Both the position numbers and the translations under genes were made by a program. A stretch of 64,000 nt of DNA, taken from Tridacna crocea (Eukaryota > Mollusca > Bivalvia > Cardiida > Cardiidae). A model generated the notes under the pieces. It was not told the DNA's origin. It worked only from the letters and a program-made list of their open reading frames with translations, and made no database searches. The stretch spans positions 25,943,210 through 26,007,209 of the forward strand of contig OX031073.1 of the NCBI GenBank assembly GCA_943736015.1, read 5' to 3'. Shown piece by piece: positions 1-64,000 of this stretch; the first letter of the stretch is position 1, and each line of letters begins with the position of its first letter.

Positions 1-36
1 AGAGATATAGAAATGCTTTATGGGGTAAAGGGTTAA
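1..36 (+). repeat. TPM-B 3' end fragment
   Basis: Ends in ggggtaaagggttaa, like the right end of TPM-B; the rest is outside the window or lost. Confidence 0.45.
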
Positions 37-57
37 ATTCATTCGTTTGGTAATGAG

Positions 58-287
58 TTAACCCATTACCAAACAACAATATTTTAGACTGGTCCAAATT
101 GAAAGCATTTGCAGACGACAAAATAAAATTGACTGAAAATTTGAAATTTGTTTTGTGAAGGGTAGAAAACATTGTTGGAAAAGGAGAAAATGCTGGTTAC
201 CAGCATTTTCTCCTTTTCCCACCATGTTTTCAAAAGGCTTCTTTTCTCAGGGGCGTCAAAAGTAGGGATTGTGTGGTAATGAGTTAA
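58..287 (-). repeat. TPM-A, full length
   Basis: Both TTAA ends, reverse-type arms and a palindrome centred on ctggttaccag near 196 are present. Small mismatch in the right stem (cccacc). Confidence 0.9.
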
Positions 288-311
288 AAGGTGATTGTCT
301 GGTAAAGAGTG

Positions 312-540
312 GAACTCTTTACAATATGTAGACTTCTCTGAATTGAAAGCATTTTGTATGCAATATTTTGACAATTATGATTCAGGTGATGAAATTTGTC
401 TTTGATAAGGTAGAAAACTATGTGGTGAAAGGAGAAAATGCTGGTGACCAGCATTTTCTCCTTATACCACAATGTTTTCAAAAGTTTTTTTTTTTCTCAG
501 GATTTGTTAAAACAATGAATCATGTGGTAAATATGGTTAA
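312..540 (-). repeat. TPM-A, diverged
   Basis: Central palindrome has ctggtgaccag; the left TTAA is lost and the right end reads ggttaa. A poly-T tract interrupts the right arm. Confidence 0.75.
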
Positions 541-622
541 GAATAACTTTTTTCATTATTAAGTAATTATAATGAAGACTTGAACATTGTATGCTCACAG
601 CTGATTTTTGTCTATTCCACAG

Positions 623-820
623 GAAAATCCGGAGGGTAACTTAGAGGATGAAGTTATAGCGCAAGATGTGACAACCTTCTCAAAGAAACATGACTTAGAA
701 AATGAAGAATCCCTGGAGCCCGCGCCCGACATTGAGATCCCCCCACCCATGCCTGTTCAGGACCAGTCTCATATGCTAGCCTTGGGTACAAACCAAACTG
801 CCGATATATCAGAAAAATTT
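623..820 (+). CDS. KALRN: Exon 1: acidic linker before DH2
   Basis: The exon follows a tattccacag acceptor and ends before gtaagt; 66 codons, phase 0 at both ends. It encodes a Glu/Asp-rich, proline-containing low-complexity stretch (IEIPPPMP near residue 43) without a recognisable fold. Its place just before the DH2 exons makes it part of the linker between the first SH3 and DH2 of the family. Support comes from the open frame, good splice sites and phase match to exon 2; there is no motif proof. Confidence 0.72.
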
Positions 821-854
821 GTAAGTGAATTTATCGGTAGATACGATCATTTAC

Positions 855-1049
855 ATCAGAGCTCTAGGTAGACGGAGTGATTTTGTTTTCTAAATTGAAA
901 AAAGTAATATTTCTCCACTAAACCCCATGTTATGAGTACTCATTGGAATCGTCTTATTGAGATGATTCAAATGACTACCACAACATAGGGTTTGGAAGAG
1001 AAATAATGGAATTAGACAACCATCACTCCCTCTGATCTAGAGCTCTGGG
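855..1049. repeat. FB-2 fold-back element
   Basis: Outer inverted ends agagctct...agagctctg plus gagtgat/atcactcc; inner inverted repeat gtactcattggaatcgtc against gatgattcaaatgactacc. It begins 35 bp after the exon 1 donor. Confidence 0.8.
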
Positions 1050-1250
1050 CACGTATTCATCAACCATTCTTGAGAATATTCTTAGTCTTATTCTTCAGAA
1101 TCTTGTCCATGTGAAAGTCACAGGACTTCTAATTGGCTAAACCAAATGGTTTAGCCAATCAGAAGTCCTGTTACTTTCACTGCCAGGAAATCTTGAAGAA
1201 TAAGACCAAGAATGTTCTTAAGAATGGTTGGTGAATACAGACCCTGTTTA
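1050..1250. repeat. FB-3 fold-back element
   Basis: Nearly the whole element is one inverted repeat: tattcatcaaccattcttg at the left pairs with aagaatggttggtgaatac at the right; the centre is ctaaaccaaatggtttag. It abuts FB-2 directly. Confidence 0.85.
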
Positions 1251-1484
1251 TATGGAGGTCATTGTCGAAAACTTAATGCGACATTCTGACAAAGTTCATT
1301 CTGAAGATGGTATTTTGTTCCATGAAGTAAGGATGATATAAAAAATAAGTTCGAGATAAGTTAGTCTTTATATACAGCTGAATTAGTCTTAAGTCTAAGT
1401 TTGAGATAAGTTAGTCTTTAGATACAGCTGAGTGAGTCTTAAGTCAGAGACTACCCTGTTTTCATGACCAGGAACATTTTCAAA

Positions 1485-1650
1485 TTAACCTTTTGCCAAA
1501 CAATCCTTGGTTTTCACGACCCTGAGGAAGAAGCCTTCTGAAAACATTATGGGAAATGGAAAAAATGCTGGTAACCGAAAATGCTGGTAACCAGCATTTT
1601 CTACTTTTCCCATAATGTTTTCTACCCTACCCAACTCAAATTTCAACTCT
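1485..1650 (+). repeat. TPM-A, 3' truncated, duplicated core
   Basis: Left TTAA end and arm are normal. The core reads atgctggtaaccgaaaatgc before a second ctggtaaccag, i.e. part of the palindrome is repeated. The right arm is lost after about 1650. Confidence 0.78.
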
Positions 1651-1798
1651 TGACACCCCTTCTTTTGCTCTCTCCCCACTCGCACCTACGGAGCTCACCT
1701 TTGGCCTGCGTATAATTTACTTTTCACAGTGCAGATGAAAGATCTGACTGCATGTTTTGTAAAGAGAAAAAAAAAGTACTGAGATGCAATTGAAGGAT

Positions 1799-1996
1799 CA
1801 ACTCTTTACCAGACGACAAAATTTTAGACTGGTCCAAATAGAAAGCACTCGCAGAAGGCAAAATTAAAGTCACTCAGAACTTGAAAATTTGTTTTGGGAA
1901 GGGTAGAAAACATGTCAGAAAAAGTTTCCTACAGTGTTTTCTAAAGGCATCTTTCTCACAGTCATTAAAAGTTAGGATTATGTAGTAATGAGTTAA
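1799..1996 (-). repeat. TPM-A with deleted core
   Basis: Both arms are recognisable, but the palindrome is reduced to gaaaacatgtcagaaaaagt followed by ttcctacagtgttttc. It shares its right TTAA (1993..1996) with the next copy. Confidence 0.78.
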
Positions 1997-2221
1997 CTCA
2001 TTACCAAATGACAAGATTTTAGGCCAGTCCATATCGAATGCAATTGTAGACAACAAAATAAAAGTGATTGAAAATTTGAAATTCATTTTGTAAAGGATAG
2101 AAAATATTGTGGGAAAAGGAGAAAATGCTGGTTACCAGCATTTTCTCCTTTTCCCACAATATTTTCTAAGGGCTTCTTTCTCGGGGGCGTCAAAAGTAGG
2201 GATCATGTGGTAATGGGTTAA
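1993..2221 (-). repeat. TPM-A, full length
   Basis: Intact TTAA ends and perfect inner palindrome (ctggttaccag); starts at the TTAA that ends the previous copy. Confidence 0.9.
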
Positions 2222-2624
2222 TAGATCTTTTCTCATAAACACTATTGTTTCACTGAAATACTATGAATTATTGATTAAGGCCTATAAAATTTTGCTTAAT
2301 CAAAAGAGGTATGCTCATGGCTTAAATCTAAAGAAATAATTATTTGTTAGATAATTGTTTTCATACTAAAAAAAATGTTGGTATGTATGATAATATGGCA
2401 CAAATGTTGGAATAAACGATTTTTTTCTTACAGCAGTATAGAAAACGTATGTGGAAAGGCAAGGGAGTAAAAAACTATTGTATCTGGTGAAACACAAAAA
2501 AAAAACATGTGCATTGCTGCAGTAATGTAATTAGGCTATGGTTTAATGGTGTGCTTGGGATAATGTCAGGTGTTTTGTTGGAAAGTGTATGAAATGATGA
2601 GGCAGACGATAAGTTTATACCCCC

Positions 2625-3300
2625 ATTCTACTAGGCCGTGATATACGGCGAGCTGCGCTCACACAGAGCACCATCGATCGCCTCAGATCGCTGCCTGATT
2701 AGTGATTATGAGGATCCTCCAGCTCATTGAGATCTGATGGTGACTGAACTGTACATGGTCACTATTGTAGCCTCGCTAGGAGTTGTGATCTTATACGATC
2801 TGTTTTCACTCTGTTAGCAACCCTGAAATGATTATATTCGAGACAGACACTCATTTATATAATCCTCCAAGAGCGCCATCGGAGCGCCATCATATCACAA
2901 GTTGATCGTAATGGAACGCCATCTTATCGTCACTTGATGGTAACACAGCGCTATCATATCGCCACTTAATCGCAAGAGAGCGCCACTGCATCTCTTATGG
3001 TCACTATCCGATCACATCCAAGCATGATGACCAACATACTGGTGAACATTTTGCACTCTTGACTGATCTGATAGGGCCCCAGTTATGATGTTTACATTCA
3101 AATTGCGTTTCGATAGCGATTTGAGCGATTAAGTAGTTATTTGACAGCTTGTTCTGAACAGATCGTGACAGATCTTTGTGCAAGGGAATAGACTGATTAC
3201 AATCTTGTAGATCCGTTAAAGATCTGGTAGCGTTTTTGGCACTCTGCGTGGCGATCTGTGGTGCTCTGTGAGAGCGCTGTAGATCGCAGCCTAGTGGAAT
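2625..3300. mobile_element. TIR element, non-autonomous
   Basis: About 55-bp imperfect TIRs: attctactaggccgtgata at the left, and the complement of ctgtagatcgcagcctagtg at the right. The interior holds diverged ~35-bp repeats with gcgccat near 2870..3000 and no coding potential. Confidence 0.7.
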
Positions 3301-3521
3301 TACCACACAATGGCTATTATGGAGACCCTGAGAAAGAAACCATTAGAAAACATTGTAGGAAAAGGAGAAAATGCTGGTAACCAGCATTTTCTCCTTTTCC
3401 CACAGTGTTTTCTACCCTTCATAAAGCAAATTTCAAATTTTTCGTCACTCTTTATCTTATCATCTGCAAATGCTTTCAATTTTGACAAGTCCAAGATTTT
3501 GTGGTTCGGTAATGAGCTAAT
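3298..3521 (+). repeat. TPM-A, full length
   Basis: Directly follows the TIR element. Core ctggtaaccag is perfect; the right end reads ggtaatgagctaa (TTAA mutated). Confidence 0.85.
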
Positions 3522-3593
3522 GACCAACAGGGCTGTGCTACAAAAGAATGAACAAGCTAGATTAAATTAAAGATGTGCATTGTTCTTGCAAAA

Positions 3594-4826
3594 AGGGGTT
3601 TAATGCATGTCCATGAAGCAACATACCAAGCATGTCGTCATTATATTTATGGATCAATTAATTCTTTACCAAACAAGGGGCTTAAATGCATATCCATGAA
3701 GCAATATTCCAAGCAGTTCATTATTATATTTATGGATCCATTAATTCTTTACCAAATAAGAGGGGTTTAATGCATATCCATGAAGCGAAATACCAAGCAA
3801 GTCTTCATTACATTTATGAATCCATCAATTCCTTACCAAACAAGAGGGGTTTAATGCATATCAGTGAAGCAATATACCAAGCAAGTCATCATTACAATTA
3901 TGGATCCATTAATTCTTTACCAAACAAGGGGGTTAAATGCCTGTCCGTGAAGCAATATACCAAGCAAGTCTCTTTTTCAAACAACGGGGTTAAATGCATA
4001 TCCATGAAGCAATATACCAAGCAAGTCATTATATTTATGGATCCATTAATTCTTTTCCAAACAAGGGGGTTTAATGCATATCCATGAAGCAATGTACCAA
4101 GCAAGTCATCATTACATTTATGAATCTATTAATTCCGTACCAAACAAGGGGGTTTAATGAATATCTGTTAAGCAATATACCAAGCAATTCGTCATTATAT
4201 CTATGGATCCATTAATTCTTTATCAAACAAGAGGGGTTTAATATGTATCAATGAAGCAATATACCAAGCAATTCATATTTATGGATCAATTAATTCTTTT
4301 CCAAACAAGGGGGTTTATAACATATCCCTGAAGCAATATACCAAGCAAGTCATTATTATAGTTATGGATCAATATACCTAGCAAATCATCAGGTATGGAT
4401 CCATTAATTCTTTACCAAACAAGGTTATTTAATGCATATCGGTGAAGCAATATACCAAGCAAGTCATCATTTATGGATCCATTAATTCTTCACCAAACAA
4501 GGGGATTTAATGCATATCCGTGATGCAATATACCGAGCAAGTCGTCCTTATATTTATTGATCCATTAATTCTTTACCAAACAAGGGGGTTTAATGCATAT
4601 CCGTGAAGCAATATACCGTGCAAGTCAGCATTATATTTCTTGATCCATTAATTCTTTACCAAACAAGGGGGTTTAATGCATATCCATGAAGCAATATACC
4701 GAGCAAGTCATCATTATATTTATGGATTCATTAATTCTTTACCAAACAAGGGGGTTTAATGCATATCTGTAAAGTATTCCATCAAGCCAGTTGTCATTAC
4801 AATTACAGATCCATTAATTCTATACC
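3594..4826 (+). repeat. Satellite, ~80-bp unit, about 15 copies
   Basis: Units of about 76-83 bp contain gtttaatgcatatccatgaa, ataccaagcaagtca and ttaattctttaccaaacaag. One unit near 3988 is short and one near 4320 is rearranged. The last motif resembles a TPM terminus. No coding role is likely, although one frame stays open through several units. Confidence 0.95.
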
Positions 4827-5054
4827 TTAACCTTTTACCACACAATCCATTCTTTTGACAATCCTGAGAAAAAAAGCCTTTGAAAACATTGTGGGAAAAG
4901 GAGAAAATGCTGGTAACCAGTATTTCTCCTTTTCCAAAAATGTATTCTACCATTTCCAAATCAATTTTCAATTTTTGAGTCACACCGATTTTCTCGTCTG
5001 CAAATGCTTTCAATTTACACTAGTCCAAAATTTTGTTGTTTGGTAAAAAGCTAA
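4827..5054 (+). repeat. TPM-A, full length
   Basis: Begins at TTAA next to the satellite's end. Core ctggtaaccag with a one-base stem loss (agtatttctcc). Confidence 0.88.
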
Positions 5055-5226
5055 GACAAAATTTCAGACTTGTCCAAAATAAGAGCAGTTGCAGACAACA
5101 CAATAAATGTGACTGAAAAATTGAATTTTGTTAGGGTTTCCAGCATTTTCTCCTTTTCCCATGATGTTTTCTCAAGGCTTCTTCCTCGGGGTCATTAAAA
5201 CTCAGGATTGTGTGGTAAAGAGTTAA
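5052..5226 (-). repeat. TPM-A, left half of core missing
   Basis: Reverse-type left arm, then gttagggtttccagcatttt: the left stem of the palindrome is deleted. Right end is agttaa. Confidence 0.75.
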
Positions 5227-5312
5227 AACCATTCGGTCTAACGACCAACTAAGTTGTGAGGTAGACCCTTCTTGTGACATGGAGAAAATTGACTAGTTGC
5301 AAAATTTCATCT

Positions 5313-5351
5313 CGGGTCAGCTTGGGCGAATAGCCCAGGCTGACCTGGGTA
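5313..5351. repeat. Small inverted repeat
   Basis: gggtcagcttgggc and gcccaggctgacc pair as a hairpin around gaata. A related sequence (ccaggtcagcctg) is at about 42650, so it is probably a repeat fragment. Confidence 0.45.
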
Positions 5352-5440
5352 GATACTATTTGCTAATGTATTAAATGCTTTTTCAGAGAATATGGCTTAT
5401 ACCTCTGTCAAATATCTATACAGTATGTCCCTGTTTTCAG

Positions 5441-5527
5441 GCCTCAAACTTATCCTTAAAGACACAGACTGAGAACAGTTCAATCGATCTAGCCAATCAG
5501 ATTGAAAACCTTGTAAAACAAAGAATG
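5441..5527 (+). CDS. KALRN: Exon 2: linker before DH2
   Basis: A tgttttcag acceptor and a gtgagc donor bound 29 codons, phase 0 to 0. The peptide begins ASNLSLKTQTENSSIDLANQ and ends in a short amphipathic, possibly helical run (IENLVKQRM). No domain is recognised. It is assigned to the pre-DH2 linker from position and phase. The frame stays open past the donor, so the exact 3' end rests on the GT consensus. Confidence 0.65.
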
Positions 5528-5722
5528 GTGAGCAGCACTGTTGTAACCATGGCAACCTGCATGCTTACATGTCTAAGTTTCGTTATGATTTCTTGGGGTC
5601 CTAGGTTTTTATTTTGTCCATTTTATTATTTTCATTGCTCAATGCTGAAATGTTATGTTGTTACAATTGTATGATACAGGATATAGTATTTATTTGCATG
5701 TATCATGTTTTATTTCATTTTA

Positions 5723-5908
5723 CAGAGCTCCAGATAGGAGGGAGTGATGGTTTGTTAGGGTCATGATCTTTCATCGAAACCCTAGGTTGTGGGTACTCAT
5801 TAGAATCGTCTCGATGAGACGATTCTAATGAGCACCCACACCATAGGGTTTACTGGAGAAAAATTGATATTTTAATTTTTGAAATCAAAATCACTCCCTC
5901 TGACTGGG
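5723..5908. repeat. FB-2 fold-back element
   Basis: Ends agagctccagataggaggg and atcactccctctgactggg; inner hairpin tcattagaatcgtctcgatg followed by agacgattctaatgagca. Confidence 0.88.
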
Positions 5909-6462
5909 TCTTTGTTTGTAGTATCAGAAATTGTGGCAAAAGGCCCACAGTGTTGTGTTGTCTTGATTATTTTCATTTTTAGTCGGCTCTTTTTGTTGAA
6001 AACTAAAAGTCATCAAAGTTATGTCCTTGTCTGCATCATTTCATTGTGAAAACTTTTTCGTTTTCTTTCTCTGTTGTTACTGAAAATAACTTTTGGCTAG
6101 TTGTTCACCCTAGATACTACAAGGGTAGGTAACCCTGAAGTACTTTTTACAATTACGCCCCTTTTATGACAAACAATTTTCAGTGAAAAAGTAACTACCT
6201 ACCCTTGGCAACCCCACTGATCAGATTTTGGATAGGTTCAATCTGTAAGCATTTGCAGTCAACAAGTTCATGTTGGCCCACATGATTGAATAATGGCTTG
6301 GAAGAGATAGGCAATGCTGTTCGAAATAGAGAAAATAGTAGGTTCACTTCAAAAACCTTGTAACTATTATAGCCAGTCTGTGTAACAAGCTGTAGTTATG
6401 AGGTATTTGAAGTAAACCGATGAAATGCTGGTTACCAGCAGGGTTATTTGCGTAGTAAAGGG

Positions 6463-6664
6463 TTAAATCTTTACTTCAGTGACATAATTTTGGACCTGAC
6501 CATATTGAAAGCATTTGCAGAATGACACCACATTATTTAAATTTTTATTTCTGTATTTCATAGGGTAGAAAACATTGTAGGAAAAGGAGAAAATGCAATA
6601 ATATTTCTCAAAAGCTTTCATCTGTTGGGTCAGTAGAACACCAGATTGTTTGGTAAATGATTAA
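6463..6664 (-). repeat. TPM-A, core partly lost
   Basis: TTAA ends are present. After ggaaaaggagaaaatgc the centre and most of the right stem are missing. Shares TTAA 6661..6664 with the next copy. Confidence 0.75.
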
Positions 6665-6870
6665 CCCATTACCAAACGACTATTTTAGGCTTGTCCAAAT
6701 CAAAAACATTTGCACACGACAAAATAAAAGTTTGTTTTGTGAAGGGTAGAAAACATTGTGGGAAAAGGAGAAAATGCTGGTTACCAGCATTTTCTCCTTT
6801 TCCCACAATATTTTCTAAAGGCTTCCTTCTCAGGGTTGTCAAAAGTAGGGATTGTGTGGTAATGGGTTAA
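6661..6870 (-). repeat. TPM-A
   Basis: Intact ends and perfect core (ctggttaccag); the left arm has a ~15-bp deletion after aaaataaaag. Confidence 0.9.
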
Positions 6871-7078
6871 TGTGTTACATTCAAGATAGGAAAACAACTG
6901 TGCATGCATAGATTAATGTTTTGTTCATATTTATTTTGCTTGTATATTCAGTTTTTATCTAAATTGTTTTTAGAATAAGCTTATAAGAACATATTTTAGA
7001 TATTTTAGAAATTCAGATATTTTTCAAGCTGTGAGAAATAATTTGAATGATAAAGAATTGCCTTGTCATGTCTCGGAC

Positions 7079-7270
7079 TGGTATCCACCAACCATTCTTA
7101 AGAATGTTCTTTGTGTTAATCTCCAGAATTTTCTATAGTTGAAAGTAACACAACTTCTGATTGGCTAAACCAAATGGTTTAGCCAATAAGAAGTTGTGTT
7201 ACTCTCAAAGTTTGAATACCTTGGAGAATAAGACTAAAATTACTTTCAAGAATGGTCGGTGAATACAGAC
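7079..7270. repeat. FB-3 fold-back element
   Basis: tatccaccaaccattcttaa pairs with aagaatggtcggtgaataca; centre ctaaaccaaatggtttag. Confidence 0.85.
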
Positions 7271-7546
7271 CCTGTTACTTTTGACTGTCATTTATAGGCA
7301 TGGGGACTGAGCTTAGCTTGTTATTAAGTTTAGAATCTCTGAATCTTTTGGCATTAAAGTACCCAGAAATGTCAAAATATCTCCAGACTATCTGATATAA
7401 ATGGCAGAGAAACATCAAATTAGATAAGAATAAAATGAAATACCTGCCATTCCAATCAGATATGGCCCCAATAACCAGATCTATAACACCTGGTAGATAA
7501 CCCGAGGACTATATAACATACATACATATATAAACAAATAGAACTG

Positions 7547-7734
7547 CAGAGCTTCATAGGGAGTGGGTTTGATTTCAAATTGAAAATGTTAATTATTCTC
7601 CAATAAAGCCCATGTTATGGGTACTCATTAGAATCGTCTCATCTAGACGATTGTAATGAGTACCCACAACATAGGGTTTCATAGAGAAATAATGGATTTA
7701 GAATGCCGTAACTCTTATCTGGAGCTCTGTAAAA
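7547..7734. repeat. FB-2 fold-back element
   Basis: Inner hairpin tcattagaatcgtctcatct and agacgattgtaatgagtacc; the right end atctggagctctgtaa is conserved, the left end is diverged. Confidence 0.85.
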
Positions 7735-7782
7735 CTGGGTTTTTGTACTGAAATCAATTTGTAAGGTTGTATTTTAGACTGG

Positions 7783-8008
7783 TTTACCCTTTGCCACACA
7801 ATCCAGACTTTTAATAACCCTGAGAGAGAAACCTACAGAAAAGATTTTGGGAAAAGGAGAAAATGCTGGTAACCAGCATTTTCTCCTTTTCCCAAAATGT
7901 TTTCTACTCTTCCAAGGTCATGTATCAATTTTTGAGTCACTTTTATTTTGTTGTCTGCGAATGCTTTCAGTATGTACAAAGTCTAAGAGTTTGTCAGTTG
8001 GTAAAGTC
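7783..8008 (+). repeat. TPM-A, full length
   Basis: Core ctggtaaccag with matching stem change: ttttgggaaaagg on the left and ccttttcccaaaa on the right. Left TTAA mutated to TTTA. Confidence 0.88.
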
Positions 8009-8236
8009 ACGGTTTAAACAATGGAATTTGCCCCCCAAAAATCTAATGCATGAGGTAGAATGGTCCTTTGGCCAGCAGAAATTTTATGAATAGCAAAAAG
8101 TTTCAACCTTTGTTGACGTGTACAGACTATGTAGGTTGACACGGATTGATACTTTTTTTCAGAGGCATGAAGCCCTCTTTTCACAGAGCAACGCTCAATT
8201 GTACAAATGACATAATTATTTGATTCTATATTCCAG

Positions 8237-8325
8237 GATCCGCAGCCGGACACAGGTCAAGGGTCAGATTCGGGAGGAGAGGAGGATAAAGATGCTGAAA
8301 GAGAAAAATACCTTCATAAACGAAA
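8237..8325 (+). CDS. KALRN: Exon 3: linker into DH2 start
   Basis: The exon lies between a tattccag acceptor and gtaagt. It encodes DPQPDTGQGSDSGGEEDKDA followed by EREKYLHKRK, then splits a Lys codon (phase 2). The acidic Gly/Ser part is linker. The basic end leads directly into the first helix of the DH domain in exon 4, as in Trio/Kalirin. Length is 89 nt. Confidence 0.85.
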
Positions 8326-8443
8326 GTAAGTGGACCAATCGGTGTCTCCTGCAGACAAAATGCTTCCAGGAAAGATTGTAACAAAAGGAGAAATTACCTG
8401 TTAAACAGTGATTGCATCATTTTACATACCATAACTCATCAGT

Positions 8444-8543
8444 TTAACCTTTTACCACACATTGCCAACTTTTGATGCTCCTGAAAAAGAAGCCTTTGAA
8501 AACATTGAGGGAAAAGGAAAAATTGCTGGTAACCAGCATTTTC
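8444..8543 (+). repeat. TPM-A, left half only
   Basis: Runs from TTAA through the left arm and core centre to ccagcattttc, then stops at the junction with an FB-2 copy. Confidence 0.8.
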
Positions 8544-8703
8544 AAAGTTGAAAATATTAGTAATTCTCCACTAAACCCTATATTGTGGATACTCATTAGA
8601 ATTGTCTTATAGGACGATTCTAATGTGTACCCACAACATAGGGTTTCAAAGAGAAATAATGGATTTAGATTACCATTACTCCCTGTTATCTGGGGCCTTG
8701 CAG
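8544..8703. repeat. FB-2 fold-back, left end lost
   Basis: Starts inside the element (aaagttgaaaatatt) at the TPM junction; inner hairpin tcattagaattgtcttatag / gacgattctaatgtgtaccc is present. Confidence 0.78.
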
Positions 8704-8811
8704 TTTTCTCAAAAAGTAGGCAGTCCCATTCCCAAGGAAGCAAAATGGAAACAAATATCAGCTGTGAGAACAGAACAAATTCTGCTGCTTGACTATAATT
8801 GATCCTCGTAA

Positions 8812-8880
8812 AGAAATTTGCCAAGATCGGAATTCGAACCAGCAACTTACTGTTCCTTTGTCTCAAGTCCCTGTGCTGAG
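8812..8880 (-). repeat. tRNA-like SINE fragment
   Basis: The minus strand contains ctggttcgaattcc, a good B-box-like motif. No complete tRNA fold is evident, so a SINE remnant is more likely than a gene. Confidence 0.4.
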
Positions 8881-8944
8881 GATTGGTATAAATTTTGGTA
8901 AAATCACCATTGAATAATGACCATTCTACATTCTTTGATTTCAG

Positions 8945-9011
8945 ATTTGTGATACAAGAATTAGTTGATACTGAAAATGACTATGTTGAAGACTTGGGCA
9001 GCATAGTAAAC
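8945..9011 (+). CDS. KALRN: Exon 4: DH2 (RhoGEF) conserved region 1
   Basis: This exon encodes FVIQELVDTENDYVEDLGSI, the first conserved helix of a Dbl-homology domain, including the E-L-x-x-T-E-x-x-Y-V signature. That helix contacts the switch regions of Rho GTPases in the family. The acceptor is gatttcag and the donor gtaagt. Phase 2 in, phase 0 out, matching exons 3 and 5. A TPM copy begins 46 bp downstream of the donor. Confidence 0.95.
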
Positions 9012-9057
9012 GTAAGTGTTTCCTCTTCTTTCTGAGAGTATCTTGTGTTTTTAGACT

Positions 9058-9294
9058 CTAACCCCTTTATCAAATGATCCCAGGTTTTTACAAGCCTGAG
9101 ATAGAAGCTTTATGAAAAACATTGTGGGAAAAGGAGAAAATGCTGTTAACCAGCATTTTCTCCTTTTCCCACAATGTTTTTCTATCTTGCAGGAAGCAAA
9201 TTTCATTTCTTTTAGTTTGGATTATTTTGTCGTTTGCAAGTGCTTTCAATTTAGACTAGTCTAAAATTTTGTCATTTGGTAAGTAAAGATTTAA
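9058..9294 (+). repeat. TPM-A
   Basis: Core ctgttaaccag; ends ctaa and ttaa. Begins 46 bp after the exon 4 donor and shares TTAA 9291..9294 with the next copy. Confidence 0.87.
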
Positions 9295-9521
9295 GCCTTT
9301 GACACACTGTTCTGACTTTAACGAACCTGAGAAAAGAGCTTTTGAAAACATTGTTGGAAAGGGAGAGAATGTTGGTAAGCAGCATTTTCTCCTTTTTGTA
9401 CAGTGTTTCCTTTCCTATGATAGAGGAAATTGATATTTTGAATAACAGTTGATAATATTATGTCAGCTGTGAATGCTTTCAGACAAAAACTTTAAGATTT
9501 GGTCAGCTGATAAAGATTTAA
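9291..9521 (+). repeat. TPM-A, diverged
   Basis: TTAA ends kept; core ttggtaagcagc mismatched and right stem decayed (ctttttgtacagtg). Confidence 0.8.
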
Positions 9522-9599
9522 GTAATTCAATTGGTATTGTTATTAAAATTACGATAGTAAATTAAATACCTGTATACAACTTCATAATATGCCCCTGTC

Positions 9600-9783
9600 A
9601 AAATAAAAAGTTTTTGCAAAAGACAATGTAACTTTGGTGTGAATTATGAAAGGCTAAAAAGCACTGTTGGAAAAAGAAAAAATGCTGGTTACCAGCATTT
9701 TCTCCTTTCCTCCTTTCCTCACAATGCTTTCAAAAATTTTACAACGAACCATTAAAACCTGGCATTGTGTGGTAACAAGTTAA
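9600..9783 (-). repeat. TPM-A, left end lost
   Basis: Core ctggttaccag with a small tandem insertion in the right stem (ctcctttcctcctttcctc). The right end gtggtaacaagttaa is intact. Confidence 0.75.
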
Positions 9784-9848
9784 GCTGAAGAAGGTACCAA
9801 ACTTGCATAAGATGAAACAGTAAAAAGAATTGAGAAATGTTGGTACAT

Positions 9849-9990
9849 TAACTCTTAAGCTGCTCAGTTGACTTATGGAGCTTCTAGGGACAGTGTAGAT
9901 AAAGATCAGACTGCACAGCATGTGCAGTCTGATCTTTGATCTACACTGTCCGATCGATGAGGACATATTTTCCCCAAGAAATACCATTGA
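9849..9990. repeat. Fold-back family C copy
   Basis: Starts ttaactcttaagctgct; hairpin gatcagactgcacagc and gtgcagtctgatcttt near 9905..9945. Related to 50788..50998. Confidence 0.7.
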
Positions 9991-10249
9991 AAATAGCAAT
10001 ATTTGGGTGTTTTATGTCAGGATGAAAGTTATATTTTAGATATTTATCAGGACAAGAGTTTACCCACAGAGAGGTAATCCCTGGATCATACAGTGAGATA
10101 TACCCAGGAGAGAAAAGCCAATCAGGGGCTTATCAGGCAGTAAAATTTAATGGATACATGGGAGAAAAAATTCTTTCCTTTATCCTTGACCCTTGACTGT
10201 ACACCATTACTGTAGACATTTTTAAATCTAGCACAAATCGGGCAAACTT

Positions 10250-10466
10250 TGCTTTTACTACACATTGACGACCTTTTAAAGCCCCTGAGGAAGAAGCCAT
10301 TTGAAAACATTGGGAGTAACTTAGTAACCAGGATTTTCTCCTTTTCCCACAAAGTTTACTACCCTAGCAAAGCAAAATTGCAGCATTTGAGCCTCTTTGA
10401 AATTGTTGTCTGCAAATGCTTTCATTTTGAGTAGGTCTAAAATTTGGCTGTGGAGTAGCAGGTTAA
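10250..10466 (+). repeat. TPM-A, core half lost
   Basis: The left stem is replaced by cattgggagtaacttagtaa before ccaggattttctcc; the right end ggttaa is kept. Confidence 0.72.
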
Positions 10467-10499
10467 TGGGAATAAATACCATGAAATAGAAAAACTTTT

Positions 10500-10717
10500 T
10501 TAATCCTTTACCACACAATCCCGACTCGGGAACAAGCCTTTTGAAAACATTGTTGGAAAAGGAGAAAATGCTGGTAACCAGCATTTTCTCCTTTTTCCAC
10601 AATGTTTTTCTACCCTGCTGGAAACAAATTTCAAATTTTGAGTTACGTTTATTTTGTCATCTGCATGTGTTTTCAATTACGACCAGTCTAAAATTTTGTT
10701 GTTTGGTAAAAAGTTTA
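10500..10717 (+). repeat. TPM-A
   Basis: Core ctggtaaccag intact; short deletion in the left arm after cccgact; right end ttta. Confidence 0.88.
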
Positions 10718-10769
10718 TCTTTCTATACCGATAAATGAAATTTATGCATGCAGTAGTGTCTACCAAGCA

Positions 10770-10980
10770 AGTCTTAGACAAGTCCAAAATGAAAGCATTT
10801 GCATCATTATGGTAGTTTGAATGTAAACAGAATTCAGAATCTTAGATATGGAAAAGTAAAAATCATTGTGGGCAAAGAAGAAACTACTTGTAACCAGCAT
10901 TTTCTTCCTTTCCCACAAAGTTTCCAACAGCCCTCTTTCTCAAAGTTGCTAAAATTCAAGATTGGGTAGTAAAGGGTTAA
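10770..10980 (-). repeat. TPM-A, diverged
   Basis: The left arm is reverse-type (gacaagtccaaaatgaaag). Core gaaactacttgtaaccagc has lost symmetry. Ends at TTAA shared with the next copy. Confidence 0.7.
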
Positions 10981-11424
10981 CTCTTTACCACACAACCCCG
11001 ACTTTGGAAAGTCTTTGAAAACATTGTAGGAAAAGTCTTTGAAAACATTGTAGGAAAAGGAAAAAATGCTGGTAACCAGCATTTTCTCCTTTTTCCACAA
11101 TGTTTTCTTCCCTTCCCAAAACAAATTTCAATTCTTTAACTTTTTACCACACGAGAAAAATTTAGACTAGTCCAAATTGAAAGCATTTGCAGACTACAAA
11201 ATAAAGGTGACTGAAAAATTGAAATTTGTTCTGGGAGGGGTAGAAAACACTGTGGGAAAAGGAGAAAATGCTGGTTACCAGCATTTTCTCCTTTTCCCAC
11301 AGTGTTTTCAAAAGGGGGCGTCAAAAGTAGGGATTGTGTGGTAATGGGTTAATCACATTTATTTTATCGTCTGCTAATGCTTTCAATTTGGACTAGTCAA
11401 AAATTATGTCGTGTGGTAAAGAGA
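10977..11424 (+). repeat. TPM-A split by a nested TPM-A
   Basis: The left part 10977..11135 has normal ends and core, plus a tandem 34-bp repeat (gtctttgaaaacattgtagg occurs twice). The right part resumes at 11353 with tcacatttattttatcgtct and runs to the end. A second TPM separates the parts exactly at TTAA. Confidence 0.9.
11136..11352 (-). repeat. TPM-A nested inside a TPM-A
   Basis: Complete element with TTAA at both ends and perfect core (ctggttaccag). It interrupts the right arm of the surrounding copy. Removing it with one TTAA restores a continuous arm. Confidence 0.93.
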
Positions 11425-11650
11425 TCTCTTTACCAAACGAGAAAATTCTGGACTGCTCCAAATTGAAAGCATTTGCAGACGACAAGATAATGTAATTAAA
11501 GAATTGAAATTTGTTTTGGGAAGGGAAGAAAATATTGTGGGAAAAGGAGAAAATGCTGGTTACCAGCATTTTCTCCTTTTCCCACAATGTTTTCAAAAGG
11601 CTTCTTTCTCAGGGGTGTTAAAAGTAAAGATTGTGTGGTAATGGGTTGAA
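11422..11650 (-). repeat. TPM-A, full length
   Basis: Perfect core. The terminal tetramers are mutated, the left to gatc and the right to ttga. Confidence 0.88.
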
Positions 11651-11942
11651 TAGATAGTTTTGCATTTCCCCCCCATCCTGGTTTTATGGAGCTCTTACTA
11701 TTTTATAGGTGCATTAAAATTTACATTAGAAGGGTTATGTAGTTACAGTATAAGTGGAAATTGCTGCAAAATGAAGAGTTTTGTGATTTTGTTAAAAATT
11801 TGCAAAGTTTTCTTTGCATATTTTACTACCAAAAAAAAAAAGTGTCTTGAAATCACAAACATTTCCACACGCAAAATATCTATAATCGGTTAATTTGTGA
11901 AAATTTTCACCACACCTAGATAACCATCCACGTTATATAGTA

Positions 11943-12137
11943 TGCAAAGCTCCAGATAAGAGGGAGTGATGGTATTCTAAAATCATTATTATTTATCATA
12001 ACCCTATGTTGTGGGTACTCATTAGAATTGTCTCGATGAGGCACTACTAATGAGTACTCACAACATAATGTTTAGAGGAGAATAATTATTTTCAGTTTTG
12101 AAATCGAAATGACTTCCTCCATCTGGAGTTCTGTAGT
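11943..12137. repeat. FB-2 fold-back element
   Basis: Left end gctccagataagagggag; inner hairpin decayed on the right arm (gaggcactactaatgagtac). Confidence 0.82.
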
Positions 12138-12720
12138 ATTGTTTTATAAATTTTGAACAACTGCTGGCCTTTTAAGACAGACTGGTTGCCCAAGACAGAC
12201 TGGTTTCCCAAGACAGACTGGTTGCCCTATACAGACTGGTTGCCCTATTCAGGTAACTACTTTATACAGGTAACCAGTCCCTCTATCTGGAGTTCTGTAA
12301 TATATGATACAGACTTTTCAATATCTGCTGGCCTTTTAACTCTTTACCACACAATCCCAACTTTTGACGACCCTGACAAAGAAAGCCTTTAAAAAAATCA
12401 TTGTGGGAAAAGGAGAAAATGCTGGTAACCAGCATTTTCTCCTTTTCCCACAATGTTTTCTACCCTTCACAAAACAAATTTTCAGTCACTTTTATTTTGT
12501 TGTCTGCAAATCCTTTCCATTAGGACTTAACTAGAATTTTGTTGTTTGGTAATGAGTAGAGACAAACTGGTTGACAATTATACAGGTAACCACTCCCACT
12601 ATCTGAAGCTCTGTAATATTTGATACAATTTTTGAATAACTGCTGGCCATGTAAGACAGGCTGGTTGTCCTATACAGGTAACTACTTTATACAGGTAACT
12701 ACTTTACTCAGGTTTGACTT
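12113..12720 (+). repeat. Local triplication containing a TPM insertion
   Basis: Three diverged units share atctggagttctgta, actgctggccttttaa, gacagactggttg and tatacaggtaact (about 12113, 12281, 12590). The first also has small internal repeats of agacagactggttgccc. The second carries the TPM at 12336..12558. Confidence 0.82.
12336..12558 (+). repeat. TPM-A, full length
   Basis: Perfect core. It sits within the ctgctggccttttaa / gacagactgg context of the local repeat; the uninterrupted version is at 12161..12185. Confidence 0.92.
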
Positions 12721-12744
12721 TAGCTACATTTTTTTCTATTACAG

Positions 12745-12851
12745 GGGTACATGGCCCACCTTGCTGAAAGCGAAGATATCTCAGAGGAAATGAAGGAAAA
12801 GTGCAAAATAGTGTTTGGAAATATTCATCAAATTTATGACTGGCACAAGGA
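12745..12851 (+). CDS. KALRN: Exon 5: DH2 domain
   Basis: This 107-nt exon begins GYMAHLAESEDISEEMKEKC and continues KIVFGNIHQIYDWHKE. The second stretch is nearly identical, as I recall the family, to the second DH domain of Trio and Kalirin. The acceptor is ctattacag. The donor is ga|gtgagt, which splits a Glu codon completed by exon 6. Confidence 0.97.
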
Positions 12852-13028
12852 GTGAGTGTTTTCTAGTGATGGCTTTGGAGAGGGGAAAAAAAGAGGATTT
12901 TCCTGGATTGTTTATTTTGACAGCTTCTTCTGGTTCCCCAGCATTCATCAAATAAACATCAAGAGTCTTTCATCACCCTGGTTTCCCTCATGAAATTTGT
13001 CTGAATTCTCTAGCAAAATTAACATGTT

Positions 13029-13232
13029 TTAACCCTTTACAACATTGTCCCGACTTTTGAAAACAATGTGGGAAAAGGAGAAAATACTGGTAACCTTCAT
13101 TTCTCCTTTTCCCACAATGTTTTCTTCCCTTCCTTAAACAAATTTCAATTCTTTTAGTTACATTTATTTTGTCATCTGCAAATGCTTTCAATTTGGACCA
13201 TTCTAAAATTTTGTCGTTCGGTAAAGAGTTAA
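13029..13232 (+). repeat. TPM-A
   Basis: Left arm shortened (no gaaagaagcc segment); core ctggtaaccttcatt partly asymmetric; TTAA both ends, the right one shared. Confidence 0.87.
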
Positions 13233-13456
13233 CTCGTTACCAAACAACAAAATGCAGACTCGTCCAAATTCATTTCACTTGCAGGCAACAAATCACTTGT
13301 AGTTAAAATAATGGACCATGCTTGTAAAACAGAAGAAAACATTGTGGGATAAGGAGAACATGCTGGTAAGCAGTGATTTCTCCTTTTTCCAGCAACGTTT
13401 TCGAAAGCTTTTATCTCAGGGTCATCAGAACTCAAGATTGTATGGATAAAGGTTAA
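13229..13456 (-). repeat. TPM-A, diverged
   Basis: Core ctggtaagcag; stem ends decayed; TTAA both ends. Lies tail to tail with the previous copy. Confidence 0.82.
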
Positions 13457-13469
13457 AAAGCAAAAGGAT

Positions 13470-13555
13470 GAAGGCTTTTGAAAACATTGTGTAAAAGGGA
13501 GAATATGTCTTTATCCCCCACAGTGTTTTCTTCTCTTTTACAGCCAAAGTGCACT
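13470..13555. repeat. TPM core fragment
   Basis: Carries ggcttttgaaaacattgtgt and cccacagtgttttcttc with the centre lost. Confidence 0.55.
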
Positions 13556-13558
13556 ACT

Positions 13559-14106
13559 TTAACTCTTTACAACACAATCCAGACTTTTTACAACCTTAAA
13601 GAAGACAGCCTTTGAAAACATTGTGGGAAAAGGAGAAAATGCTTTTAACCAACATTTTGTCCTTTTCCCACAGTATTTTCTACCCTATCAAAGACAAATT
13701 TCATCGCCGGCTCATTGGTGAGCAGGTCGGACTTATAACCTGATGGTTGTGAGTTCAATACCCGGTTGAGGCAAACTTTCTTTCCGGCATATTTTTGCCT
13801 CTCACCTCTGCTGAAGCATTTGAGAAAAGTAGTTGGCGGCTTTTGAAAGAAAGTTGTGTAAGTACTTGTGTGAGAAAGCCAGGAAACACATGTGCATCAC
13901 CGACCGCCATGATATGACCTTAGCTGTTAAAGTGGCGTTAAACCCCAATACAACCAACCAACTAACCAACAAATTTCATCATTTGAGCTACCTTTGATTT
14001 GTCGTCTGCAAATGCTTTCAATTTGGACTGAGCTACCTTTGATTTGTTGTCTGCAAATGCTTTCAATTTGGACCAGCCCAAAATTTTGCCGTTTGGTAAA
14101 GAGTAA
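13559..14106 (+). repeat. TPM-A interrupted by a SINE
   Basis: Left part 13559..13705 and right part 13969..14106 flank a SINE. The right arm also has a 45-bp direct duplication (gagctacctttgatttg occurs twice). Core cttttaaccaac is mutated. Confidence 0.88.
13706..13968 (+). mobile_element. tRNA-derived SINE with 12-bp target duplication
   Basis: The head gccggctcattggtgagcag and gagttcaatacccg resemble pol III A and B boxes; the tail is gcgttaaaccccaatacaac. Flanks 13694..13705 and 13969..13980 are identical (acaaatttcatc), a target-site duplication. The host is a TPM right arm. Confidence 0.85.
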
Positions 14107-14163
14107 TGCACAATTCATGTGTTGTCTAGTGGCACTTATAACTCAGACAAAACTAATGTAAAG

Positions 14164-14391
14164 TTAACTCTTTACGAAAAAACAAAACTTTGCACTGGTC
14201 AAAATTGAAAACAATTGCAGACGACATAATGAATATGATTCAAATACTGAAATTTGTTTTGGGGAGGATAGAAAACATTGTGGGTAAAGGAGAAAATGCT
14301 GGTGACCAGCATTTCTCCTTTTCCCACAACGTTTTCAGAAGGCTTCTTTACAAGGGTTGTGAAAACATGGGATTGTTTTGTAAAGGGTTAA
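14164..14391 (-). repeat. TPM-A
   Basis: Core ctggtgaccagc with one-base stem loss; TTAA both ends. Confidence 0.87.
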
Positions 14392-14530
14392 AAGCATTTG
14401 TGGGTAACAAAATTAATCAAATGTTGCTCAAGTGTTGGAAAAAAAGGAGTAAATGCTTTTAAGAAACCGAATTTTGATTTTGGAAGAGTAGAAATATTGT
14501 GGAAAAAGGAGAAAATTACATAGAAAATGA
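14388..14530. repeat. Degenerate TPM fragments
   Basis: Scattered pieces: aaagcatttgtgggtaac, and gtagaaatattgtggaaaaa. No intact ends except the shared TTAA. Confidence 0.4.
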
Positions 14531-14537
14531 AACATGT

Positions 14538-14640
14538 CCTTGCAGATTAGCATTTGCGGACTGCGCAGGCTGATCAAAGACAACACTTTACGCAAATGTC
14601 GGAATGCCCCGTTTCGCGTATTGCAGGCCTTATTGTGTCT
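14538..14640. repeat. Repeat family D fragment
   Basis: gcggactgcgcaggctgatc and gacaacactttacgcaaatg recur in diverged form at about 45780..45850 and 19330..19375. Confidence 0.6.
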
Positions 14641-14667
14641 CCCTTATCACTTCAAACTTGTACTATT

Positions 14668-14870
14668 CATTCACCCTTTACCACATGGTAAAATATTAAA
14701 ACCTATCCAAATTGAAAGCATTTGCAGACGACAATTTCATAGTGGCTCTATTGATGCAATTTTTATTTGTTAGGGTAGAAAACTTGTGGAAAAAGAAGAA
14801 AATGCTGGTTACCAGCATTTTCTCCTTTTCCCACAATGTTTTCCAAAAGATTTCTTCCTCATTATGTTAA
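14668..14870 (-). repeat. TPM-A, right end truncated
   Basis: Core perfect (ctggttaccag); the right arm stops early (cttcctcattatgttaa) at a TTAA shared with the next copy. Confidence 0.82.
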
Positions 14871-15090
14871 CTCTTTATCAAATGATAAATTTTTGACCTG
14901 GACTAAATTCAAAGCAGACAATAAATTAAATCTTGGTAATATGATGATTTTGGACTTTGATTGGGTAGAAAATATTGTGGGAAAAGGAGATAAAGCTGGT
15001 TTCCAGCATTTCATCCTTTTCCCACAATGTTTTCTAGAGGGTTCTTTCTCAGGGTCCTTAAAAGTCGGGATTGTGTCGTAAAGAGTGTAA
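14867..15090 (-). repeat. TPM-A with altered core
   Basis: Core agctggtttccagc; ggagataaag on the left versus catttcatcc on the right, partly paired changes. Right end mutated. Confidence 0.82.
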
Positions 15091-15091
15091 A

Positions 15092-15118
15092 GTCATCAAC
15101 ATGGGGTAAAGGGTTAAC
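15092..15118 (+). repeat. TPM-B 3' end fragment
   Basis: catggggtaaagggttaa matches the right end of TPM-B only. Confidence 0.45.
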
Positions 15119-15982
15119 TATTAAAAGAGGAACCCATGCAACAAGGGATTGAAAAATAAAAAATCAAGTAGTTTTGACACAATTCTGCCCTGTTTTCAAT
15201 AAAAGATTTTCAATGAAAATCAACCTATTTCTACAAGCAACTGCAGCTTAGTGTTGGCACCCAATTGTAGTTCCTGAAAGAAAGTATCAGGAAAAAAAAT
15301 CAGGATAAAAAGTATTGGAAAACAAAAATCAGGGAAAAAAGTGTAAGTGGCCAAAAAGAACAAAGTAAAAATGATGTAAAAATTTAGTTGATAGGTTATT
15401 TTGACTTTTGTTTTTTTTTTAAAATTGTGACATTTGTACATTTTTCCTTTTACTGTTTCTGTCCTGAAATCGGAAAGAAATGCAAATATGGTACCAATGT
15501 TTTCTTGTTGATACCTGCAAAAGATTGGAGTATAGCAATAGTACCTAAAATGTTGTTGATTTTTGTTCATTTATTTGTGTAATTTTTGCGATGTGCAAAA
15601 TGTATGATTCTAATTGATATTTTAATTTTACTTTGATTCCCAGCAAGTAAAACATTGTCTTTAATCATCATTCTATTTAATTTCTGATTGATCTTTAGCT
15701 TTACTTACAATATTCACAGTTTTACATTTTCACACTAGCACCCAAAGTGGGAGAATTGTTATAAAATGGTTACATAAAATATCAAAATCATAATTTTATG
15801 ATATAAATATTTATGAAGTATCACAAGTTTTACAGAAACTGATTCTTTTTGTCCTGATACTTTCATTCCAATTATCTTGGCACCCATCTTCATTGCTCAT
15901 GTTTGAGATCTTAAGATGGCCTTCCCGAGATGGCCTATTCTATACTTGGTTTATGATATGCATTCATGTGTTTTCTTTGTAG
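15119..15982. other. Intron stretch with a dispersed-repeat fragment
   Basis: The part around 15180..15260 (tttcaatgaaaatc, cttagtgttggcaccc) recurs in diverged form near 23750..23830 and 62710..62830. The rest is AT-rich sequence in which I recognise nothing. Confidence 0.5.
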
Positions 15983-16052
15983 AACATTCTCAGAAGAACT
16001 TAAAAAGTGTGTAGAAGATCCAGATAAGTTGGCTCTATTGTTTACTAGATAC
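15983..16052 (+). CDS. KALRN: Exon 6: DH2 domain
   Basis: A 70-nt exon between tttctttgtag and gtaagt. It completes the split Glu, then encodes TFSEELKKCVEDPDKLALLF and TRY, matching the L-x-K-C-x-E-D-P-x-K-L segment of Trio/Kalirin DH2. It ends in phase 0. Confidence 0.95.
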
Positions 16053-16069
16053 GTAAGTATAATCACAGT

Positions 16070-16265
16070 CCGTTTCCACTGACCATTCTTAAGAACATTC
16101 TTAGTCTTATTTTTCAGAAATGTGTCAATGTGTAAGTAACAAACTTGTGATTCAGATTGGCTAAACCATTTGGTTTAACCAAAATGGTTGAGCCAATCAG
16201 AAGTTCTGTTACTTTCACAGTCAGGAAATCTTGAAGAATAAGGCAAAGAATATTATTTTTAGACT
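16070..16265. repeat. FB-3 fold-back, right end truncated
   Basis: Starts 18 bp after the exon 6 donor with tgaccattcttaagaacatt; centre ctaaaccatttggtttaacc; the right arm stops at aagaatatta, before a TPM. Confidence 0.75.
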
Positions 16266-16273
16266 CAACTTTC

Positions 16274-16499
16274 TTTAAATCTTTACTAAACAACAAAATT
16301 TTGGACTTGTCTAAACTCAAAGCCATTGCAGATGACGAATTTAAAATGGTGAAAGTGAAACAATTTTCCTTGATAGAGCAGAAAACCTTGTGAGAAAAGG
16401 AGAAAATGCTGGTTACCAGCATTTTCTCCTTTTCTCACAATGTTTTAAAAAGGCTTCTTTCTCAGCATCGTTAGAAGTGGGATTGTGTGGAAAAGAATT
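16274..16499 (-). repeat. TPM-A
   Basis: Perfect core with paired stem variant: ttgtgagaaaagg left, ccttttctcacaa right. Ends diverged. Confidence 0.87.
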
Positions 16500-16513
16500 T
16501 GCAGATGACAAAT

Positions 16514-16645
16514 ATTAACCCTGTAACAAACAATGCAGAGTTTTAATGACACAGAGAAAGAAGGTATTTGATAACATTCTGGTTAAAGGAGAAAATAATG
16601 GAAACAACTTTCTCCTAGTCACATGACCTTTTCTTTCTGTTAACC
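16514..16645 (+). repeat. TPM-A fragment
   Basis: Left TTAA end and arm; core decayed (ggagaaaataatggaaac); right half lost. Confidence 0.6.
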
Positions 16646-16882
16646 TTGTACCACACAATATCGGCAGTATTTTAGACCTGTCCAACTTGAAAGTATTTCC
16701 AGATGACAAAATTAATGTGTCTCAAAAACTAAAATTTACCTTTGGAAGTGTAAAAAACATTGTTGGAAAGGGAGAAAATGCTTGTTACCATCATTTTCCC
16801 CTTTTCCAACAAAGTTTTTATAAGCCGCCGCTGCCTTCTTTGGGATCATCAAAACTCGGGATACGTTTTGGAAAAGGTTGAA
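16641..16882 (-). repeat. TPM-A, diverged
   Basis: Core cttgttaccatcatt; stems decayed but paired ends ttgttggaaagg / ccttttccaacaa changed together. GC-rich insertion (gccgccgctgcc) in the right arm. Confidence 0.75.
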
Positions 16883-17152
16883 AGTTTCTCATGAAGAAGA
16901 TACTGCCCCCACCCACCAGAGCCATTAAATATCAAACATTTTTTAAATGAGACGTGAACACCGTTACTTTTTCTTTATGTCGAATTAATTTTTATGGGCT
17001 CTCAAAAATAGTTCATCCCTGTAACCTTCAATTATCTTAAATCTATTTATGATAGGGTCGCAACATTATTAAGTGCATTTCATTAAGTGATTACTTAACA
17101 GTGAAGTTTTCGTTTCTTCCAACGCATTTGCAGACGACATATTAAATGGGCC

Positions 17153-17572
17153 TTAACTCTTTAAGAAACAAAAAAGTTCAGGCTGGTCCATATTGGAAGC
17201 ATTTGCAAAGAACACATTTTATGTTTCGCAAAACTTAAAATTTGCCTTTTAACCCATTACCACACAATCCCTACTTTTGACGCCCCTGAGAAAGAAGCCT
17301 TTAGAAAACATTGTGGGAAAAGGAGAAAATGCTGGTTATCAGCATTTTCTCCTTTTCCCACAATGTTTTCTACCCTTCACAAAACAAATTTCAAATTTTC
17401 AGTCACTTTTGTCGTCTGCAAATGGTTTCAATTTGGACCAGTCTAAAATATTGTTGTTTGGTAATGGGTTAAAGGGAAGAAAACATTGTGCGAAAAGAAG
17501 AAAATGCTGGGTAACAAGCATTTACTTCTTTTCCCACAATGTTTTTAAAAGGCCTGTCCTCAGGTCGGTTGT
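17153..17572 (-). repeat. TPM-A split by a nested TPM-A
   Basis: The left arm runs to aaaatttgccttttaa; after the nested copy it resumes with agggaagaaaacattgtg and a mutated core (gctgggtaacaagc). The right end is lost. Confidence 0.85.
17249..17472 (+). repeat. TPM-A nested inside a TPM-A
   Basis: Complete copy with TTAACCC/GGGTTAA ends; core ctggttatcag. Inserted at TTAA in the left arm of the host. Confidence 0.92.
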
Positions 17573-17850
17573 ATCAGGACTTGAAAACAGAAGGTATTGG
17601 ATTAGATCTGTCACTTGGCCATTTTCTGTCTGAGGATTGATGATAGTCACTGCAACAGGATTCATTCTCCTATCCTAATACTGACCAAGGCCTTGACAAT
17701 GGCTATGTTTGAAAGCAGCCAGTGGCTTGGAGAGAAAAATTGTGCTTAGCACTGGTACAAGAGACTCCAGGAAAGCGTGGATAGGTGCATTGGTCACTGT
17801 GATATAAGTGAAATAATGTTGAAAACGGCATTAAACAACATAAAAACAAT
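17573..17850 (+). repeat. Diverged SINE-like repeat
   Basis: Shares ggattgatgatagtcact, aaagcagccag and agactccaggaaa with 25000..25150 and 44300..44450, and ends gcattaaacaac. The head is not clear. Confidence 0.55.
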
Positions 17851-17887
17851 CTATAATGTAAAAAAATGAGGATTCTGTGGTAAAAGC

Positions 17888-18328
17888 TTAACTCTTTACC
17901 ACATAATCCCGACTTTTAACCCTTTACCCCATAAGACATTTCTATGGTATCTCTAATTGACCCTAAATAACAGCTAGGATGAAGTCGTTTCTTATGTGAC
18001 ACCTTTTGATAGCATAGAAAACATTGTGACAAAAGGTGAAATTGCTCATTACGAGCAATTTCACCTTTTGTCGCAATGTTTTCCAAAGGCTCCTACAAGT
18101 CGAAATGAGTATCTATGGAGTAAAGGGTTAATGACCCTGAGAAAAAAGCCTTTAGAGAACATCGTGGGAAAAGGAGAAAATGCTGGTAACCAGCATTTTC
18201 TCCTTTTTCCACAATGTTTTCTACCCTTCCTGTAACAAATTTCAAATTTTTATCCACATTTATTTTGTTGTCTGCAAATGCTTTCAGTTTGGACAAGTCT
18301 ACAAGATTGTCGTTTGGTAAAGAGTTAA
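17888..18328 (+). repeat. TPM-A split by a nested TPM-B
   Basis: Left part ends ...atcccgactttt; right part resumes tgaccctgagaaaaaagcc with perfect core and intact right end. The interruption lies exactly at a TTAA. Confidence 0.9.
17916..18131 (+). repeat. TPM-B nested in a TPM-A
   Basis: Ends TTAACCCTTTACCCC and GGAGTAAAGGGTTAA; core gctcattacgagc inside a gaaaacattgtgac stem. Arms unlike TPM-A. Confidence 0.92.
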
Positions 18329-18566
18329 CTTAAAAAGTTTCGGCTTATCAAATAAGAAGTATTATCCATGGCATGCCTAGATCTAGCAGCTGGTTTTTGA
18401 TTCTCGTCATTATAGATCATGAAGTTTTTGCTTGCAGTTTGGCTCTTTCATCTGAAAACTGTTTGAAAAGATAATTTATAATGATTAGGCTTACTTTTTG
18501 TCTCACCTGATTTCAAGAGCTGTAACATTTCGTAATTTATTGGCATGCAAAAAGTCACTTCCTTTC

Positions 18567-18867
18567 ACTATCTTAATAAGTTCTTGGGGTTTGTAGCTAC
18601 GTTTAACACTTTATCCCATTACCACACATTTCCAACTTTTCACAACCCTGTGAAAAAAGCCTTTTGAAAACATTGTGGGAAAAGGTCAACAGCATTTTCT
18701 CTTTTTCCCACAAGGTTTTCTTCCCTGCCTAAAACAAATTTCAATTCTTTAGCCACATTTTTTGTCATCTGCAAATGCTGCTTTCAATATGGACCAGTCT
18801 AAAATTTTGTGGTTGGCAAAAAGTTACCATAACTATCTTAATAAGTGCTTGAGGCTTGTAGCTACGT
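18567..18867 (+). repeat. Flank duplicated with adjacent TPM
   Basis: ttaataagttcttggggttt plus gtagctacgtttaac (18571..18606) recurs at 18838..18870, each followed by a TPM-A. This looks like a ~265-bp tandem duplication. Confidence 0.75.
18610..18824 (+). repeat. TPM-A with asymmetric core deletion
   Basis: ggaaaaggtcaacagcattt: the left inner stem and centre are missing. Ends are diverged. Confidence 0.8.
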
Positions 18868-19096
18868 TTAACTCTTTACCACACAATCCCGACTTTTAAC
18901 GACCCTTAGAGAGAAAGCCTTTGAAAACATTGTGGGAAAAGGAGAAAATGCTGGTAACCAGCATTTTCTCCTTTTCCCACTATGTTTTCTACCCTTCCTA
19001 AATCAAATTTCAATTTTTCAGCCACAATTATTTTGTCGTCTGCAAATCCTTTCAATTTGGACCAGTCTAAAATTTTGTCGTTTGGTAAAGAGTTAA
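18868..19096 (+). repeat. TPM-A, full length
   Basis: Near-consensus copy: TTAACTC left, GAGTTAA right, perfect core with one outer stem mismatch (cccactatg). Confidence 0.93.
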
Positions 19097-19305
19097 ATCT
19101 ACCACAAGGAAAGATTTTAGACCCATCAGTATTGGTGGAATTCACAGACAATAATTTAATTTTTTTTTTATTCCAAATCATAGTTATTTATCCATTAGTA
19201 GGTTGAATACATCATGGGAAAAAAGGAATATTATGCTTACCAGCATTAATTTTGTGCTTTTACCACAATATTTTAAGTAGGCATCATTCTCAAAGTCATT
19301 TTGGA
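19093..19305 (-). repeat. TPM-A, strongly diverged
   Basis: Recognised from gattttagacccatcag, catcatgggaaaaaagg and gcttaccagcatt. Shares the TTAA of the previous copy. Confidence 0.6.
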
Positions 19306-19380
19306 TTTGCCCGAGCAAACTGTGCTGGTTGATCCGAGATGACACTTTAGGCGTGTTGCAGGCCATTTGGTGAGCTGCTT
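19306..19380. repeat. Repeat family D fragment
   Basis: gcaaactgtgctggttgatc and gagatgacactttaggcg match the family seen at 14538 and 45600. Confidence 0.5.
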
Positions 19381-19435
19381 GAAAAGTCAGCAAATAAAGA
19401 ATGGTTTCATCGGTGAAATTCTTTTTTAACTCTTT

Positions 19436-19622
19436 ATCACACAAGAAAAAAGTATACTTGTCCAAATTTAAAGCAGTCACAGATTGCAACTTTAAAGCAA
19501 CTCAAAGGAGGAAATTTGTATTCAATAGGGTAGAAAACGTTGTGGGAAAAGTTCCCACAATGTTTTCAAAAGGCCTCTATCATAGGGTCGTTGAAAGTTG
19601 GGATTATGTGGTAAAGGGTTAA
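19436..19622 (-). repeat. TPM-A with collapsed palindrome
   Basis: The inner palindrome is cleanly missing: gtgggaaaagttcccac remains, still inverted. TTAA both ends. Confidence 0.87.
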
Positions 19623-19835
19623 CTCTTTACCAAAAGACAAAATTTCGGACTAGCCCAAATTGAAAGCATTTGCAGACGACAAAATAAATGAGTATCAAAA
19701 TTCGAAATATGATTTAGAAAGGGTATAAAACATTGTGGGAAAAGGTTACCAGCATTTTCTCCTTTTCCCACAATGTTTTCCGAAGGCGTCTTATACACGG
19801 GTGTTAAAAGTCGTGATTGTGAGGTAAAGAGTTAA
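19619..19835 (-). repeat. TPM-A with left inner stem deleted
   Basis: gtgggaaaaggttaccagca: the left gagaaaatgct is gone, the right stem is intact. Shares TTAA with both neighbours. Confidence 0.88.
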
Positions 19836-20060
19836 CTCTTTACCACACAAGAAAATTTTAGACTGGTCCAAATTGAAAGCATTTGCAGACGACAAAATAA
19901 AGGTGACTGAAAAATTGAAATTTGTTCTGGGAAGGAGAGAAAACACTGTGGAAAAAGGAGAAAATGCTGGTTACCAGCATTTTCTCCTTTTCCCACAATG
20001 TTTTCAAAAGGCTTCTTTCTCAGGGTCATCAAAAGTAGGGATTGTGTGGTAATGGGTTAA
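19832..20060 (-). repeat. TPM-A, full length
   Basis: Third of three head-to-tail copies; perfect inner core; TTAACTC and GGGTTAA ends. Confidence 0.93.
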
Positions 20061-20122
20061 ACAGATTGAAATTAAACATTGTAGGAACATAATCATGACG
20101 ATTACTTTATCTCTATTTTTAG

Positions 20123-20212
20123 GAAAGAAGATTGTCCATGTATGTAAAATATTGTGAAAACAAGCCCAAATCAGAGTATATAGTTTCCGAGTACATAGAT
20201 ACATTCTTTGAG
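20123..20212 (+). CDS. KALRN: Exon 7: DH2 domain
   Basis: Thirty codons between ctatttttag and gtaagac. The peptide starts [20 protein letters not shown] and ends [10 protein letters not shown], the middle of the DH helical bundle (conserved region 2) and strongly Trio/Kalirin-like. Phase 0 at both ends. A chain of TPM copies (19436..20060) ends 62 bp before the exon. Confidence 0.97.
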
Positions 20213-20264
20213 GTAAGACTTTATGTGTTGTAGGAAGGTACTTTCTAAGCAGAGGGTTAGTTTA

Positions 20265-20491
20265 TTAACCCTTACCCAAACAATCCATGTTTTATACGGG
20301 TCTGGAATAGTAGCCTTTTGAAAACATTGTGGGAAAAGGAGAAAATGCTGGTAACCAGCATTTTCTCCTTTTCCTACAATGTTTTCTACCCTATCATAGA
20401 CAAAATTCATCTTTTCAGCAAGAGTTGAATTGTCGTCTGCAAATGCTTTCAGTTTGGTCTTGTCCAAAAGTTTGTCGTTTGGGAAAGGGTG
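20265..20491 (+). repeat. TPM-A2
   Basis: Left arm caatccatgttttatacggg and tctggaatagtagcc; right arm with agcaagagttgaattgtc and end gtttgggaaagggt. Core ctggtaaccag. Confidence 0.9.
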
Positions 20492-20716
20492 ACTCTTTAC
20501 CAAACAACAAAATTTTAGACTGGTCAAAATTGAAAGCATTTGCAGATGACAAAATAAAATTGACTGAAAATTTGAAGAAGTTTTGTGAAGGGTAGAAAAC
20601 ATTGTGGGAAAAGGAGAAAATTATGGTTATCAGCATTTTCTCCTTTTCCCACAATGTTTTCTAAAGGGTTCCTTCTTAGGGTCATCAAAAGTTGGGATTG
20701 TGTCGTAATGGGTTAA
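20489..20716 (-). repeat. TPM-A
   Basis: Core atggttatcagc mutated; left tetramer gtga, right TTAA. Confidence 0.87.
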
Positions 20717-20933
20717 CTCTTTTACCTTACAAGAAATTTCAGACTGGTCCAAATTGAAAGCATTTGCAGAAGACAAATGTGAATTAAAAATTGAATTTTT
20801 ATGTGGGAAAGGTTGAAAACATAGTGGGAAAAGAAGAAAATGATGGTTACCAGCATTTTCTCCTTTTCCCAAATTGTTTTCAAAAGCTTACCTTATCAGG
20901 GTTGTTAAAAGTCGGATTGTGTGGTAGAGTTAA
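20713..20933 (-). repeat. TPM-A
   Basis: Core atggttaccagc; right arm shortened; TTAA both ends, left one shared. Confidence 0.85.
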
Positions 20934-21045
20934 CATGTTATCAGAGAAGAAAACACTAGTTACCTTTGTGGTTAGTTTAGATCAAGATCAGACTTTCTGA
21001 AACATCCAGTCTAATCCTTAATCTCTACCCACTTTATTGAGATGT
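20934..21045. repeat. Fold-back family C fragment, decayed
   Basis: tagatcaagatcagac pairs weakly with gtctaatccttaatctc; related to 9849 and 50788. Confidence 0.5.
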
Positions 21046-21330
21046 TGTAGACATACTTGAAATTAGAAACATTTTGGCACTTCTAGGAAAAAGTTTTCGT
21101 TACTTTCATCAGACGCTTTAAGGCTTTACAAAAAAATACTCTAGTTTAATGGAAAAATGTTTAAAACAAGTTTTTGAAAACTGGGTAAAGAAGAAAATGG
21201 TAGTAAAAACCATTTTTGCCTTATTCTGGAATGTTTCAAACCTTTTGCAGAACTCCTTCCATCTGTTAATACTGTTACTTTCAATGAAAGTCTTACGATA
21301 TAAAGTTTCTTTAATTACCTCCCTTTACAG

Positions 21331-21423
21331 GAAATTAAACAGAAGTTAGGGCACAAGCTGAACCTTGCTGATCTCTTGATAAAGCCTGTGCAAAGAATTA
21401 TGAAATATCAGTTAATGTTAAAG
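21331..21423 (+). CDS. KALRN: Exon 8: DH2 conserved region 3
   Basis: Thirty-one codons between cctttacag and gtaagag. It includes [20 protein letters not shown], the hallmark CR3 helix of Dbl-family exchange factors (L-L-x-x-P-V-Q-R-I-x-K-Y), central to GTPase binding and exchange. Phase 0 to 0. The 35-bp minisatellite begins about 185 bp downstream. Confidence 0.98.
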
Positions 21424-21609
21424 GTAAGAGAACTTTAATATTTCCTCTTCTTCTTTCTGCCCCCACCCCCACCCCCTATGAAGTTAAGGGATCTTGTTAT
21501 TGTACGCCCTCAAGTAGGGGAATAAGCTAAACCTTGCTGATCTTGGTCTGTGTCATGGTTGTGCAAAAACGGACATTGTGTGATATTTCTCTTATTACTG
21601 AAGATATTT

Positions 21610-23750
21610 TCTACAAACTCAAAAGAGTTGTTGACCGTCAAAACAGCATGTAACCTGAAGAGTTTTTAATTGTCAAAAAAGCAGATAACCTTAGAGTTTT
21701 TAACCATCAAAGCAGCAGGTAATTTTTAAAGGTTTTTAATCATCAAAACAACACGTAATCTTAGGGGTTTTTAACCATTAAAACAGCAGGTAACCTTAGA
21801 GGTTTTTAACCATCAAACAACAGGTAACCTTAAAGGTTTTTAACCGTCAAACAAGCAAGTAACCTTAGAGGTTTTTAACCGTCAAAACAGCAGGTTACCT
21901 TAGAGGTTCTTAACTGTCAAAACAACAGGTAACCTTAGAGGTTCTTAACTGTCAAAACAGCAGGTTACCTTAGAGGCTTTTAACCATGAAAACAGCAGGT
22001 AAATTTAGAGGTTCTTAATCGTCAAAACAGCAGGTAACCTTAGAGGCCTTTAACTGTCAAAACAGCAGGTAGCCTTACAGGTTTTTAACCATCAAAACGG
22101 CAGGTAACCTTAAAGGTTTTTAACCATCAAAACAACAAATAACCTTAAGAGGTTTTTAACCATCAAAACAGCAGGTTACCTTAGAGGTTTTTAACCATCA
22201 AAACAGCAGGTTACCTTAGAGATTTTTAACCGTCAAAACAGCAGGTTACCTTAGAGATTTTTAACCGTCAAAAGAACAGGTGACTTTAGAGGTTCTTTAC
22301 TGTCAAAACAGCAGGTTACCTTAGAGGCTTTTAACCGTCAAAACAGCAGGTAACCTTAGAGGTTTTTAACCGTCAAAACAGCAGGTTACCTTAGAGGTTT
22401 TTAACCGTCAAAAAGCAGGTAACCTGAGAGGTTTTAACTGTCAAAACGGCAGGTAACCTTGGAGGTTCTTAATCGTCAAAACCGCAGGTTACCTTAGAGG
22501 CTTTTAACCATCAAAACAGCAGGTAACCTTAAAGGTTTTTAATCGTCAAAACAGCAGGTTACCTTAGAGGTTCTTAACTGTCAAAACAACAGGTAACCTT
22601 AGAGGTTCTTAAAAGTCAAAACAGCAGGTTACCTTAAAGGTTTTTAATCGTCAAAACAGCAGGTTACCTTAGAGGTTCTTAACTGTCAAAACAACAGGTA
22701 ACCTTAGAGGTTCTTTACAGTCAAAACAGCAGGTTACCTTAGAGGCTTTTAACCATCAAAACAGCAGGTAACCTTAGAGGCTTTTAACTGTCAAAACAGG
22801 TAACCTGAGAGGTTTTAACTGTCAAAACGGCAGGTAGCCTTACAGGTTTTAACTGTCAACACAGGAGTAACTTTAGACCGTTTTTAACCGTCAAAACATG
22901 AAAAAAAAACCTTAGTGGTTTTTAACCATCAAAATGGGTAACCTTAGAGGTTCTTAACTGTCAAAACAGCAGATAACCTTAGAGGTTTTTAACCGTCAAA
23001 ATAGCAGGATACCTTGGAGGTTTTTAACCATCAAAACAGCAGGAAACCTTAGAGGCTTTTAACCAACAAAAGACAGGTAACCTTGGAGGTTTTTAACAGT
23101 CAAAACAGCAGGTAACCTTAGAGGCTTTTAACCGTTGAAATAGCATGTAACCTATGAGGTTTTAACTGCCAATACAGCGGGTAACCTTAAAGGTTTTTAA
23201 CCGTCAAAACAGCAGGTAACTTTAGGGGTTTTTAACCATCAAACCAGCAGGTTACCTTAAAGGTTTTTAACCGTCAAACCAGCAGGTAACCTTGGTAGTT
23301 TTTAACCGTCAAAACCACAGGTAACCTTAGAGGTTTTAACCATCAAAATAGCATGTAACCTATGAGGTTTTAACTGCCAATACAGCAGGTAACTTTAAAG
23401 GTTTTTAACCGTCAAAACAGCAGGTAAACTTAGGGGTTTTTAACCATCAAACCAGCAGGTTACCTTAAAGGTTTTTAACCGTCAAACCAGCAGGTAACCT
23501 TAGAGGTTTTTAACCGCCAAAACAGCAGGTAACCTTAGAGGTTTTAAACGTCAATATAGCATGTAACCTTAGAGGTTTTAACCTTTAAAACAGCAGGTAA
23601 CCTTAGGGGTTTTTAACCATCAAAACAGCAGGTAACCTTAAAGGTTTTTTTACCATCAAAACAGCAGTAACCTTAGAGGCTTTTAACCAACAAAATGGGT
23701 AACCTGGGAGGTTTTTAACCGCAAAACCACAGGTAACCATAAAAATTTTT
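21610..23750 (+). repeat. 35-bp minisatellite, about 60 units
   Basis: Unit: ttagaggtttttaaccgtca followed by aaacagcaggtaacc. Units alternate irregularly between ggtaacc and ggttacc and between accgtc and accatc. Some are 33-34 bp. Lies in intron 8, about 185 bp after the donor. No open frame persists. Confidence 0.97.
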
Positions 23751-23946
23751 TTGACACAGTTATGCCCATTTCAGTATAGAATTTACACTGAAAATCAAGC
23801 AACAGAAGCTGAGCATTGGCATCAACAGGCTGTGCTCTAGTTAGGCTCATTTGGGTGACATTAGGCACATGAGAGCGCCTTTGAGTCATGATGCTCTGTA
23901 GAGTTCAAGTCTGGTATTATTGAACTACAGGCAAGCAATGACTTAC

Positions 23947-24175
23947 TTAAGCCATTACCAAACGACAATATTTTAGACTGGTCCAAATTGAAAGCATTTG
24001 CAGACGACAAAATAAAAGTGACTGAAAATTTGAAATCTGTTTTGTGAAGGTAAGAAAACATTGTGGGAAAAGGAGAAAATGCTGGTTACCAGCATTTTCT
24101 CCTTTTCCCACAATGTTTTCTAAAGGCTTCTTTCTCAGGGGCGTCAAAAGTAGGGATTGTGTGGTAATGGGTTAA
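23947..24175 (-). repeat. TPM-A, full length
   Basis: Near-consensus reverse copy with perfect 60-bp palindrome; ends TTAAGCC and GGGTTAA. Confidence 0.93.
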
Positions 24176-24239
24176 GCCATTGCTTTGCTATCACTGACAT
24201 ATTGTTGAAAGTAACATTAAACCTTGATCCACCAAACAA

Positions 24240-24420
24240 AGGGATTCTGTATAGCTCAGTGGTGCAAGCATATCATTGGAAATCTGTAGGTCTTAAGTTT
24301 GATACTCACTTGATGCACTGGTTTAGTTGTGAGAGTGTCATTTGACAAGACACATCATAGCCTATGGCAAGTAAACCATGTTAAACACATAAGACTTTAT
24401 TATTGTTGAAAGTGGTGTTA
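24240..24420 (+). repeat. tRNA-derived SINE-like repeat
   Basis: tatagctcagtggtgcaagc resembles an A box and taagtttgatactcac a weak B box; a diverged body ends gttgaaagtggtgttaa. Too decayed for a tRNA gene. Confidence 0.6.
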
Positions 24421-24645
24421 ACCCTTCACTACGAAATCCCAAGTTTTAAAAATCCTGCAGAAAGAGGCTTTTGAAAATATTATGGGAAAAGGAGAAAATG
24501 CTGGTAACCAGCATTTTCTCCTTTTCCCACAATGTTTTCTACATTGTCAAACCACAAATCTCATCATTTGAGTTAAGTTTCTCCTTTACAAAATGCTTTG
24601 AATATGGATGTGTCAAAAAATTGATGTTATGTGATAAAGGGTAAA
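24418..24645 (+). repeat. TPM-A
   Basis: Perfect core. The right arm is variant (catttgagttaagtttctcc), similar to the type at 13969 and 55860. Right end mutated. Confidence 0.85.
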
Positions 24646-24924
24646 ACACCATTAAATGAAACAAATAAATCTGTCAAATTTACACCTCATACAATTTTTT
24701 CCTTGCCTCTAAATATTTCACTTAAATATTATTCACACTAGGCTTTGCTCCAGATGGATATTGGGATAAGTGGTTGAAGTATTTAAAGAGGATAAATGCC
24801 CAACAATATAAATGAGTTATGGTATTTTAATCTCTACATGTTACACATAGACCACACAGGTTGAGCAACAATGGAGTCTGTCCTAGAAATTAGTATTTTA
24901 TTTATAATGCTAATCAGCCAAGCC

Positions 24925-25215
24925 TGGTTATTCACTTGGTAACACAGTAGAGTTAAAAACCATGGGGTCAGTGGTTCGATTCCTTGTCTACCTTTTATTG
25001 CTGTTCAAGAAATTATAATGGTCTATGCAATAGGCTTTATTCTCCTGTAACTTCTTAAATATATGTCGTTGGTGCTTGTGTGTGAAAGCAGCCAGTTGAT
25101 AGCAAGAAAATTTGCAAAATACTTATAGAAAGAAACTCCAGGAAAACAAGAGTTGCTGCACTGGCTACTGCACTATAAATGATTTATTGTTAAAAATGGG
25201 TGTGAATTTATTATT
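24925..25215 (+). repeat. tRNA-derived SINE
   Basis: Head with ttcacttggtaacacagtag and B box gtggttcgattcc; body with gcagccagttgatagcaaga and aaactccagga; end gttaaaaatgggtgtga. Confidence 0.68.
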
Positions 25216-25234
25216 ACATTTAACCCTGATCAGC

Positions 25235-25445
25235 AGAGGTTTGTCTCTCAGTTGGTAACCAACAGAGCATAAAACCACAGGGTACCTGGTTCGATTCATC
25301 ATCTCTGTAAGTTTCTGTCCATGGATTTATAATGGTCTTTGCAACAAGATTTATTTTTCTATCTTAACTTTTTAAGAAAATTTTGCAAAAAATGTTATGA
25401 AAAGGAAAGTATTGGTAGATGCTCTGGCTGTTGTAGCACCATACA
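25235..25445 (+). repeat. tRNA-derived SINE, truncated
   Basis: ctctcagttggtaaccaaca and ctggttcgattcatc resemble A and B boxes; the body matches the previous SINE (tataatggtctttgcaacaa). Confidence 0.65.
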
Positions 25446-25579
25446 CACAAACAAATTACGCAACAATTTGGCTCCATCAACATAGGTGTATGTTCGCTTT
25501 GTACTTCATAGATAAAGATATTCAAGCATTTTTATACTGCTTTACAAAAAGTTTGTTGGCACACTCAAACTGTGTTTTC

Positions 25580-25770
25580 TTAACTCTTTGCCAGAAAATC
25601 CTAAGTTGCAATGACCTTGAAGCCTTTTGAATTGTGGAATAAAGAGAAAATGCTGTTAACCAGCATTTTCTCTTTACATGATAGAAATCATTATTTGGGC
25701 TTCGCTGAGTTTGTTGTCTACAAATGGTTTTAATTGGTTAATCAAAAATTTTGCATTTGTTAAAGAGTTG
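25580..25770 (+). repeat. TPM-A, shortened
   Basis: Core ctgttaaccag; stems reduced to aaagagaaaatg / cattttctcttt (paired change); right end gagttga. Confidence 0.8.
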
Positions 25771-25784
25771 ACATACCTGCTTGC

Positions 25785-26012
25785 TTTACCCTTTCCCAAA
25801 CGACAAATTTTAGACTCTTCCAAACTGAAAGAGTTTGCAGACAATAATTTTAAATTTGATGAAAATGGAAGAAAGTTCTCCTAAAGGGTAGAAAACACTG
25901 TGGGAAAAGGAGAAATTGCTCGTTACGAGCAATATCTCCTTTTCCCACAGTGTTTTCAAAAGACTTGTACTGCAGATACGTAAAAACCAGGGCTTGTTTG
26001 GGAAAGGGTTAA
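25785..26012 (-). repeat. TPM-A2 with CTCG core
   Basis: Left arm acgacaaattttagactctt; right end gcttgtttgggaaagggtt. Core gctcgttacgagc within gaaaacactgtggg stem. Confidence 0.92.
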
Positions 26013-26139
26013 TACAAGTAAATTTCAACATAATATTTGCCCTCATTGAGAACCCAAAACTAACTTGCAAAATAGCTGCTGAATGGAGGTGGCCAGTAAG
26101 ACTGGTTTTAATCTTAGTTTATACTTTGCCTTTCCTCAG

Positions 26140-26268
26140 GATATCCTCAAATACACAGAGAAAGCAGGGCTGGATCCACTTGCTCTAAAGAAGGCTTACA
26201 AAGTGATGTGTGTTGTTCCTAAAGATGCCAATGATATGATGCAGTTTGGACGATTGCAGGGATTTGAT
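26140..26268 (+). CDS. KALRN: Exon 9: end of DH2 and DH-PH junction
   Basis: Forty-three codons between tttcctcag and gtaagt. The peptide starts DILKYTEKAGLDPLALKKAY and continues to VPKDANDMMQFGRLQGFD. These are the last DH helices and the linker helix into the PH domain, including the conserved N-D-M-M. Phase 0 both sides. Confidence 0.97.
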
Positions 26269-26569
26269 GTAAGTTCTCTCCCTTCCTACCATCTTATTTT
26301 GCTGGATAGAGTTGTTTCTTTGGGGTTGTAAATTGTGGTAATTAATCTTCCAAGAAGAGTTCTTTCTTTCCCAGAGTTGGACAGATTTGAAAACAGTGAG
26401 AGAAAAGGAGTTGTGTGCATCACAATTTTTTATCTCATCATCTTTCCACAAGAAAGTAATTTAGCTTTCCTTAGTTCTTTCCTCCCATGTCACTCAAGGA
26501 AACATCCTTACAGCCAGAGAGAAAAATGCTGTTAAAATTTATAGATAGTTGAATGGTTCAGAAATTTGT

Positions 26570-26700
26570 CAGCTCTTTAGTTAGAAAAGAAGAAAATTCT
26601 AGTTTCCTTTATTTGCTCCTTTTCCCTCAGTGTTTTCAAAAGGCTTCTTTGTTAAAAAAGGTTATTAAAATCTCAGGATTGGTTGTAAAGAGTAACTCCA
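26570..26700 (-). repeat. TPM-A, decayed right half
   Basis: gctccttttccctcagtgtt and ttcaaaaggcttctttgtta are visible; the left half is unrecognisable. Confidence 0.55.
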
Positions 26701-27086
26701 TAGCAAACTGCAAAATTTTAGACTTGTCCAAATTGAAAGCCTTTGCAGACAAATTTACCCATTACCACACAGTCCATACTTTTGATGACCCTGAGAAAGA
26801 GGCCTTTAGAAAACATTGTTGGAAAAGGGGAAAATGCTGGTTACCAGCATTTTCTCCTTTTCCCACTTTTTCTACCCTTCACAATACAAATTTCAAATTT
26901 TCAGTCACTTGTATTTTGTCGTCTGCAAATGCTTTCAATTTGGACAAACCTAAAAATTTGTCGTTTGGTAATGAGTTGAGTAGAGTACAAATAATGATAT
27001 TCTTTTCTGAAACAGTAGAAAACGGAGTGGAAAAAAGGCTTCTTCATTACTGTTGCTAAAACCTGGCACTGTTTGATAAAAGGTTA
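26690..27086 (-). repeat. TPM-A split by a nested TPM-A
   Basis: The left arm up to gcagacaaattta is followed after the nested copy by a decayed remainder ending gtttgataaaaggttaa. The core is lost (gaaaacggagtggaaaaaag). Confidence 0.7.
26754..26979 (+). repeat. TPM-A nested in a TPM-A
   Basis: Complete arms with core ctggttaccag; stem end shortened (tcccactttttctac). Terminal tetramers ttta and ttga. Confidence 0.87.
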
Positions 27087-27168
27087 AATCACAGCGTTAA
27101 TAAACATAGCTTTCTTATATGGGGCAAACCTGCTTACTGTTGAAATATTTTTTTTTTTCCTTTTTCAG

Positions 27169-27381
27169 GGTAAAATCACTGCAGTTGGTAAACTGCTCCT
27201 GCAAGATACACTGCTTGTGGCAGAGGTGACGAGCGCAATGGCAAGCGCTAAAGCCAATCAGCCAAAGTTCAAGGAACGCCGGGTATTCCTGTTTGAACAG
27301 ATCATACTGTTCAGTGAAATGACGGAGAAAAAACGGGGAAATATGGTTAATGCTCACTATTTTTATAAAAACAGTTTAAAG
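27169..27381 (+). CDS. KALRN: Exon 10: PH domain, N-terminal part
   Basis: Seventy-one codons between tttttcag and gtgaga. The exon starts GKITAVGKLLLQDTLLVAEV, and RRVFLFEQIILFSE follows, the first strands of the PH domain that follows DH2. A short insert rich in Ala/Lys (SAMASAKANQPKFK) sits in a strand-connecting loop. In the family this PH domain modulates DH2 activity and membrane or cytoskeletal association. Confidence 0.97.
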
Positions 27382-27419
27382 GTGAGAAGTTGTATGTTTT
27401 AGTGATATTTAAGAAATAA

Positions 27420-27665
27420 TCTTTTTCCATCGTGGTTTATCATTCAATAAACTACAGATTTGAGCTATGAGGCACATTAAATAATCCATGAGGGCAACAG
27501 CCTGAGTGGGTTATTCATTGTGCCACATTACTCACAACATGATTTATTGAACAATTAATCACAATAGAAAGAATATCGCCCTTGTGGATTATTTCTTGTG
27601 CCTCATAACTCACAACTGTGGTTTATTGAATGATAAACCATGATAGAAAGAGTATTATTATGATT
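27420..27665. repeat. Fold-back family F
   Basis: catcgtggtttatcattcaa at the left pairs with ttgaatgataaaccatgat at the right; tgaggcac and gtgcctca lie inside. A second copy is at 58262..58430. Confidence 0.8.
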
Positions 27666-27683
27666 CTAACATGACAAAATGAC

Positions 27684-27911
27684 TTAACTCTTTCGCAAAC
27701 AGGCCCTGGTTTTTACGTGTCTGCAGTACAAGTCTTTAGAATACACTATGGGAAAAGGAGAAATTGCTCATTACGAGCAATTTCTCCTTTTCCCACAATG
27801 TTTTCTAGCCTATCAGCAAACTTTCTGCTATTCTCATCGAATTCAAAATTGCCATCTGCAAACACGTTGAGTTTGGGACAGTCTAAAATTTGTCATTTGG
27901 GAAAGGGTTAA
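27684..27911 (+). repeat. TPM-A2 with CTCA core
   Basis: TTAACTCTTTCGCAAAC left, TTTGGGAAAGGGTTAA right; core gctcattacgagc, otherwise seen in the TPM-B at 17916. Confidence 0.92.
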
Positions 27912-28129
27912 TCATAGGAAAACAAGCTCATACTTTGGGTAAAAACGTGGATGCAGATTATATTCCATTGAATCACTTACTTTATTCAGAATGACTTCAC
28001 TTTATATACATTGACGTCATTCTACATTTTATTGCAATGTATTTATGTAGCTGAATTCATGTTTCATGTTGGAACTTTAGTTAAACCTAGTATTGGCCTA
28101 AAGTAAACAATTTAGGCATTAAAATGTAT

Positions 28130-28358
28130 TTAACTCATTACCACACAAGAAAATTTGGACTGGTCCAAATTGAAAGCATTTGCAGATGACAAAATAAAGG
28201 TGACTAAAAAATGGAAATTTGTTCTGGGAAGGGTAGAAAACACTGGGGGAAAAGGAGAAAATGCTGGTTACCAAACATTTTCTCCTTTTCCCATAATGTT
28301 TTCAAAAGGCTTCTTTCTCAGGGGTGTCAAAAGTAGGGATTGTGTGGTAATGGGTTAA
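28130..28358 (-). repeat. TPM-A, full length
   Basis: Intact ends; core ctggttaccaaacat has one side altered. Confidence 0.9.
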
Positions 28359-28410
28359 ATTTGAGGCTTACATTTTAAAAGTATGGAAATTATTGTGGAG
28401 ATGACAATTT

Positions 28411-29165
28411 TTATACGCCCGTCGAAGATGGGACGTATTATGAGATCACCCGTGGTGGCGGGCGGGTCGGCAGGCGGCGTCCAGTTCTTTGTCCGGAGCA
28501 TATCTCCAAAACTATTCTAGCTAGGGTTATGAAATTTCATGGGTGGATAGATCTCATCAAGGGGGAGTGCAGTGCACAAGAACCATAACACTTGCTTGCT
28601 TAATTTTTGAGTTATTGCCCTTTGTCGTTTTTCATACTTAAATTTTGTCCAGAGCGTATCTCCCAAACTATAGTAGGTAGGGTTATGAAGTTTCATGGGT
28701 GGATAGATCACACCAAGGGGGAGTGCAGTGAACAGGAATCATAACTCTTGCTTGCTTAATTATTGGGTTACTGCCCTTTGTCATTTTTCATACTTGAATT
28801 TTGTCCGGAGCATATCTCCAAAACTATACTAGCTAGAGTTATGAAATTTCATGGGTGGATAGACCTCATCAAGGGGTAGTGCAGTGCACAAAAATCATAA
28901 CTCTTGCTTGCTTAATTTTTGGGTTATTGCCCTTTGTCATTTTTCGTACTTGATTTTTATCCGGTGAAAATCTCCAAAACTATACTAGCTAGGGTTATGA
29001 AATTTCATGGGTGGATAGATCTCATCAAGGGGGAGTGCAGTGCACAGGAATCATAACTCTTGCTGGCTTAATTTTTGAGTTACTGCCCTTTGTCGTTTTT
29101 CATACTCGAATTTAGTCTGGTGCATGCCCCAGCTTTACAACTTGGGGTAAGACGGGCGTATCTTG
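28411..29165 (+). mobile_element. TIR element with internal ~165-bp tandem repeats
   Basis: Starts tatacgcccgtcgaagatgg and ends taagacgggcgtat, so atacgcccgtc is inverted at the ends. Inside are four ~165-bp units with atctccaaaactat, gttatgaaatttcatgggtg and ggggagtgcagtgcac. No transposase frame. Confidence 0.85.
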
Positions 29166-29279
29166 CGACAATTTGCCGCTCTTGTTTTTTCATGGAGTCC
29201 ATCTGAGTATTAGTTGTTACCAAGAAAACAGATTCCGATACTAGACAGAAAAAATGCTAAGTCACTGTTTTGGCTACTT

Positions 29280-29518
29280 TCAGGCTAGCCTAAATTGAAA
29301 AGAGTTGCAGACAGTACATTAAACATTACTCAAAAACTAAAATTTGTCATTGAACTGATGGAAAACATGGTGAGAAAAGGGGAAAAAAAAAATTCTCCTT
29401 TTCTTATTTCATTTTCAAAAGTCTTTTGGATTCATGTTAAAGAGGTTGAAGTCGATTTGTTGTCTGCAAATGCTTGCAATATCATTTTGGTGTTAGAATT
29501 TGTCATTTGGTAAATTAA
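29280..29518. repeat. TPM-A chimera
   Basis: A reverse-type left arm and decayed core (ggggaaaaaaaaaattctcc) join a forward-type right arm (tcgatttgttgtctgcaaat). Confidence 0.62.
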
Positions 29519-29740
29519 CCTTTCACCAAACAACAACCTTTTTACGACCTCGAGATAGAAGCCTTTTGAGAATATTTTGGGAAAGGAGAAAATGCTGGCA
29601 ACCAGCATTTTCTCCTTTTCCTACAATGTTCTCAAATGTGCTGGAAACAAATTTAAATTTTTTAATTGGTTTTGTTCTGTCGTCTAGAAGTGCATTCAAT
29701 TTGGACCAGTCTAAAATTTTGTCGTTTAGTAAAGAGTTAA
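29515..29740 (+). repeat. TPM-A
   Basis: Core ctggcaaccag; TTAA both ends, left one shared with the chimera. Confidence 0.87.
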
Positions 29741-29807
29741 AGCGTTAAAGTCGATTTGATGTCAGCAAATGGTTTTCATATGACTGGGTCTAAGAATATG
29801 TCTTTTG

Positions 29808-30037
29808 AATAACTCTTTACCAAGCGACAAAATTTTGGACTAGTCCAAATTGAAAGCTTTTGCAGACAACAAAATAACTGCAACTCCAAAATTTAAATTT
29901 TGATTTTGGAAAGGTAGAAAACATTACTGGAAAAGGAGAAAATGCTGGGTACCAGCATTTTCTCCTTTTCCTACAATGTTTTCAAATGCTTTCTTTCTCA
30001 GGGTCATTGAAATTCAGGAATGTGTGTTAAAGAGTTA
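29808..30037 (-). repeat. TPM-A
   Basis: Core ctgggtaccag, a symmetric variant; ends taa and gtta. Ends 86 bp before exon 11. Confidence 0.87.
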
Positions 30038-30123
30038 TGAAAGTTCTAAGGAATCAATGACACCTTTCTGTCATGTGGTAAAGAGATAACTCCCAACCCT
30101 GAATGTCATGATCATCGTTGCAG

Positions 30124-30301
30124 GTTAATAAAATGTCAATGACCGAGACTGTGGATAGCGATCCTGTAAGATTCATGCTGAAGGACCAAACGCCCGGGGC
30201 GGACATGAAATTCATCATCCAAGCCCCGACGGAGGCATTGAAACAAACCTGGGTCACTGCTATACAAAAAATACTAGAAATGCAGGGAGATTTTCTCAGA
30301 G
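30124..30301 (+). CDS. KALRN: Exon 11: PH domain, C-terminal part
   Basis: The acceptor is atcgttgcag and the donor agag|gtatgt, ending in phase 1. The peptide begins VNKMSMTETVDSDPVRFMLK. Near the end TWVTAIQKILEMQGDFLR forms the C-terminal PH helix with its conserved Trp. Length 178 nt. Confidence 0.95.
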
Positions 30302-30350
30302 GTATGTGGTTTTAGTTCAGCTGGTTGTGGATTGGTTGATTTTCATTTAT

Positions 30351-30579
30351 TTAACCCTTTACGCCATAAGGCATTTCTATAGTATCTCTAATTGACCCTA
30401 AATAACAGCAAGGATGAAGCCATTTCTTATGTGTATATAACACCTTTTGATAGTGTAGAAAACATTGTGGCAAAAGGTGAAATTGCTCGTCACGAGCAAT
30501 TTCACCTTTTGCTACAATGTTTTCCAAAAGCTCCTACAAGCAATGCGTAGAAATGAGTATCTGTGGAGTAAAGGGTTAA
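30351..30579 (+). repeat. TPM-B, full length
   Basis: TTAACCCTTTACGCC left, GGAGTAAAGGGTTAA right; core gctcgtcacgagc; stems aaaaggtgaaatt / aatttcacctttt. Confidence 0.93.
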
Positions 30580-30724
30580 TATCCCCACTGGTTGCCCATT
30601 TGGAGTCTATTCATAGAATACAGTCACTTTTATTACAAGGGATAGTGCAGGATACAAGAAGAAACCCAGTGCAACTTATGCCTGCTTTTTGGTCAATGTG
30701 TAGCACTGTTACTAGGACCTATGC

Positions 30725-30953
30725 TTAACTCTTTACCACATGAGAAAATTTTAGACTGGTCCTAATTGAAAACATTTGCAGACAACAAAATAAAGGTGAC
30801 TGAAAACTTGAAATTTGTTCTGGGATGGGAAGAAAACACTGAGGGAAAAGGAGAAAATGCTGCTTACCAGCATTTTCTCCTTTTCCCACAGTGTTTTCAA
30901 AAGGCTTCTTTCTCAGGGGCGTCAAAATTAGGGATTGTGTGGTAATGGGTTAA
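30725..30953 (-). repeat. TPM-A, full length
   Basis: Core ctgcttaccag; TTAA ends, right one shared with a forward copy. Confidence 0.9.
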
Positions 30954-31132
30954 CCCATTACCAAACAATCCCTACTTTTGATGACCCTGAGAAAAAAGCT
31001 TTTAGAAAACATTTTGGGAAAAGGAGAAAATGCTGGTAACCAGCATTTTCTCCTTTAATCATAATGTTTTCTACCCTTCACATACTAAATGTCCAATTTT
31101 CAGTCACTTTTGTTTTGTCGTCTGCGAATGCT
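30950..31132 (+). repeat. TPM-A, right end lost
   Basis: Core perfect, right outer stem mutated (tttaatcataatg); the arm breaks off after ctgcgaatgctttt. Confidence 0.85.
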
Positions 31133-31501
31133 TTTCGATTTTGTCCTTGTGTCCGTCTGTACAAAATGCTATAAATTTTGTGTGGCTAACTCCTCCTACA
31201 GTTTTCCTTCAATTGTATTGAAACTTTGCACATATACTGATCATATATTGAAGATTTGCAAGACACAATTTTTCCAGGTGTCAACTCTTCCTGCTTGAGG
31301 AATTATCTCCCATTGAACTTGACCTTTTTTTCCATCAAACTGCTGGCGTCGGTATTATGTCACATTCAGTGACAGCTCTAGTTCGTTAAGGAATGAAATA
31401 TATGCAAGTTTTTGACCTGTATGTATCGCAACACAATCATGAAGTTTAGAGGTTACAAACAGTACATTTTCAGAGGCATGTTTTTCTGGTCTCTATTTCA
31501 G

Positions 31502-31556
31502 CTTTACAATCACCAATAGCATTTTATAATAAAGAAAAAGAAATGACAAAAGAATT
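31502..31556 (+). CDS. KALRN: Exon 12: short post-PH linker
   Basis: A 55-nt exon after ctatttcag with a gtaagt donor. It encodes ALQSPIAFYNKEKEMTKE plus a split Leu. The A-L-x-S-P-I tract directly after the PH helix also occurs in Trio/Kalirin, which supports this very short exon. Phase 1 in, phase 2 out. Confidence 0.87.
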
Positions 31557-31872
31557 GTAAGTATGATTGATGTTTGTAGAGTATGATATCAGAATTATTG
31601 TTATTACTCTCGTTGTTGTTGTTGTAAACTGCATTTGTACAGGTGTTTATTGTATGCAAGGATATCTTAGTTTTGGGGACTAACCAAAGCTGTATGGCAA
31701 TTTGATTTACGATGGGGTTTTCAAAATTGTCATGAAGAAAAAAATGAGCGATTTACCGACAGAAAAGTACATGTACTCGGATGTATTGGTTTGTTTGTAA
31801 GATGTTTGGAGCCATTTTCTGCATTTCATATCGGTTATATTACAGCAGCCAGCACACTTTCTGTGCTGTCCT

Positions 31873-32098
31873 TTAACCCTTTACCAAACAATCCCTGGTT
31901 TTTACGACCCTGAGATAGAAGCCTTTAGATAACATTGTGGGAAAAGGAGAAATTGCTGGTAACCAGCATTTTCTCCTCTTCCCACAATGTTTTCTACCCT
32001 GCTGGAAACAAATTTTAACTTGTGTTACGTTTACTTTGTCTTCTGCAAGTGCTTTTACTTGGACCAGACTAAAATTTTGTTGTTTGGGAAAGGGTTAA
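31873..32098 (+). repeat. TPM-A
   Basis: Right arm with gaaacaaattttaacttgtg and end gtttgggaaagggttaa, intermediate towards A2; core ctggtaaccag. Confidence 0.9.
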
Positions 32099-32283
32099 TT
32101 TCTTATGCCAGCACTTGGGATGACATTCTTCAGTATCCACTCATACATTTATCACATGAACATTGTGGAAGTAATTGCCATCTTTGAAAGAGGAATTACA
32201 TGTGCAGCAATGGCTATCATCTGTTCTTGGAAAGAATTTTCCAGAGCTTGGAAACAAGCTGGCAAGCCCTGTACATATACTGG

Positions 32284-32697
32284 TAATTGACCTTTCTGCC
32301 GATTTTGATTAACCCATTACCAAACGACAATATTGTAGACTAGTCCAAATTGAAATCATTTGCAGATGACAAAATAAAAGTGACTGAAAATTTGGAATTG
32401 GTTTTGTGAAGGGAAGAAAACATTGTGGGAATAGGAGAAAATGCTGGTTACCAGCATTTTCTCCTTTTCCCACAATGTTTTCTAAAGGTTTCTTTCTCAG
32501 GGACGTCAAAAGTAGGGATTGTGTGGTAATGAGTTAACAGGCCCAACATCTTATTGGCCAATGAAAACGCAGCATTGGGCATCATGTAAACAAACAAGTC
32601 TGACACAATTTTTGGTTAGCTTGTCAGGCTTGACAACCAATATAGCGCATTACTAAGGGGGGCGCGCCAAACTCGCATTTACAGAAAGGTCAATTGA
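32284..32697. mobile_element. Short TIR element carrying a nested TPM
   Basis: aattgacctttctg at the left and cagaaaggtcaatt at the right are inverted. The right half (cttgtcaggcttgacaacca) recurs at about 60628..60715. A TPM-A occupies 32309..32536 inside it. Confidence 0.75.
32309..32536 (-). repeat. TPM-A nested in a TIR element
   Basis: TTAA both ends; one stem mismatch (gggaataggag); core ctggttaccag. Confidence 0.92.
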
Positions 32698-32890
32698 CTG
32701 AGCTATCTGGCTTGGTAAAAGCGATGCTAAAAACCGGAAATTTAGAAATAGGTGACAATTGTATATACAGCCGTGAGTCAATATTATGCCTGTACAAATG
32801 TTTTCTCACAAAGCATGAGTTGTTGTGATTGTATAGTATTATAGATTTGTTACCCTGTGTCATGATGAATTGGACATTGAAAGCTGTCAG

Positions 32891-33105
32891 AACTCCTTAC
32901 CACACAATCCTAATTTTTAATGACTGTGTGAGAAAGAAGCTGTTTGAAAATAATAGTGTTAAAAGGAGAAAATGCTGGTGATAAGCATTTTCTACTTACC
33001 CAAAACTGTTTTCTAAATTGTCAGAGAAAATACAGTTCATATGTCTCAAGTTTGAATTTGTCTAACATTGTTAATTTAGACATGGAAGTGTCAAAGCCTT
33101 GTTTG
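32891..33105 (+). repeat. TPM-A, degenerate
   Basis: ccttaccacacaatcc left end; core ctggtgataagc; the right arm is hardly recognisable. Confidence 0.6.
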
Positions 33106-33264
33106 GGAAGAGTCCTTATCAGAACAAAAAAACTTTGGTTGTTGACCTAAAGCTGTTTACCGGTATCTTCATCTCTTTTCCACTATGTTTCCAAAGTGTT
33201 TAAAGAATATCCCATCATGGTCATCTGCAAATGCTTTCAATTAAATCAGTCCAAAACTTGGTAA

Positions 33265-33490
33265 AGTACCTTTTACTCAACTATACAAAATGACAAGATA
33301 TTATCAAGTTGAAGCATTTGTATGTGATTGTATGTGTTAATCAAGACATGCAATTTCTTTTTTAAAGGATATAAAACATTGCTAGAAAAGGAGGAAATGG
33401 TGGGCTCTATGACTCTTCTTTTTTCTAGTGTTTTCTAAAGCCTTTTTCACGATTGTCATTAGAAGTTGGAACAGTATGGTAGAGAGTCCA
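33265..33490 (-). repeat. TPM-A, degenerate
   Basis: aaaacattgctagaaaagg and ctagtgttttctaaagcc pair; the centre is decayed (atggtgggctctatgac). Confidence 0.55.
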
Positions 33491-33585
33491 ACACTATAGC
33501 TCCTTTTGTTGTATTAATTGAGTTTCATTTCTGTTTAGTTTCATTTCATTTATTTCCCTGTGCATTACCTATAGACCATAGGTTA

Positions 33586-34060
33586 AGAGTTAAACTGTTA
33601 TTTGCTGAAATCTATATTGGATTGAAACATGAGCAAATTGGGTAATGAGTGATTTCTCTTGCCACGTTATTTTAAAAGGGTGTCTGCTACAAGATGCAGA
33701 AAGTATACTGCAGGAGTAAATATAATTAACCCTATATGAAACAATAATATAATGTTATTAATCAAGTGATTTTGTATTGGCCCAGTTACAGGTCCGAGGT
33801 CAGCCGTATTGGCCCGAGGCCGAATTCTCGGTCACTTTTATTATGTCGTCTGCAAATGCTTTCGATTTAGACAAACCTCTAATTTTGTCATTTGGTACTA
33901 GGAGTTAAACCATTATTTGCTGAAATCTGTATTAGATTGAAACATGATCAAATTGAGTAATGAGCAATTTCTCTTGCCACATTGTTCTAAAAAGGTGTCT
34001 GCTGCAAGACGCAGAAAATATACTGCAGGAGTAAATATAATTAACCCTATACAAAACAAT
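33586..34060 (+). repeat. Segmental tandem duplication, ~310-bp period
   Basis: 33586..33752 and 33899..34062 are about 90% alike by eye (tttgctgaaatct, ttctcttgccac, gcaggagtaaatataattaa). The spacer holds a TPM right end (33825..33909). Confidence 0.82.
33825..33909 (+). repeat. TPM-A right end
   Basis: cggtcacttttattatgtcg to aggagttaa only. Confidence 0.75.
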
Positions 34061-34212
34061 TCTTTATTTTATTGACCATGAGGTAGACAGCTTTTGAAAA
34101 CATTGTGAGAAGAGAGAAACTGCTACAATGGTACCACAATGTTTTCTACCCTTGCAAAGACAAATCCTAAATATAATTGAGAAAAAGTCTGTTGAATATT
34201 TGTTACCTGGTA
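34041..34212 (+). repeat. TPM-A, degenerate
   Basis: TTAACCCTATACAAAAC left end; core reduced to actgctacaatggtacc; right end missing. Confidence 0.62.
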
Positions 34213-34735
34213 AAAAATTCAATGAAACAGAAGTTTCATTATAGCAACATTCAAGCAACTGACCTGTTATTATTATTACAACATCATACTCGGTTTAGAA
34301 ATGATAGATTTGATTTTCTTTACAGTAACAAATTGATAGAGATTTTGAAATGAATGGTAGGTAGAGAGAAATAATACACAAGATACTATAATTAGCTTAG
34401 TTGTAGGGGGAAAAAAAGAAAAGTATTTTTACGTCACATATATGTCAGAAATGGCAGGTAGCTTAACTGTGTATACATGCAGCTTGTAACATGTAACTAA
34501 CTTTTTAACAGTAACTTTTTCCTAACAGAGCTTGCTGAATGAAAAAAAAAGTGTTGTATAGATTTGATTTGGTACATTGTCATCTATAGAGAATAAACTG
34601 TCTACAAGGCAACAAAATCTATAACTTGTCCATAATTATTGAAAGTATGTCCAGATGAAACATCAAATTTAATGGGGGTTAATATTATATATATATTAAG
34701 CATATATTTTGTTCAATACAGTTTACATGACTTGA
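34213..34735. other. Intron stretch without recognised content
   Basis: AT-rich, several homopolymer runs, a short (ta)n at about 34688. I see no gene or repeat family here. Confidence 0.5.
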
Positions 34736-34831
34736 ACAGAGTGAAAGAAAGAGAGAGCATACGAGGGAGCGAAAGTGAGGGAGATAGAGGAAAGGATGAG
34801 AGAGAGAGAGATAAAGAGAACAAGAGACGGT
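34736..34831 (+). repeat. Purine-rich low-complexity tract
   Basis: Imperfect GA-rich run (gagagagagagataaagag). It creates spurious open frames with no supporting features. Confidence 0.85.
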
Positions 34832-34896
34832 GACCTTAGAAAACTATGTACTGTGTACACGTCGAATAAAATGCTGTTCTGTTCTGTTAAAAGGTT

Positions 34897-34914
34897 GGGG
34901 GGGGGGGGGGGGGG
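34897..34914 (+). repeat. G18 homopolymer
   Basis: Eighteen consecutive G, preceded by aaggtt and followed by tttaagg. Length is likely to vary and is prone to sequencing error. Confidence 0.9.
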
Positions 34915-34915
34915 T

Positions 34916-35103
34916 TTAAGGTTTTCATTCACTGTCATCTGCAGGAGCACAGAAAGTTGTGGTTCTTTTTTATGTACAGTTATTTACAGCAAACCAGTGT
35001 ACACATTTCTTAAGGTTTTCATTCACTGTCATCTGCAGGAGCACAGAAAGTTGTGGTTCTTTTTTATGTACAGTTATTTACAGCAAACCAGTGTACACAT
35101 TTC
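34916..35103 (+). repeat. Exact 94-bp tandem duplication
   Basis: Two units, 34916..35009 and 35010..35103, appear identical (ttaaggttttcattcactgt to gtgtacacatttc). It is directly after the G run. Confidence 0.92.
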
Positions 35104-35218
35104 TGTCAAAGGAGTTGTTTTGTAAACGTTTTATTTTATTTTATATGTAATAATGACATTTCAGATGACATCAGTAAAAAGTAACTACAGGTAAACACTT
35201 GTTATTTTAGAGCTACCT

Positions 35219-35446
35219 TTAACCCTTTACCCCATGAGACATTTCTGTGGTATCTCTAATTGACCCTAAATTACAGCAAGGATGAAGCCGTTTCTTATGT
35301 GTATATGACACCTTTTGATAGCATAGAAAACATTGTAACAAAAGGTGAAATTGCTCGTCACGAGCAATTTCACCTTTTGCCACAATGTTTTCCAAAGGCT
35401 CCTACAAGCGATGCGTAGAAATGAGTATCTATGGAGTAAAGGGTTA
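35219..35446 (+). repeat. TPM-B, full length
   Basis: Core gctcgtcacgagc; stem mismatch gtaacaaaagg versus ccttttgccac; right tetramer TTAT. Confidence 0.93.
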
Positions 35447-35633
35447 TCATCATCAACTGGTGATGGCTAACTTTTTGTAACACTCACTTCTCAAAACTTA
35501 TCTTCCATATATATGTAGACTTTATTCTTGCAATGCTTTCCTTATGATAGTTGGAAGTCCTTATATGTTTTAGCTCACCTAAGCTGAAAATACCAAAGGT
35601 TAGTTATTGTGATTGATAAGTGTCCAATTTTTC

Positions 35634-35829
35634 TGCCACACAGTAACAAGTTTTAATGACCCTGAGGAAGAAGCCGTTTGAAAACACTATGACTGTGGAC
35701 ATGGTGAAAATGCTTATAACCAGCATTTTCTCCTTTTCCCATTATGTTTTTGCTGCCCCGTCAAGGACAAATTACGTCATACAAGTCACATTTCAAATGT
35801 TGTTTGAAAATGTTTCCAATTGGGTCTAC
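35634..35829 (+). repeat. TPM-A, truncated
   Basis: Left arm from ccacacagtaacaag; core cttataaccagc with the left stem decayed; right arm stops at tccaattgggtc. Confidence 0.72.
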
Positions 35830-35831
35830 TT

Positions 35832-36392
35832 TTTTAGCTCATCTATCGAAGGCCAGTGGGTAAATGTCATGGCCTGGTGTCCGTCTTGCCTGCGTGTATC
35901 CATGGGTGTGTTAACTTTTATTTCAAATATCTTCTCTGAAACTACTTATCCAATTTTGATGAACCTTCACAGAAGGATCCTGCCTCTTCAGTCCTCTTCA
36001 GAATATCTTGAAAAAAAGGATTCCTCAAAAACTCTGGTTGCCATGGCAACAAAACCAAAAAATATTGAAAAATCTTTGAAAATCTTTTTGTTGGAAACAA
36101 CACGGCATGGGGGCTACCAAATTTTGAGTGTAGCTTTATCAAGTGGACCTCTACACAGTTTCTTCAAATTAGTGCCCTGTTGTCAGATTTGGCCCCACCT
36201 TGGGGGTCACAAGTTTTACATGGGCTTAAATAGGGCAAATCTTTTCATACCTAGCCGTATAGCCTAGGACAACTGAATTTTGCATGTAGCTTTATCTGGT
36301 GGGCCAATTGGCCAAGTATTGTAATGTTTAGCATGTTGTGTTTTACTTATTAGCCAGTGGAGCAATACAGGGCCATCATGGCCCCCTTGTAT
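35832..36392 (+). mobile_element. Dispersed element with TAGCTCA start
   Basis: Starts tttagctcatctatcgaagg; ends agtggagcaatacagggcca then tcatggcccccttgt. Related ends are at 54838..54880 and 60595..60622. Its partly open frame is not a gene. Confidence 0.65.
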
Positions 36393-37608
36393 CTTATTTT
36401 GATCTATAGTGTTACACAATTTATGAGCAATATATTTGATGATGAACTTAGTGATAGATTTCAATATGCAGATTATGCACATAAAATCCCAAAATGACAA
36501 AGGTCAAGGTCAAAGTTTGTGTATAAAAAGAAACAGAAAAATTAAGACCATAACCAGAGGGAGATTTCTCTTTTACCATGTAAAAATTTGCTGTTTTACA
36601 TAGACCTGTATAGTGAAAGTAAGTAAAGTTCTTTGTTGGAATGTTTTGGTTTTTTTTTCCACAACCTTATTTCTAAGGTACTTATACATGTACCACTTAA
36701 TTTCTCAGATGAGTAATCAAGGACCCTTTCAGCTCTCTCTCTCTCTCTTGTGTCCTTTACTTCAATTTTCTTTAATTATAGTGTAGGTTTGTCTAAGAAC
36801 TGCATATGGGGGCTGTTTGCAAAACTAAACCTTTTTCCAATTTATGACTTTTCTCACTTTTTCTTAATGTGTAGTTTCAATAAATCCTGTACTGAACTAT
36901 ATATAGAGGGATGTAGCGGAGGTTGTTTTTTTTAACATGGTGATAAATGGACAAAATACTGTTGCCTTCAAAATCTAGTAAAAGGATAAGGTACATGGAG
37001 GAAGCATTAATGTCATATTTATTTTTTATCAGGCTGGTGTCACAATTTGTGAATGAAGCATAGGGCACCCTAATGGGGTTCATGTAATATTGCCTTTCAG
37101 AGTACAGATTTGGCTAAGACTTGTGTAATGGGTGGTCGGTGCAGGGAAACAGCATTTAGTGGGCAATCCATCCCAGACTGCTCGAGTGTTAGCAGAATCT
37201 GTACCTTTTTTGCCTATCAAAGGCGATATTAAAGGAATCCACATTAGGGTGCTTCATCCTTAACCCACAGTTTTTCTGCTTCAGTTTGATGATATTTTCA
37301 ATGAAATTTTAGTTGGTAGAAAACTATCAAGCTTCGTGGAGGCTTAATAATTTCTATGCACCATAGCCATTTCTCCCTTCACATACAAGGCCTTATGACA
37401 TTCCATGCTATTTCTGTTTTTTTTTTTCATATAAGGCTTAAGTTTATGATATGTCCCTGGCATATCTACCCTCTTATGATAGGCCTTATGTTCATGCTGT
37501 GTCTTCCTTCCGACTCATGGAAGCCGTATCTTATATTATACCAATGCTATTTGGCCCCTCGCATACATCTTATATCATATCATATATATATCTACAACAT
37601 TCATGCCA
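36393..37608. other. Intron stretch without recognised content
   Basis: A (ct)n run at about 36734 and an AT-rich tract at about 37570..37595; otherwise nothing identified. Overlapping open frames lack splice sites and similarity. Confidence 0.5.
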
Positions 37609-37819
37609 TAGCTACAGATAGAGGGAATGATTTTGATATCAAAATTGAAAATATTCATTATGCTCCACTAAACCCAATGTTTTGGGTGCTCATTAGAATC
37701 GTCTCATCGAGACGAATCGTCTCATCGAGACGATTCTAATGAGTACCCACAACATAGGGTTTTTATGAGAAATAATGGATTTAGATTATCGTCACTACCT
37801 CTTATGTGAAGCTCTGCAT
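37609..37819. repeat. FB-2 with duplicated centre
   Basis: The hairpin centre reads cgtctcatcgagacgaat twice in a row, lengthening the palindrome by ~18 bp. Outer ends are diverged. Confidence 0.85.
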
Positions 37820-38470
37820 GTTATCTCTTCTTCCCCACTCTCATCTTTGCGAGCCAAGGTTACGTTTACTACATGGATCTTACCTTGGCTGATTGAGTCT
37901 GATTTCGAGATTCCTGCAATGTGCCCTCTATTGGATGCTGGTTATTACCCCCCTTTACATCATATTTCAGAAAGCCAATGAAATATCGTTTTACAAACTG
38001 CTTAGGAATACAATTATTCAACATGAAGCAATAAGCAGACATCAACGTGGGTTTCCATGTTCACTTTCTATTCGAAAGGTTGCGACTTTATTCTATTTTT
38101 ATCAAAGATGGAATGCTATGATCGATTTCATGTGTTGCAGTTAGAGCTGGCTGCATCCAATGAAAAAGCGTATCGAGGGAATGTAAAAATCAAGCTCGAT
38201 CTGCCAAGGGTAGAGTAGCGTAGTGAATCGTCAGCCTTGGCTTGCGAAGATGCCCCACTCTTGGAAGCCACATGTTGGGACATCCTGTTTTCCCCATCTC
38301 AAAATTATATGGCCTTAGCTTAAGATATTTTGATGCTTCCTTTTACCTTCACAAGTGTGTCTAACAGTCATGACATTTGCTATTTCTTGTCACTTCTTTT
38401 ATATGTAAGACTGTCTCATCTTCAAGTTTTTTTTCAAGCCATGGAGTTCTTCTTTTCAACTATTTTCAAG
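37820..38470. other. Intron stretch without recognised content
   Basis: No repeat family or exon signature identified. Confidence 0.45.
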
Positions 38471-38699
38471 TTAATACATTACCACACAATCCCTACTTTT
38501 GATGACCCTGAGGTAGAAGCCTTTTGAAAACATTGTGGGAAAAGGAGAAAATGCTGGTAACCAGCATTTTCTCCTTTTCCCACGATGTTTTCTTCCCTTC
38601 CTGAAACAAATTTCAAGTTTTCAGTCATTTTTATTTTGTCGTCTGCAAATGCTTTCAATTTCGACCAGCCTAAAATTTTGTTGTTTGGTAAAGCGTTAT
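38471..38699 (+). repeat. TPM-A, full length
   Basis: TTAATACATTACC left, core perfect, one outer mismatch (cacgatg); right tetramer TTAT shared with the next copy. Confidence 0.92.
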
Positions 38700-38911
38700 C
38701 TCTCTACCAAATGACAAAAGTTTAGACTTGTCAAAATTGAAAGCATTTGCAGACAACAAAATAAATGTGACTCAGCAATATTGAAACTTGACTTTAGATG
38801 GGTAGAAAACGTTATGTGAAAAGGAGAAAATGCTGGTTACCAGCATTTTCTCCTTTTCTCAAAATATTTTCAGAAGGCTTCTTCCTCAGGGATTGTTTGG
38901 TAAAGGGTTAA
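38696..38911 (-). repeat. TPM-A
   Basis: Tail to tail with the previous copy; core perfect; right arm shortened. Confidence 0.88.
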
Positions 38912-38978
38912 ACCCACTTTGCACATGGTATGAAATATATATTTTTGTCTTAAGTATTTATGTCTGGCATATATTTTC

Positions 38979-39430
38979 AGCTCACCTGAGCACAAAGTGC
39001 TCAAGGTGAGCTTGTGTGGTTGTGCTGTGTTGGTCTTGGGTCATCTAGGTTTCAACATTTACCTTGTGGGAACTCTACGGCCCTCATTCATTCAGTTTCT
39101 CAGGAAATATGTCTAGAATGTTTTTCTTGATGATATCCCGGACAAGTTCAAATTGGATCATCTCTGGTCAAAAAGTACATGTAGGTCACAAGGCTAAACC
39201 TTTGAAAAAGCTTATGTGCATTCAAGAGGCCACATTTTCATTCAGTTACTCCTGAAATTTAGTTTGTATGTTTGTCTTGATGATATCTTGGACAATGTCA
39301 AAATTAGGTCACATTTGGCAAAAAAGTAGGTCACATGGCTAAATCTTGGAAAAAGCTTGTGTGCACTCTAGCGGCCAAATTTTCATGATATATATGACAA
39401 GTTCAAATGTAGGTCAAGTTGGTCAAAAAG
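38979..39430 (+). mobile_element. AGCTCACCTGAG-type element, truncated
   Basis: Begins agctcacctgagcacaaagt, continues gctcaaggtgagct, then ~165-bp internal repeats (cttgatgatatc, aagtaggtcac). The same start is at 58936. Confidence 0.75.
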
Positions 39431-39544
39431 AAGGTCACTTACATGCATGCATTTAAGATCATTATTTTTTTTAAGGTTAGTTGTACGGCTTACAGAGTCT
39501 GTATGGTCACATGTTAACTTAAGTACCATAAGTTTCTTTAATGT

Positions 39545-39712
39545 GGGTTTTAAAACACTATGGGGAAAGGATGAATTGCTGGTAACCAGCATTTTCTCCT
39601 TTTCCCACAACGGTTTTTACCCCAGATGGGTACAAATCGCATTGTTTGAGCCAATTTTGAATTTTCTTCAAATGCTGTATTGTCTAAAATTTTCCAGTCT
39701 ATAAATGAGTAA
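39545..39712 (+). repeat. TPM-A, degenerate
   Basis: Core ctggtaaccag; left arm mostly missing; right arm decayed. Ends about 54 bp before exon 13. Confidence 0.68.
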
Positions 39713-39765
39713 ACAGACTTGCTCAGTCTTGCATTTCTACACACTGTTTTCTATGATTTTTACAG

Positions 39766-40312
39766 ATCTGCCCCTGACCTTGCTAATGGTAATAAGGACG
39801 GACAACTCCGCAAGACGAAGTCCCAACCTCAGCCTGCCAGGGCCAACAACTCTGTCCCACAAGTGATTCCTGGGAAAACTCAAGTTCAAGAGGATGCTCA
39901 TAAACATTCACGTTGTAAATCAGTTCCCACCCCTCTAAGTGAAGTATCCAATCAAAATAAAGCTGATAGTGCAGGGGCAGGACCAAGGCAAGGTGGGCGG
40001 GAAATTTCATGTCCTAATTCTCCAACAGATCGTATTAGAATTTCAGATACTGACAAGAATAGTAAGAAACCTATGAATTTGACCTCTTTAATTTCTAATG
40101 AATTAGCAAGTGATCCTACGAGACCGAAGAAAATGCTTTTTGAAGGATTTAGATATACTCTAAGAAAATCAAAAGACGATAGTGCAGTGGGTGGAATAGA
40201 ATCAAGTTATGCAAATTCGAATGAAGGGGAAACCGACCCATCAGTTCAAGGAAATGAAACTCAGTCAGCCAAGACTAATGGAGCAGAGACTCTCGAAAAT
40301 GAACAAAATGCG
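39766..40312 (+). CDS. KALRN: Exon 13: long polar linker between PH2 and SH3
   Basis: The largest exon (547 nt, 182 complete codons plus a split Leu) lies between ttttacag and gtaagt. The product is Ser/Asn/Lys/Gln-rich and probably disordered. Basic patches include RKTKSQPQP and RYTLRKSK, and PLSEVSNQNK is Ser-rich. In vertebrate relatives the matching linker carries phosphorylation sites; that role is an analogy only. Codon-length open reading, splice sites and phase fit support it. No fold is recognised. Confidence 0.85.
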
Positions 40313-40732
40313 GTAAGTGGGCATTCGAGTAACCTCTCATGATATGGAATGAGTCGGCAAATATTTAAATTGTACAAACAATAACAGTGTGTGGAATGCA
40401 CTATTAACATAATAGATGTGAATGATCATGAAGCAATTCTAGTACTCCGAAGACAGTTTTAAACTGATGAATGCTTTGTCGAGGAGAACAAAATAACACA
40501 GTAGATACAAAAGAGCCAATCTTTCGTAGTGTTTGAGTAAATAAATGGAATGACTTTGTGATGTGTCTAATCCAGTTGTATGTGGAATGTGGAATGAATG
40601 TGTTAACTTATATGTGAATGTTGAATCCAACGTTTATTTTTCATTTTGTATATATAATACTAGTGGAATGCCCTTTACGTAATTTATTCAAGAATAGATC
40701 AAAATATGTGAAACTATGACAAAAACCCTATT

Positions 40733-40962
40733 TTGACTCTTTACCACACAAGAAAAATTTTAGACCAGTCCAAATTGAAAGCATTTGCAGATGACAAAAT
40801 AAAAGTGACTGAAACTTTGAAATTTGTTTTGTGAAGGATGGAAAACATTGTGGGAAAAGGAGAAAATGCTGGTTACCAGCATTTTCTCCTTTTCCCACAA
40901 TGTTTTCTAAAGGCTTCTTTCTTAGGGTCGTCAAAAGTAGGGATTATGTGGTAATAGGTTAA
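40733..40962 (-). repeat. TPM-A, full length
   Basis: Long perfect palindrome (aaaacattgtgggaaaagga to matching right arm); ends TTGA and TTAA. Confidence 0.93.
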
Positions 40963-40984
40963 ACCTGTTATTACAAATAATATT

Positions 40985-41062
40985 TTGACTCCTTTACCAG
41001 AAGATGAAGTTTTGGACCAACCATTTTGGAAGCATTTGAAGATGACAAAGTGATGTTATTGA
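40985..41062 (-). repeat. TPM-A left-end fragment
   Basis: ttgactcctttaccag and ggaagcatttgaagatgac, then broken by the next copy. Confidence 0.55.
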
Positions 41063-41282
41063 ACTCCTTACCGTCAGGCAAAATGTTAAACTTGTCGAAA
41101 TTGAAAGCATTTGCAAATGACAATTAAAGTGTTGACTCCATGTTTTGGAAAGGGCAGAAAACATTGTCAAAAAAGGAGATAATTCTGGTTACTAGCATAT
41201 TCTCCTTTTTCCATGATTTTTTCCAAAGGCTTCTTTCACTGGGTGGATAAAAATTGTTTAAAGTCGGGGTTTGTTAGGTTAA
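41063..41282 (-). repeat. TPM-A, diverged
   Basis: Core ctggttactagc; decayed stems; right end ggttaa. Confidence 0.72.
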
Positions 41283-41299
41283 AACATTATTTTTGTCAA

Positions 41300-41478
41300 T
41301 CAGGGGGAAGAAAACATTGTAAGAAAGGAAGAATGTGTTGGTTACCAGCTTTGTGGAAATAAGGAAAAATGCTGGCAATCAGCATTTTCTCCTTGGCCCA
41401 CAACATTTTCTATGCTTGTATAGGCAGTTCCTATCCTTTAGCCACCTGTGATTTGTTGTCTGCAAATTGGTACAGTTA
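41300..41478. repeat. TPM-A chimera with two partial cores
   Basis: gttggttaccagc (reverse type) is followed ~35 bp later by ctggcaatcagc (forward type) and a forward right arm. This suggests rearrangement between two copies. Confidence 0.65.
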
Positions 41479-41705
41479 AACTCATTACCAAACAACAAAA
41501 ATTTGAGTTTTTCCATATCGGAAGCATTAGCAGATGACAAAATAAAAGTGACTGAAAATTCAAAATTTGTTTTGTGAAGGGTAGAAAATACTGTGGGAAA
41601 AGGAGAAAATGCTGATTACCAGCATTTTCTCCTTTCCCCACAATGTTTTCCAAAGGCTTTTTTCTCAGGCTCGTTAAAAGTCAGAATTGTGTGGTAATGG
41701 GTTAA
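41476..41705 (-). repeat. TPM-A, full length
   Basis: Core ctgattaccag; TTAA both ends. Confidence 0.9.
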
Positions 41706-41799
41706 ACCAACCTAAAATTTTGTCGTGTGATAGAGATTGAAAAGAAGAAACTGTCCAGTATATGTATCACAAAATAGAAATACTTGAAGGAAATGAACA

Positions 41800-41890
41800 G
41801 TCCAGTACATGAATGGTCTGATAAACATTGTTGGGGAAAGCAACTACTTTGAACAGCTGCTGCTTTTCCCACAAGGTTTTCAAAGCTAGT
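41800..41890. repeat. TPM core fragment
   Basis: taaacattgttggggaaagc and gcttttcccacaaggttttc with an altered centre (gaacagctgctgc). Confidence 0.5.
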
Positions 41891-41932
41891 GCATGGGTGT
41901 AATATTAAAGTGCATGAGAAATTTTCACATCA

Positions 41933-42159
41933 TCTCAGTACCAAATGACAATATTTTGGGCTTGTCCAAATTCAAAGGGTTTGCAGACAACAAAATACAA
42001 GTGACTTAAAATTTGAAATTTGTTTTGTGAAGAGTAGAAAACATTGTGGGAAAAGGAAAAAATGCTGGTTTCCAGCATTTTCTGTTTTTTCCCACATCAT
42101 TTTCTAAAGCTTTTTTCAAAGGGTCATTAACACTGGGGATTCCATAGTAAGTGGTTTAA
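41933..42159 (-). repeat. TPM-A
   Basis: Core ctggtttccag; right stem decayed (tgttttttcccacatc); right end tttaa. Confidence 0.82.
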
Positions 42160-42177
42160 AGTCGTCATAAATTTTAT

Positions 42178-42406
42178 TTTACCCTTTACCAAACAATCCT
42201 TGGTTTTGACGACCCTAAGAAAAGAGCCTTCTGAAAACATTGTGGGAAAAGGAGAAAATGCTGGTAAACAGCATTTTCTCCTTTTTCCACAATGTTTTCT
42301 TCCCTTTCCAAAACAAATTTCAATTTTTTGGTCACATTAATTTTGTCGTCTGCAAATGCTTCCAATTTGGACCTGTCTAAAATTGTGTTGTTTGGTAAAG
42401 AGTTAT
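42178..42406 (+). repeat. TPM-A
   Basis: Core ctggtaaacag; arms near consensus; right tetramer TTAT. Confidence 0.9.
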
Positions 42407-43130
42407 TACAAATAAGGTAAATTAAGGCAAGATCTATTTTGTCTTTGGGTTAAAGTTAAATGTCAGATATTTCCTCACAAAGGCATAATAATTTTGACAC
42501 ATCTGTTTGATATTGTGTTGATGATAAACATTGTGACAGAAAGAGAAACAGTTACTGCTTATACCTAAGGTTGGTTGAAATAAATTAAAGAGTCTTGCTT
42601 TGGGAAAAGGGGTTCTAATACATCTGGGAAAATTATCGACCCAGGTCAGCCTGTGGAGGCTTGCCTGAGCCGAAACTTTTTCTGATATTGGTCAGTTTTC
42701 TGCATGTCAAATGACTATGCCACCTCGTGATTCATACACTTGATACATGAAATGAATTTTACAGTTTCATATTTATGTGATGACCGGCTTGGTATACCGC
42801 TTCACGGAGACGCATTAAGCCCCCTTTTGTCAGAGCAGAGCCAATTTAATAACTTCTGCATTATTCATTGTAATTACCATGGAAACAAAATAAAAATCAT
42901 CACGCTTTGAAAAGAGGAATTATGAAGCCGTGTATAAATTGTAGCATTTCTGAAAACAACTTTTTTTTTACACACATACTAAAATATCCATTATTATGTA
43001 AATTATATCTTTTAATCATTTTTAACGAGCCAATCAAACTGTACCATAGCTTTGTTACCTAGTTACTAGAATTAATCTTGCATTATAAATGTTTCTTATG
43101 TAGTTTACAGCAATTCTTTCTGTCCTTTTT
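42407..43130. other. Intron stretch, mostly unrecognised
   Basis: A small family D-like piece (cgacccaggtcagcctgtgg) at about 42640; otherwise nothing identified. Confidence 0.45.
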
Positions 43131-43347
43131 ATAATAACTCTACCAAACGGCTCTGGGTTTTAACAACCCTATAGGAAACAGCTTTTGAAAACCTTGTGGG
43201 AAAAGGAGAAAATGCTGGTAACCTGCATTTTCTCCTCCCACGATGTTTTGTACTCCTTCATAGACATTTTATTTTTTTAATGTGTTGTCGAGAAAAGCTT
43301 TCAATTTGAACAAGCTTTGAAATTTTGCCATTTGGTATAGAGTTGAC
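43131..43347 (+). repeat. TPM-A, diverged
   Basis: Core ctggtaacctgc; right stem shortened (tctcctcccacgatg). Confidence 0.8.
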
Positions 43348-43388
43348 ATACTATGGTCTCATATTGAGGCCCATCTAGGGGGCAATAT

Positions 43389-43618
43389 TTAACTCATTAC
43401 CAAACAACAAAATTTTTGGCTTGTCTATATTGAAAGCATTTGCAGACAACAAAACAAAAGTGACTGAAAATTTGTAATTTGTTTTGTGAAGAGTAGAAAA
43501 CATTGTGGGAAAAGGAGAAAATGCTGGTTATCAGCATTTTCACCTTTTCCCACAATGTTTTCAAAAGGCTTCTTTTCCAGGGTCGTTAAAAGTAGGGATT
43601 GTGTGGTAAAATTGTTAA
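43389..43618 (-). repeat. TPM-A, full length
   Basis: Core ctggttatcag; TTAA both ends. Confidence 0.9.
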
Positions 43619-43727
43619 AAAGAGATCATTGTGAAAAAGTAGAAATTGGTTATGATAAGAAAGCATATCTTTTTATTTCTCAATGTTTTCTCCACTTCCT
43701 CTTCAACCTACAAATTCATCCTTTACT

Positions 43728-43942
43728 AAAAGAGAAAAAGACTTGTCTGAATGGAAAGCCAAATTAGAGACGATACATTAGGTGCAGCCCAAATAATGAT
43801 ATTTGTCTTTGAAAGAATAGAAAACATTGTGGGGAAAAGGCAAGAATGCTAGTTACCAGTATTTTATCTTTTTTTCATAGCATGTTGAAAGGGTTTCTTC
43901 CTCAGGATCATAAAAATAATGGATTGTTTGGTAAAGGGTTAA
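43728..43942 (-). repeat. TPM-A, diverged
   Basis: Core ctagttaccagt; ends at TTAA shared with a forward copy. Confidence 0.75.
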
Positions 43943-44170
43943 CTCATTACCACACAAGTCCCAATTTATATAGACCCCCTTGGGAAAAAAGCTTTTGACA
44001 AGATTGTGGATAGATGAAAAAATGCTGGTACCACCATTTTCTCGTTTTCCCACAATGTTTTCTGCTCTATCAAGGACACATTTTGTCATTTCCTCCACTT
44101 TTAATTTGTTGTCTGCAAATGCTTTTAATCTGAACAAGTCTCAAGTTTTGTTGTTTGGTAAAGATGTTAT
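43939..44170 (+). repeat. TPM-A, diverged
   Basis: Core ctggtaccaccat; left stem decayed (agattgtggatagatg); arms clear. Confidence 0.8.
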
Positions 44171-44214
44171 TGTTTTATAGAAACTTATTCAAACGTACCC
44201 TTTCATACAGAACA

Positions 44215-44465
44215 GCTTAAAAATTGCCACCCTCCGATTACCAGGCAAAAGGGGGACTATTGGTTCGCTAATTCGAATCTAGGTATTTACGCAAATTCCT
44301 TTCTGAAGATTGATGATGGTCACTGTGACAAAATTTGTCGCTTTTTCACCTCTAGTCATTGTGTTTTGACAGTGGTTTATGTGGGAAAGCAGCCAATGCC
44401 AAGGGAACATATTGTCTTTTGACTTGAAGAAAGATGTGATCATTTAGTGAAGGAATAATTGTCTT
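44215..44465 (+). repeat. SINE-like repeat, decayed
   Basis: tattggttcgctaattcgaa, then gattgatgatggtcactgtg and gaaagcagccaatgcc as in 17640..17740. No clean pol III boxes. Confidence 0.5.
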
Positions 44466-44642
44466 TAACCTGTGACAGAAATGTAAATTGGACCAGAATT
44501 GAAAGCATTTGCAAACAGTAATTTGAATTTGGTTTTAATGATCGAATTTGTCTTTGATTGCGCAGAAAACATTGTGGGAAAAAAGGAGAAAATGCAGGTT
44601 ACCAGTATTTTCTCCTTTTTCCCACAATGTTTTCAAATGTGA
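44466..44642 (-). repeat. TPM-A, right end lost
   Basis: Core caggttaccagt with long stems (ggaaaaaaggag / ctcctttttcc, paired insertion); TTAA left only. Confidence 0.8.
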
Positions 44643-44886
44643 ACTCGAGACCTACTCTAGAAACTTGTAGCAAAAGGTGTTAGTTAAACATATCCCACAT
44701 ATATATGATCATACATATTGAGTTTACTGCTGAGTCTAGGTATACAAATTATATTGTTACTTTCATTTGTTGTCACTTCAAGTGAAAACTGATCCACGAA
44801 ATTGAGAGATATTTACTAAATGAAAAATTTTTCCATCTACTACACCATTTTCTTGTTTGTATCCCTGTCCAGGACATTAAATTTGT

Positions 44887-45063
44887 TGTTACTCTTTACC
44901 AAACAACACAATTTTAGGCTGGTCCAACTTCAAAATGTTTCAGACGGCAAGCATAAATGATCAGTCCGTAGGATTTTTTTCCTTGCCAACAATGTTTTCA
45001 GAGGCATTATCTGTCGGAGTTTGACAGGATCATTAAAACTCAGGATTGTGTGGTAAAGGGTTA
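44887..45063 (-). repeat. TPM-A with core deleted
   Basis: The left arm passes directly to ttccttgccaacaatgtttt; the palindrome is lost. Confidence 0.72.
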
Positions 45064-45268
45064 GCTCTTTACAAAGCAACACAGTTTTAGATTGGTTCAT
45101 ATTGAAAGCAGTTGCAGCCAGTAATTCAGAGTGACTCAAACATTGGGATGTGTCTTTGGCAAGGGTAGAAAAGAAGGGAAAAGAAGATACAACTGGTTGC
45201 CAGCATTTGCTCCTTTACCCACAATTTTTTTCAAAGGCCTTCTTTAAGGTTGTTTGGTTCAGAATTAA
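45060..45268 (-). repeat. TPM-A, diverged
   Basis: Core ctggttgccagc; decayed stems; ends TTAG and TTAA, both shared with neighbours. Confidence 0.75.
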
Positions 45269-45493
45269 CCCATTACCACACAAACCCAACTTTTGACGCC
45301 CCAGAGAAAGAAGCCTTTTGAAAACACTATGGGAAATGAAGAAAATGCTGGTAACCAGCATTTTCTCCTTTTCCCACAGTGTTTTCTACCCTCACCAGAA
45401 CAAATTTCTATTTTTGAGTCACCTTTATTTTGTTGTCTGCAAATGCTTTCAATTTGGACCAGTCCTAAATTTTCTTGTGTGGTAAAGAGTTAA
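45265..45493 (+). repeat. TPM-A, full length
   Basis: TTAACCC left, GAGTTAA right; core perfect; left stem mutated (gggaaatgaag). Confidence 0.92.
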
Positions 45494-45599
45494 GAGAAAA
45501 AAAGATGATAGGAAAATAGTAGCATTGTTTCATCAAACTAATAACTCCAAAAGCTCTAAAAAAGAATTTAATATTACATTATAAAAAGTGGGTAGGGTA

Positions 45600-45855
45600 A
45601 TTAGATAGGATATATATGGGGTGCAACATGCCAAAAGGGACATTCTGACATTTGGGTAATGTGTTGTCTTGGATCAGCCTGTATGTACTACCGAAACCAC
45701 ACTTTCCGCTTTTTGTGTAATTTTCTGTTTCATGCAAGTCCACTATAGCACAAAAGTGCTGTCTCAGATTAGCTTGTGTAGATTGCACAGGCTGATTCGA
45801 GACAACATTTTACGCAAGTTTGCGAGTGCCCCTTCTCGCTTGTTGCAAGCCATAA
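45600..45855. repeat. Repeat family D
   Basis: Two related halves: ttgtcttggatcagcctgta and cacaggctgattcgagacaa, plus tttacgcaagtttgcgagtg. Nothing coding. Confidence 0.62.
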
Positions 45856-46116
45856 AGTAGATGAACAAACATGTAAGTGAGGCTCGTTTCTTTCAATTGT
45901 TACTCTTGTTATTGTAAGTGACTGTTGTCCTTATATCTCTGATATAAAAATAGAAAATGACAAATAAATTTGTTGAACTTAGTTTGTGTTACCTTTATTT
46001 TATCACTGCAACTTTCCTTGTCTCTTTACAACATGCCAAATTTTTTAGACCCATCCAAACTCAGAAGTACTTGTGGACAAACAGCAAGCGTGGTCACAGC
46101 AAGGCTTTCTTTAAGT

Positions 46117-46341
46117 ATTTACCAAAAAAAACAGAGTTTAGTATTGTCCGTATTGAAAGCAATTGTCAAGATCAAATTCGACTAACCTCAAATAAAAGAT
46201 TTTTTTCTCAGAAAGATAAAAAAGCATTGAGGGAAAAGAAGAATATGCTGGTTACCATTATAATCTCCTTTTCCTGCAATGTTTTCAGAAGACCTTTCTG
46301 TCAGGGTTGCTGCAAGTCAGGATTGTGTGAAAAAGGTTTAA
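46117..46341 (-). repeat. TPM-A, diverged
   Basis: Core ctggttaccattat; right end gaaaaaggtttaa. Confidence 0.78.
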
Positions 46342-46565
46342 CCCTTTCCCAAACGACAAATTTTAGACTCTTCCAAATTGAAAGAGTTTGCAGACGACAA
46401 TTTTAACTTTCATAACAATGGCAGAAAATTATCCGAAGGGACAGAACACACGGTGAGAAAAGGAGAAATTGCTCGTTACGAGCAATTTCTCCTTTTCCCA
46501 TAGTGTGTTCTAAAGGCTTGTACTGCAAACACGTAAAAACAAGGGCTTGTTTGGGAAAGGTTTAA
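46338..46565 (-). repeat. TPM-A2 with CTCG core
   Basis: Closely similar to 25785..26012; core gctcgttacgagc with stems agaaaaggagaaatt / aatttctccttttc. Confidence 0.93.
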
Positions 46566-46650
46566 TAGGGTAGAAAACATTGTTACTAGCATTTTTTCGT
46601 TTTTCCCTCAATGTTGTCAAAGGACTCATTGCAGTTTTGCAGGATTATGA
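46566..46650. repeat. TPM core fragment
   Basis: gggtagaaaacattgttact then agcattttttcg; left inner stem missing. Confidence 0.55.
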
Positions 46651-46667
46651 GTCTGATAAATGCATTC

Positions 46668-47035
46668 ATCCATTTACCAAATAGTCCTGACTCTAAACAA
46701 CCCTGAGGAAGAAGGCCTCTTAACCCTTTACCCCATAATGCATTTCTATGATATCTCTAATTGACCCTAAATAACAGCAAGGATGAAACTGTGCCTTATG
46801 TGTAGATGACATCTTTTAGCAACATAGAAAACATTGTGGCAAAAGGTGAAATTGCTCGTCATGAGTAATTTCACCTTTTGCCACAATGTTTTCCAAAGGC
46901 TCCTACAAGCAATGCACAGAATGAGTATCTATGGAGTAAAGGGTTAAAACATTGTTGAAAAGGTAGAAAATGATGGTAAACTTTTTCAACAATGTTTTCT
47001 TTCCTATGGTAGATGAATTCAACTTTAAGGCTATA
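46668..47035 (+). repeat. TPM-A split by a nested TPM-B
   Basis: The left arm to gaagaaggcctct is followed, after the nested copy, by aacattgttgaaaaggtag and a decayed core and right arm. Confidence 0.82.
46720..46946 (+). repeat. TPM-B nested in a TPM-A
   Basis: TTAACCCTTTACCCC / GGAGTAAAGGGTTAA; core gctcgtcatgagtaat with two substitutions. Confidence 0.92.
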
Positions 47036-47165
47036 TTCAATGTTCGCAAAGACTTGAAAAGTGCTTGAAGATGAGGGGTAGTCTTGACAAGTCCTTGAAA
47101 CAGAGTTTTGTCTTGAAAAGTACTGGAAAATTCATAACTAGCCTTGAAAAGTACTTGAATTACAG
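47036..47165 (+). repeat. Short diverged tandem repeats
   Basis: Variants of cttgaaaagtacttgaa occur about five times. Low-complexity, no coding role seen. Confidence 0.6.
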
Positions 47166-47855
47166 GATTTTTGCATGATGATTAGAAAATCCGACCAAAA
47201 ATTGCTTTAGCGATGACAAAACAAGAAAGTCACATCAACAAATGGAGTCCAATACATTCGTCACTTCCGAGTACAAAAATGCGTAAGACAGTTTCATTAG
47301 GTACGAAAGTATTTAGTTACGAAACGACTGTATTTACACCGGTTCCCTGCTCGTAGATGCTATCGCTACTTTATATCATAATCGACCGGGGTCTAGTTTA
47401 CACAGTCGTAACACCTTTGTGTGATTCATCGTGTCATAAAGTTATCGTCTGCAAGGTTTAATAGTTTAGTTACGTTTTAATAGTCTTGATTTCTAGAAAT
47501 TAGAATGGGGAAATGTGTTTTCCGTCCGGATTGGTCAAGAAAATACCCTTGGGCCAAGGAAACGAACGATAGATATAAAGCCTTTTGTCGTTTGCGGCTG
47601 AAAGGAAATCAATCTTGCTTGCATGGGTGAAAGCGCGTTCCGGCCTCATTCCAAAAGCGAGTTGCATAAACAATGAAAAGTCTATGTATGGTAAAATGAA
47701 AAAAAAAAATGCTTCCAATTTTCTTCAATTGCAAAATCATATCGGTAGATCTAATTGGTTAACATTTTATGAGTTCAAATTAAAGCTTAGATGGAATTCC
47801 GAAAGTATGGCCAATAGCATGAGGTACAATTGTCTACTAACAGCATGAACATATA
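47166..47855. other. Intron stretch without recognised content
   Basis: An open frame at 47585..47848 lacks flanking splice consensus and any known motif; I do not call it an exon. Confidence 0.45.
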
Positions 47856-48051
47856 GCGGAGTTCCAGGTAAGGGGGTGGAGTGATGGTATTCTAAATCCA
47901 TTATTTCTCTTTCAAACCCTATGTTCTGGGTACTCATTAGAATAGTCTCTTTGAGACGATTCTAATGAGTACCCACAACATGGGGTTTCATGCAGTAAAA
48001 TCAATATTTTTTCATTTAAAATCAAAATCACTCTGTCTGGAACTCTGTAAC
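47856..48051. repeat. FB-2 fold-back element
   Basis: Inner hairpin tcattagaatagtctctttg / agacgattctaatgagtacc; ends gcggagttccagg and ctggaactctgta. Confidence 0.86.
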
Positions 48052-48107
48052 AGGCATGTCTTGCCTTTTAGCATCCTGTACCAAGTAAACTCTGTTCAAC
48101 ACAAACC

Positions 48108-48297
48108 ACTTATAATGACCCTGAAAAAGAAAACTTTTGAAAATATTGATCAAAAGGGAGAAAATGCTGTTAACCAGGGTTTTCTCCTTTTCCCACAATT
48201 TTTTCTATCCTTTCCGAAAAAAAACATCACCATGTGAAGCACATTTTATTTGTCCTCTGTGATGCTTCCAATTTAGACAATTCCAAAATTTTACCAT
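48108..48297 (+). repeat. TPM-A, left end lost
   Basis: Core ctgttaaccagg; stem cattgatcaaaaggg on the left mismatched; right arm decayed. Confidence 0.7.
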
Positions 48298-49154
48298 CTG
48301 ATGATAGTCATTGCAGTGGGGTTCATTCCTATGTCACCACTGCTCATTACTGTTCCACAGGTCATTGTTTTCCTTTTTGCTCTATTCTAACATACTTTTT
48401 AAAAAAGAAAGAGAAAAATAAGATTATAATTTCATGGCATGGAAAAAACAGCCAGATTTGGAAAATAAATGGTTTAGGGAAAAAAAACTTGTATATACTT
48501 ATGTATTACTTTTGTCAGGGTCACTTTTCTGCACAATACATCTTGCAACTGGTCATAAGTAACTCTGCACTGCAAAGGATACTACTAAATTTGCAAGCAG
48601 CACTAGTTGTAATCAGACAGATTATTCTGTTTATTTATCTTTTACTGTTACACTGCAGACCAAGCTCCTGTACATGTCTACATGGTTTCAACAAAGTGAT
48701 TTTTCACAAATAGCTTGGACTTATTTGTTCCTTAATTTTTGAGTATATAATATAGTATCTATCTGGTAGGACCAGGTGATTTTCAAATGAAACAAGTTGA
48801 AGCCAAGTATTTGGTATAAAAATCATCATGGTGCATTAAAATTGCATATTTAATCTATTATCAAAACCTCCATTCGCATTACTATATAGGTCTCATTTAC
48901 CGAACATATCAGATTCTGTAACTGAAACATCTCTCACCCATTTTATCTACAAAGTATGGTGAGTAGGCTAACTTTGAAACATCACCATGTGATGTCAGTA
49001 GCAAGATGAATAGGTTAGACCATATTTTGAAAACCTTTTAGGCTATACAATATTGTCAACTAAACTTCACCAATATTTTCCAAACTTTATAAATATTCCA
49101 ATCATTGATGATGCTGAGTGTCACATGTTACCCATCTTTTTATTCCCCATACAG
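48298..49154. other. Intron stretch before the SH3 exon
   Basis: A SINE-like trace (gatgatagtcattgcagtgg) at the start; a poly-A-rich tract near 48400..48500; nothing else recognised. Confidence 0.45.
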
Positions 49155-49378
49155 CTCATTGAGTCTGGTACCCTTATCATTGGTCGAGTTCTCTTTACCT
49201 ATAATGCTGTAAGAGAGGATGAAATCTCTGTGCTGAAGAATGAAAATGTGCATGTGCTGGGTACCAACCAACACAATATGTTGCTGATACATAGACCAGC
49301 CAATGAGAGCTCTCCAGCTGCAGAGGGGCTGGTTCCCATATATGTTGTAGGAGCAAAGGACACAGATGGCAGTTTTAG
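49155..49378 (+). CDS. KALRN: Exon 14: second SH3 domain
   Basis: A 224-nt exon between cccatacag and gtaaga. It begins LIESGTLIIGRVLFTYNAVR; then EDEISVLKNENVHVLGTN, and EGLVPIYVV close the domain. This resembles an SH3 fold with an E-D-E-I-S RT-loop end and a V-P-x-Y motif, though the usual ALYDY is V-L-F-T-Y-N-A. In the family it may bind proline-rich partners or act in autoregulation. It ends in phase 2. Confidence 0.92.
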
Positions 49379-49743
49379 GTAAGAAAATAGTTAACTAAAC
49401 ATTTGATATCACTGACATCATTGACATCATAATCTATGAATTTATTTCTTCCAGAAATATTTTTTTGTTTTTGTGTTTGCTAATTGTCAAAGGAAATAAT
49501 TTTGGTCAGATTTTGCTTTACTTCCCATGTACATGTATGTTACTTTTTCTTTTAAAGCAGAATTTATTTAAGTAAGCTGTATGGGACAGGTAGAAGATTT
49601 TATTTGTTACATAAATAGTGTTGTTGGCCTTGTTGGACTTGAAAACAATCTTAAAGTCACGATATTTATAAGCACATTTGATTTGTTGTCTATAGATGCT
49701 TCCATACATACAAGTCTTAAAAAAAAATGTATTCTTGCAATAA

Positions 49744-49975
49744 TTAAACACTGTTCACATAATCCTGAGTTTTAACGACCCGAAGGAAAAAGGGTTTTGA
49801 AAACATTGTGGGAAATGGAAAATACTGGTATCCAGCATTTTCTTTTTTATCAACAATGCTTTCTACCCTATAAGACACAGAAATCACCAATCTAAGCAAC
49901 ATTGGCCTTGTCATAGATCTGCAATTACTTTCAATTTAGCCCTGTCTGAAATTTTGCTGTTTGGAGATTATTTAA
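49744..49975 (+). repeat. TPM-A, diverged, 26 bp before exon 15
   Basis: Core ctggtatccagc; right stem ttttttatcaacaatg. Its right end tttaa lies just upstream of the exon 15 polypyrimidine tract. Confidence 0.82.
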
Positions 49976-50001
49976 TATCATTACCTTTTTTTTTTTCCAA
50001 G

Positions 50002-50140
50002 AAGGAACACATGGCAACTGTTCAAAAACAGAATATCTCCAAGCATGACAATGTCAGACAGGTATGAGTGGAATGGTATGAGCAGCTTTGAAAGTCGCAG
50101 TAAAACTCTCCCATTGGCTAAGGATTTAAAATCCAACAAG
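50002..50140 (+). CDS. KALRN: Exon 15: linker between SH3 and Ig
   Basis: A 139-nt exon with a long T tract and ccaag acceptor; the donor is gtaatg. It encodes RNTWQLFKNRISPSMTMSDR followed by a Ser/Lys-rich linker. The acceptor is AAGAAG, so splicing three bases downstream at 50005 would drop one Arg and keep the frame. TPM copies end 26 bp upstream and begin 32 bp downstream. Confidence 0.82.
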
Positions 50141-50172
50141 GTAATGATTAGAGTTTATTTCATCAACTGGTG

Positions 50173-50402
50173 GTTAACTCTTTACCACACAATCCCGACT
50201 TTTAACGACCCTGAGAAAGACGCCTTTTGAAGACACTGTGGGAAAAGGAGAAAATGCTGGTAACCAGCATTTTCTCCTTTTCCCACAGTGTTTTCTATCC
50301 TTTCCAAACCAAATTTTGATTTTTTGCTCACCTTTATTTTGTTGTCTGCAAATGCTTTCAATTTGGACCAGTCTAAAATTTTCTTGTGTGGTAAAGGGTT
50401 AA
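50173..50402 (+). repeat. TPM-A, full length, 32 bp after exon 15
   Basis: Perfect palindrome with the paired outer variant cactgtgggaaaagg / ccttttcccacagtg; TTAACTC and GGGTTAA ends. Confidence 0.93.
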
Positions 50403-50518
50403 TATGTTGAAATATTTGCCGAAAAAAGGAAAGGTATGTGAAAATAACGAGTGCCATAAGGTACGAGTTATTTTTGTGGGAACCTTTCCCTTTTCAGGCA
50501 AATATTTCCCCATATTAA
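50399..50518. repeat. TTAA-ended fold-back, ~120 bp
   Basis: ttaatatgttgaaatatttg pairs with caaatatttccccatattaa; gaaaggt with acctttc; aataacga with gagttatt. Left TTAA is shared with the TPM. Confidence 0.85.
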
Positions 50519-50787
50519 CCACAAGCTCATAAAATAAATTATAAATTATATTTCCTCTGATTATTTTGTCAACGAATGCTACTTTTAAAACTAGTGGTCT
50601 CAAGTCAATTAAACGGATAACCAAAGAGTAGTTCCAGATTTTCGGCAGGAGGAAAATATTCACTGTGACAGGGAAATAATTCCCCCCAGCTTAAATTACA
50701 ACCTTTCTTTACCCATAACATTTCTAAAAATAGACACATGAAATATAATGTAAAGTATTGAAAAATAAAGCAAGGTTTATCAAATTT

Positions 50788-50998
50788 TAACCCTAATCGT
50801 GCTAAATAACTAAAATAATATTTTCCATTCGATAGTAAAAACTGTACTATTGATGTTTCATAGTTGTGGTTTCGAAAATGATATCTTCTACTCGGACAGT
50901 GCAGATCAAAGATCAGACTGCACATTCTGTGCAGTCTGATCTTGATCTACACTGCCCACAAAAGGTCAATAAGTCGTACTTTGCAGCATAGGGGTTAA
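50788..50998. repeat. Fold-back family C, TTAA ends
   Basis: TTAACCCTAATCGTGCTAAA left against tttgcagcataggggttaa right; hairpin gatcagactgcacattct / gtgcagtctgatc at the centre. Confidence 0.82.
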
Positions 50999-51267
50999 AA
51001 GAATTCAGATATCCTTTGACAAGAAACAAATACATATTTGCACAAAAGTAACATACAGTAATAGTAATTTAGCAGCAGTTATTTCTGGCCAAGCCAAATT
51101 TTTTATGAGACTGATAAGCTAATGGTAGTTTGGTTTAACTACTTATTGTTTAAATTGATATACTCTCTATTGGAATGTATTTTCTAGAAAATGCTTCTTT
51201 TTTAAAATTAATTTGTTTTCATCAACTGTCTGCTTCTTTGTCACCTTCTCTCATCAGGAAGTTGATA

Positions 51268-51776
51268 CGAGGGAATATCAAAAATGTTTGAGCTTCGCAT
51301 AGAAATAGCCAGATATCCTGATTTAAACTGTTTCATTTCTCAACATAGTCCCCTTGCATATCCACACACTTGTTCCATCCAGTTTGCCAGTCATTGATAC
51401 CCGATTGATAGAAGTCAACATCTTGGTCCCCTAACCAGCCCTCCACAGCAGCTCTCAACTCATCATCATCATCGTCTAACCTCCAGACCGAAGGTATTTT
51501 TCAGCATGTGGGGCTAGGTCTGGAGAATAGGCTGTTCGAGGGAGGAGTTTGTAGCCACATTCTCACACAGCTTCCATTTCAACATGTCTGGTGTGGACTA
51601 GCGCGTTGTCCTGTTGAAGCAGAGCTCCAAGACGGATCTTTCCACTCTGTTTCTCCTTGATTGATCAGCGCACCTGCTTCATTAGGTTATGCTTCAGTAT
51701 GGGACTCTGTTTGAAAATAAAATCAGGGTATCTGGCTCTTTTTGTGAAAGGCTGAAAACTTTTTGATATCCCCTCA
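51268..51776 (-). mobile_element. Internally deleted mariner-like element
   Basis: TIRs of ~55 bp (cgagggaatatcaaaaa and its match at 51760..51776), flanked by TA on both sides. The minus strand about 51290..51460 encodes DFYQSGINDWQTGWNKCVD then MQGDYVEK and a stop, a mariner-transposase C-terminal signature. The ~0.5-kb length and frame breaks show it is non-autonomous. A GVQW/SETMAR-like mariner family is the closest I recognise. Confidence 0.82.
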
Positions 51777-51907
51777 TACACTGTATGTTTAAAGTTACAC
51801 CTGTACAGAAGTGTGCATCTTGGGTATGCAACTGTAAGTGATAAATATAGTATACATTTTTTTTTTCCACAAAGATTCTAAATTTAGATTTTGTCATTTA
51901 TTTTTAG

Positions 51908-52123
51908 ATGCACTCCCAAGATTTCATGTATGAAATGTCACCTAGTGTACACACCCCCCTGACAAGCCTTACCATCCAGGCAGGAGGCGTGGCAGAGTTT
52001 ACGTGTCGTATATGTGGAAGACCCAGGCCAAGTATAACTTGGAAGTTCAATAATAATATACCAGTCCGGCCTGATGCAAGGACTGTGATGTCATACAGAG
52101 AAGATGGTGTGGTTACTTTACAG
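51908..52123 (+). CDS. KALRN: Exon 16: Ig domain, first half
   Basis: Seventy-two codons between tatttttag and gttagt. An I-set immunoglobulin signature is visible: VAEFTCRICGRPRPSITWKF, with strand B Cys at fragment residue 795 and the core Trp at 807. Then comes the D-A-R-T strand. Phase 0 to 0. In Trio/Kalirin this Ig precedes the kinase. Confidence 0.95.
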
Positions 52124-52250
52124 GTTAGTTTTTATCCATTCCCATTTTTGTAGTTGCGAGAGTTTTATAGAGACTAGATTATAGAGAAAGTGTTTTGTAA
52201 AACAGGTACTTTTATGGTGTGTCCTGAACGGGATATAAAGCCTCGAACTC

Positions 52251-52479
52251 TTAACCTATTACCACACAATCCCTACTTTTGATGACCCTGAGAAAGAAGC
52301 CTGTAGAAAACATTGTGGGAAAAGGAGAAAATGCTGGTAACCAGCATTTCCTCCTTTTCCCACAATGTTTTCTACTATTCACAAAACAAATTTCAAATTT
52401 TCAGTCAATTTTATGTTGTCGTCTGCAAATGCTTTCAATTTGAACCAGTCTGAAACTTTGTCGTTTGGTAAAGGGTTAA
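52251..52479 (+). repeat. TPM-A, full length
   Basis: Core ctggtaaccag with one right stem change (catttcctcc); TTAA both ends. Begins 128 bp after the exon 16 donor. Confidence 0.92.
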
Positions 52480-52489
52480 CCAAATAAGG

Positions 52490-52672
52490 ACGTATTAGTT
52501 GAATCCAAATTGAAAGCATCTGTAGGCAACAAAAGATCTTTCTCTTTGATATGGTAGACAACATACATGTAGTAGGAAAAGGAGAAAATGCAAATTGCCA
52601 GGGTTCAATACTTTTTTCACAAAATTCTTTTTCCGCAAGGTCATAATAATATTCAGGACATTGTGGTAAGAG
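52490..52672 (-). repeat. TPM-A, degenerate
   Basis: tccaaattgaaagcatct left; core decayed to aaaatgcaaattgccagg; right end lost. Confidence 0.6.
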
Positions 52673-52676
52673 ATGG

Positions 52677-53010
52677 GTGTAGGACAAAAGCCCATTGGAC
52701 AAAAGCCTACAAGGACAAAAGCCCAATGGGACAAAAGCCCACAAGGACAAAAGCCCACTTTTACTTATGATCTTTTATTTAATTAACAGATTTTGTATCT
52801 TTGATGTGACTTGGCTATAGAAGAGTAGAAAACATAATGTGAAAAGTAGAAAATGCCAGTCTCACAAAAGTGATAAGAAATGATTTTCTAACACTTTTTC
52901 ATAAGCATCGGGTTTTTTTCCTCCCTGCCAAAATTAGCAGTGGGCTTTTGTCCAGTGGGTTTTTGTCCAGTAGGCTTTTGTCCAAGTGAGCTTTAGTGCC
53001 AGTGGGCTTT
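52677..53010. repeat. Inverted minisatellite pair (ggacaaaagccca)
   Basis: 52677..52760 has about five units of ggacaaaagcccaNtgg; 52928..53010 has about four units of the complement (tgggcttttgtcca). The ~165 bp between include diverged sequence with gaaaacataatgtgaaaagt. Confidence 0.85.
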
Positions 53011-53117
53011 TTTCTGTTCCCCATAAGAGATGCAGGTGTTATTAGATTCTGTGTAAGAATTTTGCTAATACTCGTTGGTTATTGAGGCTATTTCTAACAT
53101 CTGTCTTTGTTTTCCAG

Positions 53118-53321
53118 ATATCGCATCTAACTTCCGCAGACAGTGGGGAATACACTTGTATTGCCAACAGCGATATAGGTGGGGTTATCACCAAGGCAAT
53201 GCTGACAGTTCTTGACCGTCCGGACCCACCCTCAAAACCCCTCATCAAAACCCAGGTTGGGACGTCAGTCCATTTAGAATGGCTTCCACCACAGTCTGGC
53301 CTAGAGTGTGGAGTGATACAG
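53118..53321 (+). CDS. KALRN: Exon 17: Ig second half and FN3 start
   Basis: Sixty-eight codons between gttttccag and gtatag. ISHLTSADSGEYTCIANSDI holds the D-S-G-x-Y-x-C strand F motif (Cys 848) that pairs with Cys 795. The Ig domain ends near TVLDRPDPPSKP, which opens an FN3 domain; VHLEWLPP gives the conserved FN3 Trp. Phase 0 to 0. Confidence 0.96.
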
Positions 53322-53597
53322 GTATAGCAAAGATGATATTGATAAAAACAATGATAATTGTTGTAAAAATGAATATGATAATGATATTACAACTGTGACT
53401 ATCAATAATGATAAGTTGATCGATTGATTGATTATATTGCGGCGGCCAGTGCACCTAATCACTTCCTGGAGTTTCTTTTACCAGTAAATGATAAATTTAA
53501 GTCTTTCCCAAATTTCATGAAAGCTTTAGACTGGTCTGTTGCTGAAAATATTTTCAGACAAAAAATTCAATGATACCTGCATTTTCTTCTTTTTCAT

Positions 53598-53817
53598 TTA
53601 ACTCTTTACCAAACGACAAAATTTTAGACTGGTCCAAATTCGAAGCACTTACAGAAGACAAAATAAATGTAACTCAACATTTCCAGCAGGGTAGAAAACA
53701 TTGTGGGAAAAAGGAGAAAATGCTGGTTACCAGCATTTCTCCTTTTCCCCCATATGTTTTCAAAATGCTTCTATCTCAGGATTGTAAAATCCAGGGATTG
53801 TTTGGGAAATTGTTTAT
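53598..53817 (-). repeat. TPM-A
   Basis: Core ctggttaccag; one base lost in the right stem; right end gtttgggaaattg. Confidence 0.86.
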
Positions 53818-53924
53818 TCTATACCAAACAATCTCTGGTTTTCATGACTCTGAAAAAAAGCCTTTTGAAAACATTGTAGGAAAAGGGGAAAATGTTGTGA
53901 CCAGCATTTTCTCCTTTTCCCACA
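53815..53924 (+). repeat. TPM-A, left half and core
   Basis: Core tgttgtgaccagc; breaks off at cccacaa where the next partial copy begins. Confidence 0.75.
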
Positions 53925-54110
53925 AAGAAAGCATTAGCAGACAACAAAATTAAAGTGACTCAAAACTTGAAGATTGTTTCGGGAAGGGTAGAAAACATTG
54001 TGGGTAAAGGAGAAAATACTGGTTACCAGCATTTTCTCCGTTTCCAACAATGTTTTCAGAAGCCTTCTCTTTGAGTCATTAAAATTTCTGATTGTTCAGA
54101 AAAGAGTTAA
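53925..54110 (-). repeat. TPM-A, left end lost
   Basis: Begins inside the left arm (agaaagcattagcagacaac); core ctggttaccag; ends gagttaa. Confidence 0.82.
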
Positions 54111-54194
54111 AGAATCTTGATGGTATTAAATTTTGTCTCGTGGTAAAGAAATAAGACAAATTTGACTGTATTTTCCATTCTTTTTTTTTACCAG

Positions 54195-54390
54195 GGTTAC
54201 ACTGTTGAATTCAATGAGTTAGGCTTGGAGTACTGGCAAGCTGGCATACCCTATGTTCCAAACACATCGCAAGTGATTGGAGATTTGAACCCAGGATCTA
54301 CATATCAGTTCCGAGTCCGAGCCAACAATACCATTGGCATGAGTGACCCAAGTATTTCCTCGAATTATGTTACCATACCTACAGAGTCTG
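54195..54390 (+). CDS. KALRN: Exon 18: FN3 domain
   Basis: A 196-nt exon between tttaccag and gtaagt. It begins GYTVEFNELGLEYWQAGIPY. L-N-P-G-S-T-Y-Q-F-R-V-R-A-N-N is the standard FN3 strand F motif, and IGMSDPSISSNYV completes the fold. It ends in phase 1. Presence of FN3 favours the Kalirin-type architecture. Confidence 0.96.
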
Positions 54391-54479
54391 GTAAGTATAC
54401 AAAAATGGAAGGGGTTACGGAAGACCTCTCCTTCGTGCATGGCTTATCCGGGTTTAAGTACAAAACCTAAAAACTTTGT

Positions 54480-54960
54480 TAGAGAGAATTCTCATTAGCT
54501 TAGAGGTTATGGTGTTGGCCTTTTGTCTCCACTGCACTAAATGCATATGAACTAATCATGTGTATTTGTACAGACATACCAATAAATATTTTGGCGGGTT
54601 TGAAGCTATCATACATTGGTATTCATAATTTTTTGAAAAATAGTATATACCAATGAATCGGTGAAAATAAGAAATGTAAAAAAAAAAAGATTTTGAGCAA
54701 ACTTTTGAAAAATGTTTGAAAACTGATATACATGTAATGGCATTTTCTCTATAATTGAAATCTAATTGCATCACTAGAATTACAACAGACTCATACTGGT
54801 ATTGCCTTTGTCCATTCCATCTATGGATCACCTGTCCATAAGATAGTGGAGCAATGTAGGGCTATTATGGGCTACTTGTTGCAAATGTTGTTGATAATGA
54901 TAGTGGATTGTTTTTAAAACACCAGAAATATAGACAACCAAATGTGTAATTTTCAACTTT
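54480..54960. other. Intron stretch with small repeat end
   Basis: agtggagcaatgtagggcta at about 54844 matches the 3' end of the AGCTCA-type elements; otherwise nothing identified. Confidence 0.45.
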
Positions 54961-54966
54961 CTGTAG

Positions 54967-55051
54967 AGCTAAGTGAAAAAGAAGATACCAACTACACAAC
55001 ATGGAAGACTACATATGAAAACGACTTCATTGAAGTTGAGGAAATTGAAAG
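54967..55051 (+). CDS. KALRN: Exon 19: linker and start of kinase domain
   Basis: An 85-nt exon between ttctgtag and gtatgt. It completes a split Glu, encodes ELSEKEDTNYTTWKTTYEND, then FIEVEEIE and a split Arg. FIEVEEIERGRF across the junction aligns with the Trio/Kalirin kinase glycine loop, but Glu (codon 55047..55049) stands where the first Gly is expected. Phase 1 in, 2 out. Confidence 0.9.
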
Positions 55052-55102
55052 GTATGTAGCTATGGGTTACGGTAGTTGAGGAACATCTTTAGGTCATTAC
55101 AG

Positions 55103-55140
55103 CCCTTTACCAAACAATCCTGACTTTAAATTTATAATAT
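55103..55140 (+). repeat. TPM-A left-end fragment
   Basis: ccctttaccaaacaatcctg only, 52 bp after the exon 19 donor. Confidence 0.6.
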
Positions 55141-55230
55141 CTCTTTAAATACTGAAGATATTCATTTCAAACTTGGACTAATTGTAAATTATATCAAAAG
55201 GGGAACTCACTCTACAGGAACAGATAAAAA

Positions 55231-55456
55231 TTAAGCCATTACCACGCAGTCCCTTCTTTTGATAACCCTGAAAAAGAAGCCTTTAGCACAGTTTGGGAAA
55301 AGGAGAAAATGCCGATAACCAGTATTTTCTCCTTTTCCCACAATGTTTTCTATCCTTCACAAAACAAAAATGGAATTTTTAGTCACTCTTATTTTGTCAT
55401 CTGCAAATGCTTTCAGTTTGGACAAACCTAAGATTTTGTCGTTTGGTAATGCGTTA
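55231..55456 (+). repeat. TPM-A
   Basis: Core ccgataaccagt; left outer stem decayed (cacagtttggg); TTAA both ends. Confidence 0.88.
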
Positions 55457-55523
55457 AAATAATTTTGACACACTATTAATGCCTTTTTTTTTTTATCTTA
55501 AATCTTTCAATTAAATCCCCTTT

Positions 55524-55972
55524 TTCACCACACAAGACAAACTTTTAACTGCCCTGAGAAAGAAGCCTTTTAACTCTTTGCCAAACAACAAACTTTTGGA
55601 CTAGACCAAATTGAAAGCATTTGCAGACTTCAATTCAACTCTTGCTGAAAAGATGATTTCTGTCTATGATAGGGTCGAAAACATTGTGGGAAAAGGAGAA
55701 AATGCTGGTTACCAGCATTTTCTCCTTTTCCCACAGTGTTTTCAAAAGGCTACTATTCTAGACCCGTAAAAACCAGGGATTGTTTGGGAAAGGGTTAAAA
55801 ACATTGTAGGAAAAGAAGAAAATGATAGTAACTGGCATTTTCTTCTCTTTTCCCCACAATGTTTCTACCCTATCAAAGAGAATTTACATCATTTGAGCTC
55901 CTTTAAAATTGTCATTTGCAAATGCTTTCAAATTGGATGTATCCAAAATTTTGTCATTTGGTAAAGGATTAC
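55524..55972 (+). repeat. TPM-A split by a nested TPM
   Basis: Left arm ...gagaaagaagcc; after the nested copy aaacattgtaggaaaagaag, core gatagtaactggc, and a catttgagctcc-type right arm ending ggatta. Confidence 0.85.
55569..55798 (-). repeat. TPM-A2-like, nested in a TPM-A
   Basis: Left arm A-type (ggactagaccaaattg), right end A2-type (gattgtttgggaaagggtt); core ctggttaccag. Confidence 0.9.
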
Positions 55973-56025
55973 AGCAAGTGCAGGGGAGAAATGGCATGCA
56001 GTTCTCTTGTTTGAATCTCATTTTT

Positions 56026-56470
56026 TATTTCATGCTTTCCGGTGGGATATCGAGAAATAGCAGTGAAAATATTTTTCGATCTTACACTGGTACAACCAGT
56101 GAAAATACCGATTTTCATGTTCTTGTTGCCTAGGTAAATTGCGCGTGCCTAACAACCAGATGGGAAATATACCTTTCTCGCGCTTGACGTAACGTTGCTA
56201 TGCGGAGGGCTACTCCACGGAGAATGAGGGAAAAGAATTGTACTTAATTTTGATAAAGCTCCTCCCAGGAAGGTTTAAAAGCATAAAATAAATAGGATAT
56301 TTGTTTTTTTCTTCGGTGAAAGATCGAAATTTATTTCATCTCGTGAACACCATCGGTAATATTTTCGCTCGTGGCTGCACCACTCGTGAAAATATTACCG
56401 ATGGTGTCCACTCGATGAAATAAATTTCGATCTTACACCGAAAAAAACAGATATCCTCTATATATTTTGC
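56026..56470. repeat. Dispersed repeat with long hairpin
   Basis: 56304..56360 (cttcggtgaaagatcgaaat, accatcggtaatattttc) pairs with 56387..56449 in inverted order, arms ~55 bp, loop ~25 bp. The left part (gctttccggtgggatatcga) recurs at about 62298. Confidence 0.82.
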
Positions 56471-56725
56471 TGTCAGCAGATTTTTTTGAGTTTTGCAAGT
56501 CTACACAGTTATTGTTTGGTAGAGAGATCGTGGAATACCATAGTAAAAAACAGCTTGATACATCAGCTTTTATTCAGACCAAGAAGGGGCAGATAATGTG
56601 ATGGTCTGAGTAGCCATTAAGTCTATTTCTCTGCCTTATTGCACAAGTTATTCCAAATATTAGCTATATTTTGTTCTGAACCTAATTTATCTTCTTGAAT
56701 GGATAAACAAAAGATTAAATTCATT

Positions 56726-56789
56726 ACTTGACTGATAACAAAGTTTCAGATCTATCCATATTGAAAGAATTTTGCAAATGCCCAATTAA
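56726..56789 (-). repeat. TPM-A left-end fragment
   Basis: gactgataacaaagtttcag and catattgaaagaattttgca; stops at the TTAA where the next copy begins. Confidence 0.6.
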
Positions 56790-57022
56790 TCCTTTGCCAC
56801 ACAATCAAGAACTTTTAAACACCCTGAGAAAGAAGCCTTTGAAAAACATAGTAGGAAAAGGAGAAAATGCTGGTAACCAGTATTTTCTCCTTTTTTCACA
56901 ATGTTTTCTTCTCTTCCTAAAACATACTTCAACTTTTTAGTCACATTTATTTTTGTTGTCTACAAAATTAATGCTATCAATTTGGATCAGTGTGAAATTT
57001 TGTTTTTTTGGTAAAGAGTTAA
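56786..57022 (+). repeat. TPM-A
   Basis: Core ctggtaaccagt; small insertions in the right arm; TTAA both ends. Ends 126 bp before exon 20. Confidence 0.88.
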
Positions 57023-57148
57023 TCATGACTCAAGTGATGGGTTTAGTATTGAAAGGGTAATTTGACAGAGGATATAAAAGCATAAATCAGGTGACTAAAC
57101 CACATAAGCCAACCAAACCACATAAGCCAACTTTTTTTTCCTTCACAG

Positions 57149-57349
57149 AGGGAGATTTTCTTTGGTAAAGAAATGCACTCAGAAGTGTTCAAGCCAGAAT
57201 TTTGCTGCAAAATGTTTGAAAAAACACACAGCAAGAAAAGATGAAGTTGAGACGGAATACAACACACTTCAGAGTCTTCAGCACCCTGGACTGGTACAAG
57301 CATTTGATCTGTACGAAACACAGGACTCCCTGATCATGATTACACAACT
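57149..57349 (+). CDS. KALRN: Exon 20: kinase N-lobe
   Basis: A 201-nt exon after ccttcacag with a gtacgt donor. It encodes RGRFSLVKKC (rest of the nucleotide loop), NFAAKCLKK with the beta-3 lysine (fragment residue 1017), and EVETEYNTLQSLQHPGLVQA containing the likely alpha-C Glu. DSLIMITQL leads into the hinge. Phase 2 in and out. Confidence 0.94.
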
Positions 57350-57397
57350 GTACGTAGAATTTGTTGGTTTGGTTTGCATTTGGCATGAAAAGTATAA

Positions 57398-57615
57398 AGC
57401 CTTTACCACACAATTCCAAATTTTAACGAACCATTCTTAAAATGGCTTAAAAACATAATAATTATGGGGAAAAGGAAAAAGTGGTGGTAATTTTTTTTTT
57501 CCTCTTCCCTTGCAATTTTCCTCTTTCCTCCCAATGTTTTCTACCCTTTTAACTGAAAATTGCATCATTTGCACCACATTACAAATACAAATCCTTTGGA
57601 ATTTGACAGAAATCA
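57398..57615 (+). repeat. TPM-A, degenerate
   Basis: cctttaccacacaattcc left end, 48 bp after the exon 20 donor; core ggtggtaattttttttt. Confidence 0.65.
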
Positions 57616-57643
57616 CTTTTATGTTGTTTTTTTTTCCTTCAAT

Positions 57644-57873
57644 TTAACCCATTACCACACAACCCCTACCTTTCACGACCCTGAGAAAGAAGCCTTTAGA
57701 AAACATTGTGGGAAAAGGAAAAAATGCTGGTAACCAGCATTTTGTTCTTTTTACCACAATGTTTTCTACCCTTCACAATACAAATTTAAAATTTTCAGTC
57801 ACTTTTATTTTATCGTCTGCAAATGCTTTCAATTTGGACAAGCCTAAAATATTGTTGTTTGGTAATGAGTTAA
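57644..57873 (+). repeat. TPM-A, full length
   Basis: TTAACCC and GAGTTAA ends; core ctggtaaccag; right stem altered (ttgttctttttaccac). Confidence 0.92.
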
Positions 57874-58030
57874 TTCTCTACAAGACAACAAACCATTCGA
57901 GCTGTTAGTATTGATAGTAACCATCTTCCAGATAGTAAATTGACGATAAAAATGATGAGATTTGGAATTGAAAAGGTGTGAAACACTACGGGAAGAGAAG
58001 AAAATTTTGTGATCTAAAAAATTCACAAAG
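57870..58030 (-). repeat. Degenerate TPM trace
   Basis: ttaattctctacaagacaac and gaaacactacgggaagagaa; shares the TTAA of the previous copy. Confidence 0.45.
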
Positions 58031-58261
58031 TATTGACAGTGAAGATACATTCTAACATGACATGTGAATTCAGCTTTATAAACACAGCGCAATGAAAAGG
58101 TGGTAAAATCTATGTTATTCTATGTAGAGTAATGTCATTCCATATAGAGTGACTTCATTCTGTACAAAGTAAGTTATTCAATGGAAATAATCTGCATCTG
58201 CATTTTCACTCTAAGTACGAACTTGTTTTTCCTTTGATTAAGAGTTAGTCATGTTTCTGTT

Positions 58262-58430
58262 GAAATAATGTTCTATCTTGGTTTATCGTTCAATCAACCA
58301 CATTGTGAGTTATGAGGCAATGATTGATGAAAAAACCACTCAGGCTATGGCCCTTGTGGATTATTTATTGTGCCTCATAACTCACAACCGTGGTTTATTG
58401 AATGATAAAGAATGATAGAAAGAAAATTAT
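58262..58430. repeat. Fold-back family F
   Basis: cttggtttatcgttcaatca pairs with gtggtttattgaatgataaa; shorter loop than the copy at 27420. Confidence 0.75.
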
Positions 58431-58628
58431 TTCTTAAAATTACTATCAGTCTGTCTTGAAGCTTTTTTTTTTTAATTCATTGTAAAATATACTCACTTTA
58501 AAGAAATTTCTCCTTTCATTTTCACAATAAGTTCATATTAGTTTGATTGTATCTCATACTAGTTTAATTGTAAAGCATGCTTTTGCATATTTCTCTCATG
58601 TTTGTTATTTTTTAACCATTTTATACAG

Positions 58629-58767
58629 GGTACCAGCTGGTAGACTGTTTGATTTCATCAGTAGTAGTGTTCAGTTTGATGAAATACAAGGTGGAGATTA
58701 TGCCAGACAGCTGCTTGAAACTGTGCACTACCTCCACAACTGTAGAATTGCTCACCTAGACATCAAA
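58629..58767 (+). CDS. KALRN: Exon 21: kinase hinge to catalytic loop
   Basis: A 139-nt exon between ttatacag and gtaagc. It begins LVPAGRLFDFISSSVQFDEI and ends YLHNCRIAHLDIK. HLD replaces the usual HRD, as in human Trio and Kalirin; the catalytic Asp is fragment residue 1107. It ends in phase 0 just before P-E-N of exon 22. Confidence 0.97.
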
Positions 58768-58812
58768 GTAAGCATAAAGAAAATGAGCTATGCTTTTAGT
58801 CTAGCAAGAGAT

Positions 58813-58912
58813 TTAACCCTTTACCACACAATCCAGACTTTAAATGACTCTGAGGAAGAGGTCTTTTGAAAACATTGTGGAAAAAGGAGAAAATGCTGGT
58901 AACCATCCTTCT
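58813..58912 (+). repeat. TPM-A, left half
   Basis: TTAA end 45 bp after the exon 21 donor; core ctggtaaccatcc, then lost. Confidence 0.8.
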
Positions 58913-58935
58913 CTTTGTATTCGATGCTATTTTTA

Positions 58936-60622
58936 GCTCACCTGAGCACAAAGTGTTCAGAGTGAGCTATTGTGATCACTCACCGTCCGTCGGCATCCGT
59001 CATCCGTCATCCGTTCACATTTTCTTGTTTACACTCTAGCATCTGCAAATATCAACCAATCAGCACCAAACTTGGTCAAAGTGTGTATGACCATAAGATC
59101 TCGGATGAGTTTGATTATGGGTCAAATCGGACCAGAACATCTTGAGTTATTTGCCCTTGAATTAAGAAAATTGCTATATTTCACTTTGTTTACACTCTAG
59201 CATCTACAAATATCAACCAATTAGCACCAAACTTTGTCAAAATATATATGACCATAAGATCTCGGATGAGTTCGATTATGGGTCTCATCGGACCAGAATG
59301 ACCAGAGTTATTTGCCCTTGAATTAAGAAAATTGCTATATTTGACTTTGTTTTCACTCTAGCATCTACAATTTTTAACCAATTGACACCAAACTTGGAAA
59401 AAATATTCATGACCATAAGATCTCGGATGAACTTGATTATGGGTGTAATCAGACCAGAACAACTGGAGTTATTTGCCCTTGAATTCGGAAAATTGCTATT
59501 TTTGTTTACACTCTAGCATCTACAAATATCAACCAATCAGCACCAAACTTGGTCAAAATATATATGATCATAAGATCTCGGATGAGTTTGATTATGGGTG
59601 TATTCAGACCAGAACAACTGGAGTTATTTGCCCTTGAATTCGAAAAATTGCTGTATTTCACTTTGTTTACACTCTAGCATCTACAAATATCAACCAATTA
59701 GTTCCAAACTTGGTCAAAACATATATGACTCAAGATCTCAGATGAGTCCGATTATGGGTGACCAGAACAACGGGAGTTATTTGCCCTTGAATTAGAAAGT
59801 TTTTTTTAGAATAGTTCTTAGTCTGGAGCATAACTTTGTCATTTCCAGTTCAATTTACTTGAAACTTGGCATTTGTGTTTATTGCAATAAAACAGAGTGC
59901 AGTGTGAAAGAACCATAACTCTACTTCATACTGTCTATAAGTTAATTCCCTTTGATTGAAATTTTTACATCATTTTCTGCTTGTCTGGAATATAACTTTG
60001 TCATCCTCAGCCTGAACATCGTCAAATTTGATATGCATGATTGTTGAAAAATTATGGAGAGCATTGCACAAGAACCATAACTTCCTAGCACAAATTTTGA
60101 GTTATTCCCCCTTCATTTTTATAGCATTTCTTGCTTTGTCAGGAGCAAAACTTTGTCATCTTAAAGAGGAATGACTTGAAATTTGGTATGCTTATTTGTT
60201 GCAGTATTTGGAAGTGCAGTGCCTAAGAATTGTAACTGTACCTTGTGCTGTCTTTAAGTTATTTCCCTTTGAATGTCATTTTTACAGCATTTAATGCCTG
60301 CCCTGAATATAACTCATCTTAAGTCAGAACGACTTCAAACTTGGTATTCATGTTTTTTGCAATATTACGGAGTACAGTGCACAAGAACAATAACTCTACG
60401 TAGCAGGAATTTTGAGTAATTCCACTTTGATCTTCATTTTTACAGTATTTCTTGCTTGTATGGAATGGAACTTCAAAGTCTCAAGTTAGATTGCAACAAT
60501 TTGCTGCTCCTGTTTCATTATCATTTGGCCTTGAACCTTGTTATGTGGTATATATCTTTATTTTAGACCTGTGCTGCTTGGTACTCAGGTGAGCGATATA
60601 GGACCATCATGGTCCTCTTGTT
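58936..60622 (+). mobile_element. AGCTCACCTGAG-type long element with internal tandem repeats
   Basis: Starts agctcacctgagcacaaagt and ends ctcaggtgagcgatatagga then ccatcatggtcctcttgtt; agctcacctgag and ctcaggtgagc are inverted ends. Inside, five ~155-bp units (ttacactctagcatctacaa, ccataagatctcggatga) precede several ~120-bp units (cataactttgtcat). No coding frame. Confidence 0.88.
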
Positions 60623-60627
60623 TGGTT

Positions 60628-60715
60628 ATCTTGTCAGGCTTGACAACCGATATACCGTGTTTCTAAGAGGAGCGTGCCAAACTCACGTTTACAGAAAGGT
60701 CAATTCAGTGAGTTC
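60628..60715. repeat. TIR-element end fragment
   Basis: cttgtcaggcttgacaaccg to tacagaaaggtcaattc, matching the right half of 32284..32697. It abuts the preceding element. Confidence 0.7.
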
Positions 60716-60948
60716 AACAGCATTAAATGGAAAATGCAATTCATACAAGGGCCTCTAAGCCGGATACCATAATTTGATTAAATGCCAACTATGTGAATCC
60801 ACAGACAACAATAAAATAAGTACCAAATGAATGGGGTTTGTCTTCAAAAGGGTTGAAAAAAATATGAAGAAAGAAGAAATCACTTTTAACTAGCCTTTTA
60901 TCTTATCTAGCGGGCATTTTTTTCTTTTTCGCACATTTTTAACCCTTT

Positions 60949-61169
60949 CCCAAACAATCCCTGGTTTTTATGGGTCTAGAATAGTAGCCTTTTGAAAACA
61001 TTGTGGGAAAAGGAGAAAATGCTGGTAACCAGCATTTTCTCCTTTTCCCACAATGTTTTCTACCCTATCATAGACAGAAATAATCTTTTCAGCAAGAGTT
61101 GAATTGTCGTCTGCAAATGCTTTCAATTTGGTCTAGTCCAAAAAGTTTGTCATTTGGGAAAGGGTAAAA
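60949..61169 (+). repeat. TPM-A2
   Basis: Very close to 20265..20491 (gtctagaatagtagcc; gcaagagttgaattgtcgtc); core ctggtaaccag. Ends 78 bp before exon 22. Confidence 0.92.
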
Positions 61170-61246
61170 AGACATCTTGCTTTGGGTTGATAAGGCTTTG
61201 GATTGTGTAGTAAAGGATTAATTCACTGTATATTATTTGATTTCAG

Positions 61247-61422
61247 CCTGAAAACCTCCTTGTTGAGATTAGCGCTTCGAATGTAAATATCAAGCTTGTA
61301 GACTTTGGGGACGCCAGACACATTTACAACAATTTTTATGTTCACGCTACCAATAACAACCCAGAATTCCTTGCCCCTGAAATTGTAGCTGGAACTCCTG
61401 TTGGGCTTCTTTCTGATATATG
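61247..61422 (+). CDS. KALRN: Exon 22: kinase activation segment
   Basis: A 176-nt exon between gatttcag and gtgagt. PENLLVEISASNVNIKLVDF gives the metal-binding Asn (1112); DFG is at 1128-1130; NNNPEFLAPE carries the APE motif. A-G-T-P-V-G-L-L-S-D-I-W continues into exon 23, splitting the Trp codon. The motifs look competent for catalysis. Confidence 0.97.
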
Positions 61423-61453
61423 GTGAGTCGTATTTATGTATACTATTTTACCA

Positions 61454-62041
61454 TTAACCTTTTCAATGCTATCCTGATTTTTAATGGCCGCAGAAAGAAA
61501 GCTTTTAAAAGCATTGTGGGGAAAAAAGAAAATGTTGGTAACCAGCATTTTCTCCTTTTTCCATGTTTTCTATCCTTTTTATGGTGTTACAAACAAAGTC
61601 CGTAACAAACAAATGAATAAATGCATGGCAGAAATAAGGGATGAGGAAGGATTTGAACCCTAGAACTCCTGGACAAATGGCCAATACCTTAACCACTGAG
61701 CTAAAGAGAAATCTCCCCAACGCTGTTGTTAGGTATTGTATTTAAATTGGGACGAAGCTATACATGAAAGAATGGTCTCCCGAAACACACCCCCTCTTAA
61801 AGTCATCATTTAATAATGACTCAAAGCCTAATTAGGCAGAAGGTCTGTTTTTGGATAACAAATCAGATTAATGACTGGAAGAGCCCCCTTCTTACGAACA
61901 AAGTCTGTACCAAAGAAACAAATGAACAAATGCGAGGTAGAAATAAAACAAGTTTTAATTTTTGAGTCATGTTTTATTTGTCATCTGCAAATGCTTTCAA
62001 TTTGGACAGGTCTAAAATTATGGCATTTGGTAATGAATTAA
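61454..62041 (+). repeat. TPM-A interrupted by a duplicated SINE segment
   Basis: Left part with core ttggtaaccagc to about 61587; right arm resumes near 61948 (aagttttaatttttgagtca) to aatgaattaa. Begins 31 bp after the exon 22 donor. Confidence 0.8.
61588..61947 (-). repeat. tRNA-derived SINE segment with ~50-bp direct repeats
   Basis: The minus strand reads ttagctcagtggttaaggta and gggttcaaatccttcc, good A and B boxes at about 61650..61710. aacaaagtccgtaacaaaca / aacaaagtctgtaccaaaga start ~50-bp direct repeats at 61589 and 61899. Not a complete tRNA. Confidence 0.7.
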
Positions 62042-62075
62042 TTTACTAATAAAATTATAATTCACATATTTTCAG

Positions 62076-62255
62076 GAGTGTTGGGGTAATTGTGTATGTG
62101 ATGTTATCCGGAGTGTCCCCATTTCTGGACGAGAGCGAGGAGGAGACATGTTCAAATATCATTCGAAATGATTACTGCTTTCCTGAGGAATTCTTTGTTG
62201 GCATATCGGAAGATGCAAAAGATTTTATACGAGCTATATTGGTGGAGGACCTTGG
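62076..62255 (+). CDS. KALRN: Exon 23: kinase C-lobe
   Basis: A 180-nt exon between tattttcag and gtaagt. WSVGVIVYVMLSGVSPFLDE follows, the helix F region typical of Ca/calmodulin-kinase-group kinases and of Trio/Kalirin. EEETCSNIIRNDYCFPEEFF comes next. Phase 2 in and out. Confidence 0.97.
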
Positions 62256-62379
62256 GTAAGTTATGTTGTGCTGTGGGAAATCAAATGTTATTTCATGCTT
62301 TCCAGTAGGATATCGAGAAATAGCAGAAAGAAGTGCTTTTCATTTGGTGGAGTCTATAATCTTGTAATATAGTGAGGAG

Positions 62380-62608
62380 TTAACACTTTACCACACAATC
62401 CGTATTTTTAACGACCCTGAGAAAATGGCCTTTTGAAAACATTGTGGGAAAGGGAGAAAATGCTGGTAACCAGCATTTTCTCCTTTTCCCACAATGTTTT
62501 CTTCCCTTCAACAAACAAATTTCAAATTTTCGCTCACTTTTGTTCTGTTGTCTGCAAATGCTTCCAATTTGGACAAACCCAAAATGCTGTTGTTTGATAA
62601 TGAGTTAA
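62380..62608 (+). repeat. TPM-A, full length
   Basis: Perfect inner core, one stem change (gggaaagggag); TTAA both ends. Confidence 0.92.
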
Positions 62609-62699
62609 ATGGCTATTGAAAACATTGCGACATCTGGAAGAACAGTAAAATACTTCTGTTTAACTGAGTTGTTCTTGAAAGGATGAAGAAGCATTGTGG

Positions 62700-62830
62700 A
62701 AATAAAAGAAAACAAGAGCACCGCATGTGGGTGCCAACACTTGGCTGCGAATGCTTGATTTTCAGTGAAAATTCTTCATTGAAAAGGGGAATAACTGTGT
62801 CAAAAACACTTTGATGGTTATTTGTCATTG
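62700..62830. repeat. Dispersed-repeat fragment
   Basis: gggtgccaacacttggctgc and ttgattttcagtgaaaattc match fragments near 15200 and 23780. Confidence 0.55.
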
Positions 62831-63002
62831 CTGTGCAGATTCTTCTTTTGATAGAACAAATATAACAAATTATCTAAGTTTGATGTACACATCTTCATTT
62901 TTAACAGAGATAGTGTGAAATATCAAAGTTTTTTTACTAACAAGACATCGACAATGCAGACGATGCCAGGACTACGCGAAAACTTTGACAATTACTTTTA
63001 TT

Positions 63003-63239
63003 TTAACTCTTAACCACACAATCCCGACTTTTAATGACCCTGGGAAAAAAGCCTTCTGAAAACATTGTAGGGAAAGGAGAAAATGCTGGTAACCAGCATT
63101 TTCTCCTTTTCCTACAATGTATTCTACCCTTCACAAACCAAATTTCGATTTTTTCAGTCACATTTAATTTGTTGTCTGCAAATACTTGCAATATGGATTT
63201 CAAGTCAGTCTATAAGTTTGTTGTTTGGTAAAGACTTAA
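63003..63239 (+). repeat. TPM-A, full length
   Basis: Core ctggtaaccag; outer stem variant paired (cattgtagggaaagg / ccttttcctacaatg in part); small insertion in the right arm. Ends 64 bp before exon 24. Confidence 0.9.
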
Positions 63240-63303
63240 TCAGATTGTCACTTTAAAATACTTGCCAACTTTTTCTGATAAATGTTTTTTTCCCTTGTTT
63301 CAG

Positions 63304-63439
63304 CAAAAGACCTACAGCTCAATGGTGCCTAGATAATCAGTGGATTAAACGATGCTCCTCTGTGCGGACAATGCAACCTCGACCTAGACCAATAGCGACA
63401 GGGAGACTTGCCCATTTTGTTGACAGGAGGAAACATTTG
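63304..63439 (+). CDS. KALRN: Exon 24: kinase C-terminus
   Basis: A 136-nt exon between ttgtttcag and gtacgc. GKRPTAQWCLDNQWIKR holds the subdomain XI Arg (about residue 1230). The tail ends GRLAHFVDRRKHL, comparable to the F-I-E-R-R-K-H motif after the kinase in Trio/Kalirin. It ends in phase 0, so at least one more exon is expected. No convincing match to it is found in the last 560 bp. Confidence 0.94.
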
Positions 63440-63463
63440 GTACGCAGCTATACTAGAAACGTT

Positions 63464-63625
63464 TTTAAACAATCCTGACTGTTAACGATGCTGAGGAAGA
63501 AGCCTTTTGAAAACAATGTGAGAAAATAAGAAAATGCTGAATGAAAGCATTGAATGAAAAGGAGAAAATGCCTGAAACCAGCGTTTTTCTCCTTTTCTAA
63601 CAACATTTTCTACCCTACCTGTGAC
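63464..63625 (+). repeat. TPM-A, decayed core
   Basis: Starts 24 bp after the exon 24 donor; two partial left stems (aagaaaatgctgaatgaaag, then aaaaggagaaaatgcctg); right arm short. Confidence 0.7.
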
Positions 63626-64000
63626 ATAGTCCAAGAGCTTCTGTCTTTGAAACATCTGATGGAAAAAATTATTATCTTTTGCAGATGCTGACTTCATCAT
63701 AATGCTGCGAAAAGATACCGAAAAGATACGAAAGAGAGCAATCTTTAAAAGTAAAATGAGGCAAAGTTCCTTTTGATCTTGTAGTCTGCCATTCATTGCA
63801 AGGGGAGTAACTGTAGCCATGTACAGTGACACTTATAGCCAGGTGGTCATGAAGATTTGATTATTAATTGCAAGATATATTTGTCCATGTGTTGAATATT
63901 TAATTGTAGAAATTGCTGTCAGAGAGCATTGTGATCAAAGAGGTTAACTGTGAAAATGATGTTTTGTTCCTTTTTGTCAAATTTTCAAAAAAAAAGTGTT

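Follow-up and report, generated by a model that had tools for sequence, protein, structure and literature searches.

A profile search finds copies and fragments of short palindrome-cored elements (TPM) over 23,617 bp, or 36.9%, of the window, the whole 64-kb stretch of DNA analysed. The TPM comprise at least four groups according to the comparison of their ends, cores and flanks, rather than the one family described in an earlier note on this DNA. Judging from sequence, they are probably related piggyBac-like MITEs that would be inserted in trans at TTAA sites, with the palindromy of the core kept in the source lineages. This last part can be stated directly, because the core recurs in groups whose left flanks are unrelated, and the differences between its versions affect both arms.

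The TPM consensus, built from 54 near-full-length copies, is 229 bp long with both TTAAs included; the earlier note, which had proposed building one, put the element at ~225 bp. After removal of matches overlapping a better match by more than 35% (in the window and in the samples described below), 136 non-redundant copies or fragments remained, of which 67 reach both ends. They are divided equally between the strands (68 on + and 68 on −). Roughly 100 copies in both orientations, occupying about a third of the window, had been estimated by eye, and the profile bears this out. No matches were found when the reversed window was searched with the same profile. A near-perfect palindrome of ~65 bp with almost no loop had also been noticed; it corresponds to a 67-bp core of two 33-bp arms around a 1-nt centre, perfectly palindromic in the consensus. 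Being short, non-coding, homogeneous in length and numerous, TPM conform to the definition of MITEs. Typical copies are as follows:
1993..2221, + strand: full-length group A copy, the seed, with fully complementary palindrome arms
2100..2166, + strand: 67-bp palindromic core (33+1+33) of the copy 1993-2221, showing a single paired change (113 C>T plus partner)
58..287, + strand: full-length group A copy with the CCCATTACCA left end

TTAA flanks and short CCC/CTC ends had been reported for the element, and both were confirmed. Of the 161 ends projected in the window, 110 carry an exact TTAA (46 of the 79 on the left, 64 of the 82 on the right), compared with a background of 0.86% of positions; in the samples outside the window the figure is 209 of 305. 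It should be noted that the window count leans towards TTAA, since the profile includes the TTAA columns, and that empty sites provide an independent check. Nested insertions were flagged at 13 of 76 sites; 11 were inspected, and in seven the host is restored without a gap at the junction, the empty site reading TTAA in six cases and TAAA in one. Together, the ends and the empty sites show the TTAA target site duplication of piggyBac-like MITEs. The seven insertions are:
4827..5054, − strand: TPM copy inserted close to the left end of a second one (rest at 5054-5226); one-TTAA empty site
11136..11352, + strand: TPM copy within a TPM copy of the opposite strand (10977-11421); excision leaving one TTAA restores the host ungapped
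17249..17472, − strand: TPM copy within another TPM copy; one-TTAA empty site
17916..18131, + strand: group D copy (CCCTTTACC ends, swapped core pairs) within a group A copy; one-TTAA empty site
41477..41705, + strand: TPM copy within another TPM copy; empty site TAAA
46720..46947, + strand: group D copy within another TPM copy; one-TTAA empty site
55570..55798, + strand: TPM copy within another TPM copy; one-TTAA empty site

In the window, 14 pairs of TPM ends abut within 3 bp, 11 of them on an exact TTAA, with seven junctions in the same and seven in opposite orientation. Another 15 abutting junctions were found in the samples (nine same, six opposite). With 13 of the 29 coinciding junctions in opposite orientation, head-to-tail duplication is not favoured as the source of abutting copies. 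Two examples are:
19426..20060, + strand: three abutting TPM copies with single shared TTAAs at 19619 and 19832
30725..31143, no strand assigned: two abutting TPM copies in opposite orientation with a common TTAA at 30950

We suggest the following scheme for the spread of TPM. A piggyBac-type transposase would cut and paste the elements in trans into TTAA sites, with duplication of the target, which the empty sites show. The terminal TTAAs of each copy would then serve as new targets, and the junctions suggest that a new copy may settle next to or within an older one, in the same or the opposite orientation. Abutting runs may thus form because every copy brings its own usable TTAAs.

The piggyBac-type reading of the earlier note is supported by the single-TTAA empty sites, by pyrimidine-first termini, unlike those of Kolobok, and by the presence in the same genome of piggyBac transposases with TTAA-CCC ends. 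The left TPM end is CTC or CCC and the right end mostly CCC. Groups D and E have CCCTTT at the start of both ends, while group A combines CCCTTT or CCCATT on the right with mostly CTC on the left, giving an imperfect terminal repeat of ~10 bp. This left end departs from the CC[C/T]T motif, which, together with terminal inverted repeats of 12-19 bp, is the standard for piggyBac-like MITEs in the cited part of PMC2872659. Kolobok, the other TTAA superfamily, likewise duplicates TTAA and is known in molluscs, but its termini are 5'-RR..YY-3' according to the cited section of PMC9587614. TPM start with CT or CC and end with GG, so it is highly improbable that they are Kolobok MITEs.

In the genome, 118 piggyBac transposase matches were found (116 of 196 candidates scored). 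None lies in the window, so for piggyBac transposases the statement that none is present holds there, but not for the genome as a whole. The TTAA-bounded transposase elements start with CCCTTT, CCCATT or CCCTAG. Like TPM, the autonomous piggyBac elements of this genome (L031, L034-L036, L039, L044, L046; partial ends in L033, L038, L040) have TTAA flanks and CCC-initial terminal repeats; unlike TPM, they are 2.6-2.9 kb long and encode a transposase, and the repeats diverge after 4-7 bases. The full-length relative with the same ends that the earlier note proposed to look for was not found among the 18 transposase loci read of the 118 matches: ten gave at least one settled end, and none of these matches TPM, with 4-7 bases in common.

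The closest known counterparts of TPM are the CMITE families of Acropora corals. As far as the cited sections of PMC2872659 go, CMITEs are also short and non-coding, with TTAA duplication, piggyBac-like ends, copies in tandem runs and an internal region better conserved across families than the terminal repeats. They differ in being ~100 bp long, with an estimated 1600 copies in A. millepora, and no long palindrome or paired changes are described in those sections. Slippage was suggested there for the CMITE arrays, whereas TPM copies abut in both orientations. A 36-base part of the CMITE internal consensus had no place with nine or fewer mismatches in the 343.8 kb searched, and the TPM core pattern had no match in the viral-contig and genome-contig collections searched. 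The cited part of PMC11707139 describes short palindromes at piggyBac and piggyBat ends, bound by cysteine-rich domains of the transposase and important for transposition. Like the TPM core, they are palindromic DNA within a transposon, but they are 14-19 bp long and lie near the tips, while that of TPM measures 67 bp and sits in the middle of the element.

The groups of TPM are represented in the window by the following copies, besides those of group A:
30351..30579, + strand: group D copy
35219..35447, + strand: group D copy, the query of the genome search
20265..20491, − strand: group E1 copy (CCCTTTCCCA end, A-type core)
60939..61167, − strand: group E1 copy
25786..26012, + strand: group E2 copy with core pairs 138/144 and 133/149 swapped, and also 115/167
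46338..46564, + strand: group E2 copy

Groups A and D are 85% identical in the core and 66% in the left flank (shuffled flanks: mean 60, maximum 72). The left flanks are thus no more similar than shuffled sequence, yet the 67-bp core is common to both. It is worth noting that the flanks of A and E are related (78%), and D alone provides the strong contrast. An exchange of modules, in which D acquired the TPM core or the flanks recombined, could make the core common without constraint. Ends and core shared across seemingly unrelated flanks would fit such an exchange, and frequent adjoining or nested copies allow recombination. However, the D core differs from that of A at four pairs, in each of which both arms are swapped, and two of the four recur in E2, which indicates a core history longer than a recent capture. 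We consider module exchange unlikely.

The differences in the core between groups are nearly all paired. In 247 cores (kept from 364 listed core loci after removal of those with more than four gaps), 154 of 209 double changes were complementary, against 74 expected and a mean of 65.5 (maximum 95) for wrong pairings; in this test the first two core positions are invariant, so that an empty tie accounts for one of the ten 'rank 1' positions. The excess was repeated when cores outside the window were taken by themselves (152, with 37 expected). A smaller set of 103 cores was drawn from 126 ungapped distinct ones by excluding 16 of L002-L008, since these loci had been chosen for a good match to a TPM copy, one of L037 and six others. 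Here, 73 cells were changed on both sides, against 16.6±3.5 in shuffled and 15-28 in slid versions. Five pairs passed down to many copies account for most of these cells, and the independent events behind the paired differences are thus few, about five. Double changes occur at 13 pairs, more than in the shuffled versions (8.7±1.7; 4 of 500 shuffles reach 13) but not more than in the slid controls (10-14), and the 42 pair types are likewise not above slid versions (31-42). Furthermore, counting on the flank tree gave 31 double changes, 18 of them complementary, with 10-21 for wrong pairings, a modest excess. At 121/161, states changed on one side (A:C 25, G:T 17) are more numerous than the swap C:G (17), and 115/167 also has many of them (C:A 14, A:A 9, T:G 8, against C:G 18).

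The core is less diverged than the flanks in each of three age groups: 3.6-3.9% against 7.9-9.3% (24 copies), 5.4-6.9% against 18.3-18.6% (25 copies) and 10.3-16.1% against 24.3-25.8% (18 copies). This would not be produced by arm copying alone, that is, by template switching or gene conversion transferring one arm of a functionless palindrome onto the other. Paired changes in hairpins can arise by template switching, as published in the cited part of PMC8794818. Among the five common swaps, four (A:T to T:A, G:C to C:G) bypass a wobble pair, and certain paired changes are private to a single copy; both speak for arm copying. However, core substitutions in genomic copies mostly affect one arm (231 left, 242 right, 48 paired complementary), which indicates that arm-to-arm copying is infrequent after insertion. 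We consider it rather doubtful that copying accounts for the palindrome. It is still less likely, and in our view quite improbable, that the palindrome persists through a role as an RNA hairpin (a small-RNA precursor, an editing substrate or similar). In transcribed introns, a stem of 33 bp would fold into a strong hairpin, but G.T mismatches (50) are not above A.C (54) across the three age groups, the majority of swaps skip the wobble step, and Rfam gave no match on the window at the gathering threshold.

Returning to selection on the palindrome itself, TPM may be regarded as three conserved parts, the two TTAA ends and the central 67-bp palindrome. It is possible, at somewhat less than even confidence, that the latter is a third cis-acting part of the MITE, selected as a DNA-level palindrome and not for its letters, which would allow amplification of elements whose flanks are unrelated and whose ends are altered. 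That the number of double-change pairs is not above the slid controls speaks slightly against this reading. The palindrome may be kept since palindromic copies would amplify better, with paired changes presumably supplied by DNA template switching between the arms, and the copies left behind would decay, mostly one arm at a time. Covariation, usually taken as proof of RNA structure, is here a property of a DNA transposon, and most of the swaps behind it involve no wobble pair. As natural groups differ at paired positions, the role of internal MITE sequence in amplification becomes directly testable.

Based on domain matches of open frames, the gene in the window is TRIO-like:
27088..27399, + strand: open frame, PH domain exon of the TRIO-like protein
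49014..49382, + strand: open frame, SH3_KALRN domain
54147..54467, + strand: open frame, fibronectin III match
57126..57437, + strand: open frame, kinase domain, first piece
58531..58869, + strand: open frame, kinase domain, second piece

TPM had been described as filling the introns of this single gene. They are not confined to it, as shown by a coverage of 21.6% (bootstrap 17.5-25.7%) in twenty 10-kb stretches (200 kb) outside the window, taken at fixed positions (12,000,001 on contigs C1-C18 and 30,000,001 on C2 and C4); locus L001, which repeats the window, was removed. The window is denser than this mean, as would be expected if the copies served the gene, e.g., in splicing or regulation of TRIO. 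But loci elsewhere reach 40.0%, the orientation is balanced and TPM were present on every contig sampled, so such a service is barely conceivable. By extrapolation, there are ~1.4 million TPM copies or fragments in 1.05 Gb. A DNA search with the group D copy 35219..35447 gave 39 further copies at 96-97% identity among the best 40 of 2155 candidates, a value not representative of D copies overall; a second genome search covered the best 40 of 4988 candidates.

Our literature search found no description of a MITE group at ~20% of a 1.05-Gb genome, and a bivalve survey kept MITEs unclassified (PMC10294476, in the part cited). If the estimate is true, one palindrome-cored group occupies roughly a fifth of an animal genome of gigabase size, in which near-perfect palindromes would, by extrapolation, number in the hundreds of thousands. 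Over the 264 kb examined, approximately one long near-perfect palindrome was found per 2 kb, and this density offers a natural opportunity to study the tolerance of cells to palindromes. In addition, the window contains a 161-bp tandem unit at 59025-59798, which may resemble molluscan minisatellites.

A profile of TPM, the non-coding TTAA-flanked MITE with a palindromic core, was seeded with the copy at 1993-2221 and built from 54 near-complete copies. The profile search found 136 non-redundant copies or fragments in the window, 68 per strand, covering 23,617 bases (36.9%); 67 of the 136 reached both ends, and the reversed window gave 0 matches as a control. The repeat that the earlier note had picked out by eye is therefore real and was closely described. 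Its consensus is 229 bases long, both TTAAs counted, with a core of 33 bases, one unpaired base and 33 complementary bases.

The host of these copies is a TRIO-like gene, recognized from the following open frames:
27088-27399, + strand, PH domain, best solved relative Triple functional domain protein
49014-49382, + strand, SH3_KALRN domain match
54147-54467, + strand, fibronectin III domain match
57126-57437, + strand, kinase piece, domain match
58531-58869, + strand, kinase piece, domain match
Further open frames in the window had no Pfam match (three in one search, one in another).

The window is part of contig C18 in a genome of 1,048,827,098 bases and 31 contigs. Outside it, a sample of twenty stretches of 10 kb each, spread at fixed positions over 18 contigs, contained 260 copies or fragments and had a TPM coverage of 21.6% (4.5 to 40.0% per locus; bootstrap interval 17.5 to 25.7%), which argues against the tie to the introns of a single gene proposed in the earlier note. 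The reversed sample gave 1 profile match. Extrapolated from 13 copies per 10 kb, the genome would carry 1.36 million, fragments included, with an interval of 1.11 to 1.61 million. The density of the window, 30 to 56% per 10 kb, is toward the high side.

TPM insertion duplicates TTAA, and it occurs both into and beside earlier copies. In end counts that are biased toward TTAA, the TTAA columns being part of the profile, an exact TTAA was found at the projected left and right ends in 46/79 and 64/82 cases in the window and in 94/148 and 115/157 in the sample, against a background near 0.8%; the other ends were mostly one base off. Copies with both ends had TTAA at both in 33/58 (window) and 56/99 (sample), and at neither in 6/58 and 7/99. 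An empty-site test, which does not depend on the TTAA of the profile, was performed by excising a copy with one TTAA and looking for a restored host copy of the same family. A profile match ran across the junction at 13 of 76 tested sites in the window. Eleven sites were inspected, and seven had an ungapped junction (copies at 11136, 17916, 17249, 55570, 41477, 46720 and 4827), with TTAA in six and TAAA at 41477; the remaining four (60939, 14867, 26754 and 53598) were gapped nearby or just adjacent. Since the consensus has no internal TTAA, the targets of nested copies inside host copies arose by mutation.

Two TPM ends lay no more than 3 bp apart at 14 window junctions, with exact TTAA at 11 of them. 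Seven of the 14 joined copies in the same orientation and seven in opposite orientations; in the sample, nine of fifteen were same and six opposite. Head-to-tail duplication fits this mixture of orientations worse, and independent insertion into terminal TTAAs fits it better.

The copies, treated as one family in the earlier note, fall into several groups (A, D, E1 and E2) with a common core. The commonest, group A, starts with CTCTTTACCA, CTCATTACCA or CCCATTACCA, group D (17916, 30351, 35219, 46720) with CCCTTTACC, and group E with CCCTTTCCCA. Between D and A, identity is 85% in the core, 66% in the left flank, which is no better than shuffled sequence (mean 60, maximum 72), and 60% in the right flank, a figure without shuffle control. 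Queried with a single D copy, the genome gave 39 others at 96-97%, these being the best of 2155 candidates. The left flanks of A and E are related (78%).

In all three classes of window copies ranked by distance from the consensus, divergence is lower in the core than in the flanks: 3.6-3.9% against 7.9-9.3% in the 24 least diverged, 5.4-6.9 against 18.3-18.6% in the middle 25, and 10.3-16.1 against 24.3-25.8% in the 18 most diverged. The terminal repeats (10.7, 12.9 and 15.5%, respectively) lie between or near the flank values.

Differences between the group cores sit on paired positions, and the core shows paired change. The swapped pairs are 138/144, 133/149, 128/154 and 121/161 in D, and 138/144 and 133/149 in E2, while the E1 core is A-type; pair 115/167 has changed in some A and E2 copies. 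The majority consensus core still pairs at 33/33 positions in A and E1 and 32/33 in D and E2. Taken together, the four D pairs read GAAG/CTTC in 125, CTTC/GAAG in 12 and GATC/GATC in 9 of the 197 cores (out of 247) that the list covers; the other listed states are one- or two-position departures, not crosses of types.

In 96 window copies, 48 of 65 double changes were complementary, compared with 11.9±3.3 in shuffles and at most 24 in either of two shuffle kinds. Over 247 cores from the window and sampled loci, 154 of 209 were complementary, against 74 expected and a mean of 65.5 (at most 95) for wrong pairings; the true partner ranked first at 9 of 31 varying positions. The 167 cores outside the window alone gave 152 double changes against 37 expected from pooled rates. 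With a separate tool and 103 cores, 73 cells had changed on both sides (16.6±3.5 shuffled, 15-28 with slid pairings), and the covariation score was 0.112 (0.061 shuffled, at most 0.048 slid).

It should be noted that these cells do not count separate events. Most double-change cells come from five pairs, so the data show about five paired changes in source lineages. In the 103 cores, 13 pairs had a double change, against 8.7±1.7 shuffled (reached by 4 of 500 shuffles), which is not above the slid range of 10-14, and the 42 pair types fall inside the slid range of 31-42. One-sided states are common at 121/161 and 115/167, and in decayed copies most core changes affect a single arm at a time. 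Reconstruction on a flank tree of 89 copies put both changes of a pair on the same branch 31 times (10-21 for wrong pairings); 18 of these double changes were complementary, 11 on terminal and 7 on internal branches. As G.T and A.C mismatches in the core of window copies are about equal (50 and 54), nothing indicates RNA pairing. Template switching, described in the available part of PMC8794818 as a mutational route to paired changes in RNA genes, could have supplied the paired changes of the core.

A PF13843 search of the genome gave at least 118 transposase matches, a lower bound with 116 of 196 candidates scored, and none of them falls in the window, in agreement with the earlier note; the full-length relative with TPM ends that it envisaged was not found among the eighteen transposase loci read, ten of which gave at least one settled end. 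The settled ends were CCCTTTATATAC (L034, L046 and L044, plus L033 at its left end), CCCTTTCAGTGC (L035 and L040), CCCTAGTCATGC (L036 and L039, plus L038 at its right end) and CCCATTTATGCCT (L031); L029, L030, L032, L037, L041, L042, L043 and L045 gave no settled end. These ends diverge from TPM beyond the first 4-7 bases. L033, L034, L044 and L046 represent a piggyBac family, about 2.7 kb long, that has CCCTTTATATAC ends and long open frames and whose copies match each other at about 98-99% where they were compared; based on this likeness and these frames, the family has probably been active recently.

Based on the TTAA and the termini, we file TPM as a putative piggyBac-like MITE, though group A has CTC at its left end and no partner with TPM ends was found among the eighteen loci. 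We suggest that a piggyBac transposase may act on TPM in trans and that the core may aid amplification. Transposase-bound short palindromes near transposon tips, as presented in the available part of PMC11707139, set an example of palindromic cis elements, though not of a central one 67 bases long. Nearest in kind are the coral CMITEs, as far as the available part of PMC2872659 describes them; a search of 343.8 kb for a 36-base part of their internal consensus gave no match with 9 or fewer mismatches. Beyond what is described there, TPM stands out by its scale, its long palindrome and the paired change.

The window and the twenty sampled stretches, 264 kb together, contain 137 palindromes whose arms measure 26 bp or more and whose loops do not exceed 7 nt; 120 of these palindromes lie inside TPM copies. 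A second repeat, unrelated to TPM, has a central palindrome with arms of about 36 bp and a loop of 3-6 nt; it has seven window copies, and similar palindromes were found in the sampled stretches L011, L016, L017 and L020. A third, palindromic along most of its length, has three (1053-1248, 7081-7275 and 16075-16255), with similar palindromes in L010, L011 and L024. A tandem array at 3594-4826 has a unit of about 83 bp that includes TTAATTCTTTACCAAACAAG, which resembles the left end of TPM; since the array continues into TPM sequence at 4827-5226, such an end may have seeded it. The second repeat and the satellite-like arrays of the window are located as follows:
857-1047, 5723-5902, 7554-7729, 8545-8702, 11943-12135, 37612-37819 and 47860-48047, second palindromic repeat
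21622-23750, satellite-like array, unit about 35 bp
28488-29122, satellite-like array, unit about 156 bp
59025-59801, satellite-like array, unit about 161 bp
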